Assembly: GCF_001866075.3 (NCBI RefSeq)
Contig: NZ_CP063356.1
Span: forward strand, 372,001 to 436,000
DNA: 64,000 nt
Reading direction: 5' to 3'
DNA from: Anaerobacillus isosaccharinicus
GTDB lineage: Bacteria; Bacillota; Bacilli; Bacillales; Anaerobacillaceae
Both the position numbers and the translations under genes were made by a program. A model generated the notes under the pieces. It ran no database searches, was not told where the DNA came from, and saw only the letters and a list, made by a program, of their open reading frames with translations. Below, piece after piece: positions 1 to 64,000 of this stretch. Positions within the stretch are counted from its first letter, which is position 1. Each line of letters begins with the position of its first letter.

Positions 1-6
1 TACAAA

Positions 7-38
7 AAGACCTTTACCAACAATCCGGTAAAGGTCTT
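7..38 (-). terminator. Rho-independent terminator, minus strand
   Basis: A perfect 12-bp stem (AAGACCTTTACC with GGTAAAGGTCTT) encloses an 8-nt loop. The plus strand has an A-run just left of the stem, which gives a U-run for a minus-strand transcript. No gene upstream of it on that strand is recognisable within the window. Confidence 0.7.
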
Positions 39-184
39 GCTAACAACATTTCGTTGCCAACATAGCCGAGAGCATTAAACTCCGAAGTGACGACTATGTT
101 GTAAAAGCTACTCCCCTTTAAGGAGATATTAAACTGTATGTCATAATCATAGATAATTATGATAATGATGTCAATTATTATTTC

Positions 185-310
185 ATACCATTTTATCAAT
201 ATATTCCCCTTATATGATAAGATATTTTCTGAATATACAATCTACCTCTCTGAAACCTGTGATCCCATATGCACCGTTCTGTCCCATAGTTGGTGGAGGT
301 ATTATATGCA
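185..310 (-). pseudogene. Decayed 3' fragment of spoVR
   Basis: The minus strand over about 239-300 can be read as a stretch closely matching the C-terminus of SpoVR encoded at 41,764-42,401 (LHQLWDRTVHMGSQVSE here, [17 protein letters not shown] there). A TAG stop follows, and weaker similarity continues towards 185. The fragment is about 60 well-matched bases, far too short to function, and no other spoVR sequence surrounds it. It is either a relic of a second spoVR copy or a piece carried by a rearrangement. The similarity was seen by eye only. Confidence 0.65.
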
Positions 311-409
311 TATTCTGCATTATAAATATAATAATAATGCATTTCACTTATCAAAGAAATCATTTTACAATGAAAATACAAGTAAAATACTTAAGGGGTG
401 TGATTAAAT

Positions 410-715
410 ATTATTGAAACAAAGGAAGCTGAAAAGGCTTGGAACGCTTTTCGATTTGCAAATGCATGTTTAGGAAGAGAGCATGACTTACGTGTATTCT
501 TAATGGGGGAAGCAGTAGAGTGTGAACAAGTAACTCACGAAAAATATAATGTTGCAAACGAGTTGAACAAATACCTTGAAAACGATGGTACATTATTTGC
601 TTGTGGAACGTGCATCATTTCAAGAAAACTTGAAAATCAAAGGGTATGTCCAATTTCAACAATGAATGATTGTGTTGATTTAGTAGAATGGGCGGATAAG
701 GTAGTCACTTTCTAA
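410..715 (+). CDS. DsrE/DsrF-like small sulfur-relay family protein, start unclear
   Basis: The frame from 410 gives about 101 residues (IETKEAEKAWNAFRFAN..., then MGEAVECEQ and FACGTC) with the pattern of DsrE/DsrF/YchN-type proteins. These are small cytoplasmic alpha/beta proteins linked to sulfur transfer or redox. The Cys pair in ACGTC is typical of the family's possible active-site cysteine. An in-frame stop lies at 401-403 and no ATG precedes 503. A start at ATT (410 or 413) would sit just behind AAGGGGTG at 394-401. Starting at ATG 503 would discard the conserved N-terminal strand. The usual first strand is missing, so the gene may be truncated at its 5' end or rely on a rare start codon. 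Confidence 0.6.
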   Translation: MIETKEAEKAWNAFRFANACLGREHDLRVFLMGEAVECEQVTHEKYNVANELNKYLENDGTLFACGTCIISRKLENQRVCPISTMNDCVDLVEWADKVVTF

Positions 716-769
716 AGGTAGTGTCAAAAGTTCTATGAAAACTAAGGATCTCTGACACATACTACCATT

Positions 770-964
770 TTGGTTAGCTGAGACACCCGCCATCGCTCTT
801 GACAAACACGCCAATGGTTTAGCGAGAGGTTTAACAAGGGCGAAGAGGACAAAAGAAGGCATAGCTAAATAAGCCCTTGGTATTTCCATTTTAAACCATT
901 GGCAAGTTCGGTTTGTCAAGAGTGCGCTCCGCCGATGGCTAGGAAGGGCTCAGCTAAACAAAAG
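770..964. repeat. Long imperfect inverted repeat next to the IS6-like transposase
   Basis: The segment from TTGGTTAGCTGAG (about 770-782) through CTCTTGACAAAC (796-807) and CCAATGGTTT (811-820) is repeated in inverted order as AAACCATTGG (893-902), GTTTGTCAAGAG (911-922) and CTCAGCTAAACAAA (949-962). The arms carry indels, so the transcript would form a large imperfect hairpin of about 195 nt. It ends at the transposase stop codon and may be the 3' end of that IS, but a matching end on the other side of the transposase was not found. Confidence 0.6.
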
Positions 965-2398
965 TTAGGCAGTTTGCTTACTTATCCAATCCTGGGCAAG
1001 ACCAATAAGAGTTGTCCATCTAGCAGGCATGTTTGGAAGCTTATCTAGCTCAGGAAGCGTTACTGGTACTTTCCCTTCTAAAGCTGAATGTGGTCTTAGA
1101 AAGTTAAAGTAAGCAACGAACAAGGTCACAAAAGAAACAGAACCATGTTCTGACCCGAAACCATGAGTGGATCGATAGTTTCCTTTAAAGGTACGATTTA
1201 GCCGCTCGATAATTTGTTTGAGAGGTCGATATTCCTTTGATACCTCGTCTTCGTTGGTTAAGCCAATTACCTGAATCACCTCAAACGGGATTTGATGCTG
1301 GGCAAAAAAGTGTTGTGCTAATAAGTAAATGGGATTGCCATCGACAACGAAAGTTAGGTTTTCTGGGATTTTCCTAAGCTTTAACAACACTTCGTCTATC
1401 GCTTTAATAGCCGTAGCTGTATCTCGATTGGGTGACACAGGATAAGAGAGAATGACTTTCTTCACGGCATCAAAAAAGAAAAACAGGTAATGCCAACGGC
1501 CATTTACGCGGATGTATGTTTCGTCACCACAGAATTGATCTGAAAGCTCGTAAGGATAGTGATCAATATAAGGTTTCAACCACAATGCCACACTATTTTC
1601 GTAATTTAAAATGCTTTGATGAGAAATTGATACACCATGTACATCTTTCATCAACGCTGCTGTTTTACGGGCTGAAAGTCCATAATTGACGTGATAAGTC
1701 AAAATCAGTCCAAGCGTATGTGGAGACACATAAATTCTTGATAGATCAACTCTCGGTCTCTTTGGTGAATGCTTCGCTAATGGTTGAAAATCAATGTGAA
1801 ACTGGCGGTAAATATAGCGAAGTTTAAAGGCTTGAGGATCTTCTTTGAACCGATTTTTCTCTTTTTGAGTCATCGCATTACGTTTCTGTTGGTAATAAGA
1901 ACAAGCGTCGTTTTTACACTTGTACACATGGAAGTCTTTTCTTTCCTTCACTTTTTCGAGTGTTTTTGAACAGTGAGGGCATTTCAGGATTGCTTCCTTG
2001 AGATAACGGTTTTTCTCACTGAAAAGGCACGAACACACCTTACATTGATATTGTCCTTTCGCTCCATTGTTCGCATACAAGTAATCTGCTGGAGCACCAC
2101 ACGTAGGACATTTCATTGATAAAGGAACGGGTGTTGACTTCGATCGTCTTTGTACTGGTTTGAGAGGCTTCCCCTTAGTCTCCAGGTGTTCAGATAATAA
2201 AAGTCTAAAATCTAGTTTTTGGGGAACTTCAATGATCGGTAGATCATCAACTTGAAGCTTGCGATAAGGTTTATTAACTGGAGCTTCAGTCGGTTTATCA
2301 AACATGCTTTTCCCGATTAGTAGGGTAAGCAATGTTCGAATGACTTGTTCTTGGTAGTTTATAAAAGTAAGTAAATAGGTTATAATTTGAGGTAACAA
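965..2398 (-). CDS. IS6/IS240-like DDE transposase with N-terminal zinc ribbons
   Basis: The 477-residue protein has CxxC pairs near residues 98-101 (CPTCG), 118-121 and 140-143, which suggest two zinc-binding ribbons. An IS240-type DDE domain follows: the first Asp in CGDETYIRV (about residue 295), the second in FVVDGNP (about 350), and a Glu in the IIERLNRTFKG region (about 392). The motifs DETYIRVNGRWHY and ERLNRTFKGNYR are typical of the IS6/IS240 group. It is longer than ordinary IS6 transposases (about 230 residues) because of the N-terminal zinc region. The frame is intact. Terminal repeats and target duplication could not be assigned; the inverted repeat at 770-964 may be one end. It stands upstream of the MFS gene, divergently oriented. 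Confidence 0.8.
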   Translation of the reverse strand: MLPQIITYLLTFINYQEQVIRTLLTLLIGKSMFDKPTEAPVNKPYRKLQVDDLPIIEVPQKLDFRLLLSEHLETKGKPLKPVQRRSKSTPVPLSMKCPTCGAPADYLYANNGAKGQYQCKVCSCLFSEKNRYLKEAILKCPHCSKTLEKVKERKDFHVYKCKNDACSYYQQKRNAMTQKEKNRFKEDPQAFKLRYIYRQFHIDFQPLAKHSPKRPRVDLSRIYVSPHTLGLILTYHVNYGLSARKTAALMKDVHGVSISHQSILNYENSVALWLKPYIDHYPYELSDQFCGDETYIRVNGRWHYLFFFFDAVKKVILSYPVSPNRDTATAIKAIDEVLLKLRKIPENLTFVVDGNPIYLLAQHFFAQHQIPFEVIQVIGLTNEDEVSKEYRPLKQIIERLNRTFKGNYRSTHGFGSEHGSVSFVTLFVAYFNFLRPHSALEGKVPVTLPELDKLPNMPARWTTLIGLAQDWISKQTA

Positions 2399-2568
2399 CT
2401 TGTCACTTCCTCTTTCTTTGGGATTTGTGTGTGTGTGGTTACCTCACTAATACCTTAGAATTCTGGGGGTGGCAAGTTTTTTGCTTATAAAGCCCTCTAA
2501 GCTAGGATTTAATAGCCTATTTCTATATAAAGTTTTGACAATACGTTTCTAAAGAAGAGGGTGACTAA

Positions 2569-2595
2569 ATGAAACGAAGTAGGTGCTCAGAATGA
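2569..2595 (+). CDS. Possible 8-residue leader peptide upstream of the MFS gene
   Basis: An ATG at 2569 follows a strong ribosome site (AGAAGAGGGTG, 2552-2562) and opens a frame of eight codons (MKRSRCSE). Its TGA at 2593-2595 overlaps the ATG of the transporter at 2592 (ATGA). This is the geometry of translational coupling. It could instead be a remnant of an upstream gene cut off by the neighbouring IS. The main support is the ribosome site, which is better placed for this ATG than for the MFS start. Confidence 0.35.
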   Translation: MKRSRCSE

Positions 2596-3866
2596 CTAAT
2601 GCGTATGACTCGGTGGCGAAATATGTCGAGACCGCAGAGAAACAAAAAAAATTATATAAACGTACGTTACTCATCGTTAGCATCTCTCAAATTTTTGGTG
2701 GAGCGGGGTTAGCTGCTGGAATAACAGTAGGTGCACTTCTAGCTCAACAAATGATGGGCACAGATGCCTGGGCTGGTGTCCCAGCTGCATTATTTACTCT
2801 CGGTTCTGCGGGAGCAGCATTTATCGTTGGGAAACTATCACAGCAACACGGTAGACGTATTGGATTAACAGCAGGTTTTATGGCTGGTGGAATAGGAGCT
2901 TTAGGTGTAGTTTCTGCTGCGATTATTAATAGTCTATTCCTCTTATTTATTTCCCTAGTTATATATGGCGCGGGTACGGCAACAAATTTACAAGCTCGTT
3001 ATGCTGGAACTGACCTAGCTAATAAGAATCAACGTGCAACTGCAATAAGCATTGCCATGGTATCTGCAACTTTGGGAGCATTTGCGGGTCCCAACCTAGT
3101 AGGAGTGATGGGCGATTTTGCAACTCAAATTGGAATTCCTGCTCTTAGTGGTCCATTTATTTTATCTGGTTCAGCATTTATATTAGCTGGTCTCGTCATT
3201 TTTTTATTTCTAAGACCTGACCCTTTTTTAATAGTAAAAGCTATGAATGTGAATATTGAGAATAACGAAGAAATAATTACAACATCTGAACAAGAGAAAA
3301 ATAAGCGCGGAATTACCGTTGGAGCAACGGTTATGATTATTTCGCAAATGGTAATGATCGCTATTATGACGATGACACCGGTCCATATGGGCCATCACGG
3401 TCACGGACTTAGTGAAATTGGCTTTGTTATTGGCGTTCATATCGGTTCGATGTATTTGCCATCACTAATTACAGGTGTTTTAGTAGATAAGATAGGTAGA
3501 ACGTCAATGGCCATAGCTTCTGGGGTGACGTTGCTCCTATCCGGAATGATTGCTGCACTCGCTCCAAGTGATTCTTTATTTTATTTAGTTATTGCATTAG
3601 CATTGCTAGGGTTGGGCTGGAATTTTGGTTTAATTAGTGGTACAGCACTTATTATAGATTCCACAGAGGTTTCATCTCGTGCCAAAACACAAGGAACAAT
3701 CGATGTTTTTATTGCTTTAGCTGGGGCATCCGGTGGAGCAATGTCTGGTATAGTTGTTGCTAGCTCTAGCTATACAACATTATCTTTATTAGGTGGTTTT
3801 TTGTCGTTGCTGCTTATTCCCGTAGTGGTTTGGTCACGTCGAGGGAATAAATATTTTGATAATTAA
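2592..3866 (+). CDS. Major facilitator superfamily transporter
   Basis: The protein has about 424 residues and twelve predicted hydrophobic segments in two groups of six. The loop between helices 2 and 3 carries GKLSQQHGRR, a variant of the MFS signature GxLaDrxGRR, and the second half has the matching LVDKIGRTS. A central hydrophilic linker (about residues 208-240) separates the halves, and a His/Gly-rich stretch HMGHHGHG precedes helix 8. The substrate cannot be told from sequence. I start at ATG 2592, which overlaps the stop of a short leader; a GTG at 2583 is also possible. A terminator hairpin follows at 3983-4020. The nearest relatives are probably drug or metabolite exporters. Confidence 0.85.
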   Translation: MTNAYDSVAKYVETAEKQKKLYKRTLLIVSISQIFGGAGLAAGITVGALLAQQMMGTDAWAGVPAALFTLGSAGAAFIVGKLSQQHGRRIGLTAGFMAGGIGALGVVSAAIINSLFLLFISLVIYGAGTATNLQARYAGTDLANKNQRATAISIAMVSATLGAFAGPNLVGVMGDFATQIGIPALSGPFILSGSAFILAGLVIFLFLRPDPFLIVKAMNVNIENNEEIITTSEQEKNKRGITVGATVMIISQMVMIAIMTMTPVHMGHHGHGLSEIGFVIGVHIGSMYLPSLITGVLVDKIGRTSMAIASGVTLLLSGMIAALAPSDSLFYLVIALALLGLGWNFGLISGTALIIDSTEVSSRAKTQGTIDVFIALAGASGGAMSGIVVASSSYTTLSLLGGFLSLLLIPVVVWSRRGNKYFDN

Positions 3867-3982
3867 TATTACAACTAACATTAATGTTTTGTTTATTTGG
3901 AAGATACTTTGGAAAGAAAATCCAGTAAAGTTTTATTAATAATATTGTCACTTTGACACCAGGAATTTATAAATTCTCATAA

Positions 3983-4020
3983 AAGAAGAGGACTACTTCC
4001 AAAGAAGTAGCCCTCTTCTT
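3983..4020. terminator. Bidirectional terminator between convergent genes
   Basis: Seventeen-base arms (3983-3999 and 4004-4020) pair at 16 positions around a CAAA loop: AAGAAGAGGACTACTTC with GAAGTAGCCCTCTTCTT. It lies between the convergent MFS and SLC13 genes, with A-rich sequence on the left and T-rich on the right, so it can serve both. A close relative of this hairpin recurs at 9498-9530. Confidence 0.8.
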
Positions 4021-4056
4021 TACGAAATTCTTCTCACGACCACTGTTCGGGTGACT

Positions 4057-5850
4057 TTAAATGTAGAAAAAGTAAATCATTAAAACGGAAACAATAAGAA
4101 AGATAAGACTCATAAGGCTACCAGCTCTTAAATAGTCAGCATTTCTGTATCCTCCTGAATTCATGAGGAAAGCATTCACCTGATGAGTTGGCAAAAGAAA
4201 GGAGTTAGAAGCCGATATAGCTACTAATAAAGCAAGACCAGTGGGATCTATTCCAAAGGAATTTGCCATCATAATTACAATTGGAACTAACAGCACGGTA
4301 GCGGCTACATTTGACATAAAGAGAGAGAAAAACATTGTTAAAATTCCGATAACCAACAATATGGCTAATGTTCCCCAACCCCCAACAAGGTTGACAATAC
4401 TTGTCGCAGTAAGCTCAGCGGCACCACTTTTTTCAAAGGCTGTTCCTAAAGGAATTAACCCTGCAAGCAGAAATACTGTTTTCCAATCAATTGCCGGATA
4501 AATTTCTTTTTTAGGAATAACACCCAGGAGAATCATTAGTAAAGCCCCTGTAAAAAAGCTGAGTGAAAGCTGAAATCCAAATAAAACAAGACCGAGTGCA
4601 ACCGCAATAGAAAATAACGCGTGTTTCTTCTTATCAGTTTTCGCATCAAGTTCAGGTGGATTAATGTCTGTAATAATCGCAAAATCTCGAGTCGCTTTCA
4701 TACTAGCTATATTCTCCCAGGTACCGAAAACTATCATCATCATACCTGACTCAAAAGGAACTTCCTTTATATTATGTTTTTCTCCTTCCCGTGTAATAAT
4801 AGCAATTGGTTCTAATTTGTAATTTTTTCTAAAACCTATTTCTTCAAGTTTCTTGCCAATTACCTCAGATCTAGGTGGTATCATAATTTCTGCAAAACCT
4901 ACATGATCTTCATTATCTAAATTTGAGAAAATGGCTAATTCATCTTTCAGCTTAACATGATGGTCATAGGCAAAAGCTGTGACAGCATCTTTATTGCCTA
5001 AAACTGCAAGGGTCTGATTTGCTTGAAGTCGTGTTTTGCGCCACGGACTATATAAGTGGCTTCCTTCTTCACTTAGGGCAATAATATGAATTGAGTATTT
5101 TTTCCAAATGTCAAGTTCCTCAATAGACTTTCCATTTAGAGAGCTGTTTACAGTAATTTCCAATTCATAAATATCTTCAGGTAATTCATAGGTTTTACGA
5201 ATTACCTCAGTTACACTTGGTATTGTTTTTCCTTGGGCTTTAGGGAGCACCCAATCACTTAAAAGATAAAAGTATAGTAAACCCGCACCAAGTAAAGCAA
5301 GGCCAACTGGCGTAACACTGAAAAGATTGAACGGTTCATTTCCCGCTTTTAAAAGCAAATCATTTAAGATGATAAGTGGACCTGATGCAACCATTGTAAT
5401 GGTTCCACCAAGTATTGCTGCAAACCCCATTGGCATAATCAGTTTGGAAGCAGGTATATTGGCTTTTTTACCGATTTTCCGAAGAGCAGGAAGAAAAAGT
5501 GCTGCCGCTCCAATGTTTTGCATAAAAGAAGAAATAATACCAACCGTTGCTGAAGTACTAACCATTACATTTTTGTCTTTTTCTCCAACTCGTTTTGTAA
5601 TGAATTCAGCCACAACTGTCATAATGCCTGAGCGATCAACCCCATAGCCTATTAGCATAACAGCAATTACTGAAATAACAGCATTTGAGGAAAATCCCAT
5701 GAATGCTTCTGACGCAGTAATAACTCCAGTCCAAGGAAGGATAACCATAATTAGTACTGCAACAAGGTCTGTCCGTAACTTTTCCGTCACAAACAGTACT
5801 ATAGCTAATATCAGAACACCAAAAGTGATTAAAATGTCAAGTGTCATCAT
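4057..5850 (-). CDS. SLC13/DASS-family permease with two RCK-C (TrkA-C) domains
   Basis: This 597-residue membrane protein has an N-terminal bundle of hydrophobic segments (about 1-200), a cytoplasmic insert (about 215-390), and a second membrane bundle (about 405-597). The insert has two tandem modules resembling TrkA-C domains, for example ELEITVNSSLNGKSIEELD and IPPRSEVIGKKLEEIGF. The membrane part belongs to the ion-transporter superfamily of DASS and ArsB; the family SNxxST-like region appears as SASNSFLLPTHQVN. Bacterial members with this layout import sulfate, dicarboxylates or other anions with sodium. The gene has its own ribosome site and runs convergent to the MFS gene. The substrate is not determined. 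Confidence 0.85.
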   Translation of the reverse strand: MMTLDILITFGVLILAIVLFVTEKLRTDLVAVLIMVILPWTGVITASEAFMGFSSNAVISVIAVMLIGYGVDRSGIMTVVAEFITKRVGEKDKNVMVSTSATVGIISSFMQNIGAAALFLPALRKIGKKANIPASKLIMPMGFAAILGGTITMVASGPLIILNDLLLKAGNEPFNLFSVTPVGLALLGAGLLYFYLLSDWVLPKAQGKTIPSVTEVIRKTYELPEDIYELEITVNSSLNGKSIEELDIWKKYSIHIIALSEEGSHLYSPWRKTRLQANQTLAVLGNKDAVTAFAYDHHVKLKDELAIFSNLDNEDHVGFAEIMIPPRSEVIGKKLEEIGFRKNYKLEPIAIITREGEKHNIKEVPFESGMMMIVFGTWENIASMKATRDFAIITDINPPELDAKTDKKKHALFSIAVALGLVLFGFQLSLSFFTGALLMILLGVIPKKEIYPAIDWKTVFLLAGLIPLGTAFEKSGAAELTATSIVNLVGGWGTLAILLVIGILTMFFSLFMSNVAATVLLVPIVIMMANSFGIDPTGLALLVAISASNSFLLPTHQVNAFLMNSGGYRNADYLRAGSLMSLIFLIVSVLMIYFFYI

Positions 5851-5901
5851 GTATGAGCTCCTTTCATTTTTCTACATCATTCAAAATTTCCATTGCCTTA
5901 A

Positions 5902-6225
5902 TTATCGATAGATAAGTTTTGTGAAATTGCATTTTAAAAAAATTTGTAAAAAATCACCTAATCGAACAACATTTAAAATCATTTTCGTTTCTCTACGATT
6001 AATTTTATGTTTTCTTTTCTTACCCCTTATTTGAAATCCTACAAGTATAATTCCCATTTTAAGGTTTAAATATGTTGTATGTAGAATTTCATTTTTATTG
6101 CGTAGTACCGTTGTAATACCATGAAAATACTTATTTTCATTCTGGTGGTGTATTTCTGTTTTAAAATACATGAATGACTGCGTAGCAATTGAATTTGCTG
6201 TTTTTTCATCTTTCTTCTTAGCCAT
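5902..6225 (-). CDS. Hypothetical small basic protein
   Basis: The 107-residue frame begins MAKKKDEKTANS and is rich in Lys, Asn and Ile. No family is recognised. It lies between the SLC13 gene and the divergent RND operon, 51 bp upstream of the SLC13 start on the same strand. The candidate ribosome site (ACAGGTAC) is weak. The AT-rich composition means a chance frame of this length is possible, and I treat it as uncertain. Confidence 0.3.
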   Translation of the reverse strand: MAKKKDEKTANSIATQSFMYFKTEIHHQNENKYFHGITTVLRNKNEILHTTYLNLKMGIILVGFQIRGKKRKHKINRRETKMILNVVRLGDFLQIFLKCNFTKLIYR

Positions 6226-6277
6226 AAGTACCTGTCAGTTTAGGTGTACAGTTTCCACTTATAAAATTAAGATATCA

Positions 6278-6330
6278 TTGACATTTAATAAAATAGCATT
6301 TAATATACTTATTGTAAGTAAGTACTTACA
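6278..6330 (+). promoter_or_regulatory. Promoter and TetR-type operator of the RND exporter operon
   Basis: A consensus -35 (TTGACA, 6278-6283) and a -10 (TAATAT, 6301-6306) are separated by exactly 17 bp. Immediately downstream is an 18-bp palindrome (6313-6330) with perfect 8-bp arms TGTAAGTA and TACTTACA around AG, overlapping the expected start of transcription. A TetR repressor encoded at the end of the operon (8866-9429) is the obvious ligand, which implies autoregulation. The binding itself is inferred. Confidence 0.7.
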
Positions 6331-6393
6331 TTCATTTATGTAAATTTGTATTGAAATTTCTAAATCATTATACGAGGAGGTACAACAAAAGGT

Positions 6394-7443
6394 ATGAAAA
6401 GTCTAATAGCCCGACTACTTATCCGAAAACCCGCGAAGAGCGTATTTATTTCTTTACTTATAATCGTGATTCTATTAACTGGTGTTCAATTTATTGAGAT
6501 GAAAACGGGAAACGATACGCTAGTAGAACCTCACACCACAGTTTATCTAGATAATGAAATGCTTGGTTACGAGTTTGGGGGAGAATCTGTAATTATCTTA
6601 TTTGAAGCTGAATCCTTAGAGTCACTTTTATCAGTAGATACATTTGAAGTAATGGAATTGATAACAACTTTTTCGAAAAAGCAAAAGAACATCATTCATA
6701 GTGTTGTCAGTCCTTACACTATGCTTGAGGTAATTCTGAAACAACAGCGGAATCTTGCAGAATCGGGACTTGATGAAGTAACAGATGGGTTGGTAAATAT
6801 ATCAGACCAACTGACGAGTACGAATCAGCAAACATCACAATCTCTTAAAGAAATGGGTAGTCGAATCGACAAATTTGCTAGTCAAAGTGATGCCTTCTAT
6901 CAAGGAATTCCACAGGAACAAGACACACTCAATAAATTATTATATGAGCATAACGGAAATGGTGAACTTCGTAGTGGTTTTGCAGATATGGTTACCGATG
7001 ACCGCTATACTTCTATGATAATAACTTTTCGTGGTGGAGTTTCAGACAGTGATAAAAATGACTTTATAAAAGGATTATCGAAATCTTATAATGAGAGACT
7101 TTACCCTGAGCTAGATATCATCATTTCTGGAAAACCGGTACTCGACGATGATATCCGTCGATCAATGCAGGAGAGTATTCAACAGATGCTTGCATTATCT
7201 TCTGTTTTTATGGTACTTATTCTATTAATTGTTTTTCGTGTTTCCTGGCGCCTACTTCCACTTGCAATAATTTTCATAGCTTTACTTGGTACCGTCGGAG
7301 TAATGGGATGGATTGGGATACCAGTAACAATGGTTTCAATGGCAGTATTTCCAATTCTTATTGGCTTAGGTATTGACTATGCAATCCAATTTCAAAGTCG
7401 CTATACAGAAGAAATGGGAAAGGAAGTGAAAACGGATGGGTAA
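6394..7443 (+). CDS. RND/MMPL-type exporter, N-terminal part (gene split by frameshift)
   Basis: The 349 residues carry one N-terminal transmembrane helix, a large extracytoplasmic domain (about 35-255) with coiled-coil-like stretches, then helices 2-4, including the GLGIDYAIQFQSRY motif of RND/MMPL permeases. The frame stops at TAA 7441-7443. Reading continues in the next frame from ATG 7436 with the expected helices 5 and 6, so one gene of about 810 residues has been split inside its first sterol-sensing-like bundle. Deleting the T at 7441 would restore KTDGKVTKT. A natural 8-base overlap with two polypeptides is less likely but possible. The ribosome site GAGGAGG is at 6374-6380. Confidence 0.8.
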   Translation: MKSLIARLLIRKPAKSVFISLLIIVILLTGVQFIEMKTGNDTLVEPHTTVYLDNEMLGYEFGGESVIILFEAESLESLLSVDTFEVMELITTFSKKQKNIIHSVVSPYTMLEVILKQQRNLAESGLDEVTDGLVNISDQLTSTNQQTSQSLKEMGSRIDKFASQSDAFYQGIPQEQDTLNKLLYEHNGNGELRSGFADMVTDDRYTSMIITFRGGVSDSDKNDFIKGLSKSYNERLYPELDIIISGKPVLDDDIRRSMQESIQQMLALSSVFMVLILLIVFRVSWRLLPLAIIFIALLGTVGVMGWIGIPVTMVSMAVFPILIGLGIDYAIQFQSRYTEEMGKEVKTDG

Positions 7444-8836
7444 GGTCACTAAAACACGAAGTCAAGCAAGAAATAGTTTGAAAGTCACCATTCAAAAGAT
7501 GGCTCCAGCAGTACTTACGGCGCTTGTTGCAACAACTTTGGGATTTATCGCTTTATATACTTCACCTGTACCTATGATCCAAGACTTTGGAAAAATGTTA
7601 TCGTTAGGAATGATCATCAGTTTCATTGTTGGGATATTTCTTTTAATTCCGTTGTTATATATACGAGATGGATTCTTTAGGGAGAGTGAGGTCATAAAAG
7701 ACCAAAAGTCTACTTCTATATCAATTTTTGATCGTTTCTTAAATTGGTGGACGAATAAAGTCATGCTGTTTAGATGGGTAATTGTTATAGTAGCCATTGG
7801 TCTTGCTGCGCTAGGTATAGTTCTTGATTTAGAAGCTCCAGCAGAGACTGATGTTGAGACATTCATGCCTCAAGAATCTGAGGCTCTGGCAGACATCAAC
7901 TATGTACGGGAAGTACTTGGATCTACAAGCCAAGTGTCTCTTATCTATGAAGGTGAAGACATATTAAGTGATTCCACTCTTACTTGGGTCCAGAGGATTA
8001 GTGAAGATATTGCAGTTGAATTCCCAAATGAAGTTGTGACAGTCAAATCACTACCTGAACTTCTGGAAACAATCGAACAAGAACAAAGACCTTCTGTTAA
8101 TAAAGTTGATTTGATTGAATGGCTACCAGAAGATCAGCGTAATCGCTTTATTAATACAACTAATACAAAAGGTGTAATTCATATTAGCATTAAGAAAATG
8201 TCCACAGAAGAACTTGAGTCTTTTGTTGAAGAGCTAAAGGCATTTATTGAAGGTAATCGTATTGGCTCTTTAGAAACAAGATTAACAGGGCAATCAATCC
8301 TCGACTTGGAGATGGTAACAGCACTCACTACTGGACGTTACAAAATGACACTACTTGGGATGGCGCTTGTATTTCTTGGACTTCTAGCTATCTATCGCCG
8401 CCCTGAAAAAGCAATAATTCCCTTGTTGCCAGTGCTGTTAATTGTTGGCTGGTCAGGACTCGTAGTGTACGGACTAGGTATTGAATATACCCCGCTAACT
8501 GCTACGTTAGGTGCTTTAATTATAGGTATTGGTACAGAATTCACCATTTTGCTGATGGAACGTTATTATGAAGAGCGTCAAGCAGGAGCTTCTAACCGAA
8601 CAGCAATCCTTATAGCTAATCAGAAAATTGGAAAAGCTATATTTGCCTCAGCTCTAACAACCATTGGTGGATTTAGTGCACTTCTATTCTCAGACTTTGC
8701 AATTTTAAGTGATTTTGGTATGATGACCTTAATTAACATTGGATTAGCTTTAATTAGTACCATTTTAGTCCTGCCTGCATTGCTAATGATTGTTGGACCA
8801 TGGATATACAGAAAAAAGCTAAGACAATCAGTATAA
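7436..8836 (+). CDS. RND/MMPL-type exporter, C-terminal part (gene split by frameshift)
   Basis: The 466 residues start with the last two helices of the first membrane bundle (PAVLTALVATTLGFIALY), then a transmembrane helix, a second extracytoplasmic domain (about 125-285) and six further helices ending ALLMIVGPWIY. The second-bundle motif GIGTEFTILLMERYYEER matches GLGIDYAIQFQSRYTEE of the first half. The two halves make one complete hydrophobe/MMPL-type RND pump of Gram-positive style, exporting lipids or amphiphilic compounds. No good ribosome site precedes ATG 7436, which favours a frameshifted single gene over two genes. The TetR gene follows with a 29-bp gap. Confidence 0.8.
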   Translation: MGKVTKTRSQARNSLKVTIQKMAPAVLTALVATTLGFIALYTSPVPMIQDFGKMLSLGMIISFIVGIFLLIPLLYIRDGFFRESEVIKDQKSTSISIFDRFLNWWTNKVMLFRWVIVIVAIGLAALGIVLDLEAPAETDVETFMPQESEALADINYVREVLGSTSQVSLIYEGEDILSDSTLTWVQRISEDIAVEFPNEVVTVKSLPELLETIEQEQRPSVNKVDLIEWLPEDQRNRFINTTNTKGVIHISIKKMSTEELESFVEELKAFIEGNRIGSLETRLTGQSILDLEMVTALTTGRYKMTLLGMALVFLGLLAIYRRPEKAIIPLLPVLLIVGWSGLVVYGLGIEYTPLTATLGALIIGIGTEFTILLMERYYEERQAGASNRTAILIANQKIGKAIFASALTTIGGFSALLFSDFAILSDFGMMTLINIGLALISTILVLPALLMIVGPWIYRKKLRQSV

Positions 8837-8865
8837 TATTAGCTTTAATCTGGGAAGGAGATACC

Positions 8866-9429
8866 ATGAAAGACAAAACTGAGCAGATTATTCAATCTGC
8901 GTTACAAGTTTTTATACGAAAAGGTTTTCAAGCAACAACACAAGAGGTTGCAAACGAAGCTAAAGTTGCGGAGGTAACACTTTTTCGAAAATTCGGTAAC
9001 AAACAACAGTTGTTTATTACTGTCGTTAAGTCAGTACTTGAAAAAAAATTTTATGCTCATTTAATGGAACAGGCTAAAACAAACGATACCGAGGAGTTCC
9101 TCCGTTCAATTATTGATAACCGTTTAAATGTCCTGTCAAGAAACCGTAATCTTGTAAGAATGCTTATTGCTGAGAGTTTAATGGAGAACCTTCCGCCAGA
9201 AATAAATTTACCTGACATGATTTTCACATCACTTACTCATGGTATTGAACAACACGCCCAACAAAATAATCTAGTTATCGACTCAAATTATTGGGCACGG
9301 CAGCTGAGTGGTATCTTCTTGAGCCATCTCATACTACCTACCGATAAGCCATATAATGAACTCTCTGAAGACGAGAAAGGTTCATTGTTAAATAAATATG
9401 TTGCACCCTTTTTAACATTGAACAATTAA
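8866..9429 (+). CDS. TetR/AcrR-family transcriptional repressor
   Basis: The protein has 187 residues with an N-terminal TetR helix-turn-helix (about residues 5-50: IIQSALQVFIRKGFQATTQEVANEA, then VTLFRKFGNKQQLF). The C-terminal ligand domain is divergent. I start at ATG 8866 because GGAAGGAG (8853-8860) is ideally placed; a longer frame from 8800 would overlap the pump gene and add non-family residues. It is the last gene of the RND operon and is the likely repressor acting at the palindrome 6313-6330. Confidence 0.9.
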   Translation: MKDKTEQIIQSALQVFIRKGFQATTQEVANEAKVAEVTLFRKFGNKQQLFITVVKSVLEKKFYAHLMEQAKTNDTEEFLRSIIDNRLNVLSRNRNLVRMLIAESLMENLPPEINLPDMIFTSLTHGIEQHAQQNNLVIDSNYWARQLSGIFLSHLILPTDKPYNELSEDEKGSLLNKYVAPFLTLNN

Positions 9430-9497
9430 TACTTGTTGAGTCCAATATCTATTATCCTCTTAAATAATACCGTCACTAGCACCCCGGTATTCCAAGA

Positions 9498-9530
9498 AGA
9501 GGGCTACTTCCAATAATGAAGTAGCCCTCT
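9498..9530. terminator. Terminator between tetR and the lipoprotein gene
   Basis: A perfect 13-bp stem (AGAGGGCTACTTC, 9498-9510, with 9518-9530) and a 7-nt loop are followed by ATTTTAT on the plus strand. It terminates the RND-tetR operon and may serve the convergent lipoprotein gene. It is nearly the same sequence as the hairpin at 3983-4020. Confidence 0.8.
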
Positions 9531-9578
9531 ATTTTATAAATACCTTCTATTTTCGAGTTTTTTTTGGGGTACAATTTG

Positions 9579-10895
9579 TTATTGATAAATAATAAGCCCC
9601 GGTTTTGGATTGAGTTCCAATACCTGCTCTGGAGTCATTAGCGGATTATCAAAGTGAACCCCTGGCTTATTAGAATAGAAATACCATAATTTAAAGCCTT
9701 TGTATGGTATATTAGTTGCCTTTGCATTTTTCGTATGGGTTGCTACCTTCCCTTCAGGGGGACCCCAGCCAGATGTGTTATGTACCAGCAACACTGGGTC
9801 ATAATTACTGGATACCGCTTCAATATCATGTATCATCGTCTCAATAAACTGTTGGAAAACAAATTGTCGTTTTCCCTGGATTCCATTGGAGATGATATAG
9901 TCACGCATAGTTTCTTGAATTTCATTAAGTTCAGTACCCGTTAAATGCCCTACCTCTTTCATTGGCTTGTTAGTACGCCATTCTGGATCAAGAGCCAGAT
10001 GGACATTCGGATATTTTAGAAAGGGCAAGATTTCATTAAGTGCATTAGTGGGATAATATTTTCCCATTTGATGGTCAAGATATATTAAGATACCATTCTT
10101 ATAGGCTGCCTCAATGTATGACATCACAAGGTCAAAATTCATTTTACTAATTTCGCCTTCAGGCTGAACTGTTCCATAAACAAGGTACACTGCTGGAATG
10201 ACGCCTTGATCACCGTTAAGGGCATCATATTTTTCAGATGTCTCTTGCACCAGAGATATAAGCTCTTCCTTAGAGTGACGTCCGACAATTCCCATTATTT
10301 TTGAATTGGGGTGTCCGTAATAGGCGATAATTGTATTATCATCAAATAGAGTTGGTGATGTAAAATAATCATTCATATCCTTATCATCAAAAAGGGTTGG
10401 TGATGTTAAAAGATCATTCATATCCTGAACTGTATATTGGGATAAAATCCAACCTTCATTATTGTTCTCTGTATTTTCAAGTTCAATCTTATACCAGATT
10501 GTTTCTTCAGTTTTTACTTCTTCAATCACTTTGACTTCTTGCCCCTTGGCTAAACTTCCAAGCACTTTACTTTTGGTATTACTGTCCGCTCTGACATTCA
10601 ACTTGCTTGCACTAATATAAAGTACATTTTCTTGATTTTCTTTATCACTTTCTTTATTATCTGTACCATTTTCTGTATCTTCACTTATTTCTTCTGCCTT
10701 TTCTTCTTTTATTTCGCCTTGTTCTTCTTCTTTTATTTCGTCTTGTTCTTCTACTCCGTTTTCATTATCCATTACCACTTTCTGATCCTCAGGATTACTA
10801 ACTTCTGCTGGTAACGTTACTTGCTTACTACACCCTACTAAACTAATAGTAAATAATAGAAGTAAAAATATGTTTAATAAAGCTTTTTTTGACAT
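9579..10895 (-). CDS. Lipoprotein with SH3b domain and uncharacterised C-terminal domain
   Basis: The 438-residue product begins with a lipoprotein signal peptide (hydrophobic segment, then lipobox LVGC with Cys at about residue 22), so it should be anchored outside the membrane. A Glu/Lys/Asp-rich linker (about 35-90) precedes a bacterial SH3 domain (about 90-158: LYISASKLNVRADSNTKSKV ... WILSQY), which usually binds cell wall. Two 15-residue tandem repeats follow (DMNDLLTSPTLFDDK, DMNDYFTSPTLFDDN). The C-terminal 240 residues contain YLDHQMGK and HLALDPEWRT, which suggest a TIM-barrel glycosidase-like fold, but no family is named with confidence. The gene stands alone between terminators. 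Confidence 0.8.
   Translation of the reverse strand: MSKKALLNIFLLLLFTISLVGCSKQVTLPAEVSNPEDQKVVMDNENGVEEQDEIKEEEQGEIKEEKAEEISEDTENGTDNKESDKENQENVLYISASKLNVRADSNTKSKVLGSLAKGQEVKVIEEVKTEETIWYKIELENTENNNEGWILSQYTVQDMNDLLTSPTLFDDKDMNDYFTSPTLFDDNTIIAYYGHPNSKIMGIVGRHSKEELISLVQETSEKYDALNGDQGVIPAVYLVYGTVQPEGEISKMNFDLVMSYIEAAYKNGILIYLDHQMGKYYPTNALNEILPFLKYPNVHLALDPEWRTNKPMKEVGHLTGTELNEIQETMRDYIISNGIQGKRQFVFQQFIETMIHDIEAVSSNYDPVLLVHNTSGWGPPEGKVATHTKNAKATNIPYKGFKLWYFYSNKPGVHFDNPLMTPEQVLELNPKPGLIIYQ
10338..10427 (-). repeat. Tandem 45-bp duplication within the lipoprotein gene
   Basis: Two adjacent 45-bp units (10338-10382 and 10383-10427) differ at only a few bases and keep the reading frame. They encode the two 15-residue repeats between the SH3 domain and the C-terminal domain. 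This looks like a recent slippage duplication. Confidence 0.85.
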
Positions 10896-11244
10896 TCCTG
10901 CACCCCTTTTTTATGTATGATCAGCTCAAGGACATTTCCCTATTTGCTTCTAGGTCGAATATATTGACTTACGTTCAGCTTATTTTACCGCCCTAATCCT
11001 ATCTTCTAATAAAAATCGTATTATAAAGCTAAGTTAAACACAATAGTAGTTTCTTCCACTTTATTGTTCGGTTTTCACTATAGTACGACCTACTGTTGGG
11101 AGGATTCATTAATAAGACTAAAAAACAATTACCCTTGTAACATTTAAGTATAATAAAAGGCTCAGAAAAATTAAAGAATTTAAGATTATGCTCGTACTTC
11201 AACACAACTGTCTCTACCTGTAAAACGCATGTGCTTCCACCCGC
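10896..11244. other. Intergenic stretch without a recognisable gene
   Basis: About 350 bp upstream of the lipoprotein gene and downstream of the sbtAB terminator. No frame with a ribosome site or family similarity was seen. It presumably contains the lipoprotein promoter, which I could not assign confidently. Confidence 0.5.
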
Positions 11245-11274
11245 AAAAAAGCTCGGCGCTATCAGCTACCGAGC
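11245..11274 (-). terminator. Terminator of the sbtA-sbtB operon
   Basis: On the minus strand GCTCGG and CCGAGC pair, with an inner 3-bp stem, followed directly by six T residues (plus-strand A-run at 11245-11250). It lies 147 bp downstream of the sbtB-like stop codon. Confidence 0.75.
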
Positions 11275-11420
11275 AGTTGTTACAATTATTCTGTTGACCG
11301 GATTATCTTCCTAGATGGCTAGTTTTGTAAAGTACAGCCATTGCTAAAGGATATTTGTTATTACAATTGACCAAACGGCAGTTTTTGCTTGCAACTATTT
11401 TCTCAAAGGCATTGAATTTA

Positions 11421-11744
11421 TTAATTAAATTTCTTTGGGCGGAGGATTTCAACATCCTCGACATAAGTTATGCCTGAATAGTTTTCAAAGTATTTCGCTG
11501 CAACCTGAACCATAATGGTTTCGGCCATAGTTTTGTGTTTCACAATGACTTCAATTTTAACATTCGCAAAATCATCAATCACCAAGGCACGGTCTGAGGT
11601 TGAACGGACATTCCGGCTGCCTTTACCGCCTGCCGCAACAATAGTATAGCCGGTCGCGCCGCAATCCTCAATAATCTTACATACACCTTTTAAGATCATT
11701 TTCTCTGTAATAATCACCACTTTTTCTGCCTTATGAAGAGTCAT
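11421..11744 (-). CDS. sbtB: PII-like regulator of the bicarbonate transporter (SbtB-like)
   Basis: This 107-residue protein has the ferredoxin-like PII pattern: an early strand (KVVIITEKMILKGVCKIIEDCGATGYTIV), a T-loop with GGKGSRNVR, and the closing strand TYVEDVEIL. SbtB proteins bind adenine nucleotides such as cAMP or AMP and sit on the cytoplasmic face of SbtA to gate bicarbonate uptake. The cyanobacterial C-terminal Cys-containing R-loop is absent. It lies 18 bp downstream of the sbtA-like gene on the same strand and shares its terminator, which is the strongest support for the assignment. The nucleotide specificity here is not known. Confidence 0.8.
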   Translation of the reverse strand: MTLHKAEKVVIITEKMILKGVCKIIEDCGATGYTIVAAGGKGSRNVRSTSDRALVIDDFANVKIEVIVKHKTMAETIMVQVAAKYFENYSGITYVEDVEILRPKKFN

Positions 11745-11762
11745 AACTATTATTCTCCTTTC

Positions 11763-12770
11763 CTATAGATCAAAGACCACTTGCGCCAGCGCGATAAAGA
11801 GCGGGATACAAACTGCAATTGCAACAGGTGTTCCCACGCTTGTTGAGGCACCAATATAAGTCGATGGATTGGCAGAAGGAATACCTCCTCTCAAAGTTGG
11901 CGGACCAGATATATCAGAGCTTGAGGCCGCGATCACAGCTAGTAGGATTACACCACCGGGACTAAATCCAACTGTCACATGTGCTATATATCCCAGGCCA
12001 AAAGCCATTAATCCGTGGATAATTGGACCAAAAAAAGCATAGACAGCATACAAGTGCGCAACTCTTCGCAGCTCATTTATGCGAGCATAGGCTTCCATTC
12101 CCATGACCAGCATCAACACGGATAGAAAACCGCTGAAGAGCGGCTCATAAAAACTATCCAGTACGCCGTCCGATTTTGTCAGCAAGCCAAGGGCAAGACC
12201 AAGAATAAGTGCGGATAAAGCAGAGCCGCGCAGACTTTCTTTGACAATTCCCCAAACATCAACTTTACTATCTTTGCCTTCATTTTGCTTTTTTAGATGA
12301 ATGTTTGCTAGAACAATAGCTAAAATAAGAGCCGGAATGTCCATAAACGGATAAAGCGCCGGAACCCAAGCTTCAAAATGAATTGCCTCTTCCTCCAATA
12401 ACACCATAGCAGCTGCCAGTGTCGAAGCACTTACCGCGCCAAATAGTCCAGCAGTCGCAATGCCATCCTCTCGTTTAATACCTGGTAAGAGAGAAAAGAA
12501 AAAGCTTCCTATCAGGACAATTGTTATACCAATAATAACTGCTGAAACAGCGGGTAGCAACATGGCGTTCAGATCAGCCTCACGAATTTCAATACCGCCC
12601 TTAATCCCCATTTTCATTAAAAGCATGAACACAATAAATTGGTAAATCGCATTCGGTATTTTCAAATTACTACCAAGGGCCGCAATCACCATGCCGCCGA
12701 TAAGAAACCCAAGTGTTGGGGATTGAAATTGCGCAACAAAGCGCATCAAGAAATCAAATAAAAACTCCAT
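11763..12770 (-). CDS. sbtA: Sodium-dependent bicarbonate transporter, SbtA family
   Basis: The 335-residue product has about ten hydrophobic helices in two inverted repeats. It carries motifs typical of SbtA (formerly DUF897): FQSPTLGFLIGGMVIA near the start, GLFGAVSASTLAAAM, and AVIAASSSDISGPPTLRGG near the end. SbtA imports HCO3- with Na+. In a heterotroph this could feed carboxylases or help pH and carbonate balance, which fits an alkaline, carbonate-rich habitat. It is operonic with the PII-like gene. IS copy 1 begins 23 bp upstream of its start codon (12,793), so native promoter elements are probably displaced. Confidence 0.85.
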   Translation of the reverse strand: MEFLFDFLMRFVAQFQSPTLGFLIGGMVIAALGSNLKIPNAIYQFIVFMLLMKMGIKGGIEIREADLNAMLLPAVSAVIIGITIVLIGSFFFSLLPGIKREDGIATAGLFGAVSASTLAAAMVLLEEEAIHFEAWVPALYPFMDIPALILAIVLANIHLKKQNEGKDSKVDVWGIVKESLRGSALSALILGLALGLLTKSDGVLDSFYEPLFSGFLSVLMLVMGMEAYARINELRRVAHLYAVYAFFGPIIHGLMAFGLGYIAHVTVGFSPGGVILLAVIAASSSDISGPPTLRGGIPSANPSTYIGASTSVGTPVAIAVCIPLFIALAQVVFDL

Positions 12771-12792
12771 CTGTTTGCCTCCTTACTTATGA

Positions 12793-14676
12793 ATAGACTC
12801 TCGGCATTTGCCGAGCCTTGTGGCTCAAGGTTTTCTTGAACCAATTTATTTGTATCCCTCCTATTTCTAGGTGGGATTTTTACTTTAGTTTTCTTCTTCA
12901 ATTGGAAATTAATTGTTGAAAAATATCATAAAAAAACTAAAAAAACACTTGACTTTTTAGTGGAACCCCAATAATCGCCGAGGAGGAATTGACTTCCTAA
13001 CAATACGGTGAAATGGGGGATTTAAATGAAACCTGCGCTAATACCACATATCTCATATCAAAACTTCGTTTTAGACCAATTAAATACTCATTACTCAGGC
13101 GGTATACTGACTCTCGTACAAAAAGATTGGACTATTATCTCGAAGTTATGGATCACGGATCTTTCGTTTACCACTACGTGGCTTCATGATTCATATTCAG
13201 TTAAAGGTCCTGAGCCACGTGATCCTGCTTCCATGCTTCGCTCTTATCTTTTGTGTTTATTGACAAGTCCGACCCTGAGTATTACAGAATGGGTGAACCA
13301 ACTCCATCGTGTTCCTCTTTACACGATCCTTAGCGGCTTTGAACCTGGGGATGTTCCAGGTGTCGGTACTTTTTATGACTTCTTCAGACGGCTATCAGGT
13401 TTTGAGAAGGCTAATGTAAAACCTTTTATTAAGCTCAAACGAAAAAAGAAGAAGAAGAAAAAACCGAAAAAGGGTGAAAAAGCAACTCCTAGAAACCCTG
13501 GTATTATTAGAAAATTAGTGGATCGTCATTTACGCAATGGCTCAAAACAAAAACAATTGCCGGGAGATCAATTATACGCGTTTTTTCAATCTCAATTTCT
13601 TGAAGTTTCAGCGAGATTGGGTTTGCTTGGGGATCCCCATTCCCTTGGTGTTGTTGGAGATGGGACACCCGTGGAAACAGCGAGATACCCAAGGAGCAAA
13701 CCTATTTGTGATTGTAGTGCCCAAGGACTAACGAATTGTACTCATCCTCGTCGATATTCTCAACCTGACATCGACTCAGGTTGGGATAGTTCAAGGGAGA
13801 GGTACTTCAACGGATATCATCTCTACATGATATCCACTAGCGATAGCCAATACGACTTGCCGCTATATCCACGGCTGCATCCTGCTTCCCGGCATGATTC
13901 AGTCAGCCTAGTGGTTGGTTCAATTGAATTTTCGCAACGGTACACCTTGGGCACAATTGATAAAATCCTTCTCGATGCCGCACATGATGCAGAACCGATT
14001 TACGAATTACTGGACCATCATAATGTGGAACCATTTATTGATCTTAATGTTCGAACAAAGAAAAACTTCAGTACGCAAAGTGATATTCAGATTTCTCCCC
14101 TAGGCGTTCCTATTTGTCCAATTGGAATGGAAATGAAACCCAATGGGTTTGACAAATCTCAAAACCGCCAAAAGTGGCGTTGTCCACTAGCTTGCGGAAC
14201 AAAAAATACATGTTCCACTCCGTGTTCTAAAGCGAAGTATGGCCGGACATTTCATACGTTTAAGCAAGATAATCTTCGTCTGTTCACTAAAACACCGAGG
14301 TCTTCTGAAAAGTGGAAACTGATTTATAAACGAAGAACTTCAGTTGAACGTTCGAACAAAAGAGAAAAAGTCGACTATCACTTAGAATCTGGGCGTCATC
14401 GCTCTACAAAAATGTGGTATGTCCGCTTATATTCAATCATGATGTGTCAACACATAGATGCTTGGTACAGTAGTCAGAAAGAGACTTTGAACATCCAAGA
14501 AATCATCTTTTCTAAGAGCGCCTAGTCATTTTTAAAAAATAGCAGCCGTAGGCTTATTTGGTATACACTTTTTTGAAAACACTATGAAAACACATCACTT
14601 TGCTGTCCTGTTAATGAAATTCCCAGTAAATTTTTTACAAATCTTCGATAAACTCATCATTTATTCCGAGAGTCTA
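12793..14676 (+). mobile_element. 1,884-bp IS, copy 1 (first unit of a head-to-tail dimer)
   Basis: The ends are ATAGACTCTCGG and CCGAGAGTCTA. The left flank is TATGA (12788-12792) and the right flank is the 5-bp spacer TTTAT (14677-14681) that separates it from copy 2. The matching TATGA lies after copy 2, so the two copies appear to have inserted as one unit. The IS stands immediately upstream of sbtA. Confidence 0.9.
13026..14525 (+). CDS. DDE transposase of the 1,884-bp IS, copy 1
   Basis: The 499-residue transposase has an N-terminal helical DNA-binding part, a Lys-run (KLKRKKKKKKKPKKG, about residues 138-152) and a DDE catalytic core of the IS4/IS1182 type. Likely acidic residues are in VVGDGTPVE (about 210), LLDAAHDAEP (about 318) and RTSVERSNKREK (about 440). 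A Cys cluster (CPLACGTKNTCSTPC) interrupts the core. The start follows GAAATGGGGG at a normal distance. The protein is identical to those at 14915 and 22371, which implies recent activity. The exact IS family name was not assigned. Confidence 0.85.
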   Translation: MKPALIPHISYQNFVLDQLNTHYSGGILTLVQKDWTIISKLWITDLSFTTTWLHDSYSVKGPEPRDPASMLRSYLLCLLTSPTLSITEWVNQLHRVPLYTILSGFEPGDVPGVGTFYDFFRRLSGFEKANVKPFIKLKRKKKKKKKPKKGEKATPRNPGIIRKLVDRHLRNGSKQKQLPGDQLYAFFQSQFLEVSARLGLLGDPHSLGVVGDGTPVETARYPRSKPICDCSAQGLTNCTHPRRYSQPDIDSGWDSSRERYFNGYHLYMISTSDSQYDLPLYPRLHPASRHDSVSLVVGSIEFSQRYTLGTIDKILLDAAHDAEPIYELLDHHNVEPFIDLNVRTKKNFSTQSDIQISPLGVPICPIGMEMKPNGFDKSQNRQKWRCPLACGTKNTCSTPCSKAKYGRTFHTFKQDNLRLFTKTPRSSEKWKLIYKRRTSVERSNKREKVDYHLESGRHRSTKMWYVRLYSIMMCQHIDAWYSSQKETLNIQEIIFSKSA

Positions 14677-14681
14677 TTTAT

Positions 14682-16565
14682 ATAGACTCTCGGCATTTGC
14701 CGAGCCTTGTGGCTCAAGGTTTTCTTGAACCAATTTATTTGTATCCCTCCTATTTCTAGGTGGGATTTTTACTTTAGTTTTCTTCTTCAATTGGAAATTA
14801 ATTGTTGAAAAATATCATAAAAAAACTAAAAAAACACTTGACTTTTTAGTGGAACCCCAATAATCGCCGAGGAGGAATTGACTTCCTAACAATACGGTGA
14901 AATGGGGGATTTAAATGAAACCTGCGCTAATACCACATATCTCATATCAAAACTTCGTTTTAGACCAATTAAATACTCATTACTCAGGCGGTATACTGAC
15001 TCTCGTACAAAAAGATTGGACTATTATCTCGAAGTTATGGATCACGGATCTTTCGTTTACCACTACGTGGCTTCATGATTCATATTCAGTTAAAGGTCCT
15101 GAGCCACGTGATCCTGCTTCCATGCTTCGCTCTTATCTTTTGTGTTTATTGACAAGTCCGACCCTGAGTATTACAGAATGGGTGAACCAACTCCATCGTG
15201 TTCCTCTTTACACGATCCTTAGCGGCTTTGAACCTGGGGATGTTCCAGGTGTCGGTACTTTTTATGACTTCTTCAGACGGCTATCAGGTTTTGAGAAGGC
15301 TAATGTAAAACCTTTTATTAAGCTCAAACGAAAAAAGAAGAAGAAGAAAAAACCGAAAAAGGGTGAAAAAGCAACTCCTAGAAACCCTGGTATTATTAGA
15401 AAATTAGTGGATCGTCATTTACGCAATGGCTCAAAACAAAAACAATTGCCGGGAGATCAATTATACGCGTTTTTTCAATCTCAATTTCTTGAAGTTTCAG
15501 CGAGATTGGGTTTGCTTGGGGATCCCCATTCCCTTGGTGTTGTTGGAGATGGGACACCCGTGGAAACAGCGAGATACCCAAGGAGCAAACCTATTTGTGA
15601 TTGTAGTGCCCAAGGACTAACGAATTGTACTCATCCTCGTCGATATTCTCAACCTGACATCGACTCAGGTTGGGATAGTTCAAGGGAGAGGTACTTCAAC
15701 GGATATCATCTCTACATGATATCCACTAGCGATAGCCAATACGACTTGCCGCTATATCCACGGCTGCATCCTGCTTCCCGGCATGATTCAGTCAGCCTAG
15801 TGGTTGGTTCAATTGAATTTTCGCAACGGTACACCTTGGGCACAATTGATAAAATCCTTCTCGATGCCGCACATGATGCAGAACCGATTTACGAATTACT
15901 GGACCATCATAATGTGGAACCATTTATTGATCTTAATGTTCGAACAAAGAAAAACTTCAGTACGCAAAGTGATATTCAGATTTCTCCCCTAGGCGTTCCT
16001 ATTTGTCCAATTGGAATGGAAATGAAACCCAATGGGTTTGACAAATCTCAAAACCGCCAAAAGTGGCGTTGTCCACTAGCTTGCGGAACAAAAAATACAT
16101 GTTCCACTCCGTGTTCTAAAGCGAAGTATGGCCGGACATTTCATACGTTTAAGCAAGATAATCTTCGTCTGTTCACTAAAACACCGAGGTCTTCTGAAAA
16201 GTGGAAACTGATTTATAAACGAAGAACTTCAGTTGAACGTTCGAACAAAAGAGAAAAAGTCGACTATCACTTAGAATCTGGGCGTCATCGCTCTACAAAA
16301 ATGTGGTATGTCCGCTTATATTCAATCATGATGTGTCAACACATAGATGCTTGGTACAGTAGTCAGAAAGAGACTTTGAACATCCAAGAAATCATCTTTT
16401 CTAAGAGCGCCTAGTCATTTTTAAAAAATAGCAGCCGTAGGCTTATTTGGTATACACTTTTTTGAAAACACTATGAAAACACATCACTTTGCTGTCCTGT
16501 TAATGAAATTCCCAGTAAATTTTTTACAAATCTTCGATAAACTCATCATTTATTCCGAGAGTCTA
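14682..16565 (+). mobile_element. 1,884-bp IS, copy 2 (second unit of a head-to-tail dimer)
   Basis: Same ends and length as copy 1, in the same orientation, separated from it by five bases. The right flank TATGA (16566-16570) matches the left flank of copy 1 rather than its own left flank TTTAT. Confidence 0.9.
14915..16414 (+). CDS. DDE transposase of the 1,884-bp IS, copy 2
   Basis: Identical 499-residue product to copy 1, with the same start context and intact catalytic motifs. The position relative to the IS left end (233 bp) is the same in all three copies. Confidence 0.85.
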   Translation: MKPALIPHISYQNFVLDQLNTHYSGGILTLVQKDWTIISKLWITDLSFTTTWLHDSYSVKGPEPRDPASMLRSYLLCLLTSPTLSITEWVNQLHRVPLYTILSGFEPGDVPGVGTFYDFFRRLSGFEKANVKPFIKLKRKKKKKKKPKKGEKATPRNPGIIRKLVDRHLRNGSKQKQLPGDQLYAFFQSQFLEVSARLGLLGDPHSLGVVGDGTPVETARYPRSKPICDCSAQGLTNCTHPRRYSQPDIDSGWDSSRERYFNGYHLYMISTSDSQYDLPLYPRLHPASRHDSVSLVVGSIEFSQRYTLGTIDKILLDAAHDAEPIYELLDHHNVEPFIDLNVRTKKNFSTQSDIQISPLGVPICPIGMEMKPNGFDKSQNRQKWRCPLACGTKNTCSTPCSKAKYGRTFHTFKQDNLRLFTKTPRSSEKWKLIYKRRTSVERSNKREKVDYHLESGRHRSTKMWYVRLYSIMMCQHIDAWYSSQKETLNIQEIIFSKSA

Positions 16566-17063
16566 TATGATACATAATAGCAACTTGCTTTCTCTGTACA
16601 GATCCAACAATCCATTGCGAAATTTTACAGTCAATCTACTGTATAATTTATCTTCCTAACAACCATACATTTTTGTTACTTTTTGAATTTAACCAAATAA
16701 AAAAACCGACAACTTCAAAACTTCAATGATGATTAAAATCATTGAATGTTGGAAATTGTCGGTTTTTCTTCAACTAACTTCAACGAAGTTTTTTGAAGAA
16801 CTACCCATTTTAAGTTTAAGTTCAAAAATACAATTATACCGATTTATATTACCTTTTCATTCTTATATATTTTAGAAGCTTTTTCATACAATCAATACGA
16901 AAATATTAATAGAATGCTAAAGCCACAATGATATTAAGAAGGTAAAAATAGACATCTATCGAATAGTAAATTAGCTTCCTCGCTAATTAGTATTTGTTTA
17001 TAGATTAAAAGACCTGACCATACTAGATAAAAAGTCTAATAAAACGGTCAGGAGTGTGTAAGA
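16566..17063. other. Intergenic stretch with nested hairpin (16,700-16,766)
   Basis: About 500 bp between IS copy 2 and the ISL3 transposase. It holds a nested palindrome: outer arms ACCGACAA and TTGTCGGT with A- and T-runs outside, and inner arms TTCAATGAT and ATCATTGAA. This can act as a terminator in both directions. A second hairpin (CCTGACC/GGTCAGG) lies at about 17,011-17,052, just before the transposase ribosome site, and may hold down its translation. No gene was seen. Confidence 0.55.
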
Positions 17064-18302
17064 ATGCAAGATTTCGAAAAAGAATACCGTCTATTTCAAG
17101 AGGCATTAGATATCCAAGATCCATGGTATATTGAAGACTACAAATTAGTAAAAAGTTCAGATCAGTTTCATGTCTTTTTAGATTTCAAACGTGGAGCTAA
17201 GTTCCCATGTCCACATTGTGGAAATGAACATAATGGTGTTCATGATATCGCAAATGACGACAGGATGTGGCGTCATAAGGATTTCTGGCAATACCAGACA
17301 TATCTACATGCAAGGTTACCAAGAATAAAATGTGATATTTGCGATAAGGTTCTAACTGTGCAAGTTGATTGGTCTCGACCAAAAGCTGGGTTCACATGGC
17401 TATTCGAAGCCCAAGTTATGCAGTTAATGAAAGAAATGCCTGTTGCCGCAGTTGCTCGTGAAGTAAATGAACATGATACGAGATTGTGGAGAGTCTTCCA
17501 TTATTATGTACAAAAAAATATGGATGAGCTTGATCTCTCAAACATAACTCGTATTGCAGTTGATGAAACTTCAAGCAGACGAGGCCATCGCTATGTGACG
17601 TTATTTGTAGATGTTGATTCTAAACGTGTCATTTTCGCCATTGAAGGTAAAGATGCCTCTGTGATCCAATCATTCAAGCAACACCTTGAAAATAAAGGAA
17701 TAGAAGCGACTTCAATCCTGGAGTGCTGTTGCGATATGTCACCGGCTTTTATTAAAGGTATTGAAGAAGCTTTTCCAAAGGCACACATTACGTTCGATAA
17801 ATTTCACGTTATGAAATTAGTCAACGAAGCTGTCGATAAGGTTCGCAGACAGGAACAGAATGATGAGCCATTGCTAAAAAAAACACGTTATTTATGGTTG
17901 AAGAACTCACAAAACCTATCCCAGTCTCAACATGAAAAACTTATGAAGTTAAAAGATAGCCATTTAAATACAGCTAAGGCTTATCGGTTGAGATTAGCTC
18001 TACAAGGACTTTGGTCAACTAGCCAAATGTTTTCAGGTTGGTATTTTGATGATTGGTACAATTGGGCAATACGTTCACGTTTAGAGCCAATAGTTGATGT
18101 TGCTCGGACACTCAAAAGACATGAAAAAGGTATATTACGTTGGTTCGCTTCAAGAATGACCAATGGTTTACTTGAAGGAATTAATAGCCTTGTTCAAGCA
18201 TCAAAGCGGAAAGCAAGAGGCTACCGATCAATTGAAAACTTTATTGCCATGATCTACGCAACGGCTAATAAGTTTACTTTACGAGTGAAGCCTCATGCTT
18301 AG
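17064..18302 (+). CDS. ISL3-family transposase
   Basis: The 412-residue protein has the ISL3 layout: an N-terminal zinc finger (CPHCGNEHNGVHD with CDICDK, about residues 50-96), a helical segment, then the DDE region with IAVDETSSRRGHRYVT (Asp about 167), CCDMSPAFIKGI (Asp about 224) and ITFDKFHVMKLVNEAVD, closing with TNGLLEGINSLVQASKRKARGYRS (Glu). These motifs identify ISL3. The frame is intact. The start ATG follows GGAGTG at a proper distance. The IS ends were not located; palindromes lie on both sides. The copy is single in this window. Confidence 0.9.
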   Translation: MQDFEKEYRLFQEALDIQDPWYIEDYKLVKSSDQFHVFLDFKRGAKFPCPHCGNEHNGVHDIANDDRMWRHKDFWQYQTYLHARLPRIKCDICDKVLTVQVDWSRPKAGFTWLFEAQVMQLMKEMPVAAVAREVNEHDTRLWRVFHYYVQKNMDELDLSNITRIAVDETSSRRGHRYVTLFVDVDSKRVIFAIEGKDASVIQSFKQHLENKGIEATSILECCCDMSPAFIKGIEEAFPKAHITFDKFHVMKLVNEAVDKVRRQEQNDEPLLKKTRYLWLKNSQNLSQSQHEKLMKLKDSHLNTAKAYRLRLALQGLWSTSQMFSGWYFDDWYNWAIRSRLEPIVDVARTLKRHEKGILRWFASRMTNGLLEGINSLVQASKRKARGYRSIENFIAMIYATANKFTLRVKPHA

Positions 18303-18310
18303 ATTATCTC

Positions 18311-18410
18311 CTTCTCAACCTAACTATGCACTTTCATACTTAAAATCGTCGGTCAAGTGGTTTCCTTGACGGTCGATTTTAAGTATGAAAACCTAGTAAA
18401 AGTTGAGAAG
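18311..18410. repeat. Nested perfect palindrome downstream of the ISL3 transposase
   Basis: Perfect 17-bp arms (18332-18348 with 18374-18390) hold an inner GTCAAG/CTTGAC stem (18352-18357 and 18365-18370). An outer pair CTTCTCAAC (18311-18319) with GTTGAGAAG (18402-18410) closes the structure. The inner hairpin is a plausible terminator for the transposase. The rest of 18,303-18,658 has no recognisable gene. Confidence 0.7.
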
Positions 18411-18682
18411 ATTACTAGACTATTATTCTTAATGAAATCTCGTGTACCAATAGAAATTAGCGAAGAGCCGTAAATTAAGTATAAGATATACCAACTACAA
18501 AAAATTGTCAACAAGAATTTAACTTACGCTTTTTTAGTGGGATTTAGTTTGGTTATTGGAATTCGGCAATTATCATATCAATTCACTCTTCTAAAAACAT
18601 GCTTTATAGCTTGAGATCTTAATAAAAATTGCTTGTTTTAAATGCTATGCTATTCTTTAAAGAAAAAGGTAACTCATAGAGC

Positions 18683-20410
18683 GAGACTGCTGAAATTATA
18701 AGCATTTTAAAGTTCTCACACTGAAATTAAAAAGATTAGGAAGTGTTCAAATCACATTTCCTAATCTTTTTTGTATTTTGGCTCTTTAAGAGTAAATTAA
18801 TGGGCTATTACTAACCCATTAACGTGATAATTCGTTTCATATTCACTACGAAGATGGTTGTTGCACTTTGTATGTGCATACCTAAGAGACCATGGGAATG
18901 ACTTTTTTTAAACCCATGGCGATTCTTTAGCTCTGCGTTCTTAGCCTCGATCATATACCTATTTTTCGCTAACTCTTTGAACTCTTCTGTTTCCTGATAG
19001 AGTTGGTGTTCCTCATGAAATTTATCCTTCTTCAAAGTTACGGTATATGTTTTACTTGCAGATCCTTCTTTATAACAGCCTTCTCTTAGTGGACATACCT
19101 TACATTTCTCAATATCAAAGTAATGGGTTTCTCGTAATACGGTTCCTTCCGTTGCGTGTTTTTTCTTCCCATGTAAAGCTTTTTTAATTGCCATATGCCC
19201 TGCTGTACATACATATCGCCCAGCATCCTTATTGTAATCAAATTCACCTGTTGCCCTTTTAGTGCCCTCTGATACAGTTTTACTTAATTTCGATACTAAC
19301 TTAATTTCTTTTTCTTTTGTATATTCAATCATATCTTTCTCAGAGTAAGCTCCGTCGCCAATGAATGCTTTCACTTCAATTCCATTTTCAATTGATTTCT
19401 CAATTAATTCTTTTGCCTGTTTTCCGTCATTCTGTTCACCTGTTGTAACAACAGCTGATGTCACAATACGCTCTGGAACCATAGCGATGTGAGTTTTGTA
19501 TCCAAAAAAGGATGTGTCTGAACTCTTATGTCCAACTTTTGCATCTTTTTCTACAGTTGAATTTAAGTGTTCGATATCATCGTTGACAATCTCCTCTAAT
19601 AAATGAGCTTTTAATCTTACGTCTTCTTTAACGTATAACTGCTCGTCCTTTTTAATGATATCTACTAATTGATTACAATAGTTAATATGGTCAACTAATT
19701 CACTCGTACTTGGCTTAGTAGGCATTTTATCTTTATAAGTGTCGTCCTGTTTATAAACGCTCTTCCTTAACTGTTTGGACTGTTCAATCAAGATTTCAAT
19801 AGGTGATTTAGAGTTAAACATACTATTTGTATGAGTGGAATCCGCAATGATTTGGTTGGATTTAATAAGCCCTTCTTTCAAGGCAATCTCAACCGTCTTT
19901 TTAATAAGTAAATTTAATAATGATTCGTCTTGTAATCGAAGTTTTCTAAATTTAGTTAAGCTTGTTGGATGAACCATTTTATCTTCAGGTGCTACATCTA
20001 AAAAGTATTTAAATGACATATCAAACGTCGCTCTCTCAATCAAATCACGATCAGACATTGGGTACATCACCTTGAGTAATAGTAACTTAAACATCATAAT
20101 TGGACATTTGGCTGTAGCGCCAAATGCCTCATTATACATATCTTTTAATTCGTCATAGATAAATTCAAAGTCAACTAAGTTATTAAACTTCCTCAAGAAA
20201 TGATTTTCTGGGATTAGTATATCGTAAAGTTCACTGTACGAACTGAGCATTAGTTCTTTTTTAGGTAGCATAGTTTCACCAATTTTCTAATGATTTTCTA
20301 TCTCTATAATACCATTTTTCCTTCACCAGCTAAATAATGCGTATGAAAAAAGGAAGAGTTTCCTCTTCCTTTTCTCACGAAGGCGATATTGAGACTTTTT
20401 CAGCAGTCTC
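18683..20410 (-). mobile_element. IS1182-family insertion sequence, 1,728 bp
   Basis: The ends are GAGACTGCTGAAA (18683) and TTTCAGCAGTCTC (to 20410). The 9-bp sequence TCATAGAGC flanks both sides (18674-18682 and 20411-20419). A strong hairpin (about 18,731-18,773, AAAGATTAGGAA with TTCCTAATCTTT) lies behind the transposase as its terminator. Confidence 0.85.
18811..20271 (-). CDS. IS1182-family transposase
   Basis: The intact 486-residue protein begins with the DUF772-type N-terminal domain (MMFKLLLLKVMYPMSDRDLIERATFDMSFKYFL), followed by a DDE_Tnp_1-type core: ADSTHTNSMF (first Asp, about 145), FIGDGAYSEKDM (second Asp, about 307), and YMIEAKNAELKNRHG (Glu, about 447). The C-terminal zinc-like CPLREGCYKEGS motif is usual for IS1182. 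Two disrupted relatives survive at 50.4-51.6 kb and 54.4-54.7 kb. It is antisense to nothing and co-oriented with phoA, so read-through from phoA may enter it. Confidence 0.92.
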   Translation of the reverse strand: MLPKKELMLSSYSELYDILIPENHFLRKFNNLVDFEFIYDELKDMYNEAFGATAKCPIMMFKLLLLKVMYPMSDRDLIERATFDMSFKYFLDVAPEDKMVHPTSLTKFRKLRLQDESLLNLLIKKTVEIALKEGLIKSNQIIADSTHTNSMFNSKSPIEILIEQSKQLRKSVYKQDDTYKDKMPTKPSTSELVDHINYCNQLVDIIKKDEQLYVKEDVRLKAHLLEEIVNDDIEHLNSTVEKDAKVGHKSSDTSFFGYKTHIAMVPERIVTSAVVTTGEQNDGKQAKELIEKSIENGIEVKAFIGDGAYSEKDMIEYTKEKEIKLVSKLSKTVSEGTKRATGEFDYNKDAGRYVCTAGHMAIKKALHGKKKHATEGTVLRETHYFDIEKCKVCPLREGCYKEGSASKTYTVTLKKDKFHEEHQLYQETEEFKELAKNRYMIEAKNAELKNRHGFKKSHSHGLLGMHIQSATTIFVVNMKRIITLMG

Positions 20411-20434
20411 TCATAGAGCTACCTTTTTCTTTCT

Positions 20435-22114
20435 TTAGTTAGTTCTTCTTTCTTCTAATCTCTTAATTGTTTCATCTTGATCATCAAAAAGTTCTGTTCC
20501 CATTAAGTAAGAAATAATTCTAGGTAATTCTGTGTTATCAATTAAACCAACAAATTGATCTGCTCCTACACCATATGCATATACTGGAACTTCAACACCA
20601 GAGTGATTGTTTGTGCCCCATGAAAGATAAGCATGATTTGATACAACTTTACCTAAAGTGTTTGAAAGATCATATCTTCCATTCCAGTTTACAGACGTTA
20701 AAGTAGTAATATCTTCTTCTGTTAAATCAAATCCTAAAATTGGTGAAACAGTGTTATTAATATGCGCTAAATATGCTGTTGTTAGTTCTGGCTTATCCTT
20801 TGTTGTTCCAATAGCTACATCATATCCAAATAACTCGAAGAAGTCATTTACATTGATATATTGTTTAGTTTTACTATCATTTAAAAACATATCAAATGCT
20901 TTTTTATTAACTTCCTTTTTCTTTAAATCAAATATAACAGTTTGGTCATCCTTGTTAATTGTCACTAGCTTTGTACTTGGATTATAATCCAAGTCTGCTT
21001 GCAACTGAGCTGCAGCATCACGAATGTGAATATAATGAGTACCATCAATTTCTTGAGCATTTGCTAATGAAATTATCGTTACATTGTCAGCTAATGTTTC
21101 AAGTATAGCTATATTACTCGCTTTTACATTCTTTAATATTTCGATATTGTCAGCATATCCACCCACATTAGAACCAATAACCAGCCCTCCTGTTTCGTGG
21201 TCGCCAGCAATAACTACAAGTGTTTCTTTATCTTTTTTTGCAAATTCTAATGCTTCATTCACAGCTTCTTCAAACTCTAGCGTATCATGAATTGCTGCAA
21301 CCGGATCGTTAGCATGTCCAGCCCAGTCAATTTGGCTTCCTTCAACCATTAAAAAGAAACCATCTTGATCTTTACTTAAAACATCAATTGCATATTTAGT
21401 CATTTCAGATAAACTTGGTTGCTCAACATCTACTCTATCAATCTCATAGGTCATAGCTGCTTTAGCAAATAAACCTAACACTTTTCCATTACTTGTATCA
21501 GCCATTTCTGATTTAGTAGTTATGTAGTTGTAACCAGCATCTATTGCTTCTTGAACTAGATTACGTTCTGGCTGCTTTCCACCTTCAGCTTCTAAAGTGA
21601 ACATATCTTGTCCACCACCAAGAATAACATCAACATTATTAATATATTGCTGTGCTAATGCAACTTCATTACCACGTGATGAATCATGTGCTACAAATAC
21701 AGCAGGTGTCGCATGGGTAACACGTGAAGTTGCAACTACACCAGTTGCTTTACCTTTGTCTCTTGCAGCATCTAAAATTGAGTCTGGTTCCATTCCATCT
21801 GGCGTTACTGAAATCTTCCCGTTATCCGCTTTATAACCTGTTGCCATGGCCGTACCAGCCGCTGCAGAATCTGTTACATTAGTATTTGAAGACCAAGTAT
21901 TCATTAAACCTTTTACATACCTTTCAAAACTAAGCTCTTCACCTTTGTAAATTCTTGTTGCTGTCATGTAACTCGCACCTAACCCATCAGGAATTAGTAG
22001 TATTACATTTTTCGCTGAACCTTTCTCAGCTGCACTTGCAAATGGTGCAAATAAAGAGAGGACCATTACAAATGCTAGAATAAGAACTTGAATTTTTTTA
22101 AATTGACTTTTCAA
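20435..22114 (-). CDS. phoA: Alkaline phosphatase, secreted
   Basis: The product of about 559 residues starts with a Sec signal peptide (KSQFKKIQVLILAFVMVLSLFAPFASAAEK, cleavage after ASA). It has the alkaline phosphatase core: metal ligand IPDGLG, the serine nucleophile site VTDSAAAGTAMATG, and metal-binding SQIDWAGHAND and VIAGDHETGG. A C-terminal insertion (about 385-470) resembles a copper-amine-oxidase-type cell-wall or stalk module and precedes the last His motif WGTNNHSGVEVPVYAYG. The enzyme hydrolyses phosphomonoesters outside the cell under phosphate starvation. I use TTG 22114 because AAGGAGGAG lies 8-9 bases upstream; the longer frame runs into the IS. An IS separates it from its putative Pho boxes at 24,060-24,087. 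Confidence 0.9.
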   Translation of the reverse strand: MKSQFKKIQVLILAFVMVLSLFAPFASAAEKGSAKNVILLIPDGLGASYMTATRIYKGEELSFERYVKGLMNTWSSNTNVTDSAAAGTAMATGYKADNGKISVTPDGMEPDSILDAARDKGKATGVVATSRVTHATPAVFVAHDSSRGNEVALAQQYINNVDVILGGGQDMFTLEAEGGKQPERNLVQEAIDAGYNYITTKSEMADTSNGKVLGLFAKAAMTYEIDRVDVEQPSLSEMTKYAIDVLSKDQDGFFLMVEGSQIDWAGHANDPVAAIHDTLEFEEAVNEALEFAKKDKETLVVIAGDHETGGLVIGSNVGGYADNIEILKNVKASNIAILETLADNVTIISLANAQEIDGTHYIHIRDAAAQLQADLDYNPSTKLVTINKDDQTVIFDLKKKEVNKKAFDMFLNDSKTKQYINVNDFFELFGYDVAIGTTKDKPELTTAYLAHINNTVSPILGFDLTEEDITTLTSVNWNGRYDLSNTLGKVVSNHAYLSWGTNNHSGVEVPVYAYGVGADQFVGLIDNTELPRIISYLMGTELFDDQDETIKRLEERRTN

Positions 22115-22137
22115 TAAAATCTCCTCCTTAAATAATA

Positions 22138-24021
22138 ATAGACTCTCGGCATTTGCCGAGCCTTGTGGCTCAAGGTTTTCTTGAACCAATTTATTTGTAT
22201 CCCTCCTATTTCTAGGTGGGATTTTTACTTTAGTTTTCTTCTTCAATTGGAAATTAATTGTTGAAAAATATCATAAAAAAACTAAAAAAACACTTGACTT
22301 TTTAGTGGAACCCCAATAATCGCCGAGGAGGAATTGACTTCCTAACAATACGGTGAAATGGGGGATTTAAATGAAACCTGCGCTAATACCACATATCTCA
22401 TATCAAAACTTCGTTTTAGACCAATTAAATACTCATTACTCAGGCGGTATACTGACTCTCGTACAAAAAGATTGGACTATTATCTCGAAGTTATGGATCA
22501 CGGATCTTTCGTTTACCACTACGTGGCTTCATGATTCATATTCAGTTAAAGGTCCTGAGCCACGTGATCCTGCTTCCATGCTTCGCTCTTATCTTTTGTG
22601 TTTATTGACAAGTCCGACCCTGAGTATTACAGAATGGGTGAACCAACTCCATCGTGTTCCTCTTTACACGATCCTTAGCGGCTTTGAACCTGGGGATGTT
22701 CCAGGTGTCGGTACTTTTTATGACTTCTTCAGACGGCTATCAGGTTTTGAGAAGGCTAATGTAAAACCTTTTATTAAGCTCAAACGAAAAAAGAAGAAGA
22801 AGAAAAAACCGAAAAAGGGTGAAAAAGCAACTCCTAGAAACCCTGGTATTATTAGAAAATTAGTGGATCGTCATTTACGCAATGGCTCAAAACAAAAACA
22901 ATTGCCGGGAGATCAATTATACGCGTTTTTTCAATCTCAATTTCTTGAAGTTTCAGCGAGATTGGGTTTGCTTGGGGATCCCCATTCCCTTGGTGTTGTT
23001 GGAGATGGGACACCCGTGGAAACAGCGAGATACCCAAGGAGCAAACCTATTTGTGATTGTAGTGCCCAAGGACTAACGAATTGTACTCATCCTCGTCGAT
23101 ATTCTCAACCTGACATCGACTCAGGTTGGGATAGTTCAAGGGAGAGGTACTTCAACGGATATCATCTCTACATGATATCCACTAGCGATAGCCAATACGA
23201 CTTGCCGCTATATCCACGGCTGCATCCTGCTTCCCGGCATGATTCAGTCAGCCTAGTGGTTGGTTCAATTGAATTTTCGCAACGGTACACCTTGGGCACA
23301 ATTGATAAAATCCTTCTCGATGCCGCACATGATGCAGAACCGATTTACGAATTACTGGACCATCATAATGTGGAACCATTTATTGATCTTAATGTTCGAA
23401 CAAAGAAAAACTTCAGTACGCAAAGTGATATTCAGATTTCTCCCCTAGGCGTTCCTATTTGTCCAATTGGAATGGAAATGAAACCCAATGGGTTTGACAA
23501 ATCTCAAAACCGCCAAAAGTGGCGTTGTCCACTAGCTTGCGGAACAAAAAATACATGTTCCACTCCGTGTTCTAAAGCGAAGTATGGCCGGACATTTCAT
23601 ACGTTTAAGCAAGATAATCTTCGTCTGTTCACTAAAACACCGAGGTCTTCTGAAAAGTGGAAACTGATTTATAAACGAAGAACTTCAGTTGAACGTTCGA
23701 ACAAAAGAGAAAAAGTCGACTATCACTTAGAATCTGGGCGTCATCGCTCTACAAAAATGTGGTATGTCCGCTTATATTCAATCATGATGTGTCAACACAT
23801 AGATGCTTGGTACAGTAGTCAGAAAGAGACTTTGAACATCCAAGAAATCATCTTTTCTAAGAGCGCCTAGTCATTTTTAAAAAATAGCAGCCGTAGGCTT
23901 ATTTGGTATACACTTTTTTGAAAACACTATGAAAACACATCACTTTGCTGTCCTGTTAATGAAATTCCCAGTAAATTTTTTACAAATCTTCGATAAACTC
24001 ATCATTTATTCCGAGAGTCTA
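22138..24021 (+). mobile_element. 1,884-bp IS, copy 3, inserted upstream of phoA
   Basis: Same ends and length as copies 1 and 2. The 5-bp target duplication TAATA is exact on both sides (22133-22137 and 24022-24026). It lies 23 bp upstream of the phoA start codon, between ribosome site and promoter region, and points away from phoA. Confidence 0.95.
22371..23870 (+). CDS. DDE transposase of the 1,884-bp IS, copy 3
   Basis: Identical 499-residue protein to the two copies of the dimer, with an intact frame. Its clean 5-bp target duplication defines the true ends of this IS and supports the reading of copies 1 and 2. Confidence 0.85.
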   Translation: MKPALIPHISYQNFVLDQLNTHYSGGILTLVQKDWTIISKLWITDLSFTTTWLHDSYSVKGPEPRDPASMLRSYLLCLLTSPTLSITEWVNQLHRVPLYTILSGFEPGDVPGVGTFYDFFRRLSGFEKANVKPFIKLKRKKKKKKKPKKGEKATPRNPGIIRKLVDRHLRNGSKQKQLPGDQLYAFFQSQFLEVSARLGLLGDPHSLGVVGDGTPVETARYPRSKPICDCSAQGLTNCTHPRRYSQPDIDSGWDSSRERYFNGYHLYMISTSDSQYDLPLYPRLHPASRHDSVSLVVGSIEFSQRYTLGTIDKILLDAAHDAEPIYELLDHHNVEPFIDLNVRTKKNFSTQSDIQISPLGVPICPIGMEMKPNGFDKSQNRQKWRCPLACGTKNTCSTPCSKAKYGRTFHTFKQDNLRLFTKTPRSSEKWKLIYKRRTSVERSNKREKVDYHLESGRHRSTKMWYVRLYSIMMCQHIDAWYSSQKETLNIQEIIFSKSA

Positions 24022-24059
24022 TAATATACTTTTATAATAAGAGAGGAATATTAAGCCCA

Positions 24060-24087
24060 TGCAATGAATTTATTAACATTATGTAAA
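24060..24087 (-). promoter_or_regulatory. Putative PhoP (Pho box) repeats of phoA, displaced by an IS
   Basis: On the minus strand TTTACA, TTAATA and ATTGCA occur with exact 11-bp spacing (plus-strand 24082-24087, 24071-24076, 24060-24065). This resembles the TT(A/T/C)ACA repeats with 11-bp period bound by PhoP in Bacillus. A TAATAT -10-like element follows at about 24,047-24,052. It points to phoA, now 1.9 kb away because of the IS. The third repeat is a poor match. Confidence 0.5.
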
Positions 24088-24294
24088 TTTTGCCATTAGA
24101 GGGATATCATTGCATCCCTATTAAATTATTCTACCAAGAAAAAGACCGACTACTTTTGCTAAGAATAAAGCTACTGCACGAAAATGTAAAAATTTTATAG
24201 ATTTCGTTATAATTCAATACTGTCGTTGAACTACGTAATCAAAGATGTGACAAGAACTTTAGTTTAAATTTCAAGTGAAGATTTTAATAATAAT

Positions 24295-24333
24295 ATAAAA
24301 AACAGGAGATACCGTAATAGGTAACCCCTGTCA
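24295..24333 (-). terminator. Terminator of uppP
   Basis: The minus strand has ACAGG and CCTGT plus inner TACC/GGTA stems with small internal loops, ending in a T-run (plus-strand A-run just left of 24302). It follows the uppP stop closely. The rest of 24,100-24,290 holds nothing recognisable. Confidence 0.7.
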
Positions 24334-24345
24334 TTCATTTATCAT

Positions 24346-25176
24346 TTAAAAATAAACTACATAAATTACGGATGCCAATACAATTCGATAAATCGCAAAT
24401 GGGATAAGCTTGATGCGATTAATAAGTTTTAAGAAAAAACGAATCGACAATAAAGCAAAGATAAACGCACTGATAAAACCTGCAATGAAAAAAGGTAGTG
24501 CTTCTAACGTGAAATATTCCCAATTTTTAAGCAATGATAAACCACTTGCTCCGACCATAATAGGTACTGCCATAATAAATGTAAAGTCAGCTGCTGCTCG
24601 GTGACTCATTCCAAGTAATACTCCACCAGAAATGGTAGAACCTGACCTAGAGAAGCCGGGCCAAAGTGATAAACATTGAATACAGCCAACGATCAGTGCC
24701 TGTTTATAAGTGATCTGATCAACTGTATGGACTTTCGTGCTTTTAGAACTAAACAAATCGGCAGCTATCATCAATAAGGCACCTATGACTAAACCTATTA
24801 ATACGGTAGTCAGTGAAAACAAGTATTCGTCAATGTAATCTTCAAGTAACAACCCAAGAATACCCGCTGGTAATAAGCCAACAATTACATGCTTTAAGCT
24901 CAATCGATTTGTTCGTTGATGTGTACCTCGAGCAATTTTGTTTAACCCTAATAAGTCGATAAAACGTTCTCTAAAGATAACAATAACCGCTAAAATAGAG
25001 CCAAGCTGAATTACTACTTTAAATGTATTAGCTACATATTTTGTAAGAAATTGTTCGGATTGTAACCACATATCATCGACAATGATCATATGCCCTGTTG
25101 AAGACACCGGAGCAAACTCTGTTAACCCCTCTACTATTCCAAGAATAATTGCTTTTAGGATCGTATATATATCCAT
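24346..25176 (-). CDS. uppP: Undecaprenyl-diphosphatase (BacA/UppP)
   Basis: The 276-residue membrane protein has the two UppP signatures: EGLTEFAPVSSTGHM (residues 16-30; the usual form is EGLTEFLPISSTGH) and PGFSRSGSTISGG (about 175-187). These form the catalytic site that dephosphorylates undecaprenyl pyrophosphate to recycle the lipid carrier for peptidoglycan and teichoic acid. Six to eight hydrophobic segments are visible, and length is normal for the family (about 270). It stands as a single gene with its own terminator, next to rodA and near phoA. UppP homologues also give bacitracin resistance. Confidence 0.95.
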   Translation of the reverse strand: MDIYTILKAIILGIVEGLTEFAPVSSTGHMIIVDDMWLQSEQFLTKYVANTFKVVIQLGSILAVIVIFRERFIDLLGLNKIARGTHQRTNRLSLKHVIVGLLPAGILGLLLEDYIDEYLFSLTTVLIGLVIGALLMIAADLFSSKSTKVHTVDQITYKQALIVGCIQCLSLWPGFSRSGSTISGGVLLGMSHRAAADFTFIMAVPIMVGASGLSLLKNWEYFTLEALPFFIAGFISAFIFALLSIRFFLKLINRIKLIPFAIYRIVLASVIYVVYF

Positions 25177-25374
25177 AACTTAACCCCTTAACGAAAATAA
25201 TTTTCCTTATAATTTCCTAGCAATACTATATAATAGTTTATTACGTTATGATATAAATCTTTTTGCCCATTAATTATAAAAGTTTGCTCCAATTTTTACC
25301 CTATTTATTTAGCGCAATCTGCGAAACACTTCCAGTATATATTACATCGCTGCTTACATGAGCCATGTTTTAGG

Positions 25375-26559
25375 TTAGTCAATATAATCTTCTGTTTCAA
25401 ACATATAATGCCTTGTTCTCATCCCCACATTTAATACAATACCTATAGCAATCATATTAGTTAAAAGTGATGTCCCACCATAACTTACAAATGGTAAAGG
25501 CAAACCAGTAATTGGCATTAACCCAATAGTCATTCCAATATTCTCAAAAATTTGACAAACTAAAAAACCAGTAATACCTGCAATTAAATATGTTCCATAT
25601 AAGTTCTTACAATTTAAACCAATTAAAACCATGCGATAGATCAATAGAAAGTAAGTAATGAGTAAAATTATAGCACCAATAAAACCAAACTCTTCTCCAA
25701 TAACAGCGAATATAAAATCAGTATGGAGTTCAGGAATAACATTTCTTTGAGTTTGTGTTCCTTCTAAGTAGCCCTTACCAACAAGTTGGCCAGAACCAAT
25801 AGCTTGGATTGCCTCTACTAACTGATAACCATAACTTGAGGAATATTCCCATGGTTTTAACCACCCATAAAATCTTTCGAGTTGATGGTCCTTAATAAAA
25901 ATCGCAAAAACATTTGGTAAATTAAAAAACAACCATACAAGAGTGCCAATCATTACAATCACAAGTGATGCAAATACCGATAGTACCTTCCATGAAACAC
26001 CAGACATGAATACCATTGTAAAAATAATACTTGCTATTACCACTGCAGTTCCTAAATCAGGCTCATTTAAAATTAGCAGGAATGGAGGTAGAGCGATAGC
26101 CAAAATCTTAAAAACAGTCTTAAAGTCAGACTTAATATTATTAATTCCCTCATTTACCGTGATGGTTGAGAGTAATTGTGCTAAAGCCATTATTAAGAAT
26201 ATCTTCATAAACTCTGATGGCTGAAAGGTACCGAATCCAAGATTAAGCCATGACTGGGCACCATTTTTATAAATACCTAATGGAGAATATGATACTAGAA
26301 GCAATAGAAAAATCCCTATACCATAAAAATAATAGGAAAATTTTTTTACTATTTCATAGTCAATCATCATTATTACACCCATAACAATAAAGCCTATGAT
26401 AAACCAAATAACTTGTCGTTTTACAAAGAACGCTGGATCATTACTGTAATATTGTCCTGAACCACTATATATTGCCAGAAAGCTGAAACACATTAATATA
26501 AACAATAAAAAAAGAATTGTGTAATCTATCTGATGCATGATGGACTTTTGCTCTTTCAT
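25375..26559 (-). CDS. rodA: RodA/FtsW/SpoVE-family peptidoglycan polymerase
   Basis: The protein has about 394 residues and ten hydrophobic helices. Family motifs are visible: NGAQSWLNLGFGTFQPSE (about residue 100), NEPDLGTAVV, the conserved extracellular loop with PELHTDFIFAVIGEEFGF (catalytic Asp within HTDF), and PITGLPLPFVSYGGTS near the end. SEDS proteins polymerise lipid II into glycan strands. The motif set is closest to RodA, the elongation enzyme, but SpoVE and FtsW cannot be excluded. I start at ATG 26559, which has CGGGAGGAC directly upstream, rather than at 26595. It shares the minus strand with uppP but is separated by about 200 bp. Confidence 0.85.
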   Translation of the reverse strand: MKEQKSIMHQIDYTILFLLFILMCFSFLAIYSGSGQYYSNDPAFFVKRQVIWFIIGFIVMGVIMMIDYEIVKKFSYYFYGIGIFLLLLVSYSPLGIYKNGAQSWLNLGFGTFQPSEFMKIFLIMALAQLLSTITVNEGINNIKSDFKTVFKILAIALPPFLLILNEPDLGTAVVIASIIFTMVFMSGVSWKVLSVFASLVIVMIGTLVWLFFNLPNVFAIFIKDHQLERFYGWLKPWEYSSSYGYQLVEAIQAIGSGQLVGKGYLEGTQTQRNVIPELHTDFIFAVIGEEFGFIGAIILLITYFLLIYRMVLIGLNCKNLYGTYLIAGITGFLVCQIFENIGMTIGLMPITGLPLPFVSYGGTSLLTNMIAIGIVLNVGMRTRHYMFETEDYID

Positions 26560-27381
26560 ATGTCCTCCCGTTAAACTGGCTAGTTGAACTGACACGTATT
26601 AGTCAATTTTAAGCAAAATATCACCTAAGACAAGTCTTAAATATTTTAGCACTTCTCCACACCGTTTCAAGTACTTTATTAATATATAATTTCGCTATTA
26701 AACTTAAAGATTAAAAATAAGTCGGTTATATTAGTCATACAGGTTTAGTACTAAGATGATAAAGAAAAATAAAGTAGAAAGATAGATAAATTTTTCATAA
26801 AATTTCTTTTGCATCAGAAGGCAAATATCTTACATGTTTAAGGAATTTCGTCATATTCTTATCGTCATCAATTGGATATGTGAATAATAGGTTATCTGCA
26901 ACAATGAAAATTTTGAGGTTTCGTCATAACTCTACATTATTTATGCTATAATCTCAGTAATAATCAACTTTTAAGGGGAAATGGCTTTTAGGATTTATTG
27001 AGGCTATTAGCGACTAAATTTATGGGACATGGGGACAGGTTCACTGTCCCAGTTTTTTTAAAGCATGGGACAAGGTACCTGTGATCTGTACCCCTTGTCC
27101 CACCTCTTCCTGTCAACGTGGTTACCAATAAAATAAGTAAAATCGTTTTTAAAGTAAAAAAAGCCTAACCCCTCTTTTCTTACTGAGGAATTAGACTATA
27201 AATTCGTAATTTAGCTAGTTGTAGAATTACATTTTTTGTTGATTAGTATGATTGTACTAATCATTTAACTATAAACCTTCAAATGATAAATTTGGTATAA
27301 ATAAAGAAATCCGTAAGAAATTAATATACAACTATATAAACAGCTATTATCCTATAGAAAGAAAAAGGAGTTAAATGGATA
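26560..27381. other. Intergenic stretch with GGGACA-type palindromes
   Basis: No gene was seen in about 820 bp upstream of rodA. At 27,032-27,050 GGGACAG and CTGTCCC form a hairpin followed by a T-run. At 27,067-27,101 GGGACAAGG and CCTTGTCCC form a second one with an inner GTAC/GTAC stem. Such paired GGGACAGGT/ACCTGTCCC palindromes are a recurrent intergenic repeat class in many bacteria. Confidence 0.6.
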
Positions 27382-27939
27382 ATGAAAAAGAAAATAATTA
27401 TTTCTAATAGAAGTAAAATACATATGGAAGTTCATCAAAATGATTTTTTATTTGATTGGCAAGAAATGTTAGAGAGCTATGAGCAAGGAGGCTATTTCAA
27501 TCACCTTTCAAAACAATCTGAGAAACTCATTATAAATACACCCGAACCCATTGGGATTTCATCATTGATAAACACGGATGAGAACTCAGAAATCGTCTAC
27601 GCTAAGCGAAAAGAGAGAAATATATATACTAGGTTTGTTAAGAATAGAAAGGGTAGCATAACCAATTCCTTTGTTGTAATCCTTAGCAAAAGTAGAAATA
27701 ACAACAACCAATACTTATTAGTCACGATGTTTCCCGGCACTGGGGCTTATAAAGAACCTGAAGATCCTAACATTCTAACAAAACGAGAGCTCATCGAGTC
27801 TTTACTTTTTTGGGAAAATCACGCATTGGTGTTTGATGAAAGTACGATTGATTACACCACAATCACTCCAGTATGTCCATATAAAGATCTATATATAGGA
27901 CTTCCATTGAATAATTTTAGAAGGTTATTTAAAGGGTGA
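27382..27939 (+). CDS. Hypothetical 185-residue protein
   Basis: The protein begins MKKKIIISNRSKIHMEVHQND and has no recognised family, signal peptide or membrane segment. The middle (residues about 90-125) resembles beta strands of a small enzyme or toxin-like fold (FVVILSKSRNNNNQYLLVTMFPGTG). AAGGAG stands 11 bases upstream of ATG 27382; an earlier ATG at 27375 opens a different, short frame. It is a solitary gene between mobile-element-rich regions. A colicin- or toxin-type C-terminal domain is one possibility, without direct evidence. Confidence 0.6.
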   Translation: MKKKIIISNRSKIHMEVHQNDFLFDWQEMLESYEQGGYFNHLSKQSEKLIINTPEPIGISSLINTDENSEIVYAKRKERNIYTRFVKNRKGSITNSFVVILSKSRNNNNQYLLVTMFPGTGAYKEPEDPNILTKRELIESLLFWENHALVFDESTIDYTTITPVCPYKDLYIGLPLNNFRRLFKG

Positions 27940-28460
27940 ACAACGTTAAGTAGTTAAATTTCAACATTTGGTTTTTCACAAAGGCTTCAATAATTGAGGA
28001 TCTTTGCTGCACAATATTTAGTCAAATGCGAAAGACGACCACCCTAAAAAGTGATCGTCTATAATTAATTAATCTGGTTATTAGTATCGTTGAACTGTTC
28101 AGCAATCAAAGTTTAATTTATAAACCTTTTTCGGAATAATACTAACTGCTTATAATAGAATTCTTCATTTTCCTTACTTGTGAAATAGTTCACCGTATCA
28201 ATCTAAAGGCAATGGATTAATTTCGGTAGTAATACATTCCTAACAGTCGAAAAAACGAGAGGCTCTTGTCTCTCGTCAATTTTCCCTTATTTATATTTTG
28301 TTAAAAGCAAGTATCCAAAACTCCCTAAGCTTCTTCATTTACAACATATCTAAAGTCAAAACCTTTCCAATCTCTAATAACTAACTCCTGTAAGGAAGCT
28401 CCTAACATAGAAATGGAAAAATATGTTGCATCTTGAATGTCTTTGTTGTATTTCATTGTT
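27940..28460. other. Intergenic stretch with HEPN-gene terminator at 28,255-28,276
   Basis: No gene was seen. A hairpin with AGACGA/TCGTCT arms lies at 28,033-28,060. A second one, ACGAGAG/CTCTCGT (28255-28261 and 28270-28276), is followed on the minus strand by TTTTTT. It is a good terminator for the HEPN gene whose 3' end is at 28,461. Confidence 0.6.
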
Positions 28461-28726
28461 TTAATTAGTCATATCAAGGCTGTGATCAGTAGGAAAATCT
28501 AAATCTCCATGGATATATCTCGATCTAAAATTATACATATTGGTGTATACTTTCTTAAATGCCTCTTGTTTTCCAAGAATCAACTGGCTCTTCTCTCTTA
28601 CCTGTTCTTGCAAACTACTTGTCCCTTTTGCGTATAGAGCTTCTATTCCCATGACTGACCTAAAAAGTATGTTCGTGTAATCTTTCCCTAATAGGAAACT
28701 AAAACTACTTAAAGCCCTTCCAGTAC
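28461..28726 (-). pseudogene. HEPN (ApeA-like) protein, 3' part, interrupted by a transposon
   Basis: This encodes the last 88 or so residues of a HEPN-domain protein: FRSVMGIEALYAKGTSSLQE followed by the RNase-type motif RxxxxH in RSRYIHGDLDF. Apea-like HEPN proteins are RNases found in anti-phage and toxin systems. Removing the transposon 28727-32147 and one copy of CAGTAC joins it in frame to the 5' part at 32,148 (...NSRT|GRALSSF...). The apparent start at 28,823 lies in transposon sequence and is an artefact. Confidence 0.75.
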
Positions 28727-28798
28727 TGTTGGGGGTCACCTCCAACGTCGTAATTGGTAAAATTTTAGCTGCCTTTTTTGTCGCAAAAAATATAATAT

Positions 28799-28854
28799 AA
28801 GAGCCGTCAACTCTAACGACCATAGTATAATGGTCGTTAGAGTTGACGGCTCTT
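28799..28854. repeat. Perfect 25-bp palindrome near the transposon left end
   Basis: Arms 28799-28823 and 28830-28854 are perfectly complementary with a 6-nt AGTATA loop. A second inverted repeat (AGGTCATTTGTC, 28873-28884, with 28903-28914) follows within 20 bp. They could be transposase-binding sites, a transcription block or an RNA hairpin. In the second copy of the transposon the first palindrome has decayed but the second persists. Confidence 0.85.
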
Positions 28855-29023
28855 AAACTTTAGAAAAGGAAAAGGTCATTTGTCTCAATAGCTTGGCGGC
28901 TGGACAAATGACCTCTAACAACTATGATTATTTTACTAGATCTCGCCTCGTTCTATCAAGAAGTATAATGATTCCATTAATAAGTATGATGTTGAATTAC
29001 GATGTCCGTGCTGCGGTAGAAGA

Positions 29024-29521
29024 ATGAAAAAACACGGCAAATATAAAAGATGGGTTCATATGAAACACCAGTCCTCGATAATCTTTGTGTTAAGAAGGCG
29101 TTGTGGTTCTTGTGATCGTACGTTTTCGTTACTCCCTTGTTTTCTTACTCCTTGGTCTCGTTTTTCAAATGTTTTTCGTGAATTTATTGCACGGTGGTTG
29201 TTAATGGGAGTTCCGTTAACGCATCTCACTAAGCGACTTTCTCATTGTACAGTCCCAATCATTTCCTTACGGACTTTACGTCGTTGGAAAATGAAATTAA
29301 CCTCTCGCTTTAATCAGTGGATTGCCAAGCAACGTGTTAGATTGGCGCATGATTACCAAGCAGGTGATGATTTACTTGAACTTTACCGTAAGGGAATTAG
29401 TCTTATCCAAGAGTGTGAGCTTTACTTCAAGATTTTGTTTCATGGAAAAAAACATATTCCTGGAAAAGGAAAGTTATTCTCATCACTCAATCTTCGTCAA
29501 CACAAAGGGTTATTCTGGTAG
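29024..29521 (+). CDS. Transposon-encoded zinc-finger/HTH protein (DUF6431-like)
   Basis: The frame gives 165 residues with CGSCDRTFSLLPCFLTPW, a compact Cys motif, then basic helices. The same frame extends upstream through codons for CPCCGRR (29003-29020), which would complete a two-part zinc ribbon with the later CGSC. There is no ATG there, so the true start is unclear and may use a rare codon or have been lost. Proteins of this type commonly stand upstream of integrase-like transposases in Bacillaceae. The role is presumably DNA binding at the transposon ends. The homologue in copy 2 has the same C-terminal end (RQHKGLFW). Confidence 0.6.
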   Translation: MKKHGKYKRWVHMKHQSSIIFVLRRRCGSCDRTFSLLPCFLTPWSRFSNVFREFIARWLLMGVPLTHLTKRLSHCTVPIISLRTLRRWKMKLTSRFNQWIAKQRVRLAHDYQAGDDLLELYRKGISLIQECELYFKILFHGKKHIPGKGKLFSSLNLRQHKGLFW

Positions 29522-29659
29522 CCACCAGGAATGTCGTTTCAATTGCATAAAATTGGTTTCTACCCCTTTTTTACTACACAAAATATGTCTGTTTTCCTTT
29601 CCTTAAAAACAGAAGAAAATTAAGAGTGTTTACATTTGTAAAAAAGGAGAGGAAAACGA

Positions 29660-31047
29660 GTGGATGAAAATTTACGCAATGAAATCGCAGCATTTCGTTT
29701 TGGGTTAATTGCCCAAGTTGTTCAGCGAAAGCTTAATGCTGGGGAGAAATATAACCTTTTAAAGGAGATTGCAGCACAAAGATATTCCATCCCAGGCAGT
29801 GAGAAAACCACAATTAGCCTTAGATCATTAGAAAGATATTTGAAAAACTATGAAAAAGATGGATTTGATGCATTAAAGCCTCAAAAAAGAGAGAAAAAGG
29901 GAAGTCTTCAATATGTGGACCACTCTATATTGAAACGAGCTGTGGAATTAAGAAAAGAACTTCCTAGCCGTAGTGTGGAACAGGTAATTCGAATTTTGGA
30001 ATTAGAAGAACGTGTTCCGGTTGGTGTCCTCAAAACACGTACGCTCTCAAGATATTTTCAAGAACAGGGTTGGAGTAAGCGAGATATTTACCGTGCGGTA
30101 AAGAAAGAATTTCAACATTTCGAACACGCAGCTCCTAATGATTGTTGGCAAGCAGATACACAACATGCCCTTTATTTACCCGATCCAAATCATTCGGGGC
30201 GAAGAAAGAAAGCATACTTAATAGCAATTATTGATGATTATAGTCGTCGGATTATGCACGCTGAATTCTTTTTTGAAGAACGTTATCCACGTCTTGAAAG
30301 ATGTGTTCAAAAAGCGGTATTAAAGTATGGTGTGCCCCATTTGTTTTTCTGTGATAATGGCTCTGTTTATAGCGCAAAACAGTTTAAAGTGATTTGCGCG
30401 CGTATGGGGACGAAGTTAATCCATGCAAGCCCGTACTCGCCAGAATCAAAAGGCAAGGTTGAAAAGTTTTTCCAATATGTTGATTCAAGCTTTACCGGTG
30501 AAGCAAATCTTCTCATTAATCAAGGCAAGTTGACGACATTAAAATCGTTAAATGAGTACTTGCGATCATGGTTGGATGCCTACGATCATCGGGTTCACCG
30601 CGGGACTGGACAAACACCAAAAAGCGATATGAAGCGAAACAAGAGGAACAACGGTTTCTTTCTCCTGAAGAGTTAAAAGAAATCTTTTTATGGGAAGAAG
30701 ACCGTTCAGTTAGAAAAACAGCGGTGATTGAATTAGAGGGAAATCTTTACGATGTAGATTCGTCTTTACGGGGTAAAAAAATTATCGTTCGTTATAACCC
30801 ATTTGATTTATCCTATGTACAGGTTTGGAAAGATGACTTGCGCTACCCAGATGCAAAACCAGCTGAACTGCGAAATCAAAGTCATTCAAAACTTCATGAA
30901 CCATATGATGAAAAGTCCTCACCAACGGCTGTATCGGATTATTTAGATCGGTTGAAAAAACAGCAGGATGAGGAAAAGCGAAAACAACTAGGAACCACAA
31001 GTTTTGTCCAATGGAAAGAAAAATCAAGGGGGCGTAGCGAATGTTAG
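29660..31047 (+). CDS. DDE (rve) transposase, frame shifted at an A-run
   Basis: The first frame (29660-30676) encodes HTH repeats (about 1-150), then an integrase core with QADTQHALYL (Asp about 167), FFCDNGSVYS (Asp about 232) and SPESKGKVEKFF (Glu about 268). It then runs off frame at 30,619-30,623 (five A). Reading resumes in the -1 frame with KRYEAKQEEQRFLSPEELKEIFLW and a Mu-C-like beta-barrel (LEGNLYDVDSSLRGKKIIVRYNP), ending at 31047. A -1 slip on A AAA AGC, or one missing A, would give a product of about 463 residues. Both transposon copies share this A-run, so it may be programmed or an old mutation. Confidence 0.75.
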
Positions 31048-31831
31048 ATTTCTTCGAAATGAAAGGTGTTCCATTTACTCGTGAGATTTTAATTGAACAA
31101 CTATATAGCTCATCTAGCTACAATGAAGCAACAGCTCGATTAGAGTACGCTGCTGAAAATCGACAGTTTTGCTTATTAACTGGTGAGGCTGGTATGGGAA
31201 AATCAACGGCTGTAAGATCATTAGTACAAAAACTAGATCGTACAAAATACCGTTATTTATATTTATGTGACTCTGAACTAACTCCTAAACTATTTTATCG
31301 AGAAGTTTTACAAAACTTTGGAATTCACCCTGCATTTCGATCAACCGAAGCGAAACGACAGTACCAATCTTTAATGTTAGATATTTATGAGAATGAGAGA
31401 AAAACACCAGTTATTGTTATTGATGAAGCACACCATTTCTCGGAGCCGATGTTGCAAGAGTTACGCTTCATACTTAACTTTAAAGAAGATTCTATGTCTC
31501 CTCTTACCCTTATTGTCGTTGGGCAACCTAGTCTACGAAATCAATTAAAAGTGAAGCACCTAGAAGCTATCGATCAAAGGATACAAATGCGATACCAAGT
31601 AACAGGGCTAACTGAGCAAGAAACAAAAGCTTACATTAAACATCAATTGATAGTAGTTGAAACACCATATGAGATTTTTTCAGAAGAAGCCATTCAGGCA
31701 ATTCATAACTTTAGCCAGGGGATTCGAGAAAAATTAATACTCTATGTAGTCAAAGTCTTTTAGATGCATTTCTTCAAGGAAATAAAGTTGTAGGAGAATC
31801 CCACATTCACCGTGTAATCAATGAATTATAA
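31041..31831 (+). CDS. ExeA/TniB-like AAA+ ATPase of the transposon (frameshift near the 3' end)
   Basis: The protein has Walker A GEAGMGKST (about residues 51-59), Walker B VIVIDEAHHF (about 128-137) and sensor motif LIVVGQPSLR. It is of the helper ATPase class (ExeA, TniB, TnsC, IstB) that directs a DDE transposase to target DNA. The start overlaps the transposase stop, suggesting coupling. The frame stops at 31763, but in the next frame the expected ending INTLCSQSLLDAFLQGNKVV runs to 31831. One C missing in GGGATTCGAG (about 31,721-31,730) explains the shift. The degraded second copy shows the same deficit. Confidence 0.75.
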
Positions 31832-32018
31832 GGGGAAAGTAACATCGAAGATGATTAATAACTTAGAAGATTATAAGAACCAGCTTGAAGATGGGATCGG
31901 CGAAATGGAGACTATGGTTGATCAATTAAGAGCTGAAATACACGATTTATTGGAGAAAAAGGTAGCATTAGAAAAAGTAGTTGAAGTGTTTAAAAACGAT
32001 CTTAGAAATTTCATCTAG
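31821..32018 (+). CDS. Small coiled-coil protein at the transposon 3' end
   Basis: The 65-residue frame is almost entirely heptad-like (LEDYKNQLEDGIGEMETMVDQLRAEIHDLLEKKVALEKVV). It overlaps the end of the ATPase frame; an internal ATG at 31851 is an alternative start. A degraded homologue is present in copy 2, so it belongs to the transposon. Function unknown; it may be an accessory to the ATPase. Confidence 0.5.
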   Translation: MNYKGKVTSKMINNLEDYKNQLEDGIGEMETMVDQLRAEIHDLLEKKVALEKVVEVFKNDLRNFI

Positions 32019-32147
32019 GTTCTTCCGCTTTGGATGCGCCAAATTAAGTGACTAAATCAATCGCCAGTGGCAATGAGTGTGACTCTACATAACAAGCCAC
32101 GTCAATGTCACTGGCAGTTAATATGACAATTTTCGAGACTGCGGACA

Positions 32148-32822
32148 CAGTACGAGAATTGCTAAATCCAGTTAAATAATCCTTTTGTTTAGTCACCCAT
32201 TTCCAAGTTAAGTTGAAATCAAGATTTATCAATAGGGGATAGCCCCATTTACTTGCATACTCTGATGCAGTATAAAGATTGAAAGCATATATTTCCTTTA
32301 TTCCCGTACTTCGCTCGTCTTTATCCTGTAGAATAATCCCCTTAACAACAGGCAAACTTCCAAATTGAGAGAGATTAGCGGTTACAACAATATCAAAAAT
32401 TCTTTTTTGAAAAGCAATATTAATTAGGATTCTATTATGCTCCTCTATTGTTACATTATCAAAAAATTTTGGGTCTACTTCTGTAATCATTTTCTCAAAA
32501 TCAGGATCTACGGTATTAGGAATCTTTACATTTATACTTAGCTTAAGCAAATCTGTTTCTAACAAGCTTTTTTTATTTTGTATCCCAAAAGTTTTACTAT
32601 CATTTACTGCTTTTACAAGCCTAATCTCATTTTTTAGAGCTTCTTTTGTAATTAATTCAGCTTTAACAATTACTTCTCCAAACTCCTGTAATGGTAGAAT
32701 TAACTTATTTTCAACTGCACATATTTCATTAATCTTAGAGATAATAATGCTTCTATTTGTTCGTGATTTTTAAAACTATAGGTTTGGTAATCTAAGTAAC
32801 AAGTTAGTTCAGTATAGCTCAT
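32148..32822 (-). pseudogene. HEPN (ApeA-like) protein, 5' part, interrupted and frameshifted
   Basis: The gene starts at ATG 32822 behind GGAGGGAG and encodes the N-terminal domain of the HEPN protein. A single-base shift near 32,740 breaks the frame (EALLSL versus SKINEICAVENK). The main frame then runs to the transposon at 32,153 (...GFSNSRT). Joined to 28,461-28,726, the total would be about 310 residues. The N-terminal domain (about 220 residues) resembles ApeA-type sensor regions only loosely. Two independent lesions make it inactive. Confidence 0.7.
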
Positions 32823-33532
32823 TTAGCTCCCTCCAATTTTACATTTATTATACCATTTTCCGTTTCCGTAAATTTACCAAGTTACCCTTACTATTATAGT
32901 TTAAAATTCTAATTCGCTGTATAAGAGGTACAGCAAATAAATCCCCTAAAATAGTCAAAAATATTTAAGCTTAAATTTCTCAACACAAAAAGGGGACAAC
33001 CAGAAGTGAAAATTAATACTAAACTACATCCTATACAATCTAGGCACGTGTCTGTTTAAACCAATCAGGTATAAATGTAAAGATACTTCCTTTTACCGAA
33101 AATTATTCTTTCACATAAGAAATTATTTGCTGCGTAGTATACTTTGTAAAATTAAAGACAAGTGATTAGCTATTCTTATTATAGGAGTAGGGGGTTGTCT
33201 TTAATGTTACACATTATATTCAATCAGAACATCACTTAAATGATTAGGTGGTGTTCTTTTTTTATGAACTATTAAAGTGACCGCATTTAACAACAACAAC
33301 ATTTCTTAAGAATTAATCTTCTACAACAACAAGGGTGTGATATAGTAAGAATGTGCGATACGAGAACTAACGTTCTTACTTGTGGTGTTCAAAGGGTTGG
33401 ACATCAACCTCCCTACGCAAAAATATCGATAAAAGAACTTCTGAATTTGAGGACATGAAAAAGCTCAAAACAAATTCAGAAAGAATTTCAAAGTTGCATT
33501 TGGTTAGAAAGTTAATACAAAAGGTGATTAAT
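32823..33532. other. Region upstream of tnpA with a hairpin at 33,226-33,263
   Basis: No gene was recognised in about 700 bp. AGAACA and CAC pair with GTG and TGTTCT (33226-33235 and 33248-33257), and a run of T residues follows on the plus strand, so it looks like a terminator. The left end of the Tn554-family element should lie here, but its boundary was not identified. A hairpin AGAAC/GTTCT lies near 33,370. Confidence 0.45.
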
Positions 33533-34888
33533 ATGGAGAAGAAATATACTTATTTTTATTGTCCAAAAGATGTTGAAAGTCGTTATGAATTGCTCGTTTT
33601 CGCGGGGAACAATCAACCTTTTCTCCCATTAACAGAACATTATCATGATTGTATCGGGAGGATTGGTAAAAGTTCAGCATTATCCTATATTCAATGCCTT
33701 CTTCCCTTTTTTAGTTGGTTAGACGAATACTGTAATTATCAAGGAGAACGAGTGAAATGGGACGATTTACCGCGAGCCATACGAATTGCCATTGAGGATT
33801 ATCTCATGGATGAAATGGCATGTAAGGTTCGTGAAAAGGACTCGTTTCGCTTTGTCAATCGTTCTAATAATAGCCCAAATACAGTTAGTCGGTTTCTATC
33901 AGCACTAAAATCATTCTATAAATCTCTCATTCGCTTAAAACAATATCCATACTCTAATCCACTCATAGACTCTCATGCTCTTTTAAATGAGTATCAAAGC
34001 CAAACCGAAGGTGTGCGTGAAGGAAAACTGAGAATGCCGAAAGAAGCAGGAACAGAGGATGCCTCTCCACATCGAAGATTAACAGACTCGTATTTCAAGC
34101 TAATTAATGAAGAATGGCAACCACAAATTATTGGAGATATTCACCTCCCCTACCAAGTCTATCAAGCAGGAAAAAAGGTGAACTGGTCATTAAGGGAAAT
34201 TATCATTGCTCGTATGTTATTTGAAACAGGGGCGAGAGCATCCGAAGTGATTGAATTAACAGTTGGAGATTATCGTTCTCGCAAATCATTCCAAGAAGCT
34301 GATACATTCAGTAAAGGTAGTCATGGAAAAAGGGTGAAATTCCTCCGATTTAGCAAGGATACAGTAAAACTGCTCATGCGATATATCAATTCAGAACGTA
34401 AGCAACATGATGAATTAAAACGGCATTTTGATACCTTACCTAATGAAGCACCTATTTTCCTTACGGAACTTGGAACACCCTTTTCCTATGAAGCATGGTA
34501 CTACCATTGGGATAAAGCGATGAAAGAATGTGATATCAAGTTAAATCCACATAAAACAAGACATTGGTTTATCACGTCAAGGTTGCGAGAAGTCTATAAT
34601 ACTTCCAAAACAGAAGCAGAGATCAAACAAAAGAAGAATGAACTGATTAAATACATAAAGTGGAAAGATGAAGAAATGATCAAGGTTTACGAGCATTATT
34701 TTGACGAAGAAAGCCATCGCAAAGCCCACGATGAAATGTTAGAGAATATGGCTGAAAAAGAGAGAGAATACATGGAACTAAAGAATAGCAAGCGTAAGAA
34801 GAAACTTAACTTAACAGTCATAGAAAATAACTTTGATGACATTGAGATCGATAACGAAATAGAAGAATTGCTGGATGGATTGGAGTGA
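33533..34888 (+). CDS. tnpA: Tn554-family transposase A, tyrosine recombinase
   Basis: From ATG 33533, behind AAAGGTG, the product has 451 residues: a core-binding domain (about 15-150) and a catalytic domain with the Arg in FETGARASEVIEL (about 238), HKTRHWF (His-x-x-Arg, about 343-346) and the Tyr in VYEHYFDEESH (about 395). It resembles Tn554 TnpA, which acts with TnpB and TnpC in site-specific insertion. The longer frame from 33380 adds an unlikely N-terminus. The stop overlaps the GTG start of tnpB (GTGA). Confidence 0.85.
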   Translation: MEKKYTYFYCPKDVESRYELLVFAGNNQPFLPLTEHYHDCIGRIGKSSALSYIQCLLPFFSWLDEYCNYQGERVKWDDLPRAIRIAIEDYLMDEMACKVREKDSFRFVNRSNNSPNTVSRFLSALKSFYKSLIRLKQYPYSNPLIDSHALLNEYQSQTEGVREGKLRMPKEAGTEDASPHRRLTDSYFKLINEEWQPQIIGDIHLPYQVYQAGKKVNWSLREIIIARMLFETGARASEVIELTVGDYRSRKSFQEADTFSKGSHGKRVKFLRFSKDTVKLLMRYINSERKQHDELKRHFDTLPNEAPIFLTELGTPFSYEAWYYHWDKAMKECDIKLNPHKTRHWFITSRLREVYNTSKTEAEIKQKKNELIKYIKWKDEEMIKVYEHYFDEESHRKAHDEMLENMAEKEREYMELKNSKRKKKLNLTVIENNFDDIEIDNEIEELLDGLE

Positions 34889-36242
34889 TTACACTGACTG
34901 TATTAACAGATAAGCCACAATCGCCATTTTATGAACAATTATTAGGAAAAGTGGATGATTATATCCTTCATTTAAGGGACAAGAAAGGGAGTTTTCTTGT
35001 AGATAAACAAACAGAAAAGAATATAAAATATTTCATAAATCGTGTAATGGATCAACCTTGGAAAAACCACTTATTATTAGGCGTTCTAATATACGGAGAA
35101 AATAAAGCTGATCCTGTTTATATTGAGTCTATAATAACTACTATAAATAAAAGATTTAAAGATATATTCGAAGTTTTTTCTTTAGAAAATATGGATAGTT
35201 TTGATGTTGAGAATCATATGTACCAATATTTAAAAGCTGATGTATTAAAGGAACATACAGATATTATGAGATCGCGATTATTAACTTTATATAAACCTCT
35301 AATTACATCAACAAAAAGATGGATACTATCCAATTTGGATAGTAATTCTCAAACACATTTGGAGAAGTACTTATTCAATACTCCTTCTTTCGACTCAAGA
35401 GAGTTTTCGTCTTTTCAGCTATCAAACCAAAAAAGTAAAGATACCCGTAAACAGGAAACGGATGCTCTAGTTAATTTATTACCACAAATTCGAGCAGAAG
35501 GTAATTTTAGATGGAATCAAGTCAATAGGTTAAGAAATGCCTTCCTAAATGCTCGTGAAAAAGTAACTACTTCAAAAATAGAATTACCATTTGAGTTTCA
35601 ATATGATGAACCGGATAGAATTAGCGAACGTCTATATTTTCGCCTCTGGGACAAAGCATCATTTATTCTACACCATAAAGATAAATTTGGATTGACGACA
35701 TTAAATTCTGCTGAAAAAAGAACGGGTAGCTATTCAAAGGAAAATAATCATTACTTTATAGAGTTTGTAAAGGCTGAAGTGATTAATAAAAATGAAGAAG
35801 CTGATGGGTTTTGGTTTACAGAAATTTTAAATGAGGGTGTTTTTGGATTTTGGCATCAAAGTATTGATGATATTCAAAGAAAGAAAAAAAAGTGAATTAT
35901 TGCTCTCTTGGGGATACGGAGAAAAAGGGAGCGATAAAATTCATTGTCCATTTCATTCTCGTATACGGGGAATAATATCACCGAATACATTTATCAAACA
36001 ACAACAACGACATTCAAAAGGAATATTGCTAGATATAGAACCCCTTTATACTGCAACAACTTTTGGTTTGTTAGCTTTAGATATATTTACAACAACCGGT
36101 GCAAGGGTAAATGAATTGTTGCAATTAACAAATACAAAAGAATGTATTAAAACTCTGCGAGTTAATGAAAGCCTAAAATATTCATTTAATGTTATCCCAA
36201 AAGGACGAGATTCAGTTGAAACTTTTTATATAAGTGAACACA
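34885..36242 (+). pseudogene. tnpB: Tn554-family transposase B (tnpB), 5' part
   Basis: It starts with GTG overlapping the tnpA stop. The first frame runs to 35895 and then shifts within an A-run (about 35,883-35,891) into SELLLSWGYGEKGSD and the catalytic start LDIFTTTGARVNELLQL (recombinase Arg). IS4 copy A cuts it at 36,243. The rest is at 37,643. Several lesions show that tnpB is inactive, so the element is probably immobile on its own. Confidence 0.8.
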
Positions 36243-36246
36243 CTAG

Positions 36247-37638
36247 TGTTGCATAAAATTTGACTGAATTTTCAGTCTTAAGGTTTTTCCTGTTTAGAGC
36301 CAAAAAAGTAAATACCTAAGCAAAGGTGGCTCCATCCATTTGGCATTTATTTACAATTAGACATTAGGGACGACGACAGTTTGTTTATTATGGAACGGCT
36401 TTTCCTTCAATTTTTCGAAGCCAGATATGTGCTGGCTTCCACAAGGCCGCTTTTAAGTAGCGACTAATTTGTAAGGTTTTTCGCTTGCTTTTCGTTTCGT
36501 GCTGAGCTAGAACATGTAGGCAAAAAACAATTAATGCGATAAACACTTGATTGTGGATTGCCCATTCGCTTTGACCGTAGAACTTTTTGATGCTGAGATG
36601 CTGTTTGATCCATTTGAAAAACAACTCAATCGCCCAACGTGACTTATACATCTCAGAAATTTCTTCAGCACTTAAATCAAACCGATTTGTGATTAAATGA
36701 AGTTCATTTCCTTTTGAATCAATTACTTTTAAAAGGCGAAAGTAGTTTTCAGCACGTTTTTGTGGTGTTCCAATTAAGATCATTTGATCCGATAAAACAG
36801 CCGAACTTTCTGGGAGTTTAAATTCGTAAACTTCCCGTATAACTGCGTTTTTACGTAGTCTAGAAAGAAAAAAGTAGCCTTCATCAGTCATGCGATCAAA
36901 GCGCTCATAATCAAGATAACCGCGGTCAAATACATACATGCATTCTCTGTCATCTACCATGATTTCTAGTTGACCACGATCATGTTCCTTTGCCGTTGTT
37001 ATCACAGCCTTTTCAGGGTAGGAAATCCCTTTTTCCATAAAAACAAGGCGCAAATGTAGCTTTACCCCCGCTTTTGTTTTGCGGAACTTTGCCCATTTGT
37101 GATTGGTTAAATTAAGTGGCAATGTGCTTGAATCAATGATCTTTAGCGGCATGATTAGCTTGGTGTAGTGTGTTTTCGCATGGATTTTCGAGACTAAATC
37201 CAGAAAAAGCCTTTGAAATAGATCTGGATTCATGCCATTCAAACGCCGTGAGAGCTGAGAGATACTGATCGAATCAAGGTTGACACCTTTTTGAAGCTGG
37301 TCATCAAAAAGACAGTCACTCAGCGCATGAAGACTTTCTACTTCTTCGAGCTGGGCGTAGAGTAATAATTTTAAAAATGATTCCGTCGTAAGTTTTTTCG
37401 TGTAGAAATCTAATTTCAATGTTTTCACCTGATCATCAAATAATTCGAGATTTATTGGTGAAAACCATTGTCCAAATGAAGTTTTTCGTGTAATCTTATC
37501 CATGTGATTGTTCCTTTATTATTGGATTTGGACGGGATTACCACCTGACTTATCCATTATAAAGGACTTTTTTATGCACGGAAGTAAATAATTGAACATT
37601 TTGAGTATTTTTAATAGTGGAATTTAATTAATGCAACA
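36247..37638 (-). mobile_element. IS4-family element, copy A (1,392 bp)
   Basis: The ends are TGTTGCAT and ATGCAACA, and CTAG is repeated on both sides (36243-36246 and 37639-37642). It interrupts tnpB. Copy B at 62,151-63,543 is the same apart from one A in a run upstream of the transposase. Confidence 0.9.
36388..37503 (-). CDS. IS4-family transposase, copy A
   Basis: The 371-residue protein has the IS4 core: KIIDSSTLPLN (first Asp, about 123), YVFDRGYLDYERF (second Asp, about 192) and the YREK signature YKSRWAIELFFKWIKQ (about 287-302) carrying the catalytic Glu. The N-terminal part is the usual IS4 helical domain. The frame is intact and the protein is identical to copy B, so the two copies are recently related. 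Confidence 0.92.
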   Translation of the reverse strand: MDKITRKTSFGQWFSPINLELFDDQVKTLKLDFYTKKLTTESFLKLLLYAQLEEVESLHALSDCLFDDQLQKGVNLDSISISQLSRRLNGMNPDLFQRLFLDLVSKIHAKTHYTKLIMPLKIIDSSTLPLNLTNHKWAKFRKTKAGVKLHLRLVFMEKGISYPEKAVITTAKEHDRGQLEIMVDDRECMYVFDRGYLDYERFDRMTDEGYFFLSRLRKNAVIREVYEFKLPESSAVLSDQMILIGTPQKRAENYFRLLKVIDSKGNELHLITNRFDLSAEEISEMYKSRWAIELFFKWIKQHLSIKKFYGQSEWAIHNQVFIALIVFCLHVLAQHETKSKRKTLQISRYLKAALWKPAHIWLRKIEGKAVP

Positions 37639-37642
37639 CTAG

Positions 37643-38436
37643 TGAAGTGAACAGACAATGAAATTAATTCAAAGGGTTAGTAAACTTTTAAAAGAGCACT
37701 ATGGTAGTGAAAGAATACCAAGTGTTTTTTATAGAGATTCAAGAAAACATATGTTTCTAGAGCCTAAACCATACTTCTTTCAATATAACAATACAGCATT
37801 TACGCAACCTACTGTTGAGGCATGTCTTAGATTTCTTATGCACGGATTAAGATTTGAATTAGAAAACGGAGATACGGTTGTAATAAAAACACATTTATTA
37901 CGTCATGCTTTTGCTACTGAAGCTGTTCAACGACAAAACTACCAATTGATATTGTAGCGAAGCTATTACACCAACGAGATGTTAAGGTAACTGGTTATTA
38001 CTCGGAACCTACCCCAAGTCAAGTTGCTCAAGCTGTTAGTGATTTACATGACGTTATTGCTGATTATGTAGATTTAGATGAAGTCGTATTAAGGAGTCCT
38101 GAAGAGCTACAAAAAGAACTTGAGGAATACAAAGAAAAAGTTGGTGTATTTAATAATGTTTTGGGTGGAACTTGTGTATCAGATTTTGTATGTCCCACTA
38201 AAATGCAGTGTTTAGGATGCCATGCCAAAGTCCCGCAACCTGAAAAGAGGCACGAATTAGAAGAAATAATAGAGCTTTCCAAGGACATGGAGAGACGTTT
38301 TATGAAAATGAACTTGCCAGTAGAAGTGAAAAAGGCAAAAGCAATGAGGAAGCACGCACGAAATGAATTAAAAGAAATAGAACTCATTGATAAATATCGG
38401 GAGGAACAAGACTATGAGCCACACATTCAATTGTAA
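37643..38436 (+). pseudogene. tnpB: Tn554-family transposase B (tnpB), 3' part
   Basis: Behind the IS the tnpB frame continues with VSKLLKEHYGSERIPS, then the recombinase motif KTHLLRHAFATEAVQ (His-x-x-Arg region). A shift near 37,945 is followed in the next frame by LPIDIVAKLLHQRDVKVTGYYSEPT (catalytic Tyr region) and the C-terminal Cys-rich CVSDFVCPTKMQCLGC typical of Tn554 TnpB. Another shift lies near 37,656. The stop at 38436 is provided by the IS21 end; natively the frame would end HIQFGK. Confidence 0.8.
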
Positions 38437-38551
38437 CTGCTAAACTAAAATAGACAGTTTCCGACAAATAATTTTGAACACTTATTTACCAAATATTCTT
38501 CTAACAGTATGATAGTTTTATATTATTTTTACTGTTGGGGGGCTTTGAAAG

Positions 38552-40136
38552 GTGGAAAAGTGGTTGAAGTATGTGGAAATTAAACGAATGTTAGAGCAAG
38601 GGTATTCGAAGGCTAAGGTTGCAGAAAAGTTTAATATTTCAAGAGGAACATTGTACAAGTATTTGAACATGACTCCTGATGAAATGAGTACTTGGTTAGC
38701 TTCTAGTAAGACGAGACGAAAAAAGTTGGATGTGTTTAAAGGGATGATTATAAATTGGCTGAAAGATTGTCCTGATGTTACTGCAGCTCAAATTTTTGAT
38801 TGGCTTCAAGACCGTTTTCCAGAATATAAGATTGGTGAAAGTAGCGTTAGGAGTTACGTTCGTAACTTGAGAAAGGAATATGATCTTCCTAAAACTAAGG
38901 GGGAAAGACAATATCAAGCAGTTGAAGATATGCCAATGGGACAGCAGGCCCAAGTAGATTTTGGACAAATAAAAGTAAAAACTATTGAAGGAAAGATAGT
39001 GAAACTGTACTTTGTAGCGTTTGTTCTATCCAACTCCAGGTACAAATATGTGGAGTGGTTGAATCGTCCTTTCACTACAAAAGATTTAATTATGGCTCAC
39101 GAAAATGCTTTTCAATACTTTGGTGGAATACCTTATGAAATCGTGTATGATCAAGATCGAATTATTATTGTTAGCGAAAACTATGGAGATCTTATCATGA
39201 CGAAAGAGTTTGAAGCATTCGTCTCTCGCGTCAACTGAAATTATATATGTGTAGGGCTTTTGATCCCCAAAGTAAAGGGAGAATTGAAAATGTGGTAGGG
39301 TTTGTAAAGAAAAACTTCGCAAAGTATCGCACTTTCACTAATATCGATGTCTGGAATGAGCAGTGCCTACGTTGGTTAGAGAGAACTGGGAATGGTAAGA
39401 TCCATAATATAACAAAAAAAGACCAGTCGAAGTGTTTCTAGAAGAAAAGAAACATTTACGACCGGCCCTTCCGCTTATTGATGCGACCAACAACAATAAG
39501 CAAAATTACACAAATCTTAATTCAAGTATAACAAGGACGGTTCGTAAGGACAATACTATTCTATTTAAATCAAACCGTTATAGTGTTCCTCTCGGAACCT
39601 ATTCACCATTTGGAACAGTCGTTGCACTAGTGGTAGAAGAACCGTCGTTAAAAATTATTAATCAAGAAACTGGTGAAATGATAGGTGAACATGAAATTTC
39701 ACTGGAAGCAGGTAAACTTATACAAGATCGTAAACATACCAGAGATCGCAATAAAGGAATAGCTGAATTCGTTGACTTGGTAGCTAATCATTTCGAAAAT
39801 AAGGAACTTGCCCTTGAGTATATTGTAAAAGTTCGTGAAGCATATCCTAGATATATTCGTGATCAACTTCAGTTAATGTCTAAACATATTGATCTGGCAT
39901 CGTCAAAAGAGAAAAATGAAGCACTTCATAAGTGTATGAAATTAAAATTGTTTAGCGCATCTGAATTCGCTGATATGATTGAACACGTCAAACGCCAACG
40001 ACAAGTAAACAATACAGTACCAACCGCTAGTGATAAAGTTGTTCAACCATTACATGTACAAGGAAGTGCTGCTCTCCATGTAAAGCCAATTCTCCGGAAT
40101 ATTGATGAATACATCTCTATTATGGAGGGGAGCTGA
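38552..40136 (+). pseudogene. istA: IS21 istA transposase with two frameshifts
   Basis: The three frames 38552-39238, 39247-39441 and 39432-40136 join to one IstA of about 525 residues: HTH KAKVAEKFNISRGTLYKYL, then the integrase core with QAQVDFGQIKVK (Asp), EIVYDQDRIIIV (Asp) and DPQSKGRIENVVGFVK (Glu). Shifts lie near 39,225 and in the A-run at 39,414-39,421. The C-terminal part (39432-40136) has the usual IstA beta domain. As the gene is broken, this copy cannot move unaided. It ends two bases before istB. Confidence 0.8.
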
Positions 40137-40138
40137 AG

Positions 40139-40903
40139 ATGACGGATTTAAAAGGATTGCAAGATTTATTTCGAACCTTAAGATTAGCTGAAACCGCTGC
40201 TCAGCTTCCGGAACTGATCAAAAAGGCTGAAACAAAGGAGTTATCTTATCAAAAATTTTTACTCGAAGTTATGGGATATGAACAAAAACGAAGAGAAGAA
40301 AAAATGTTTGAAAAACGCTTGAAATGGGCAGATTTCCCTTACTTTAAAGTTTTGGATGAGTTTAATTTAAATGAACAAAATTCATTGAGCCAAAGGCAAT
40401 TCAACCAACTTAGGGACCTGACCTGGATTGATCAACTTTATAACATACTACTATTAGGACCGACAGGTACTGGAAAGACTTTTTTATCAATAGGTCTTGG
40501 TATAGAAGCAATTCAAAGAGGTTATAAGGTCACATTTATCACAATGGGTGAACTTATTCATACGCTGAAAACAGAAGAAATAACGAGAAAATCTCAATTG
40601 CGATTGAAGAGATTACGAACCTCGAATCTAGTGATAATTGATGATCTAATGTTTATGGCAATGGATCAACGAGAAGCTAATTTATTCTTTCATTTAATTA
40701 ATGATTTATATAACTCTTCCTCTATCATTTTGACCTCAAATAAAGGGCCAAGTGAATGGGGAGAACTTCTCGGTGATCCAGCAATTACAACCGCAATTTT
40801 AGATAGAATTATTCATCGTGCCGAGATCATACAGTTCACTGATGATAGTTACCGAATGAAGCACAGAACTTCCATTTTCAAGAAAGGAAATGTTCAAAAT
40901 TAA
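40139..40903 (+). CDS. istB: IS21 IstB ATPase
   Basis: The intact 254-residue AAA+ ATPase has Walker A LLGPTGTGKTFLS (about residues 104-116) and Walker B NLVIIDDLMF (about 164-173), followed by SSIILTSNKGPSEWGE, the classical IstB sensor motif. IstB binds target DNA and activates IstA. It follows istA by two bases. It is complete even though istA is broken. Confidence 0.9.
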   Translation: MTDLKGLQDLFRTLRLAETAAQLPELIKKAETKELSYQKFLLEVMGYEQKRREEKMFEKRLKWADFPYFKVLDEFNLNEQNSLSQRQFNQLRDLTWIDQLYNILLLGPTGTGKTFLSIGLGIEAIQRGYKVTFITMGELIHTLKTEEITRKSQLRLKRLRTSNLVIIDDLMFMAMDQREANLFFHLINDLYNSSSIILTSNKGPSEWGELLGDPAITTAILDRIIHRAEIIQFTDDSYRMKHRTSIFKKGNVQN

Positions 40904-41397
40904 TTAGCAAAAAGTGTTCATTTTTACTTGACGGTCACATCAATTCGGCAAATGATAGGCAGTGGCTAAAAAGAACACATCAAAAGCGAAGGAATCGTTC
41001 TGTAGAATTAGGAAAACAAGCAATAAATTTATTAGTTAAGAAAGGTAAACCTGTAACATATACAAATGTAGCCGCTATTTCTAAAGAAATTGATCCCGAA
41101 GGGAATGGAATACATCCGAATACCATACGGACAAATGAACAGTTGTATGACCATTATAAACAACATAGTTTAACATATAAGCAGAAAGAGAATAGCAAAA
41201 ATGTAAAATTCACCTTAAATACTGATATAGATATAGATTTTCGTAAGTTAAAACCCAATCGAAGTATTGAGAGTGCACAAAGAAAATACATGAAATTATC
41301 AAAAAAGGAACTGGTACAACGACTGATCCAGTCGGAACAATACATTGCAGAAAATAATTCAAAATGGGTGGCTAATTATTTTGAGATGTTTAAGTAG

Positions 41398-41763
41398 GTG
41401 ACACACCGTAAGTATCATCTGCCTTCTTCTACAAACGAGGTGTAAGTACCACAACAAAAAACAGATTATTGTTGTGGTAAATGAGGTCATTCGTAGTACG
41501 AAAAAGGATAGGTTGAGCAGATATATTCACTGCTCTCCTATCATTCTTCTTTTGTCTATTATAATGTGTGACATTTTATATTATTAATTACATTATAAAA
41601 GGTTTTAATTATTTACTTGACTTTTAATAAAATTCTTCTACTACGCCATAGACTCTCTTCCGTAACCTGGACCTATTGTATGCATCCCTTCACTGTAACA
41701 ACTGAATTTTGCCAAACTTCAAAAAACAAAGAAGACTGCCTCCCCCGAGACAGCCCCTTTCTT
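41398..41763. other. Region between tnpC and spoVR with the spoVR terminator
   Basis: The right end of the Tn554-family element should lie here. A hairpin ACCACAACA/TGTTGTGGT occurs near 41,450-41,481. At 41,721-41,765 the minus strand forms an imperfect GC-rich stem (AGAAG...CTGTCTC with GAGGCAGTCTTCTT) followed by TTTGTTTTTTG, a good terminator for spoVR. No gene was seen. Confidence 0.5.
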
Positions 41764-42401
41764 CTACAAATACCTTCTATGAATTTTCTTCCCATCATAC
41801 GAAAACACAATCTGCTTCTCTGAAACTTGCGATTCCATATGCACCGTTCTGCCCCATAGTTGATGGAGGTATGGCATTACTTTCTCTAAATATTTGATAT
41901 CAAGCTCGATGCCTTCATAATAATGAGTAAGGTAAAGTTCTCCGTTTTTCATGTAATCTCCATCGGTGACAGAGATGAATGGAAAACCACCGTTGACTCG
42001 CATACTAATCAGCTGATCGCGAACCTCCTGCCATGCTTTGTCAACGATCTTGTAATCGCGGCCTTGCTTTTGAAAGAGGTACATATCTTCACGTAGAACA
42101 AGATCCTTCGTTAAATAATTTCGGATGAATGAAATATCACTTTCGATCTCCCTCACTTCAAACATCTTCTCACGACCACTGTTCGGTTGAACGCCACGCT
42201 TTATCATTTCTTCTGTTGGGTTGTTGTAGCGTTCTTCAATGTCTTCAAAAATCTTCAATCCTAAATAATACGGGTTGATCTGAGTTTTCGATGGTTGCAC
42301 TACACCAGCATTTAGTTTAGCAAATTCAATTGCTTCGTCTGAGGTGAGATCCATCTCCCGTAAGATGCGCTGATGCCAATACGAAGCCCAGCCTTCGTTC
42401 A
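41764..42401 (-). pseudogene. spoVR: spoVR, 3' half (split by an integrated element)
   Basis: The frame encodes the last 212 or so residues of SpoVR (stage V sporulation protein R, involved in spore cortex formation): [36 protein letters not shown], then [17 protein letters not shown] and the C-terminus. The 5' half is at 63,844 onwards. The junction is the direct repeat 42,378-42,401, which encodes (M)NEGWASY. Before excision only a fragment could be made, for example from ATG 42354. After excision the reading frame is continuous, so this is a reversible split rather than a dead gene. Confidence 0.9.
42378..42401. repeat. Left attachment repeat of the spoVR element
   Basis: A 24-bp sequence is identical to 63,858-63,881. 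It contains a palindrome, ACGAAG and CTTCGT around CCCAGC, as expected for a serine recombinase site. It codes for NEGWASY of SpoVR in both places. Confidence 0.9.
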
Positions 42402-42411
42402 GTAAAGGTGC

Positions 42412-43176
42412 TTATTTTAGCATTTGATTAATAAAGGTATATAATAAATTAATATCACTATTTTTAATTGTGTTTTCACAGATCCAATTATTATCTTGAA
42501 TGGAAACTTGATTTGCCTTACCAGGTTTAAGAACATTTGATATACAACCAACAATTGCTTTTAATTCATCTGCAGATTTCCACTTTTTTTTGTATACATG
42601 ATCAACAGTTTCAATATATGCTAGTGCATGTTTACACAAGTCCGGATATTCTATTTCAGCTGCTTGTACTAATAAATTTTCAAGAGTTCCAAAATCAGCA
42701 TTATTAGGGAATACATATATTCCTACTTTCACTTTTGCACTGGTGATTAATACTTTTCCAAGTCTTGCTTCCTCAAAAGCCTTTGAAAATTTCTCCTCTT
42801 CAATATTAATTAAAGCATCTTTTACTTTATTAAATTTTTCATTGGCTATATATTTATCAGCATCACAAAAAACTCCTACACCTATTAATTCAGAAACATT
42901 AATATTTCCAAGTGTTACATCAATTGCAGAAAATATTTCTGTTTCTCCACCAGCCGATTGAATAGCTATTGAATATTCATTAGATTGGTAAAAGAAAGGT
43001 ACAGGCATTCTTTTTAATAAATCTCCTTGAAATGGAAATTTATTAGGGATAATTCTCTTCCAAAAAGGATCTAAATCATCCATATCCCTAATTAAATTTA
43101 AATTAAATAGTTTTAACAATCTGCCTATAGCAGCCACGTCATGCGGGCCTTCAACCACAAAATAAAAATACTTCAC
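42412..43176 (-). CDS. TOPRIM-domain protein (partner of OLD-type ATPase; PARIS-like)
   Basis: The 254-residue protein has a TOPRIM-type pattern: the acidic start YFVVEGPHDVAAIGRLL (Glu at about 9) and the DxD in VGVFCDADKY (about 101-103). DUF3226/DUF4435-like proteins of this size act as nuclease partners of ATPases. It starts with GTG directly behind the TAA of the ATPase gene (TAAGTG), so the two are translationally coupled. The stop codon is 11 bp from the attachment repeat. Co-directional spoVR follows, without a visible terminator. Together with the ATPase it resembles the AriA-AriB (PARIS) arrangement, or an OLD nuclease split into two chains. Confidence 0.75.
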   Translation of the reverse strand: MKYFYFVVEGPHDVAAIGRLLKLFNLNLIRDMDDLDPFWKRIIPNKFPFQGDLLKRMPVPFFYQSNEYSIAIQSAGGETEIFSAIDVTLGNINVSELIGVGVFCDADKYIANEKFNKVKDALINIEEEKFSKAFEEARLGKVLITSAKVKVGIYVFPNNADFGTLENLLVQAAEIEYPDLCKHALAYIETVDHVYKKKWKSADELKAIVGCISNVLKPGKANQVSIQDNNWICENTIKNSDINLLYTFINQMLK

Positions 43177-44301
43177 TTACCTCACATCCTGCCCAAAATG
43201 GTACCTAAGTTCTTTTAATTTTTCACCAGAGAACCTTTTCACAATATTTCCATCCTCTGATTGTTCCAACCTATAAACGCTAATTTTAGATATCTCCTCA
43301 GTTGCACCAAGTACTGCATCAATCGCTTCTAGACTATGGGTTGTTGCAAAAATTTGAACATTAAATTCTTTACTAGCATTTACAAGCCAACTAAAGTATT
43401 CACCTAGAACACTTGTATGAATACCTGTTTCTAATTCATCTATTAATAGAATACCATTTTGGCACCTTACCAACGCAGATGCTAAAGTTAGTGCTTTTCT
43501 TACACCATCTCCAAACATTGTTACCGGTGTTAGTCCCATAATTTTATGATCTATGAAAGGAATAGGGAAACTACGGTAATTATTAGAGGATTTTGGCATT
43601 AATAGTTCTATTCCAACGATATTATTATCAAAGTACTTTAAAGCATTTATGACTTTAGGACGATATCCTGATAAAATAACCTCATTTAAATCTCTAACCA
43701 TATAAGACCTAACTCTATGATCAATCGGAGTTACAAAATTTGATGAGATAATTTTTTCTTCATCTTTAAAAAAAGGAATTCTATCCTTTTCTGTAAAAAA
43801 AATATTCTTATTATATTCCTTCTTGCTTGAATCCTTATACCGAACATTAACTTTCTGGATTCTTTGTTCTTCATCACTTGAGTCACTAGAAACGATTTCT
43901 CCATCGAGATCATTTTCTTCAAACAAACTATTCTGCCTAGCTTCAAAATAAAGTTCCTCTTCGAGTTTCATTCCTATCTCTATTTCTTTTCCATTTAATA
44001 AGAATGAAATTTCAATATCATCCCTTTTTGATTGATAATTATCTAATGGAAATAACCAACTAATACATTCAAATAATGATAACCTACCTACAGAAGGCAT
44101 TGCATTTCTTTCCCTTAGGCGAGCAACTTGAAAAATATTAGCTGGAGAAGCTGGGTTTAAAAATAATTCAACCGCTTCTAAGACTGATGTTTTTCCTGAG
44201 TTATTGTTTCCAACCAATAGGTTAATTTCATTTAAATTCGTTAGTTTAGCATTTTTTATTCGCCGAAATCTTTTTATAAAAAGTTCTTCTATATGCCTCA
44301 C
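43177..44301 (-). CDS. OLD-type AAA/ABC ATPase (PARIS AriA-like)
   Basis: The protein has about 374 residues with Walker A LLVGNNNSGKTS (about residues 24-35), Walker B ILLIDELETGIHTS (about 280-293) and the H-switch ATTHSLEAIDA. A middle insertion (about 105-180) is charged and probably dimerising. This is the OLD/RecF-like fold of defence ATPases (AriA, GajA, Septu). It lacks its own TOPRIM domain, which is supplied by the next gene. I start at GTG 44301 because AAAGGAGTG is well placed; the ORF could begin further upstream. The genes are alone in their operon. Confidence 0.8.
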   Translation of the reverse strand: MRHIEELFIKRFRRIKNAKLTNLNEINLLVGNNNSGKTSVLEAVELFLNPASPANIFQVARLRERNAMPSVGRLSLFECISWLFPLDNYQSKRDDIEISFLLNGKEIEIGMKLEEELYFEARQNSLFEENDLDGEIVSSDSSDEEQRIQKVNVRYKDSSKKEYNKNIFFTEKDRIPFFKDEEKIISSNFVTPIDHRVRSYMVRDLNEVILSGYRPKVINALKYFDNNIVGIELLMPKSSNNYRSFPIPFIDHKIMGLTPVTMFGDGVRKALTLASALVRCQNGILLIDELETGIHTSVLGEYFSWLVNASKEFNVQIFATTHSLEAIDAVLGATEEISKISVYRLEQSEDGNIVKRFSGEKLKELRYHFGQDVR

Positions 44302-44927
44302 GCTTATCACTCCTTTCAAAATCACTATTTATATTCTATTATAAACATTAAATTATCACTTAAACAATTTGTCTTTGATTAATGAAAGCAAGAAGTTTGG
44401 ATTTAGTTAAAAACTACATCTGTAATCTACTAGCTTTGTTGTATTACTTCTACTGTAAGTAATATTTTCCCTCTATTATTTTTGGATAATTACTGAATAA
44501 AAGTAAAAAATTACTTTCAAACGAATACATTTCAAAATGCTTCTTACCTTCATATATTATAGGAAGCATATTCACTCTTTATTTTAAGGATTTGTAATCA
44601 TAATACTAAAATACTTTTAAAAATGCCAATTTTTAAATAGATTTCCTCTCTTCTGTACTTTTTTAATTTTTTCCTAAATACCGAACCCTTTTGAATAGTT
44701 TCAACCTAATCCCCGAAACCATGTTTATAACCTTGTCCACCTGTACATAATAATGAACATGTACAAGCCTATTCCAGCTAGATCCCTTGATGTTATTGGT
44801 CGGAGTTTAGGCACACTCGGGATCCCGTGCTGGCCTATTCGCCGAGTAATTTTTAGTCCGTGATTGCCTAATTACCGAATAAGTAAAAATGAAAAAACCA
44901 CTTGTTTGGACAAGTGGGCATAAATTA
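44302..44927. other. Intergenic stretch with terminator at 44,892-44,917
   Basis: The promoter of the OLD/TOPRIM pair should lie near 44,330-44,600 but was not assigned. At 44898-44917 CCACTTG and CAAGTGG pair with a 6-nt loop, and the minus strand continues with TTTTTT, so it ends the recombinase operon. Around 44,770-44,860 an imperfect inverted repeat occurs (TATTCCAGCTAGATCCC against GGGATCCCGTGCTGGCCTAT). No gene was seen. Confidence 0.5.
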
Positions 44928-45677
44928 TTAAAAGAGTAAGTATTGGGTACCTCTTTTCTCCTCCAAAGCTTCATTATGTGTGAACTGGAAAGATGGAAGA
45001 TCGTACTTAAATCTTACTTCAACTTTAAATTTTTGATTGCTTATTTTTTTGATTTCAATCGCCGACACAATTTCTGTTACTAACAAGCGCCATTCGTGCT
45101 TACAAATGTCTTCTCGTTGCTTTTTTAGAGCATTTATTATAGGTAGCCAATAGTTTTCATTTGTGAGAACTTCATTAATTAGCTCTTTTTGTTTGCTAAT
45201 ATTTTGGAGCTCTTGTTCAAGAAACTCAACTTTCTTAGATAGATCAATCTTAAAGAGTGTGAAGGATTCGATAAAATTTCTGTTATTTTCACTGAACTCT
45301 AAATGAGTTAGTTTGTGGATTTTATATTCAATTTCGCGTTGCTTTTTATTATTTTGCTCAATGCCGTCTTGAATAATTTTATATTTTTTATTCAATTTAT
45401 CAATATCATTGTTAAGTCCAATTTTTATTTTATTTACAAGACTAGTACCAGCAAACCTATTCAATTCAGAACGAATTCTTTCTTTAAGGACATTATCAAA
45501 TACTTCCGCCTTAATACGAAGCTGTTTGCATTTGTCACTTTTACATGCGTACAGTCTATTACCAGATGTTCTACCTTTCGTTTCTTGGTTGATTGGTGTT
45601 AGGTGGTTATTACAAGAGGTACATATTGCTACATTTCTTACGAGGTAATTCGTATCTAAGAACTTGGGATCAACCAT
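44928..45677 (-). pseudogene. Large serine recombinase, C-terminal part
   Basis: The 249 residues contain the zinc-ribbon CTSCNNHLTP...CKSDKCKQL (about 18-50) and a long coiled coil (about 90-190), both typical of the C-terminal region of large serine recombinases. It starts 4 bp downstream of the N-terminal part (45,682). The middle (the end of the recombinase domain, normally about 60-80 residues) is missing, so a deletion removed it. It may be made as a fragment. The gene is probably dead. Confidence 0.7.
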
Positions 45678-45681
45678 TTTC

Positions 45682-46296
45682 TTACCCCTTTTTTCGACAA
45701 CCTAACCCTTGTTGATACATTTCAAAGATTTTTTCAACTAAGATGATTTCTTCAGGAAATTGTAAAAACTGTTTACGTTTTTTATCGTATTTGTAACCAA
45801 AAGGAGCTCTACCACCTTGATGTTCACCTTTTTGAGCACCTGTTTCTCCTTTTGATCGAACTCTTTCACGAAGTTGATCAATTTCAAACATGCCTAAAGC
45901 ACTTTTAATAAAGCCAAAAACATCTCCAGGCTCTTCGTCAATTGCAGGAGTAGGAGATAAGATTACGATTGGCTTTCCAGCAGCTGCAAAAAGTTTACGA
46001 ATTTCATCTTGTTCCATCGGATCACGACTAATACGATCAATGCGAAAGACAATAACGAAATCAAATAGATCTTCAGCTAAATCATCTAATAGTTCGTTAA
46101 GTCTTTGCCTTTTTGACAGTTCTTTTTTTGATGCTGAAACTGCTTCATCGGTATACTTTTTTATAAGATTTAAACCATAATCTTCGACAAACTTTTCAGC
46201 TTTATCTATTTGCCCATCCATGTCTTGCTTATCTGTTGAGTATCGACCGTAGAAAGCACATCTAGTATTGGGTTGCAGTAATTCATTAATATCCAA
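45682..46296 (-). pseudogene. Large serine recombinase, N-terminal catalytic part
   Basis: The 204 residues carry the resolvase domain: the nucleophile Ser in YGRYSTDKQDMDGQID (about 20), FVIVFRIDRISRDPMEQ (Arg cluster) and KSALGMFEIDQLRERVRSKG. The sequence then ends abruptly at GLGCRKKG, where full-length relatives continue with a DNA-binding region. It overlaps the end of the upstream recombinase by 11 bases, so the two were a translationally coupled pair. Confidence 0.75.
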
Positions 46297-47717
46297 TTTT
46301 ATATGCCTCCTTTAAGCCTGTAAAAGGATGCTTATAAATGAGATCAATATTTTTATGATCAATTCTTATTTCTTTAATTACATCATTTAAAATATACTTT
46401 GAATTCAAACCAATTTTCTCAATTGTTATTTTATTATTTTTTATATAGTTTCGTATGTGGTCCAATCGATGTGGCAATTTATTAAGCTTAAATATTTCTT
46501 CGGAGATTGTATTAATCTCGTTCATTTGAATTTTTATTTTCTCATACTGTACTGTTACCTCTTTAGCTATCTCTAAATCTGTTTCAATAAGTTTATCAAT
46601 CTGTTCAAAAAGTGTTGCTTCACTTTCTTTAAGTTTATTTTCTATAGTAATTAGCTGCTTTTCTAAACTGGCAATACTTGATTTTCGATATCTTTCAATT
46701 AAATTTACATATTCAGTTTCTAAAAGAGCTTTTATAAAGACTAATGCGTCTTTCATTATTTTCGTTTCTATTTCATCTTTTGGGATTTCTTTTTTACATT
46801 CATTACATTGATAGTAAGGACGATACAGATTTCCTAAATAGAGATTATCATTACAAGTTGAATATAATCAACCCTTCTAGTATGTAATCAAGGTCTAATT
46901 TCACTCTTTTTTTATTATGTTTCTTTGTTTTTTCTAAGGTATCGTATACTCGCTGCCATTTGTCCTTATCAACAATTTTAAGTGATTTATATTCTTGTTC
47001 ATATTCTTGTTCATTAAAAGTTCTTGTTCTAATACCTTTATATGTTGTGTTTTGAAGTAACTTTCGTATGTAACTTGTTGACCATGACCGATCTGGATCC
47101 TTGACTTTTGCATATTCCGATAGGTCATGCAGGGTTTTACCGTTTTCAATCAAATCATATAACTCTTTAATTAATTCAAGCTGTTTTTCATTGCGTTTAT
47201 ATTTATATTCACTTTTTTTGTCACTTTCATAACCATAAGGTAGATTTCCGGGATCTTTACCGGCCCGAAAGTTCGTTATGTTTTTTGCTCGTATACGCTC
47301 ATGAATTTGCTGTCCTTCTAGTTGGACCATGACCCCCATGAAAATTTCATACATTTCGCCATTTGTTGAATATGACATCGGTAGCTCTTCATCCGCTGTA
47401 AAGACGACATTAATATTATGTTCTCGTAGTATTCGATAAAGTTTTATATGTTGGACAACATTTCTCGCAAGCCTATCTCTTTTGTACACTAGTAGATTTT
47501 TTATTTTCCCCTGCTTAACTAAAGAAATGACGTTCTGAAGTTGCTCTCTACCTTCAAGTTCCGTCTTTCTTGCTGATATCGCATCATCAGTAAACTCTTT
47601 TTCAATAATCAGGTGATTTTTAGTTGCTGCTTCAAAAGCTTTATAGCGTTGCATCTCAAGTGAGTTTTCTTGCAATGTTGTTGAACGACGATAATAAGCA
47701 ATAGTTTGCAAATACAT
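46286..47717 (-). pseudogene. Large serine recombinase with a frameshift
   Basis: The first frame (46851-47717) holds the resolvase domain with Ser in AYYRRSTTLQENS (about 12), LVYKRDRLARNV and IHERIRAKNITNF, and most of the recombinase domain. Near 46,855-46,866 it shifts. The next frame continues with CNDNLYLGNLYRPYYQCNECKKEIP (zinc ribbon) and then the long coiled coil read in 46286-46756. One base is missing in the ATATTCAACTTGTAATG region. Full length would be about 480 residues. It overlaps the next recombinase, and the arrangement recalls ccrA-ccrB pairs of staphylococcal cassettes. Confidence 0.75.
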
Positions 47718-47765
47718 GCACCCCCTTAAACCTTTTTATAAATCTTTATGCCTAGACTAATGGTG

Positions 47766-47924
47766 CTAGTCCTTTTTATCTGAATTTTGATTTTCAAAAT
47801 GATCAAGCAATTCTTTTTTAGCGATACCTACCCAAATATCAAACCACTTCTCATGGGAATTAGGATCATATTCATATGCACGCGAGCGAATTTCAAATGG
47901 CTGTTTTGAACTTTCTTTACTCAT
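47766..47924 (-). CDS. Small acidic protein upstream of the recombinase pair
   Basis: ATG 47924 follows AGGTGGTG and opens 52 codons: MSKESSKQPFEIRSRAYEYDPNSHEKWFDIWVG and onwards, ending NSDKKD. It is in the same orientation as the two recombinases and 48 bp before them. Small proteins in this position may be recombination directionality factors, but no family match is known to me. It is divergent from the XRE gene. Confidence 0.55.
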   Translation of the reverse strand: MSKESSKQPFEIRSRAYEYDPNSHEKWFDIWVGIAKKELLDHFENQNSDKKD

Positions 47925-47961
47925 AATCACACCACCTACATTATTTTTTGGAGGTATATCA

Positions 47962-48336
47962 ATGAAAAATTTCGGACAAAAGTTACGAACTATTCGAGAG
48001 CAAAAGAATATTGGTTTAAACCAATTGGCTCTTAGACTTAATGTTTCTTCAGGTTATTTAAGCAACCTGGAAAGAGGAAAAACAGAAACTATTCCTTTAT
48101 CACTACTTGAAAAACTAGAAAAAGAACTAGAATTTTCTCAAACAGAGTTTTTTAAAAACAATGATAAAGATAATAAAGCTACCTTTAATGAGACCCACTA
48201 TCGAATTGAGAGATGTAGCGAACAACTAAAAGTTTTAGAAAACAATCGACCTGAGCTAACTCATTATCTCCTTTCATTAGTAGAACAAGGAATTGAGCTT
48301 GCCCATAAGGAGTCCTCACATAAAGAAATCCATTAA
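47962..48336 (+). CDS. XRE-family transcriptional regulator
   Basis: The 124-residue protein has a Cro/CI-type helix-turn-helix at the N-terminus: KLRTIREQKNIGLNQLALRLNVSSGYLSNLERGKT (about residues 6-40). A helical C-terminal region follows. The ribosome site TTTGGAGG is well placed. It is divergent from the small gene and recombinase operon (37 bp between starts), so it probably regulates both directions, as in prophage-like elements. Confidence 0.85.
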   Translation: MKNFGQKLRTIREQKNIGLNQLALRLNVSSGYLSNLERGKTETIPLSLLEKLEKELEFSQTEFFKNNDKDNKATFNETHYRIERCSEQLKVLENNRPELTHYLLSLVEQGIELAHKESSHKEIH

Positions 48337-48450
48337 TACTTGGTGAAATTATCTTCATCAAGTTTTTTGTTGATCTTATAATTTCTTAAACTTTTCAATT
48401 TTATTCACTATGTGGGTAATTGTTTTTCATGATGAATAATACTCAAAAGA

Positions 48451-48493
48451 AAAAGAGAGTCTAATCCTTAAATAAAGGAAAAGACTCTCTTTT
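48451..48493. terminator. Strong bidirectional terminator
   Basis: AAAAGAGAGTCT (48451-48462) pairs with AGACTCTCTTTT (48482-48493), and AATCCTT with AAGGAAA inside, giving about 18 paired bases. It separates the convergent XRE and 48,492 genes. Confidence 0.8.
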
Positions 48494-48716
48494 AATTTTC
48501 TTTCGTTATTTTCACTTTAATGCTTTTTGCTTGTTCTTCACCAAATTCATTTTTGATCATGTTGTTAATGGCGGCTTCTTTTACTCGCATTTCCCAACTT
48601 AATAATTTATCAGTTAAAGCTGCGGCAATTTCTTCATTTTCTATTTCATTCAAAGCGGAGAACGATATTTTTCCTGATGAACTATTCAGAGTAAAACGAA
48701 CGTTTACCTTTTCCAA
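48492..48716 (-). CDS. Hypothetical 74-residue protein
   Basis: The product begins MEKVNVRFTLNSSSGKISFSALNEIENEEIAAAL and is of mixed charge with no known domain. It uses TTG 48716 behind a very strong GGGGGGAGG. It is divergent from the intact recombinase at 48,841, which makes it a candidate regulator or directionality factor of that enzyme. Function is unknown. Confidence 0.55.
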   Translation of the reverse strand: MEKVNVRFTLNSSSGKISFSALNEIENEEIAAALTDKLLSWEMRVKEAAINNMIKNEFGEEQAKSIKVKITKEN

Positions 48717-48840
48717 CTGCCTCCCCCCTCATTAAACGTTATGCTGGAAGTAGAGTAGGACAACCCAAGAAACTTGTATCAATTCATTTTTTATTTGACT
48801 TGTTCATATATATTAAACAAACAAGAAAGGGGTACATATT

Positions 48841-50298
48841 ATGGCTGATGAACTTAACAACATACGTATGATAGCCCTTTATTGTCGTGTTTCCACTGAT
48901 GAACAAGCGAGAGAAGGTATTTCTCTTCATGAACAACAAGAACGTTTAAAAGCATACTGCCGAGCGATGGGCTGGCATACTGAAGTAACTATTTATGTAG
49001 ATGATGGCTATTCAGCTAAAAATATTGAACGACCTAAATTAAATGAACTAATTCGTGCTGTTAAAAATGGTGAAGTATCTCAAGTTATGGTAACAAAATT
49101 AGACCGAATTAGCAGGAAGCTACTCGATTTACTTAACCTTATTGATCTTTTTCAAGAACACAATGTATCGTTTATTTCAATTAGTGAATCTTTCGATACA
49201 AATACTCCTTCAGGGAGATTAACTTTGCAAGTACTAGGTGCCGTAGCAGAATTTGAGCGTGAACGTATTCGAGAACGAGTTTTTGAAAATATGTACCACG
49301 CTGCCACTACCGGTAAGTGGTTAACACAAAGCCCTTATGGATACAATTTAGTCGATAAGGAGCTAGTATTTGATGAAAAAGAAGCCGAAGTGGTAAAACG
49401 AGTGTTTAATCTTTATTTGGAAAAAGGATTAGGTTACTATGCCATTGCAAAACAACTAAATGAAGAAGGTATCCCTTCAAAATATAAAAAAGATTGGTCA
49501 ATCCGTGCTGTGAAACTAATGCTTACGAACCCTGTTTATAAAGGTACTTTTGTTTGGAACCGCAAAGACTCTAGTAAGAAAAAGCGAACAGATAAAAAGA
49601 ATGATGAATGGATAGTGATCGATGACTGCCTACCGGTAATTATCGACAAAGAAGAATGGGAAGACGCGCAAAAGAGAGTGAATGCCAAACAAATAGCTCC
49701 TCGGGCAAAGACTAGCCCTCACTTATTAGGTGGTATTTTAAAATGTGGCAAGTGTGGGGCAAGCATGAGTATAGGCTGGTCAGGTTCAAAAAACAACAGG
49801 TATCGTGTCTATCGCTGTTCCGCAAACAAAAATAAAGGCACTTGTACAAGTAAACAATACCGTGCAAATGAAGTTGAAGATTGGTTTAAGCAAGGTCTTG
49901 TTCAATTATTTGAATTCTCAACAAACCAAACAAAAACCACACTCGTTGAACAAGTTTTGCAATCGCAAAAAAAAGATGCTGAACAAGCAGTTCAAAATGC
50001 GAAAGCAAGATACAAAAGAAAAGTTGAAGCATATACTGCTGGGCTTATTGAGCTAGAGGATTTAAATGAAGAGAAAGTGAAAATGGAAAAGATCATCAAT
50101 AACGCGAAAAGAGATGACGACAAAAAAGAAATCAATATAGAACGACTTGAAAAGCAGCTGCAAAAGCACATTCAAAATATATTACAATCTCTTGACGCAT
50201 TATCAATACCTGATGCAAAAGCATTTTTACAAACGATTATTGAGAAAGTAATTCTGATTAGTGAGGGGGAATTGGAGATTGAGTTTCACAGAATATAA
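48841..50298 (+). CDS. Large serine recombinase, intact (SpoIVCA-like)
   Basis: The 485-residue enzyme has a resolvase domain with the nucleophile Ser in YCRVSTDEQAREG (about 19) and TKLDRISRKLLDL, then GAVAEFERERIRERV. A recombinase domain follows (about 170-290), and a zinc ribbon (KCGKCGASMSIGW, then YRCSANKNKGTC, about 303-340). A coiled coil (about 370-440) closes it. It resembles SpoIVCA of the skin element in size and layout. It is the only intact recombinase in the element and thus the likely integrase/excisionase of the spoVR split. The ribosome site AAAGGGG lies 8 bases upstream. Whether it is sporulation-controlled cannot be decided; a sigma-E-like -10 CATATATATT occurs at 48,805. 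Confidence 0.9.
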   Translation: MADELNNIRMIALYCRVSTDEQAREGISLHEQQERLKAYCRAMGWHTEVTIYVDDGYSAKNIERPKLNELIRAVKNGEVSQVMVTKLDRISRKLLDLLNLIDLFQEHNVSFISISESFDTNTPSGRLTLQVLGAVAEFERERIRERVFENMYHAATTGKWLTQSPYGYNLVDKELVFDEKEAEVVKRVFNLYLEKGLGYYAIAKQLNEEGIPSKYKKDWSIRAVKLMLTNPVYKGTFVWNRKDSSKKKRTDKKNDEWIVIDDCLPVIIDKEEWEDAQKRVNAKQIAPRAKTSPHLLGGILKCGKCGASMSIGWSGSKNNRYRVYRCSANKNKGTCTSKQYRANEVEDWFKQGLVQLFEFSTNQTKTTLVEQVLQSQKKDAEQAVQNAKARYKRKVEAYTAGLIELEDLNEEKVKMEKIINNAKRDDDKKEINIERLEKQLQKHIQNILQSLDALSIPDAKAFLQTIIEKVILISEGELEIEFHRI

Positions 50299-50352
50299 AA
50301 AAGGCAAGCTTTGGAGAGTCCTGCAAAATGGGGACTTTAAAAGGAAAAAAGA

Positions 50353-50390
50353 AGTTGCCAGTTTCAATTTGAAGAAACTGGCAACTTTTT
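50353..50390 (+). terminator. Terminator of the intact serine recombinase
   Basis: AGTTGCCAGTTTC (50353-50365) pairs with GAAACTGGCAACT (50374-50386), followed by TTTTT. It lies about 55 bp behind the stop codon. Confidence 0.85.
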
Positions 50391-50439
50391 CATTATGTAA
50401 TAGAGATGCACCTCTTACGAGTGCATATGTAGTTGTTCT

Positions 50440-51582
50440 AGCTTTATCATTCTCTTGATATTAACTGTAAAAGCGGCGAGATAGACTTGTATTTTCACGC
50501 CAAATAGACCACGGTATTTGGCCGTAGTCAGACCATGAAACCTTTTAACTCGGCATTTTTGTGCTCGATAATCGGTCTTATTTTACTTCTCTTTTTGTAT
50601 TCTTCCGTCTCTAGATATTTCATTTGTTGTTCATGTTCTTTCGATAGTACAGAAATAGAATATGTTTTTGTTTTACTACCTTCTTTATAACAACCTTCCC
50701 GTAAAGGGCATGATTGACAAGTAGTTACGTCAAAGTAAAATGTATCTGCTTGATTTGTTCCTACGTTCTTTTCCCCTTGCCGAGCTTTACGGAAACTCCA
50801 ATGCCCAGCAGGACACATTACTTGGTCCGTCTCTTTGTCGTAACGAAATAAGTCTTCTTCTCTATTTCCATAAACGGATGGATTTAAAGGGATAGATGCC
50901 TTTATGTCGTGTTCTTGTAAGTAGGATAGATTTCCTTTTGATGAATAAGCGGTATCTCCTAGAACTTCCTCAAGCTCAATCCCTTGTTCTTTTGTTTGAT
51001 CAACCAATTCTCTTAGTTGTTTTCCATCATCACTTGTTCCAGTTGTTACTTTTATACTTGTGATAATTTCTTCTTCAGTCATGGCAATATGAGTTTTATA
51101 GCCAAAAAGAGCGTGATTTCTGACTTCCATCCAAACCTTGCCTCTGGGTCAACCGCTGAAGCAATGCCCTTTTTTGATAGTAATCGTTCATCTTCTACGA
51201 TCTGCTTAGCGACATGTAATTTTCTTTATTGATCCTTCTGCGTCAGGGAGAGCTTCTTCTACCTCTTCTCCAAGTTGAGCCAGATAATGTAAGCCATCGT
51301 TTCCCTTGTTCTTCTTCAGGTATATCTTTGACATTAGGATAGGAAGGTAATTTATGATACAAAGCACTATGTGCTTCTTAACAGATCTTCGGAGTCTCGA
51401 AGCGGCCTTTCGAAGGACTTCTAATGGCTGTCTTTTAGACGCATTTGCTTGCATGTGTGTAGAATCAATCAGAAGTGATTTTGATTTGATTATCCCTTTT
51501 CTTGACACTTGTTTCACAATTTCAATAAGAACTTTGTCCACATGTTGAGCACCCAAACGATGTTTGCGAAAGCGACTAAGCT
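50440..51582 (-). pseudogene. IS1182-family transposase remnant, C-terminal part
   Basis: The frames 50528-51130 (FGYKTHIAMTEEEIITSIKVTTG; CPLREGCYKEGSKTK) and 51206-51600 (LSRFRKHRLGAQHVD; LLIDSTHMQANAS) are pieces of an IS1182 transposase with shifts and a lost end. The N-terminal piece lies at 54,393-54,720. Between them an IS21 remnant with an 8-bp duplication is inserted. The element is related to, but different from, the intact IS1182 at 18.7 kb. Confidence 0.75.
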
Positions 51583-54392
51583 GATTACAGCCAACGAAAT
51601 GTACCATCAGTGACATAGTTCTTACCATCGAATGACAAAGAATGTACCAGTAAATGCCACGCTGTTTACCAGTTTGCCTTTTGTATATTAGTGAGCACAC
51701 CTTCGAGTGTGCCATTTTTTATATAGGAGGTATTTTTGTATGATTCATTATCGAAAGATATTGGAATTGCACGATGAGGGGATCAGTCTTAGGGGCATTG
51801 CCGCCAATGTACAGGTCACTCGCCAAAAAATAACAGAGGTTATTTCCCAGCTAAAAGAAAGGATTAGATTGTCCATTAGAGGAAGAAATGACGGATAAGT
51901 GGATTGAGGAATTTCTTTTTCCAGAGAAGAGCTTGGAGGCTTCTGGTCGAAAACCATTGAACTTTGACTATATTCATGAAGAGTTGGCTAAACCTAATGT
52001 GACACTTTTCGCTTCTGCATCATGAGTATGAAGCTGAATGTCGAGCCAGTCAAAAAATACCGTACTTCATACCGTAGTTTTTTGCGGCACTATAGCAGGT
52101 ACGCTGACAAGTACAAAGCTACATTGCGTATTCGCAGAAAAACCAGGTGAAATAATGGAAGTTGACTGGGCAGGTTCCACATCTTTTATCATTGATAGAG
52201 ATACTGGGGAGAAGGTTAAAGCCTATATTTTCGTTGCGACTTTGCCTTGTAGTCAATTCTCTTATGCGGAAGCAAGCTTATCAATGGATTCACAGTCATG
52301 GATTAATGCTCACAATAGTGCGTATAAGTATTTTGAGGATCTACACAAATTGTTGTACCGGATAACCTAAAAACGAGTGTAACAAAACATACCACACGTG
52401 AATTGATTTTGAATCCTACCACAGAGAAATGGCGAATACTATAATACAGTCGTTATGCCTGCACGTGTTCGTACTCCGAAAGATAAAGCAAGTGTTGAAG
52501 GTTCCGTTGGTGTTATCTCTACATGGATTATAGCAGCATTAAGAAATACACATTGCTTTAGTATTGATGAATTGAACGAGGAAGTTTGGAAGAAATTAGA
52601 TGAATTCAATCGCCGTCCCTTTACTTCGAAAAAGGCTCTCGATTGTCAGTATTTGAAGAAGAGGAGAAATTTGCGCTTTCTCCTCTTCCAATCGCACATT
52701 TTAAAATGTCTGAATGGAAAAAACAAAAGTACGCCCTGACTATCATCTTTCTATCGAGGCATGTTTTATTCTGTGCCGTACGAATATATTAATCGAGAGT
52801 CGAGGTGAAACTTTCCGATAACCTCGTTGAAATCTTTTTAATCATATGCGTGTGGCATCACATAAACGACTATACGGGAAGTTTGGACAATCTTCCACCT
52901 TCGTGACCACATGCCTGATAATCATAAGTTATACGGATCAAACGCCAGAAACTGCAATAGAATGGGCTGAAAGTATTGGTATGCATCAACCTTAAGCGTT
53001 ATTCGCTATCTTTAGATACTTCGCAAAATGAAAAACAAGCGTTACAGTCTATATTTTCTTTGAAAAAGTCTCGAGCGTAATTACACAAAATATGAGATTG
53101 AGCGTGTTTGCAAAATGGTAGTTTCTAGTGACTAAAAGACCTACGGTCAAAAGTATTCAAACGATCTAAAGAACAACAAAAAAGTGATGCCGAACAAGAA
53201 TTGAAACGTCAAACAGATATTAGCAAAAATAATTATGGCTTCACACGTGGAGCTTCTTACTATGGAGGAACGGATAAATGATGAATGAGCAGACATTAAC
53301 CAAACTACACGAATTGAAATTAAGTGGAATGGCGGAAGCCTATAAGGAACAATCAACTAATAAAGAGTTTCAAAAGTTGAGTTTCGAAGAACGCTTTAGT
53401 TTACTTGTCGATTTAGAACATTCCGTCGTAAGAGTAATACAGCTTCAACGCTTGATCAATACAGCCACTTTTTTAAACTCTAAATGCTTGTATCGAAGAT
53501 ATGGAATATCACGAAGACCGAAGATTAGATAAAAATTTGATATTAAAACTGGCCAGCGGTACCTATATCCATGACAGTCACAATATCTATTGAAAGGACC
53601 TACTGGTTCGGAAACATTTTTAGCAACTGCTTTGGAGTATCTGCTTGTCGACAATTCTATAATGTTAAAGACATTCGCTTACCGGAATTATTAGATGAAC
53701 TGTCTCTCGCAAAATTAGCTGCAGATGGAAGCTATCGAAAATTGATTAAAAAGTATACGAAAGTAGATCTACTCCATCCTTGATGAATGGTTACTAAACA
53801 GATTTATCAACGAATGAAGCAGCAATTCTATTAGAAATCATAGGAATCTCGTCATAAGATAGCTTCGACTATTTTCTGTTCACAAATTGACCCTAGTGGT
53901 TGGCATATAAAATTGGGGAATGAAACAATTGCGGAGGTATTCTAGATCGTATTATCCATGATTCATATCAAATTCTAATAGACGGAGAAGTATCTATAGC
54001 GTGAGCGTCATGGATTAGGTAGCTAAGTTTAATATGGCCACTTTAACGAGAAAGGAACTACGTAAATTAGAAGAGTACTATTATTGGAGTGGTTACAATG
54101 ATCATATCCATTTCCTAAAGAACTAAAAGGAAAGCTTTTGAGTGTTTATGGAAAGGAGCCTTTACCTATACCTGGACCGAACATGATATTTGGGAGGGTT
54201 CCAGAAAGATGATCATGGAGTACTTCTAAAACAAATAAACTAATTGAACACAAAGAAAAAGTCCTGACAGATTATAAAACTATTAATCTGTAGGACTTTT
54301 TTATTCAATGGTAAATACACTGGCGTTACATGGTAAAATCCTTGGCATTCAGTGAAAACATGGCGAGGTGGTAAATTCGAGTGGCTGTAATC
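51583..54392 (+). pseudogene. IS21-family remnant inserted in the IS1182 remnant
   Basis: The ends are GATTACAGCCA (51583) and TGGCTGTAATC (to 54392), flanked by the 8-bp duplication ACTAAGCT (51575-51582 and 54393-54400). Fragments of istA remain: the HTH GISLRGIAANVQVTRQKI at 51,770, MEVDWAGSTSFIIDRDTGEKVKAYIF at 52,155 and DKASVEGSVGVISTWI at 52,485. Fragments of istB run from 53,281 (MNEQTLTKLHELKLSGMAEAY) onward, with a remnant of its Walker A near 53,590. Many shifts and stops show it is long dead. Apart from remains, 52,740-53,270 has no gene. Confidence 0.75.
54256..54303 (+). terminator. Terminator at the 3' end of the IS21 remnant
   Basis: AAAAAGTCCT and ACAGATT pair with AATCTGT and AGGACTTTTTT around a loop of about a dozen bases. 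The T-run is on the plus strand behind the istB remnant. Confidence 0.75.
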
Positions 54393-55015
54393 ACTAAGCT
54401 GAGACGGGTCAGGTAAAATATCTTCAGGGTTAATTCAATAAACCATTTGTAAGCTAAATTCACCTGAGCTTCTTTTTTTATCATTCGTTCGTCAGAGAGA
54501 TCATACAAAGTTTGAAGAAACAATAACTCGAAATAATAGTTCAGGTTCGTTGAGCTGGGCGACCGTAATGTTTTCACAATAGGACTTCTTTACAATTTCA
54601 TGGATAAAACTAAAGTCAACTTTATTATGTATAATTCGTAATTGGTGGTCTTCAGGTATGAGGAGATTATAAAGCTCTGAGTGGAAGGATAAGTTTCTAT
54701 TTGTCTTGAATGATGAAGCATGATTAACACGACCTTTGTTCTCTAATAAACCAGAATAACAAAAAAAGAGAAACGCTTCAAACGCTTTTTCCCTTTTTCT
54801 GTATTCGTTTTTGAGTGTTCTCCTTTACTTGCCTTTTTTATACAGGAATAAATTTATACTCCTTTTAGAAAATTTCTCTATTATGTATTAGTAATATTTT
54901 TATGTGTGATGTTTAACTGAAATTAACAAACTAAATGAGTAGTAATCTATTTTTCACTTTCAGATATTTTAATAACATTTATATTCTTTTTAACAACAAT
55001 TATATTATTACTTAA
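54393..55015 (-). pseudogene. IS1182 remnant, N-terminal part, and flanking debris
   Basis: The minus-strand frames about 54,400-54,720 encode FLQTLYDLSDERMIKKEAQVNLAYKWFIEL followed, in another frame, by NPEDILPDPSQLS, the N-terminal domain of an IS1182 transposase that continues at 51,574 (RFRKHRLGA). The 300 bp up to 55,015 hold a small T-rich hairpin near 54,760-54,800 and nothing else recognisable. Confidence 0.65.
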
Positions 55016-55281
55016 TTAGTCATAAAGCGAATTAACAAACTGTTCACTTTTAGCCAACCTCTGATAAAGACTAACTTCCCAATAATTATAACCATATATT
55101 TCAGCAGTACCTTCCGCATGATCAATTAGATCAAGAACAATCTGATTTTTATCCAATCGATTTAATTTCCGCCTTAATGTTCTTTCTATCGTAGAAATAA
55201 TACCAGTTGAATGCTTAGAATATTTAGTTAGTAAATCAAGTTTTTCAAAATGTGAATTATTATCAAGTATGACTGCTATTC
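55016..55281 (-). pseudogene. HNH nuclease, 3' part, cut off by transposon copy 2
   Basis: The 88 residues IAVILDNNSHFEKLDLLTKYSKHSTGIISTIERTLRRKL, to ...EQFVNSLYD, look like the helical tail of the HNH protein whose start is at 59,274. The apparent initiation codons (MTIFETADR) belong to the transposon end. Removing 55,282-58,690 and one CTATTC duplication joins it to the 5' part but in a different frame, so a one-base shift is also present near the junction. Confidence 0.6.
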
Positions 55282-58200
55282 TGTCCGCAGTCTCGAAAAT
55301 TGTCATATTAACTTGCAGTGACGATATGACGTGGCTTGTTATGTAGAGTCACACTCATTGCCACTGGCGATTGATTTAGTCACTTAATTTGGCGCATCCA
55401 AAGCGAAGAACCTAGATGAAATTTCTAAGATCGTTTTTAAACACTTCAACTACTTTTTCTAATGCTACCTTTTTCTCCAATAAATCGTGTATTTCAGCTC
55501 TTAATTGATCAACCATAGTCTCCATTTCGCTTGATCCCATCTTCAAGCTGGTTCTTATAATCTTCTAAGTTATTAATCATCTTCGATTTACTTTCCCTTT
55601 ATAATGATTACACGGTGAATGTGGATTCTCCACAACTTTATTTCCTTGAAGAAATGCATCTAAAAGACTTTGACTACATAGAGTATTAATTTTTCTCGAA
55701 CTCTAGCAAAGTTATGAATTGCCTGAATGGCTTCTTCTGAAAAAATCTCATATGGTGTTTCAACTACTATCAATTGATGTTTAATGTAAGCTTTTGTTTC
55801 TTGCTCAGTTAGCCCTGTTACTTGGTATCGCATTTTGTATCCTTTGATCGATAGCTTCTAGGTGCTTCACTTTAATTGATTTCGTAGACTAGGTTGCCCA
55901 ACGACAATAAGGGTAAGAGGAGACATAGGAATTTTCTTTAAAGTTAAGTATGAAGCGTAACTCCTTGCAACATCGGCTCCAGAAATGGTGTGCTTCATCA
56001 CTAACAATAACTGGTGTTTTTCTCTCATTCTCATAAATATCTAACATTAAAGATTGGTACTGTCGTTTCGCTTCGGTTGATCGAAATGTAGGTGAATTCC
56101 AAAGTTTTTGTAAACTTCTCGATAAAATAGTTTAGGAGTTAGTTCAGAGTCACATAAATATAAATAACGGTATTTTTGTACGATCTAGTTTTTGTACTAA
56201 TGATCTACAGCCGTTGATTTTCCATACCAGCCTCACCAGTTAATAAGCAAAACTGTCGATTTTCAAAGCAGCGTACTTCTAATCGAGCTGTTGCTTCATT
56301 GTAGCTATAGATGAGCTATATAGTTGTTCAATTAAAATCTCACGAGTAAATGGAACACCTTTCATTTTCGAAGAAATCTAACATTCGCTACGCCCCCTTG
56401 ATTTTTCTTTCCATTGGACAAAACTTGTGGTTCCTAGTTGTTTTCGCTTTTCCTCATCCTGCTGTTTTTTCAACCGATCTAAATAATCCGATACAGCCGT
56501 TGGTGAGGACTTTTCATCATATGGTTCATGAAGTTTTGAATGACTTTGATTTCGCAGTTCAGCTGGTTTGCATCTGGGTAGCGCAAGTCATCTTTCCAAA
56601 CCTGTACATAGGATAAATCAAATGGGTTATAACGAACGATAATTTTTTACCCCGTAAAGACGAATCTACATCGTAAAGATTTCCTCTAATTCAATCACCG
56701 CTGTTTTTCTAACTGAACGGTCTTCTTCCCATAAAGATTTCTTTTAACTCTTCAGAGAAAGAAACCGTTGTTCCTCTTGTTTCGCTTCATATCGCTTTTT
56801 GGTGTTTTTGTCCAGTCCTGCGGGTGAACCCGATGATCGTAGGCATCCAACCATGATCGCCAAGTACTCATTTAACGATTTTAATGTCGTCAACTTGCCT
56901 TGATTAATGAGAAGATTTGCTTCACCGGTAAAGCTGAATCAACATATTGGAAAAACTTTTCAACCTTGCCTTTTGATTCTGGCGAGAGTACGGGCTTGCA
57001 TGGATTAACTTCGTCCCCATACGCGCGCAAATCACTTTAAACTGTTTTGCGCTATAGACAGAGCCATTATCACAGAAAAACAAATGGGCACACCATACTT
57101 TAATACCGCTTTTTGAACACATCTTTCAAGACGTGGATAACGTTCTTCAAAAAAGAATTCAGCGTGCATAATCCGACGACTATAATCATCAATAATTGCT
57201 ATTAAGTATGCTTTCTTCTTCGCCCCGAATGATTTGGATCGGGTAAATAAAGGGCATGTTGTGTATCTGCTTGCCAACAATCATTAGGAGCTGCGTGTTC
57301 GAAATGTTGAAATTCTTTCTTTACCGCACGGTAAATATCTCGCTTACTCCAACCCTGTTCTTGAAAATATCTTGAGAGCGTACGTGTTTGAGGATTAACC
57401 TAACCGGAACACGTTCTTCTAATTCCAAAATTCGAATTACCTGTTCCACACTACGGCTAGGAAGTTCTTTTCTTAATTCCACAGCTCAGTTTCAATATAG
57501 AGTGGTCCATATTGAAGACTTCCCTTTTTCTCTTTTTTGAGGCTTTTAATGCATCAAATCCATCTTTTTCATAGTTTTTCAAATATCTTTCTAATGATCT
57601 AAGGCTAATTGTGGTTTTCTCACTGCCTGGGATGGAATATCTTTGTGCTGCAATCTCCTTTTAAAAGGGTTATATTTCTCCCCAGCATTAAGCTTTCGCT
57701 GAACAACTTGGGCAATTAACCCAAAACGAAATGCTGCGATTTCATTGCGTAAATTTTCATCCACTCGTTTTCTCCTTTTTACAAATGTAAACACTCTTAA
57801 TTTTCTTCTGTTTTTAAGAAAGGAAAACAGACATATTTTTAGGTAGAAAAAGGGGTAGAAACCAATTTTATGCAATTGAAACGACATTCCTGGTGGCTAC
57901 CAGAATAACCCTTTGTGTTGACGAAGATTGAGTGATGAGAATAACTTTCCTTTTCCAGGAATATGTTTTTTTCCATGAAACAAAATCTTGAAGTAAAGCT
58001 CACACTCTTGGATAAGACTAATTCCCTTACGGTAAAGTTCAAGTAAATCATCACCTGCTTGGTAATCATGCGCCAATCTAACACGTTGCTTGGCAATCCA
58101 CTGATTAAAGCGAGAGGTTAATTTCATTTTCCAACGACGTAAAGTCCGTAAGGAAATGATTGGGACTGTATCAATGAGAAAGTCGCTTAGTGAGATGCGT

Positions 58201-58690
58201 TAACGGAACTCCCATTAACAACCACCGTGCAATAAATTCACGAAAAACATTTGAAAAACGAGACCAAGGAGTAAGAAAAACAATGGAGTAACGAAAACGT
58301 ACGATCACAAGAACCACAACGCCTTCTTAACACAAAGATTATCGAGGACTGGTGTTTCATATGAACCCATCTTTTATATTTGCCGTGTTTTTTCATTCTT
58401 CTACCGCAGCACGGACATCGTAATTCAACATCATACTTATTAATGGGATCATTATACTTCTTGATAGAACGGAAGCGAATCTAGTAAAATAATCATAGTT
58501 AGTTAGAGGTCATTTGTCCAGCCGCCAAGCTATTGAGACAAATGACCTTTTCCTTTTCTAAAGAGTTGTCAACTCTAACAGACCATTATACTATGGTCGT
58601 TAGAGTTGACGGCTCTTATATTATATTTTTTACGATCAAAAAAGGCAGCTAAAATTTTACCAATTACGACGTTGGAGGTGACCCCCAACA
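55282..58690 (-). mobile_element. TGT...ACA transposon, copy 2, degraded and inverted
   Basis: The element runs TGTCCGCAGTC (55282) to GACCCCCAACA (58690) and carries its own 6-bp duplication CTATTC (55276-55281 and 58691-58696). It is the reverse complement of 28727-32147 with many indels. Pieces of the coiled-coil protein (about 55,430-55,590), the ATPase (about 55,610-56,380), the transposase (about 56,390-57,760) and the zinc-finger protein (about 57,897-58,440) are recognisable. None is intact. It interrupts the HNH gene. Confidence 0.85.
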
Positions 58691-59274
58691 CTATTCATAC
58701 CACTGCTAAAAAACAGTGAATAATCTGCTATAGGAATACTATCTTCGTATGTTATATCACAGAATAAGAATTGTTTTTCTGTTGGTAAGTAATCAAAATA
58801 AAAATTAATGAATGTTCTATTATTCTTTTGATCAATCCATTCATCCTTTTTTTTTCTATTACATTGAGCACAACATGGAAATAAATTAATTGGCATTACA
58901 CTATATTCTGGAAATAATGATTTTGGTAAATAGTGATCAAAAGTATCAACCATGTTTATCCCACAATAATGACACTTATCACGAAACTCATTTGATTGTA
59001 ATAATATAATTTTCTTCTTAATTAAATCTAGGGGTTTGGTTGGCGCTTCATAACAATGAAGAAGGGCATCTTTAAGATCAATATTATCTGTATAATCTAA
59101 TTTATATTGAAGTATTTCAGCAAGTTCATCTACTGACTGTTCATATTTTAAATATTGAGATTCTATCATATCGTAAGCAAATTTCAATATATTTTTTCGA
59201 GACTCTTGTTTTGCATCAACTATTGTTTCAAATTCTTTAAAATATGATGTTCTTAATGGCACTAAATTTTTCAT
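58691..59274 (-). pseudogene. HNH endonuclease (PtuB-like), 5' part
   Basis: From ATG 59274 the frame encodes about 195 residues up to the transposon (...LFFSSGMN). The HNH motif is clear: CHYCGINMVDTFDHYLPKS (two Cys, then the catalytic His in FDHY, about 99-113) and FPCCAQCNRKKKDEW (second Cys pair and Asn, about 130-142). It is two bases downstream of the ATPase stop. ATPase plus HNH in this order is the Septu (PtuA-PtuB) arrangement, in which PtuB is the nuclease. The gene is broken by the transposon and by a shift, so this system is probably inactive here. Confidence 0.75.
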
Positions 59275-59276
59275 TT

Positions 59277-60683
59277 TTAATCCTTCTTTGTTTCCGCTAA
59301 AAGTGTTTTAATATACATTTTTGCTGAAAAACTTAATTTATTTGAAAATAGATTTAAAATCTCACTATACGTTAGTTTATTGACCTCAATTAACCTTCTA
59401 AATAATTCTTCATACCTTTTATCGTTGTTTACCGTTCCAAAAATATCTTCTGTAATTGAAGATATATCTCCTCCAAAACATTCTATTCCTAATTTTCTCA
59501 CAACAGGTTGGTTTCCAATTCTTTCAAATACATTCACACGTTTAGAGGGGATCTCCTGCAATATTATAGGTGAGTGAGTTGAAATTATTGCATATGAATT
59601 ATAAACTTCTAGTAGATTTGATAACATATTAACATGATTTGAAATAGCGTTAGGATGCAAATATAATTCTGGTTCGTCAAAAAGTAGTAATGATTCATTT
59701 TTTATATTTGAGATAACATCAGTTATTGTTGTTAATATCATATTCTGTCCAGAACTAAGTTCTTCTAAGTATGGTTTACTTTCAATAAAACTCAGAATTT
59801 CAGGGGCAATAACATTAGATAGTATTTTTCTCCAATCATCTATTCTGTCTAATTCTTTTATTTGTTGAATTGAATTCTCTAACTTCTTTTCCATTTGATA
59901 GGTATTCATTAATTTTTTTTTGCTCCAAAGACCACAATATCTATAGCTATAATACTTTGTAGATTTTGGTTTACTAAAATTATCAAAGTAACTATATGAT
60001 ATCGTAATAACTCTACTGAATATAGGGGTCTCGGGTTTGAAATTTCCCCTGTTATTCTTCATTCCACTTAATGCTTCTGCTAAATTGGCTAATAGTTGAG
60101 TTTTTCCAGTTCCATTTTTACCGATAATAGCATTGATTCTATACGGAAGTATATCTTTATTAAAATCAATTTCTACTTCATGAGCACTATCTGCATTACT
60201 TAACTTGGTTTCAAATTTAAATTTAAAAATGTTATTAGGTTTTATTTCGCTAGAATCCCGAAATAAGTATTTTGCTTCTTGGAAAGCCTTCCTAGCTTCA
60301 CTATTTCTAAGTAGAGAGGTTTCGAATCCATCAATTGTCAAAATCATACTGGCCAAATCTTCATTATAAATAACGTCATTTAAATTAGTTAATATTTTTT
60401 CATAAGTTGCTTTTTCCAAATCTAGTAGCTTTTCATAAAACTCAACACTTTGTCCTAAGGAATAAAAATTATCATCAAGTTTTTCGAACAAATTAGGTAT
60501 AATTGTGGTTGCAGAATTCTCGTCAAGAATTTTGATATGTCCCAATTCAACTTCCTTCATATTTTGATCATAATAAGTTATATCATGTGTTGTTTTAAAA
60601 CCATAATCATCCCAACTAGAATAATGTAATACAATACACGGAAAAACACAGTTCTTTGGTAATGAACCCCTATAGAATCTCAT
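59277..60683 (-). CDS. AAA family ATPase, Septu PtuA-like
   Basis: The 468-residue protein starts MRFYRGSLPKNCVFPCIVLHYSSWDDYGFKT, an N-terminal domain common in defence ATPases paired with HNH proteins. Then follow Walker A IIGKNGTGKTQLL (about 185-197), the ABC-type signature ELSSGQNMILTTI (about 310-322), Walker B SLLLFDEPELYLHP (about 333-346) and the H-switch ISTHSPIILQE. It is a SMC/ABC-like ATPase that senses infection and drives the partner nuclease. The frame is intact. Together with the broken HNH gene it is an orphan now. Confidence 0.8.
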   Translation of the reverse strand: MRFYRGSLPKNCVFPCIVLHYSSWDDYGFKTTHDITYYDQNMKEVELGHIKILDENSATTIIPNLFEKLDDNFYSLGQSVEFYEKLLDLEKATYEKILTNLNDVIYNEDLASMILTIDGFETSLLRNSEARKAFQEAKYLFRDSSEIKPNNIFKFKFETKLSNADSAHEVEIDFNKDILPYRINAIIGKNGTGKTQLLANLAEALSGMKNNRGNFKPETPIFSRVITISYSYFDNFSKPKSTKYYSYRYCGLWSKKKLMNTYQMEKKLENSIQQIKELDRIDDWRKILSNVIAPEILSFIESKPYLEELSSGQNMILTTITDVISNIKNESLLLFDEPELYLHPNAISNHVNMLSNLLEVYNSYAIISTHSPIILQEIPSKRVNVFERIGNQPVVRKLGIECFGGDISSITEDIFGTVNNDKRYEELFRRLIEVNKLTYSEILNLFSNKLSFSAKMYIKTLLAETKKD

Positions 60684-60751
60684 AATGTCACCCCCGAAAT
60701 TAGGAATATCTAATAATATTGCCCCTTATGTTTTAAATAAAACAACTAATA

Positions 60752-61303
60752 TTATTCTTCAAAATATTTAGCTACTTCAGTTATAATCCTTATTGTATGC
60801 CCTGTTAAAGAAACTGAGGCAACTAAAGAAAAAATAAACAAAAAAGTACTAATTGGAAATAAAAAGTCAATAGGTATAATAAAATATTCAATATTTTGTA
60901 CAAGAATATATAAAACTAGACCAACTAAAATAGTTGTTCCCCAGCTAGAGGCAACAAACCAAAAAGGAAACAGCAAATCATGTAGAGTCTTTTCTTTTAG
61001 TAGAAGCCCAATTAATTTCCCATTAGTTAATGCAGTCATTACTGCCAATGATGCTAGAACTATTGCAAATAAAGAAGCTCCTACTGTTATATAGATGTAA
61101 ACAATTTTATCTATCATTTTGGTATAAACACATATTGAAGTGAAAAAGTAAAATCGTAGTAAAACTACAAAAATTACCCCAATAATTGCCAAGAAAGTAT
61201 CCCATGAAAAAAAGATATGTCTGAGTCCAAAATTAAACAATAGATATAAAAAACTTGAACTATCAGGATTATAAAATTTATCCTTCCTAGAGAGGTTACT
61301 CAT
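60752..61303 (-). CDS. Four-helix membrane protein, possible RexB-like effector
   Basis: I start at ATG 61303 (MSNLSRKDKF), which overlaps the upstream gene by 8 bases, with AAGGA 9 bases before it. The 183 residues contain four hydrophobic segments (about 34-56, 67-95, 112-138 and 144-168) in two hairpins, short loops, and a short charged C-terminus. No family is recognised. The position behind a RexA-like gene and the four-helix topology resemble RexB of lambda, an ion channel that depolarises the cell on activation. This is a structural analogy without clear sequence match. Confidence 0.55.
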   Translation of the reverse strand: MSNLSRKDKFYNPDSSSFLYLLFNFGLRHIFFSWDTFLAIIGVIFVVLLRFYFFTSICVYTKMIDKIVYIYITVGASLFAIVLASLAVMTALTNGKLIGLLLKEKTLHDLLFPFWFVASSWGTTILVGLVLYILVQNIEYFIIPIDFLFPISTFLFIFSLVASVSLTGHTIRIITEVAKYFEE

Positions 61304-62147
61304 TTGTGTCAATCCTTGGTTTAGCATTGTTAAACATAATTTTTAGTAATCTGAAGACTTCGTTAATATTCCCCTCTTTAAGTTTAAATTCTCTTTGATT
61401 AATCATCGTATTTGAACTTATAATTTCAGAGTTACCTTCGCGATTAATAATTACAGCTCTTGATTCAGGAACATAACCTTCCTCAAGCAAGGAAAAACCT
61501 TCATCAACAAAATCCCCTTCAATGTTTACACCATCTTCATTTTCAAACTTTACATTAAGCTTCTTTGATTTTTGGTCAGCAATAATTTCATGGATGTTTT
61601 TATAGCTTTTTCTTTTCTTAAAATTAGGGGGGATTATTTCAAATTCTAAAGCTGTTACTTGAAGGGCTTTCCTTAGTAAATTTCTATATTCATTCTTCTT
61701 TGGATACGGGACAATTACAACTTGACCTATAACATAATCTATTCTTTGAAGAATTAAATCAAAATTTTCAGCAAATTGGTGTTTACTAATATTTGAATTC
61801 TCTTCAAATATTAAAATCTCCTCTTTCGGTTCATATAAAAAAAAGCTGTAATAAACTTTTGTAGGAATTTCGAAATCACCAACAGAAGTTCCTTTTAATA
61901 CCTCAGTAGTTTCATTTCTTGCCTTACACAATCTTCCTAATAAGAAGCTATTCTTTTCATCATCTAAAATAATTCTCCAATTCCATAGACCATTTGTAAC
62001 TATACAATCTTCTGTATAACTAGCGTTTCTAATCGCTGGCGGTATCTTCTTAATTAGATCTGGAACATTTGTTCCAAAGATATTTCCGTGAATATTTAAC
62101 TTTGCTGCAATTAAATTTAGTTTCTTTTTTTTAATATTAATTTTCAC
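61296..62147 (-). CDS. Soluble protein of unknown family, RexA-like in size and context
   Basis: The 283-residue protein has no membrane segment. The middle (YYSFFLYEPKEEILIFEEN, QVVIVPYPKK, TALEFEIIPP) and end (KLNVKFENEDGVNIEGDF) alternate strands as in RexA-type proteins. It overlaps the next, membrane protein gene by 8 bases, so the two form a translational pair. Its start is uncertain: GTG 62147 lies 4 bp from the IS4 copy B insertion and has no ribosome site. On the other side of the IS an ATG behind GTAGGG starts MTDKINH but is out of frame. The promoter is cut off by the IS. Confidence 0.45.
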   Translation of the reverse strand: MKINIKKKKLNLIAAKLNIHGNIFGTNVPDLIKKIPPAIRNASYTEDCIVTNGLWNWRIILDDEKNSFLLGRLCKARNETTEVLKGTSVGDFEIPTKVYYSFFLYEPKEEILIFEENSNISKHQFAENFDLILQRIDYVIGQVVIVPYPKKNEYRNLLRKALQVTALEFEIIPPNFKKRKSYKNIHEIIADQKSKKLNVKFENEDGVNIEGDFVDEGFSLLEEGYVPESRAVIINREGNSEIISSNTMINQREFKLKEGNINEVFRLLKIMFNNAKPRIDTNE

Positions 62148-62150
62148 TAG

Positions 62151-63543
62151 TGTTGCATTAATTAAATTCCACTATTAAAAATACTCAAAATGTTCAATTA
62201 TTTACTTCCGTGCATAAAAAAAGTCCTTTATAATGGATAAGTCAGGTGGTAATCCCGTCCAAATCCAATAATAAAGGAACAATCACATGGATAAGATTAC
62301 ACGAAAAACTTCATTTGGACAATGGTTTTCACCAATAAATCTCGAATTATTTGATGATCAGGTGAAAACATTGAAATTAGATTTCTACACGAAAAAACTT
62401 ACGACGGAATCATTTTTAAAATTATTACTCTACGCCCAGCTCGAAGAAGTAGAAAGTCTTCATGCGCTGAGTGACTGTCTTTTTGATGACCAGCTTCAAA
62501 AAGGTGTCAACCTTGATTCGATCAGTATCTCTCAGCTCTCACGGCGTTTGAATGGCATGAATCCAGATCTATTTCAAAGGCTTTTTCTGGATTTAGTCTC
62601 GAAAATCCATGCGAAAACACACTACACCAAGCTAATCATGCCGCTAAAGATCATTGATTCAAGCACATTGCCACTTAATTTAACCAATCACAAATGGGCA
62701 AAGTTCCGCAAAACAAAAGCGGGGGTAAAGCTACATTTGCGCCTTGTTTTTATGGAAAAAGGGATTTCCTACCCTGAAAAGGCTGTGATAACAACGGCAA
62801 AGGAACATGATCGTGGTCAACTAGAAATCATGGTAGATGACAGAGAATGCATGTATGTATTTGACCGCGGTTATCTTGATTATGAGCGCTTTGATCGCAT
62901 GACTGATGAAGGCTACTTTTTTCTTTCTAGACTACGTAAAAACGCAGTTATACGGGAAGTTTACGAATTTAAACTCCCAGAAAGTTCGGCTGTTTTATCG
63001 GATCAAATGATCTTAATTGGAACACCACAAAAACGTGCTGAAAACTACTTTCGCCTTTTAAAAGTAATTGATTCAAAAGGAAATGAACTTCATTTAATCA
63101 CAAATCGGTTTGATTTAAGTGCTGAAGAAATTTCTGAGATGTATAAGTCACGTTGGGCGATTGAGTTGTTTTTCAAATGGATCAAACAGCATCTCAGCAT
63201 CAAAAAGTTCTACGGTCAAAGCGAATGGGCAATCCACAATCAAGTGTTTATCGCATTAATTGTTTTTTGCCTACATGTTCTAGCTCAGCACGAAACGAAA
63301 AGCAAGCGAAAAACCTTACAAATTAGTCGCTACTTAAAAGCGGCCTTGTGGAAGCCAGCACATATCTGGCTTCGAAAAATTGAAGGAAAAGCCGTTCCAT
63401 AATAAACAAACTGTCGTCGTCCCTAATGTCTAATTGTAAATAAATGCCAAATGGATGGAGCCACCTTTGCTTAGGTATTTACTTTTTTGGCTCTAAACAG
63501 GAAAAACCTTAAGACTGAAAATTCAGTCAAATTTTATGCAACA
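62151..63543 (+). mobile_element. IS4-family element, copy B (1,393 bp)
   Basis: TGTTGCAT and ATGCAACA ends with CTAG on both sides (62147-62150 and 63544-63547). It stands in opposite orientation to copy A and differs by one A in the 5' leader run. It separates the RexA-like gene from its upstream region. Confidence 0.9.
62287..63402 (+). CDS. IS4-family transposase, copy B
   Basis: Identical 371-residue protein to copy A, with the same DDE and YREK motifs and an intact frame. Because it is antisense to the RexA-like operon, it also blocks transcription from the original promoter. Confidence 0.92.
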   Translation: MDKITRKTSFGQWFSPINLELFDDQVKTLKLDFYTKKLTTESFLKLLLYAQLEEVESLHALSDCLFDDQLQKGVNLDSISISQLSRRLNGMNPDLFQRLFLDLVSKIHAKTHYTKLIMPLKIIDSSTLPLNLTNHKWAKFRKTKAGVKLHLRLVFMEKGISYPEKAVITTAKEHDRGQLEIMVDDRECMYVFDRGYLDYERFDRMTDEGYFFLSRLRKNAVIREVYEFKLPESSAVLSDQMILIGTPQKRAENYFRLLKVIDSKGNELHLITNRFDLSAEEISEMYKSRWAIELFFKWIKQHLSIKKFYGQSEWAIHNQVFIALIVFCLHVLAQHETKSKRKTLQISRYLKAALWKPAHIWLRKIEGKAVP

Positions 63544-63632
63544 CTAGTGATTAATTTTATCTGTCATATTATCCCTACCAATACTTTTTTATATAGTAGT
63601 AATACTACAATATGACAAAAAATCCCTTCTTT

Positions 63633-63788
63633 CTACACTATTTTTTTTATTCTAAATACCTTACTAGGATTACATTGTGTAAGTTCGTTTTGCGAGTTCT
63701 CAATTTGTTTTTGATTTCCCTTTTTCACAGGCCACCAGATAAATTCATTTTTAATGTTAGTAGGTACTTTTACCTCTAATATATACAT
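63633..63788 (-). CDS. Small 51-residue protein at the element right end
   Basis: ATG 63788 follows GGATGGTGAG and opens MYILEVKVPTNIKNEFIWWPVKKGN and onwards, ending KKIV. It is the first gene inside the right end of the element, 70 bp from the attachment repeat, on the strand of the RexA-like operon. It resembles small phage-type proteins, but no family is known. A role as directionality factor or regulator is possible. Sequence 63,544-63,632 has nothing else. Confidence 0.5.
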   Translation of the reverse strand: MYILEVKVPTNIKNEFIWWPVKKGNQKQIENSQNELTQCNPSKVFRIKKIV

Positions 63789-63843
63789 AACTACTCACCA
63801 TCCTTTAATTGACTACTTTTACTATTTCCTACCTTTACATACA

Positions 63844-64000
63844 TCAAGCATCTTTGAAATACGAAGCCCAGCCTTCGTTCATGATCTTCGTTTCTAGTTG
63901 CGGCCAGAAGTACAGCATTTCTTCACGCATCATTGTTAAAACGTCTCGTTGCCAAGGCTCTAGCTCACGGCTGTATTCTTCAATGAATAAGAGAATGTCT
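63844..64000 (-). pseudogene. spoVR: spoVR, 5' half (split by the integrated element; continues beyond window)
   Basis: The frame reads [23 protein letters not shown] in the SpoVR sequence and then runs into the element as FKDA, ending at a TGA (63844-63846). The point of divergence is the 24-bp repeat 63,858-63,881. It joins in frame to 41,764-42,401 on excision. The start codon is outside the window. Before excision the N-terminal product is a truncated protein. Confidence 0.9.
63858..63881. repeat. Right attachment repeat of the spoVR element
   Basis: Identical 24 bp to 42,378-42,401, in the same orientation. The distance between the two is 21,480 bp, which is the size of the circle released on excision. 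Confidence 0.9.

Follow-up and report, generated by a model that had tools for sequence, protein, structure and literature searches.

The spoVR gene of Anaerobacillus isosaccharinicus is interrupted by an island of 21.5 kb (21,480 bp as the predicted circle), which lies in the second half of the window, the stretch of 64,000 nucleotides analysed here (Table 1). The genome is a single contig of 5,227,144 bases, rated 100% complete. When positions 41001–42401 are fused to the DNA past 63881, a single open frame of 472 amino acids from stop to stop results, in which both halves are open and free of lesions. The scarless, in-frame rebuilding of the gene that was proposed in a preliminary description of this DNA is thus borne out by the joined frame and by the perfect 24-bp repeat at the junction, and a search for another intact spoVR, which would have made the split irrelevant, returned the two halves as the only PF04293 matches genome-wide. 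The split was correctly placed in that description, but the 5′ half does not stop at the window edge, as had been given there. The gene restored by the precise join is counted as a mother-cell sporulation gene in PMC4191935.

Table 1. Features of the spoVR island and its borders (window coordinates)
Feature	Position	Strand	Basis
spoVR 5′ half (locus L023)	63858..64000, onward past the window as far as about genome position 436,650	-	PF04293, join
attL core, 24-bp repeat encoding NEGWASY	63858..63881	-	repeat search
attL element-side arm AAAGATGCTT; inverse of the other arm except for one base	63846..63855	-	
DDE transposase; identical protein at 36388-37503 (-)	62287..63402	+	
Two ORFs without Pfam, PADLOC or PHROGs match	60752..62147	-	
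Septu-like candidate PDC-M01, with an open ATPase gene and an interrupted gene for its HNH partner	58657..60683	-	cargo
Displaced 3′ end of the PDC-M01 HNH gene	55016..55306	-	
recC, intact 485-aa large serine recombinase (Resolvase, Recombinase, zinc ribbon)	48841..50298	+	
Control region between small ORF and recC	48717..48840	.	
74-aa divergent ORF, likely recombination directionality factor	48492..48716	-	position, pattern, alignment
Xre-type HTH protein; similarly placed in 23 of 37 close recC loci	47962..48336	+	
recA-like serine recombinase, broken (two frames)	46286..47717	-	
recB-like serine recombinase, broken into two frames	44928..46296	-	
AAA ATPase and DUF3226 pair, candidate defence system PDC-M38	42412..44325	-	cargo
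attR element-side arm AAGCACCTTTACTG; counterparts in most related elements	42400..42413	-	arm comparison
attR core, 24-bp repeat	42378..42401	-	repeat search
spoVR 3′ half	41764..42401	-	PF04293, join

The repeat, AATACGAAGCCCAGCCTTCGTTCA, is the sole perfect direct repeat of at least 20 bases reported within 41700–64000. With up to 3 mismatches it matches twice in the window, against 0 in 100 shuffles, and with up to 2 mismatches the whole genome holds exactly the two att copies. The ACGAAG/CTTCGT arms noted earlier are present and flank a centre of 6 nt, but the broader signal for the recombinase falls outside the repeat, in the element-side arms AAGCACCTTT and AAAGATGCTT, which have counterparts in most related elements. 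GGCTG lies within the common core in 10 of the 11 elements that have both sides, and the arms in the window resemble those of other elements at the same spoVR codon.

As had been claimed, an intact recombinase is present: recC is open and full-length, and a dN/dS of 0.06 relative to the copy in the Anaerobacillus arseniciselenatis island indicates purifying selection. Its PDB matches are 9dxh/9dxd, YokA of SPbeta, which we take to be SprA. The phage collection showed no close relatives of recC (best match 36.5%) and no plasmid matches were found, both at a limit of 1e-40, while viral contigs hold 21 relatives, of which one is close (75%) and lies on a 4.8-kb contig with the five-gene module. 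recC is the likely integrase/excisionase of the island. The recA- and recB-like recombinases (44.9–47.7 kb) were rejected as the excision enzyme, being both broken and having no counterpart found in the A. arseniciselenatis island. The cargo appears defence-like, with two candidate systems. Fragments of a transposase set also found at 29024–30676 lie between the pieces of the PDC-M01 HNH gene; such transposase insertions and the two broken recombinases are signs of decay. The ten element ORFs with PHROGs matches hit integrase/invertase/transposase, repressor, HNH and unknown families and, weakly, an ABC transporter. Phage-derived structural genes, which mark skin-type elements, were not seen among the scanned window ORFs, and with this and the distance of recC from its best phage match a prophage reading is not supported.

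A small divergent ORF, recognised by position and pattern, stands beside recC in all 37 loci with upstream DNA; 14 of these match the 74-aa ORF of the window at E ≤ 1e-3, and alignment A2 covers 29 of the 37 (L036, L038, L042, L044, L056, L063, L067 and L068 are excluded). The 74-aa ORF has a dN/dS of 0.17 relative to its A. arseniciselenatis counterpart, and no match in Pfam or PHROGs. Its protein is modelled as a beta hairpin with one long helix (mean pLDDT 85, pTM 0.59). These features point to it as the likely recombination directionality factor of the island. Upstream of recC, a sigma-E-like TCATTTT (48784–48790) is followed after 14 nt by CATATATAT (48805–48813), and the small ORF is preceded by GGTTGTCC/GCATA. 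SpoIIID-like motifs occur at 48756–48765 (TAGGACAACC) and 48813–48822 (TTAAACAAAC); SpoIIID is present in this genome and sigK is unsplit. The motifs were chosen after the sequences had been inspected, and since related loci share ancestry their counts overstate independence: the recC pattern occurs in 16 of 37 loci (shuffles mean 0.3, max 2) and as written is absent from 21, CATATA[ATC] occurs in 28 of 37 (shuffles mean 2, max 6), and GGTTGTCC-N-GCATA occurs upstream of the small ORF in 18 (shuffles 0) and is absent from 19. On the recC strand neither CATANNNT (7 of 35 loci, shuffles 7.0) nor the sigma-K-type CATANNNTA (1 of 35, shuffles 1.8) is enriched, in a 35-locus set with the small-ORF start misplaced in four loci (L036, L038, L056, L067). 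A stricter pattern that fits the host spoVR promoter fails to match the recC promoter.

A different island occupies the same spoVR codon in A. arseniciselenatis. The sole DNA match between the two is a unit of 1.87 kb, comprising recC and the small ORF, and dS between the species is 0.5 for recC vs about 2 for spoVR, so the recC unit has moved between species. Vertical inheritance of the island within the genus was rejected on the same two grounds. A spoVR dS this near saturation also makes the low spoVR dN/dS uninformative on selection after the split.

Split gene and recombinase were compared across 397 genomes drawn from the order; 380 have SpoVR, and 366 of these lack recC. Both searches scored up to four candidates in each genome, the split genomes were selected by eye among the matches listed, 35 chosen genomes were re-searched, and nine with only weak SpoVR matches (best E 1e-4 to 1e-20) were left out of inspection. 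At least 11 genomes are split at the site seen in the window without an intact copy. Among the matches listed, the 11 are spread over 6 families and 9 genera, each of them has a full-length, stop-free recC relative, no split at this site occurs in the 366 recC-less SpoVR genomes, and recC is carried by 14 of the 397 (Fisher 7e-19, computed without correction for shared ancestry). The exceptions among the 14 are G026 and G102, which have an intact spoVR, and G183, where whole and split copies coexist. Genomes with spoVR split at the same codon account for 33 of the 37 close recC loci on named contigs, and two of these 33 genomes (those of L035 and L063) hold a further one-frame SpoVR-family gene. 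In Vulcanibacillus, the recovered 3′ piece of spoVR carries stops. L055 is an uncertain case, with spoVR pieces on different contigs and one stop. A doubly split spoVR in L065 was rejected; its pieces overlap and look like a frameshift.

The island is best read as a developmentally excised intervening element, driven by recC, that leaves spoVR in the mother cell (probability about 0.8). This idea, already put forward in the preliminary description, gains support from the scarless in-frame repeat, the sole spoVR, an intact recC under purifying selection, the like attachment arms, the co-occurrence of split and recC, the conserved small ORF and the promoter motifs. We infer excision together with its timing, a part played in it by the small ORF and by SpoIIID, and a host need for SpoVR, as follows. 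A mobile non-prophage island would integrate by site-specific recombination at the Gly-Trp codons of spoVR and remain in place in growing cells and in the forespore. In the mother cell, sigma-E-type promoters and SpoIIID would switch on recC and the small divergent ORF, the latter acting with recC as directionality factor; attL and attR would then recombine at the common core to give a 21,480-bp circle, which would disappear with the mother cell, and the product of the joined gene would be made there. The spore would retain the island, which should therefore cost the host little.

The same island could be a functional integrative element whose excision mainly serves transfer or responds to stress, with the rebuilding of spoVR in the mother cell incidental. 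Movement of the recC unit between species, cargo of the mobile-defence sort and the three recC genomes that break the split-only pattern all fit this, but the promoter motifs upstream of recC and of the small ORF are of mother-cell type, a split at this site without recC was not seen among the matches listed for the 366 recC-less SpoVR genomes, and no transfer genes were recognised among the scanned window ORFs; it is considered unlikely. That spoVR is permanently broken, by an island that no longer leaves, is quite improbable: recC and the small ORF are open and under purifying selection, the attachment arms are present and neither spoVR half has a lesion, against which stand the two broken recombinases of three, the interrupted cargo gene and the transposases inside. 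An assembly or strain artefact, for which no supporting point was found, is hardly credible given a complete single-contig genome and an independent relative with a different island at the same codon.

Intervening elements in spoVR are already published, and the phenomenon is not new. The element vrin of Geobacillus thermoglucosidasius C56-YS93 (Abe et al. 2013, as cited in PMC4191935 and PMC6957869) also interrupts spoVR and is grouped there with elements excised from mother-cell-expressed genes; unlike the present island, it is described in these sources, through which alone it was compared, with phage-related genes. Relatives of recC (66–67%) occur in three Geobacillus genomes whose spoVR is split. 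Excision by GirC with GirX in gin, and by CD1231 with CD1234 in skinCd under sigma-E and SpoIIID control, provides precedents (PMC5595907, PMC517825, PMC5025042). The developmental logic of skin suggested earlier is retained, but in organisation the nearest relative is not prophage-like skin; it is the non-prophage gin, in gerE of Bacillus cereus ATCC10987. As described in PMC5595907, gin has three serine recombinases, a girAB pair and a separate girC, with one doing the work, together with a tiny separate directionality factor and defence-type cargo (restriction-modification in gin); it differs in its target and in GirX being 42 aa, against 74 aa for the candidate here. The layout of a pair plus a separate third recombinase is present in the island with the pair broken, and the likeness to GirA/B/C/X drawn here is one of layout. 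Skin of Bacillus subtilis and skinCd of Clostridioides difficile share a large serine recombinase and control by sigma-E and SpoIIID, and CD1234 of skinCd is a directionality factor of 72 aa, but both elements are prophage-like and lie in sigK (PMC517825, PMC5025042). The SPbeta prophage in spsM, with SprA/SprB, likewise has a serine integrase of the same superfamily and a separate directionality factor, but is an active phage. In the literature covered, which included few subscription papers, no report was found of a spoVR element in Anaerobacillus, of spoVR islands with defence cargo or of a doubly split spoVR.

The island in the window is, on these comparisons, a well-supported further case from a widespread family of spoVR islands. 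It provides, in a genome of the Anaerobacillus group, a clear example of what is probably programmed DNA excision, with a likely recombinase and directionality factor assigned by comparative evidence. The mechanism is already known; the family-wide evidence is, to our knowledge, a new addition, and the link between split gene and recombinase, traced across 397 genomes, tests at population level a mechanism that has otherwise been examined in individual strains. Islands inside this one sporulation gene, several of them with defence genes, are a recurrent feature of spore formers. A broader reading, given slightly better than even odds as a whole, is that spoVR serves as a standing dock for a widespread, non-phage family of defence islands across Bacillota. 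Under it, one unit of recC and a new directionality-factor family, controlled by the mother cell, would move between species with changing cargo, often defence; where the recombinase has been lost, spoVR would be back in one piece, with a duplicate of its 3′ half lying behind a former attachment arm; and recombinases of a second clade would use a second dock near codon 58, leaving some spoVR genes in three pieces. If so, the developmental programme of the host would itself keep the dock harmless. Many relatives carry scars, in the form of a whole spoVR next to a duplicated 3′ half.

The island lies within spoVR between copies of a perfect 24-bp repeat, as the preliminary description had proposed. 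The repeat occurs exactly twice in the whole genome, and joining the flanks of the island rebuilds a single open frame of 472 aa that matches the intact SpoVR of relatives. Read in the direction of spoVR, the 5' half reaches a stop a few codons inside the element, and the 3' half begins at the same codons where the 5' half ends. A further intact spoVR, which would have made the split irrelevant, was sought with PF04293 in the single-contig genome (5.23 Mb), and the two halves alone were found. The island is well supported as an intervening element of an already known type (probability about 0.82), with excision and its restriction to one cell type putative at the level of sequence. This value is slightly lowered, from 0.83, on two grounds: another gene of the SpoVR family is present in two named split genomes, and recC, the intact serine recombinase of the island, is not matched by the strict promoter pattern.

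Features of the island and of neighbouring DNA
Feature	Position	Strand	Remarks
24-bp repeat copies	42378-42401, 63858-63881		flank the island
recC	48841..50298	+	485 aa; all three large-serine-recombinase domains
Divergent small ORF	48492..48716	-	74 aa
recB-recA pair			serine recombinases, broken
HTH protein			in island
PDC-M38			candidate defence system
PDC-M01			Septu-like candidate defence system; HNH gene interrupted
Two ORFs without assigned family, and transposases			rest of island
Very IS-rich neighbourhood	12,900-24,000		499-aa DDE transposase three times (13026, 14915, 22371), and other transposases
Gene set, presumably resembling Tn554 TnpA/B/C	33380-38436		interrupted by a transposase gene; first gene matches Pfam Phage_integrase, no Pfam match found for the second
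Short spoVR match	230-301	-	residues 434-457 (79%), 41.5 kb downstream; perhaps an older scar of such an island

A search of one-genome-per-species contigs with recC gave 236 relatives, from which 80 loci were kept; the first 37 of these (L035-L071, at least 42% identity) form a close set. The genomes of 33 of the 37 have spoVR interrupted near codon 264; two of them, L035 and L063, contain an additional single-frame gene of the SpoVR family, and in L042 the 5' half alone was found. It is intact in three (L054, L061, L066) and apparently unsplit in L036, judged from the locus alone. The recC frame is open in the window as well as in every one of the 37 loci (in L035 it has 444 aa and meets the end of a contig), its presence there following from the search design. 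The recA/recB genes are broken in the window, L047, L050 and L059, and were not found in several other loci.

Across the order, SpoVR is found in 380 of 397 genomes. Split candidates were chosen by E-value and number of matches, and 35 chosen genomes were re-searched, the window genome, G000, being searched separately. Eleven, spanning six families and nine genera, are split at this site with no intact copy (G000, G005, G034, G154, G155, G178, G232, G247, G313, G318, G390); G005, Anaerobacillus arseniciselenatis DSM 15340, is the nearest relative with a split spoVR and is grouped in the window's genus. Loci L039, L041, L042, L046, L047, L053, L064 and L067 were taken as G178, G154, G247, G034, G232, G005, G318 and G390. 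recC (E <= 1e-120) occurs in 14 of the 397: the eleven split genomes, two in which spoVR is intact (G026, G102), and G183, where split and whole copies coexist. Apart from nine with only weak matches, the 366 recC-less genomes with SpoVR showed no split at this site. Fisher's test of the co-occurrence gives p = 7e-19, uncorrected for shared ancestry. The order in G183 (L129; contig C1, 171-203 kb) is 5' half, recC, complete spoVR, 3' half, and its island seems to contain a whole spoVR.

The island shares with that of A. arseniciselenatis a sole DNA match at E <= 1e-5, 1.87 kb at 89.6%, comprising the small ORF and recC. Between the islands, recC shows dN 0.030 and dS 0.51 and the small ORF dN 0.043 and dS 0.26, against a dS of about 2 for spoVR between the species; these values and the single match indicate that the unit has moved between species and been kept functional.

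A divergent ORF precedes recC in 37/37 loci with upstream DNA (the window and L036-L071), counted by position and pattern. Counted from its likely start it has 67-97 aa in most loci, and the called frames reach 130 aa. The window's copy as query finds 14 of the 37 at E <= 1e-3, and the other members of a 29-row alignment share 16-91% identity with it. No match was found in Pfam (three members tried) or PHROGs (one member). The predicted structure is a beta hairpin with one long helix (mean pLDDT 85, pTM 0.59). The ORF is likely the directionality factor of recC, a candidate of 74 aa compared with 72 aa in skinCd (PMC5025042) and 42 aa for gin (PMC5595907).

At both junctions the element side bears arms like AAGCACCTTWR and AAAGRTGCTT, present in most sites of the alignment (19 attL, 17 attR; a run of N displaces the L027 attR coordinate). 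In leave-one-out scoring, attR arms range from 3.5 to 24.0 (n = 16), and the same place in intact spoVR scores -11.9 or lower in 6/6. Both sides are available for 11 elements, and in 10 of these GGCTG lies inside the shared core, the Brevibacillus element differing there by one base; this would place strand exchange most likely in the Gly-Trp codons. In two Alkalihalobacillus genomes with intact spoVR (L066, 9610-9660; L054, 9579-9625), both arms seemingly stand together beside the small ORF, and would seem like an unrecombined attP.

The motif patterns were written after inspecting the sequences, and their counts express conservation, not a blind test. The sigma consensuses used are general background. 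In the window, TCATTTT-14 nt-CATATATAT stands ahead of recC, a pattern present there in 16/37 loci (shuffles: mean 0.3, max 2); CATATA[ATC] is found in 28/37 (mean 2.0, max 6), and 18/37 have GGTTGTCC-N-GCATA ahead of the small ORF (0 in 200 shuffled sets). The recC strand carries RRACAAMC in 23/35 loci (shuffles 1.2, max 7) and WWRRACARNY, which we take to be the SpoIIID consensus, in 13/35 (2.5, max 6). On the small-ORF strand, CATANNNT is enriched (21/35; shuffles 6.7, max 14); on the recC strand neither it (7/35 vs 7.0) nor CATANNNTA (1/35 vs 1.8) is. TCAT-N17-CATAAATT lies upstream of spoVR itself in 5/5 genomes examined, and a stricter form has no match in the recC promoter. The window genome encodes SpoIIID, and its sigK is unsplit. 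SpoIIID activates spoIVCA, according to PMC517825.

An intact SpoVR with an extra 3' fragment starting at about the same codons occurs in 17 of the 35 re-searched genomes, which is not a rate, since these genomes were picked because they had additional or incomplete matches; at the threshold of 1e-120, recC is absent from all 17. Eleven fragments, one of them belonging to the split genome G313, were scored for the element arm, and ten rank in the top 0.1% of window positions, G003 being the exception. In 6/7 comparisons (5/6 genomes) the duplicated stretch extends to the stop codon or shortly beyond it; its end is less sharp in G193, and similarity stops earlier in G003. Between the copies in L026, L029, L030, L130, L131, L132 and L134, the queries used gave no recombinase match at E <= 1e-4; L029 has a recB-type C-terminal remnant there. 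Such arrangements may be read as former islands after repair. In G313 (L123, L124), additional 3' fragments stand one after another behind the split spoVR, with open frames in the first two, an arrangement that suggests repeated rounds of insertion and repair.

Library scans covered chosen ORFs of each island, and defence-like matches appeared in five of seven islands, each scanned partially: the window's two candidates, SIR2-HerA in A. arseniciselenatis, bSEFIR and AbiLi-like in Peribacillus acanthi, Gabija and PDC-M01 in Schinkia azotoformans, and LmuA/LmuB in Ornithinibacillus. None was found for L115 (two proteins tried) or L116 (one); L056 and L060 lie outside these seven.

In L062 (Ferroacidibacillus organovorans), L068 and L069, spoVR lies in three pieces on a single contig, being interrupted again near codon 58, at the FGK codons; in L062 and L069 the first island encodes another serine recombinase, 27.8-29% identical to recC. 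spoVR is also broken at about codon 58 in L079, L081 (Alicyclobacillus sp. ALC3) and G337. For L079 the 5' piece alone was seen; there and in L081 the break has distant serine recombinases nearby.
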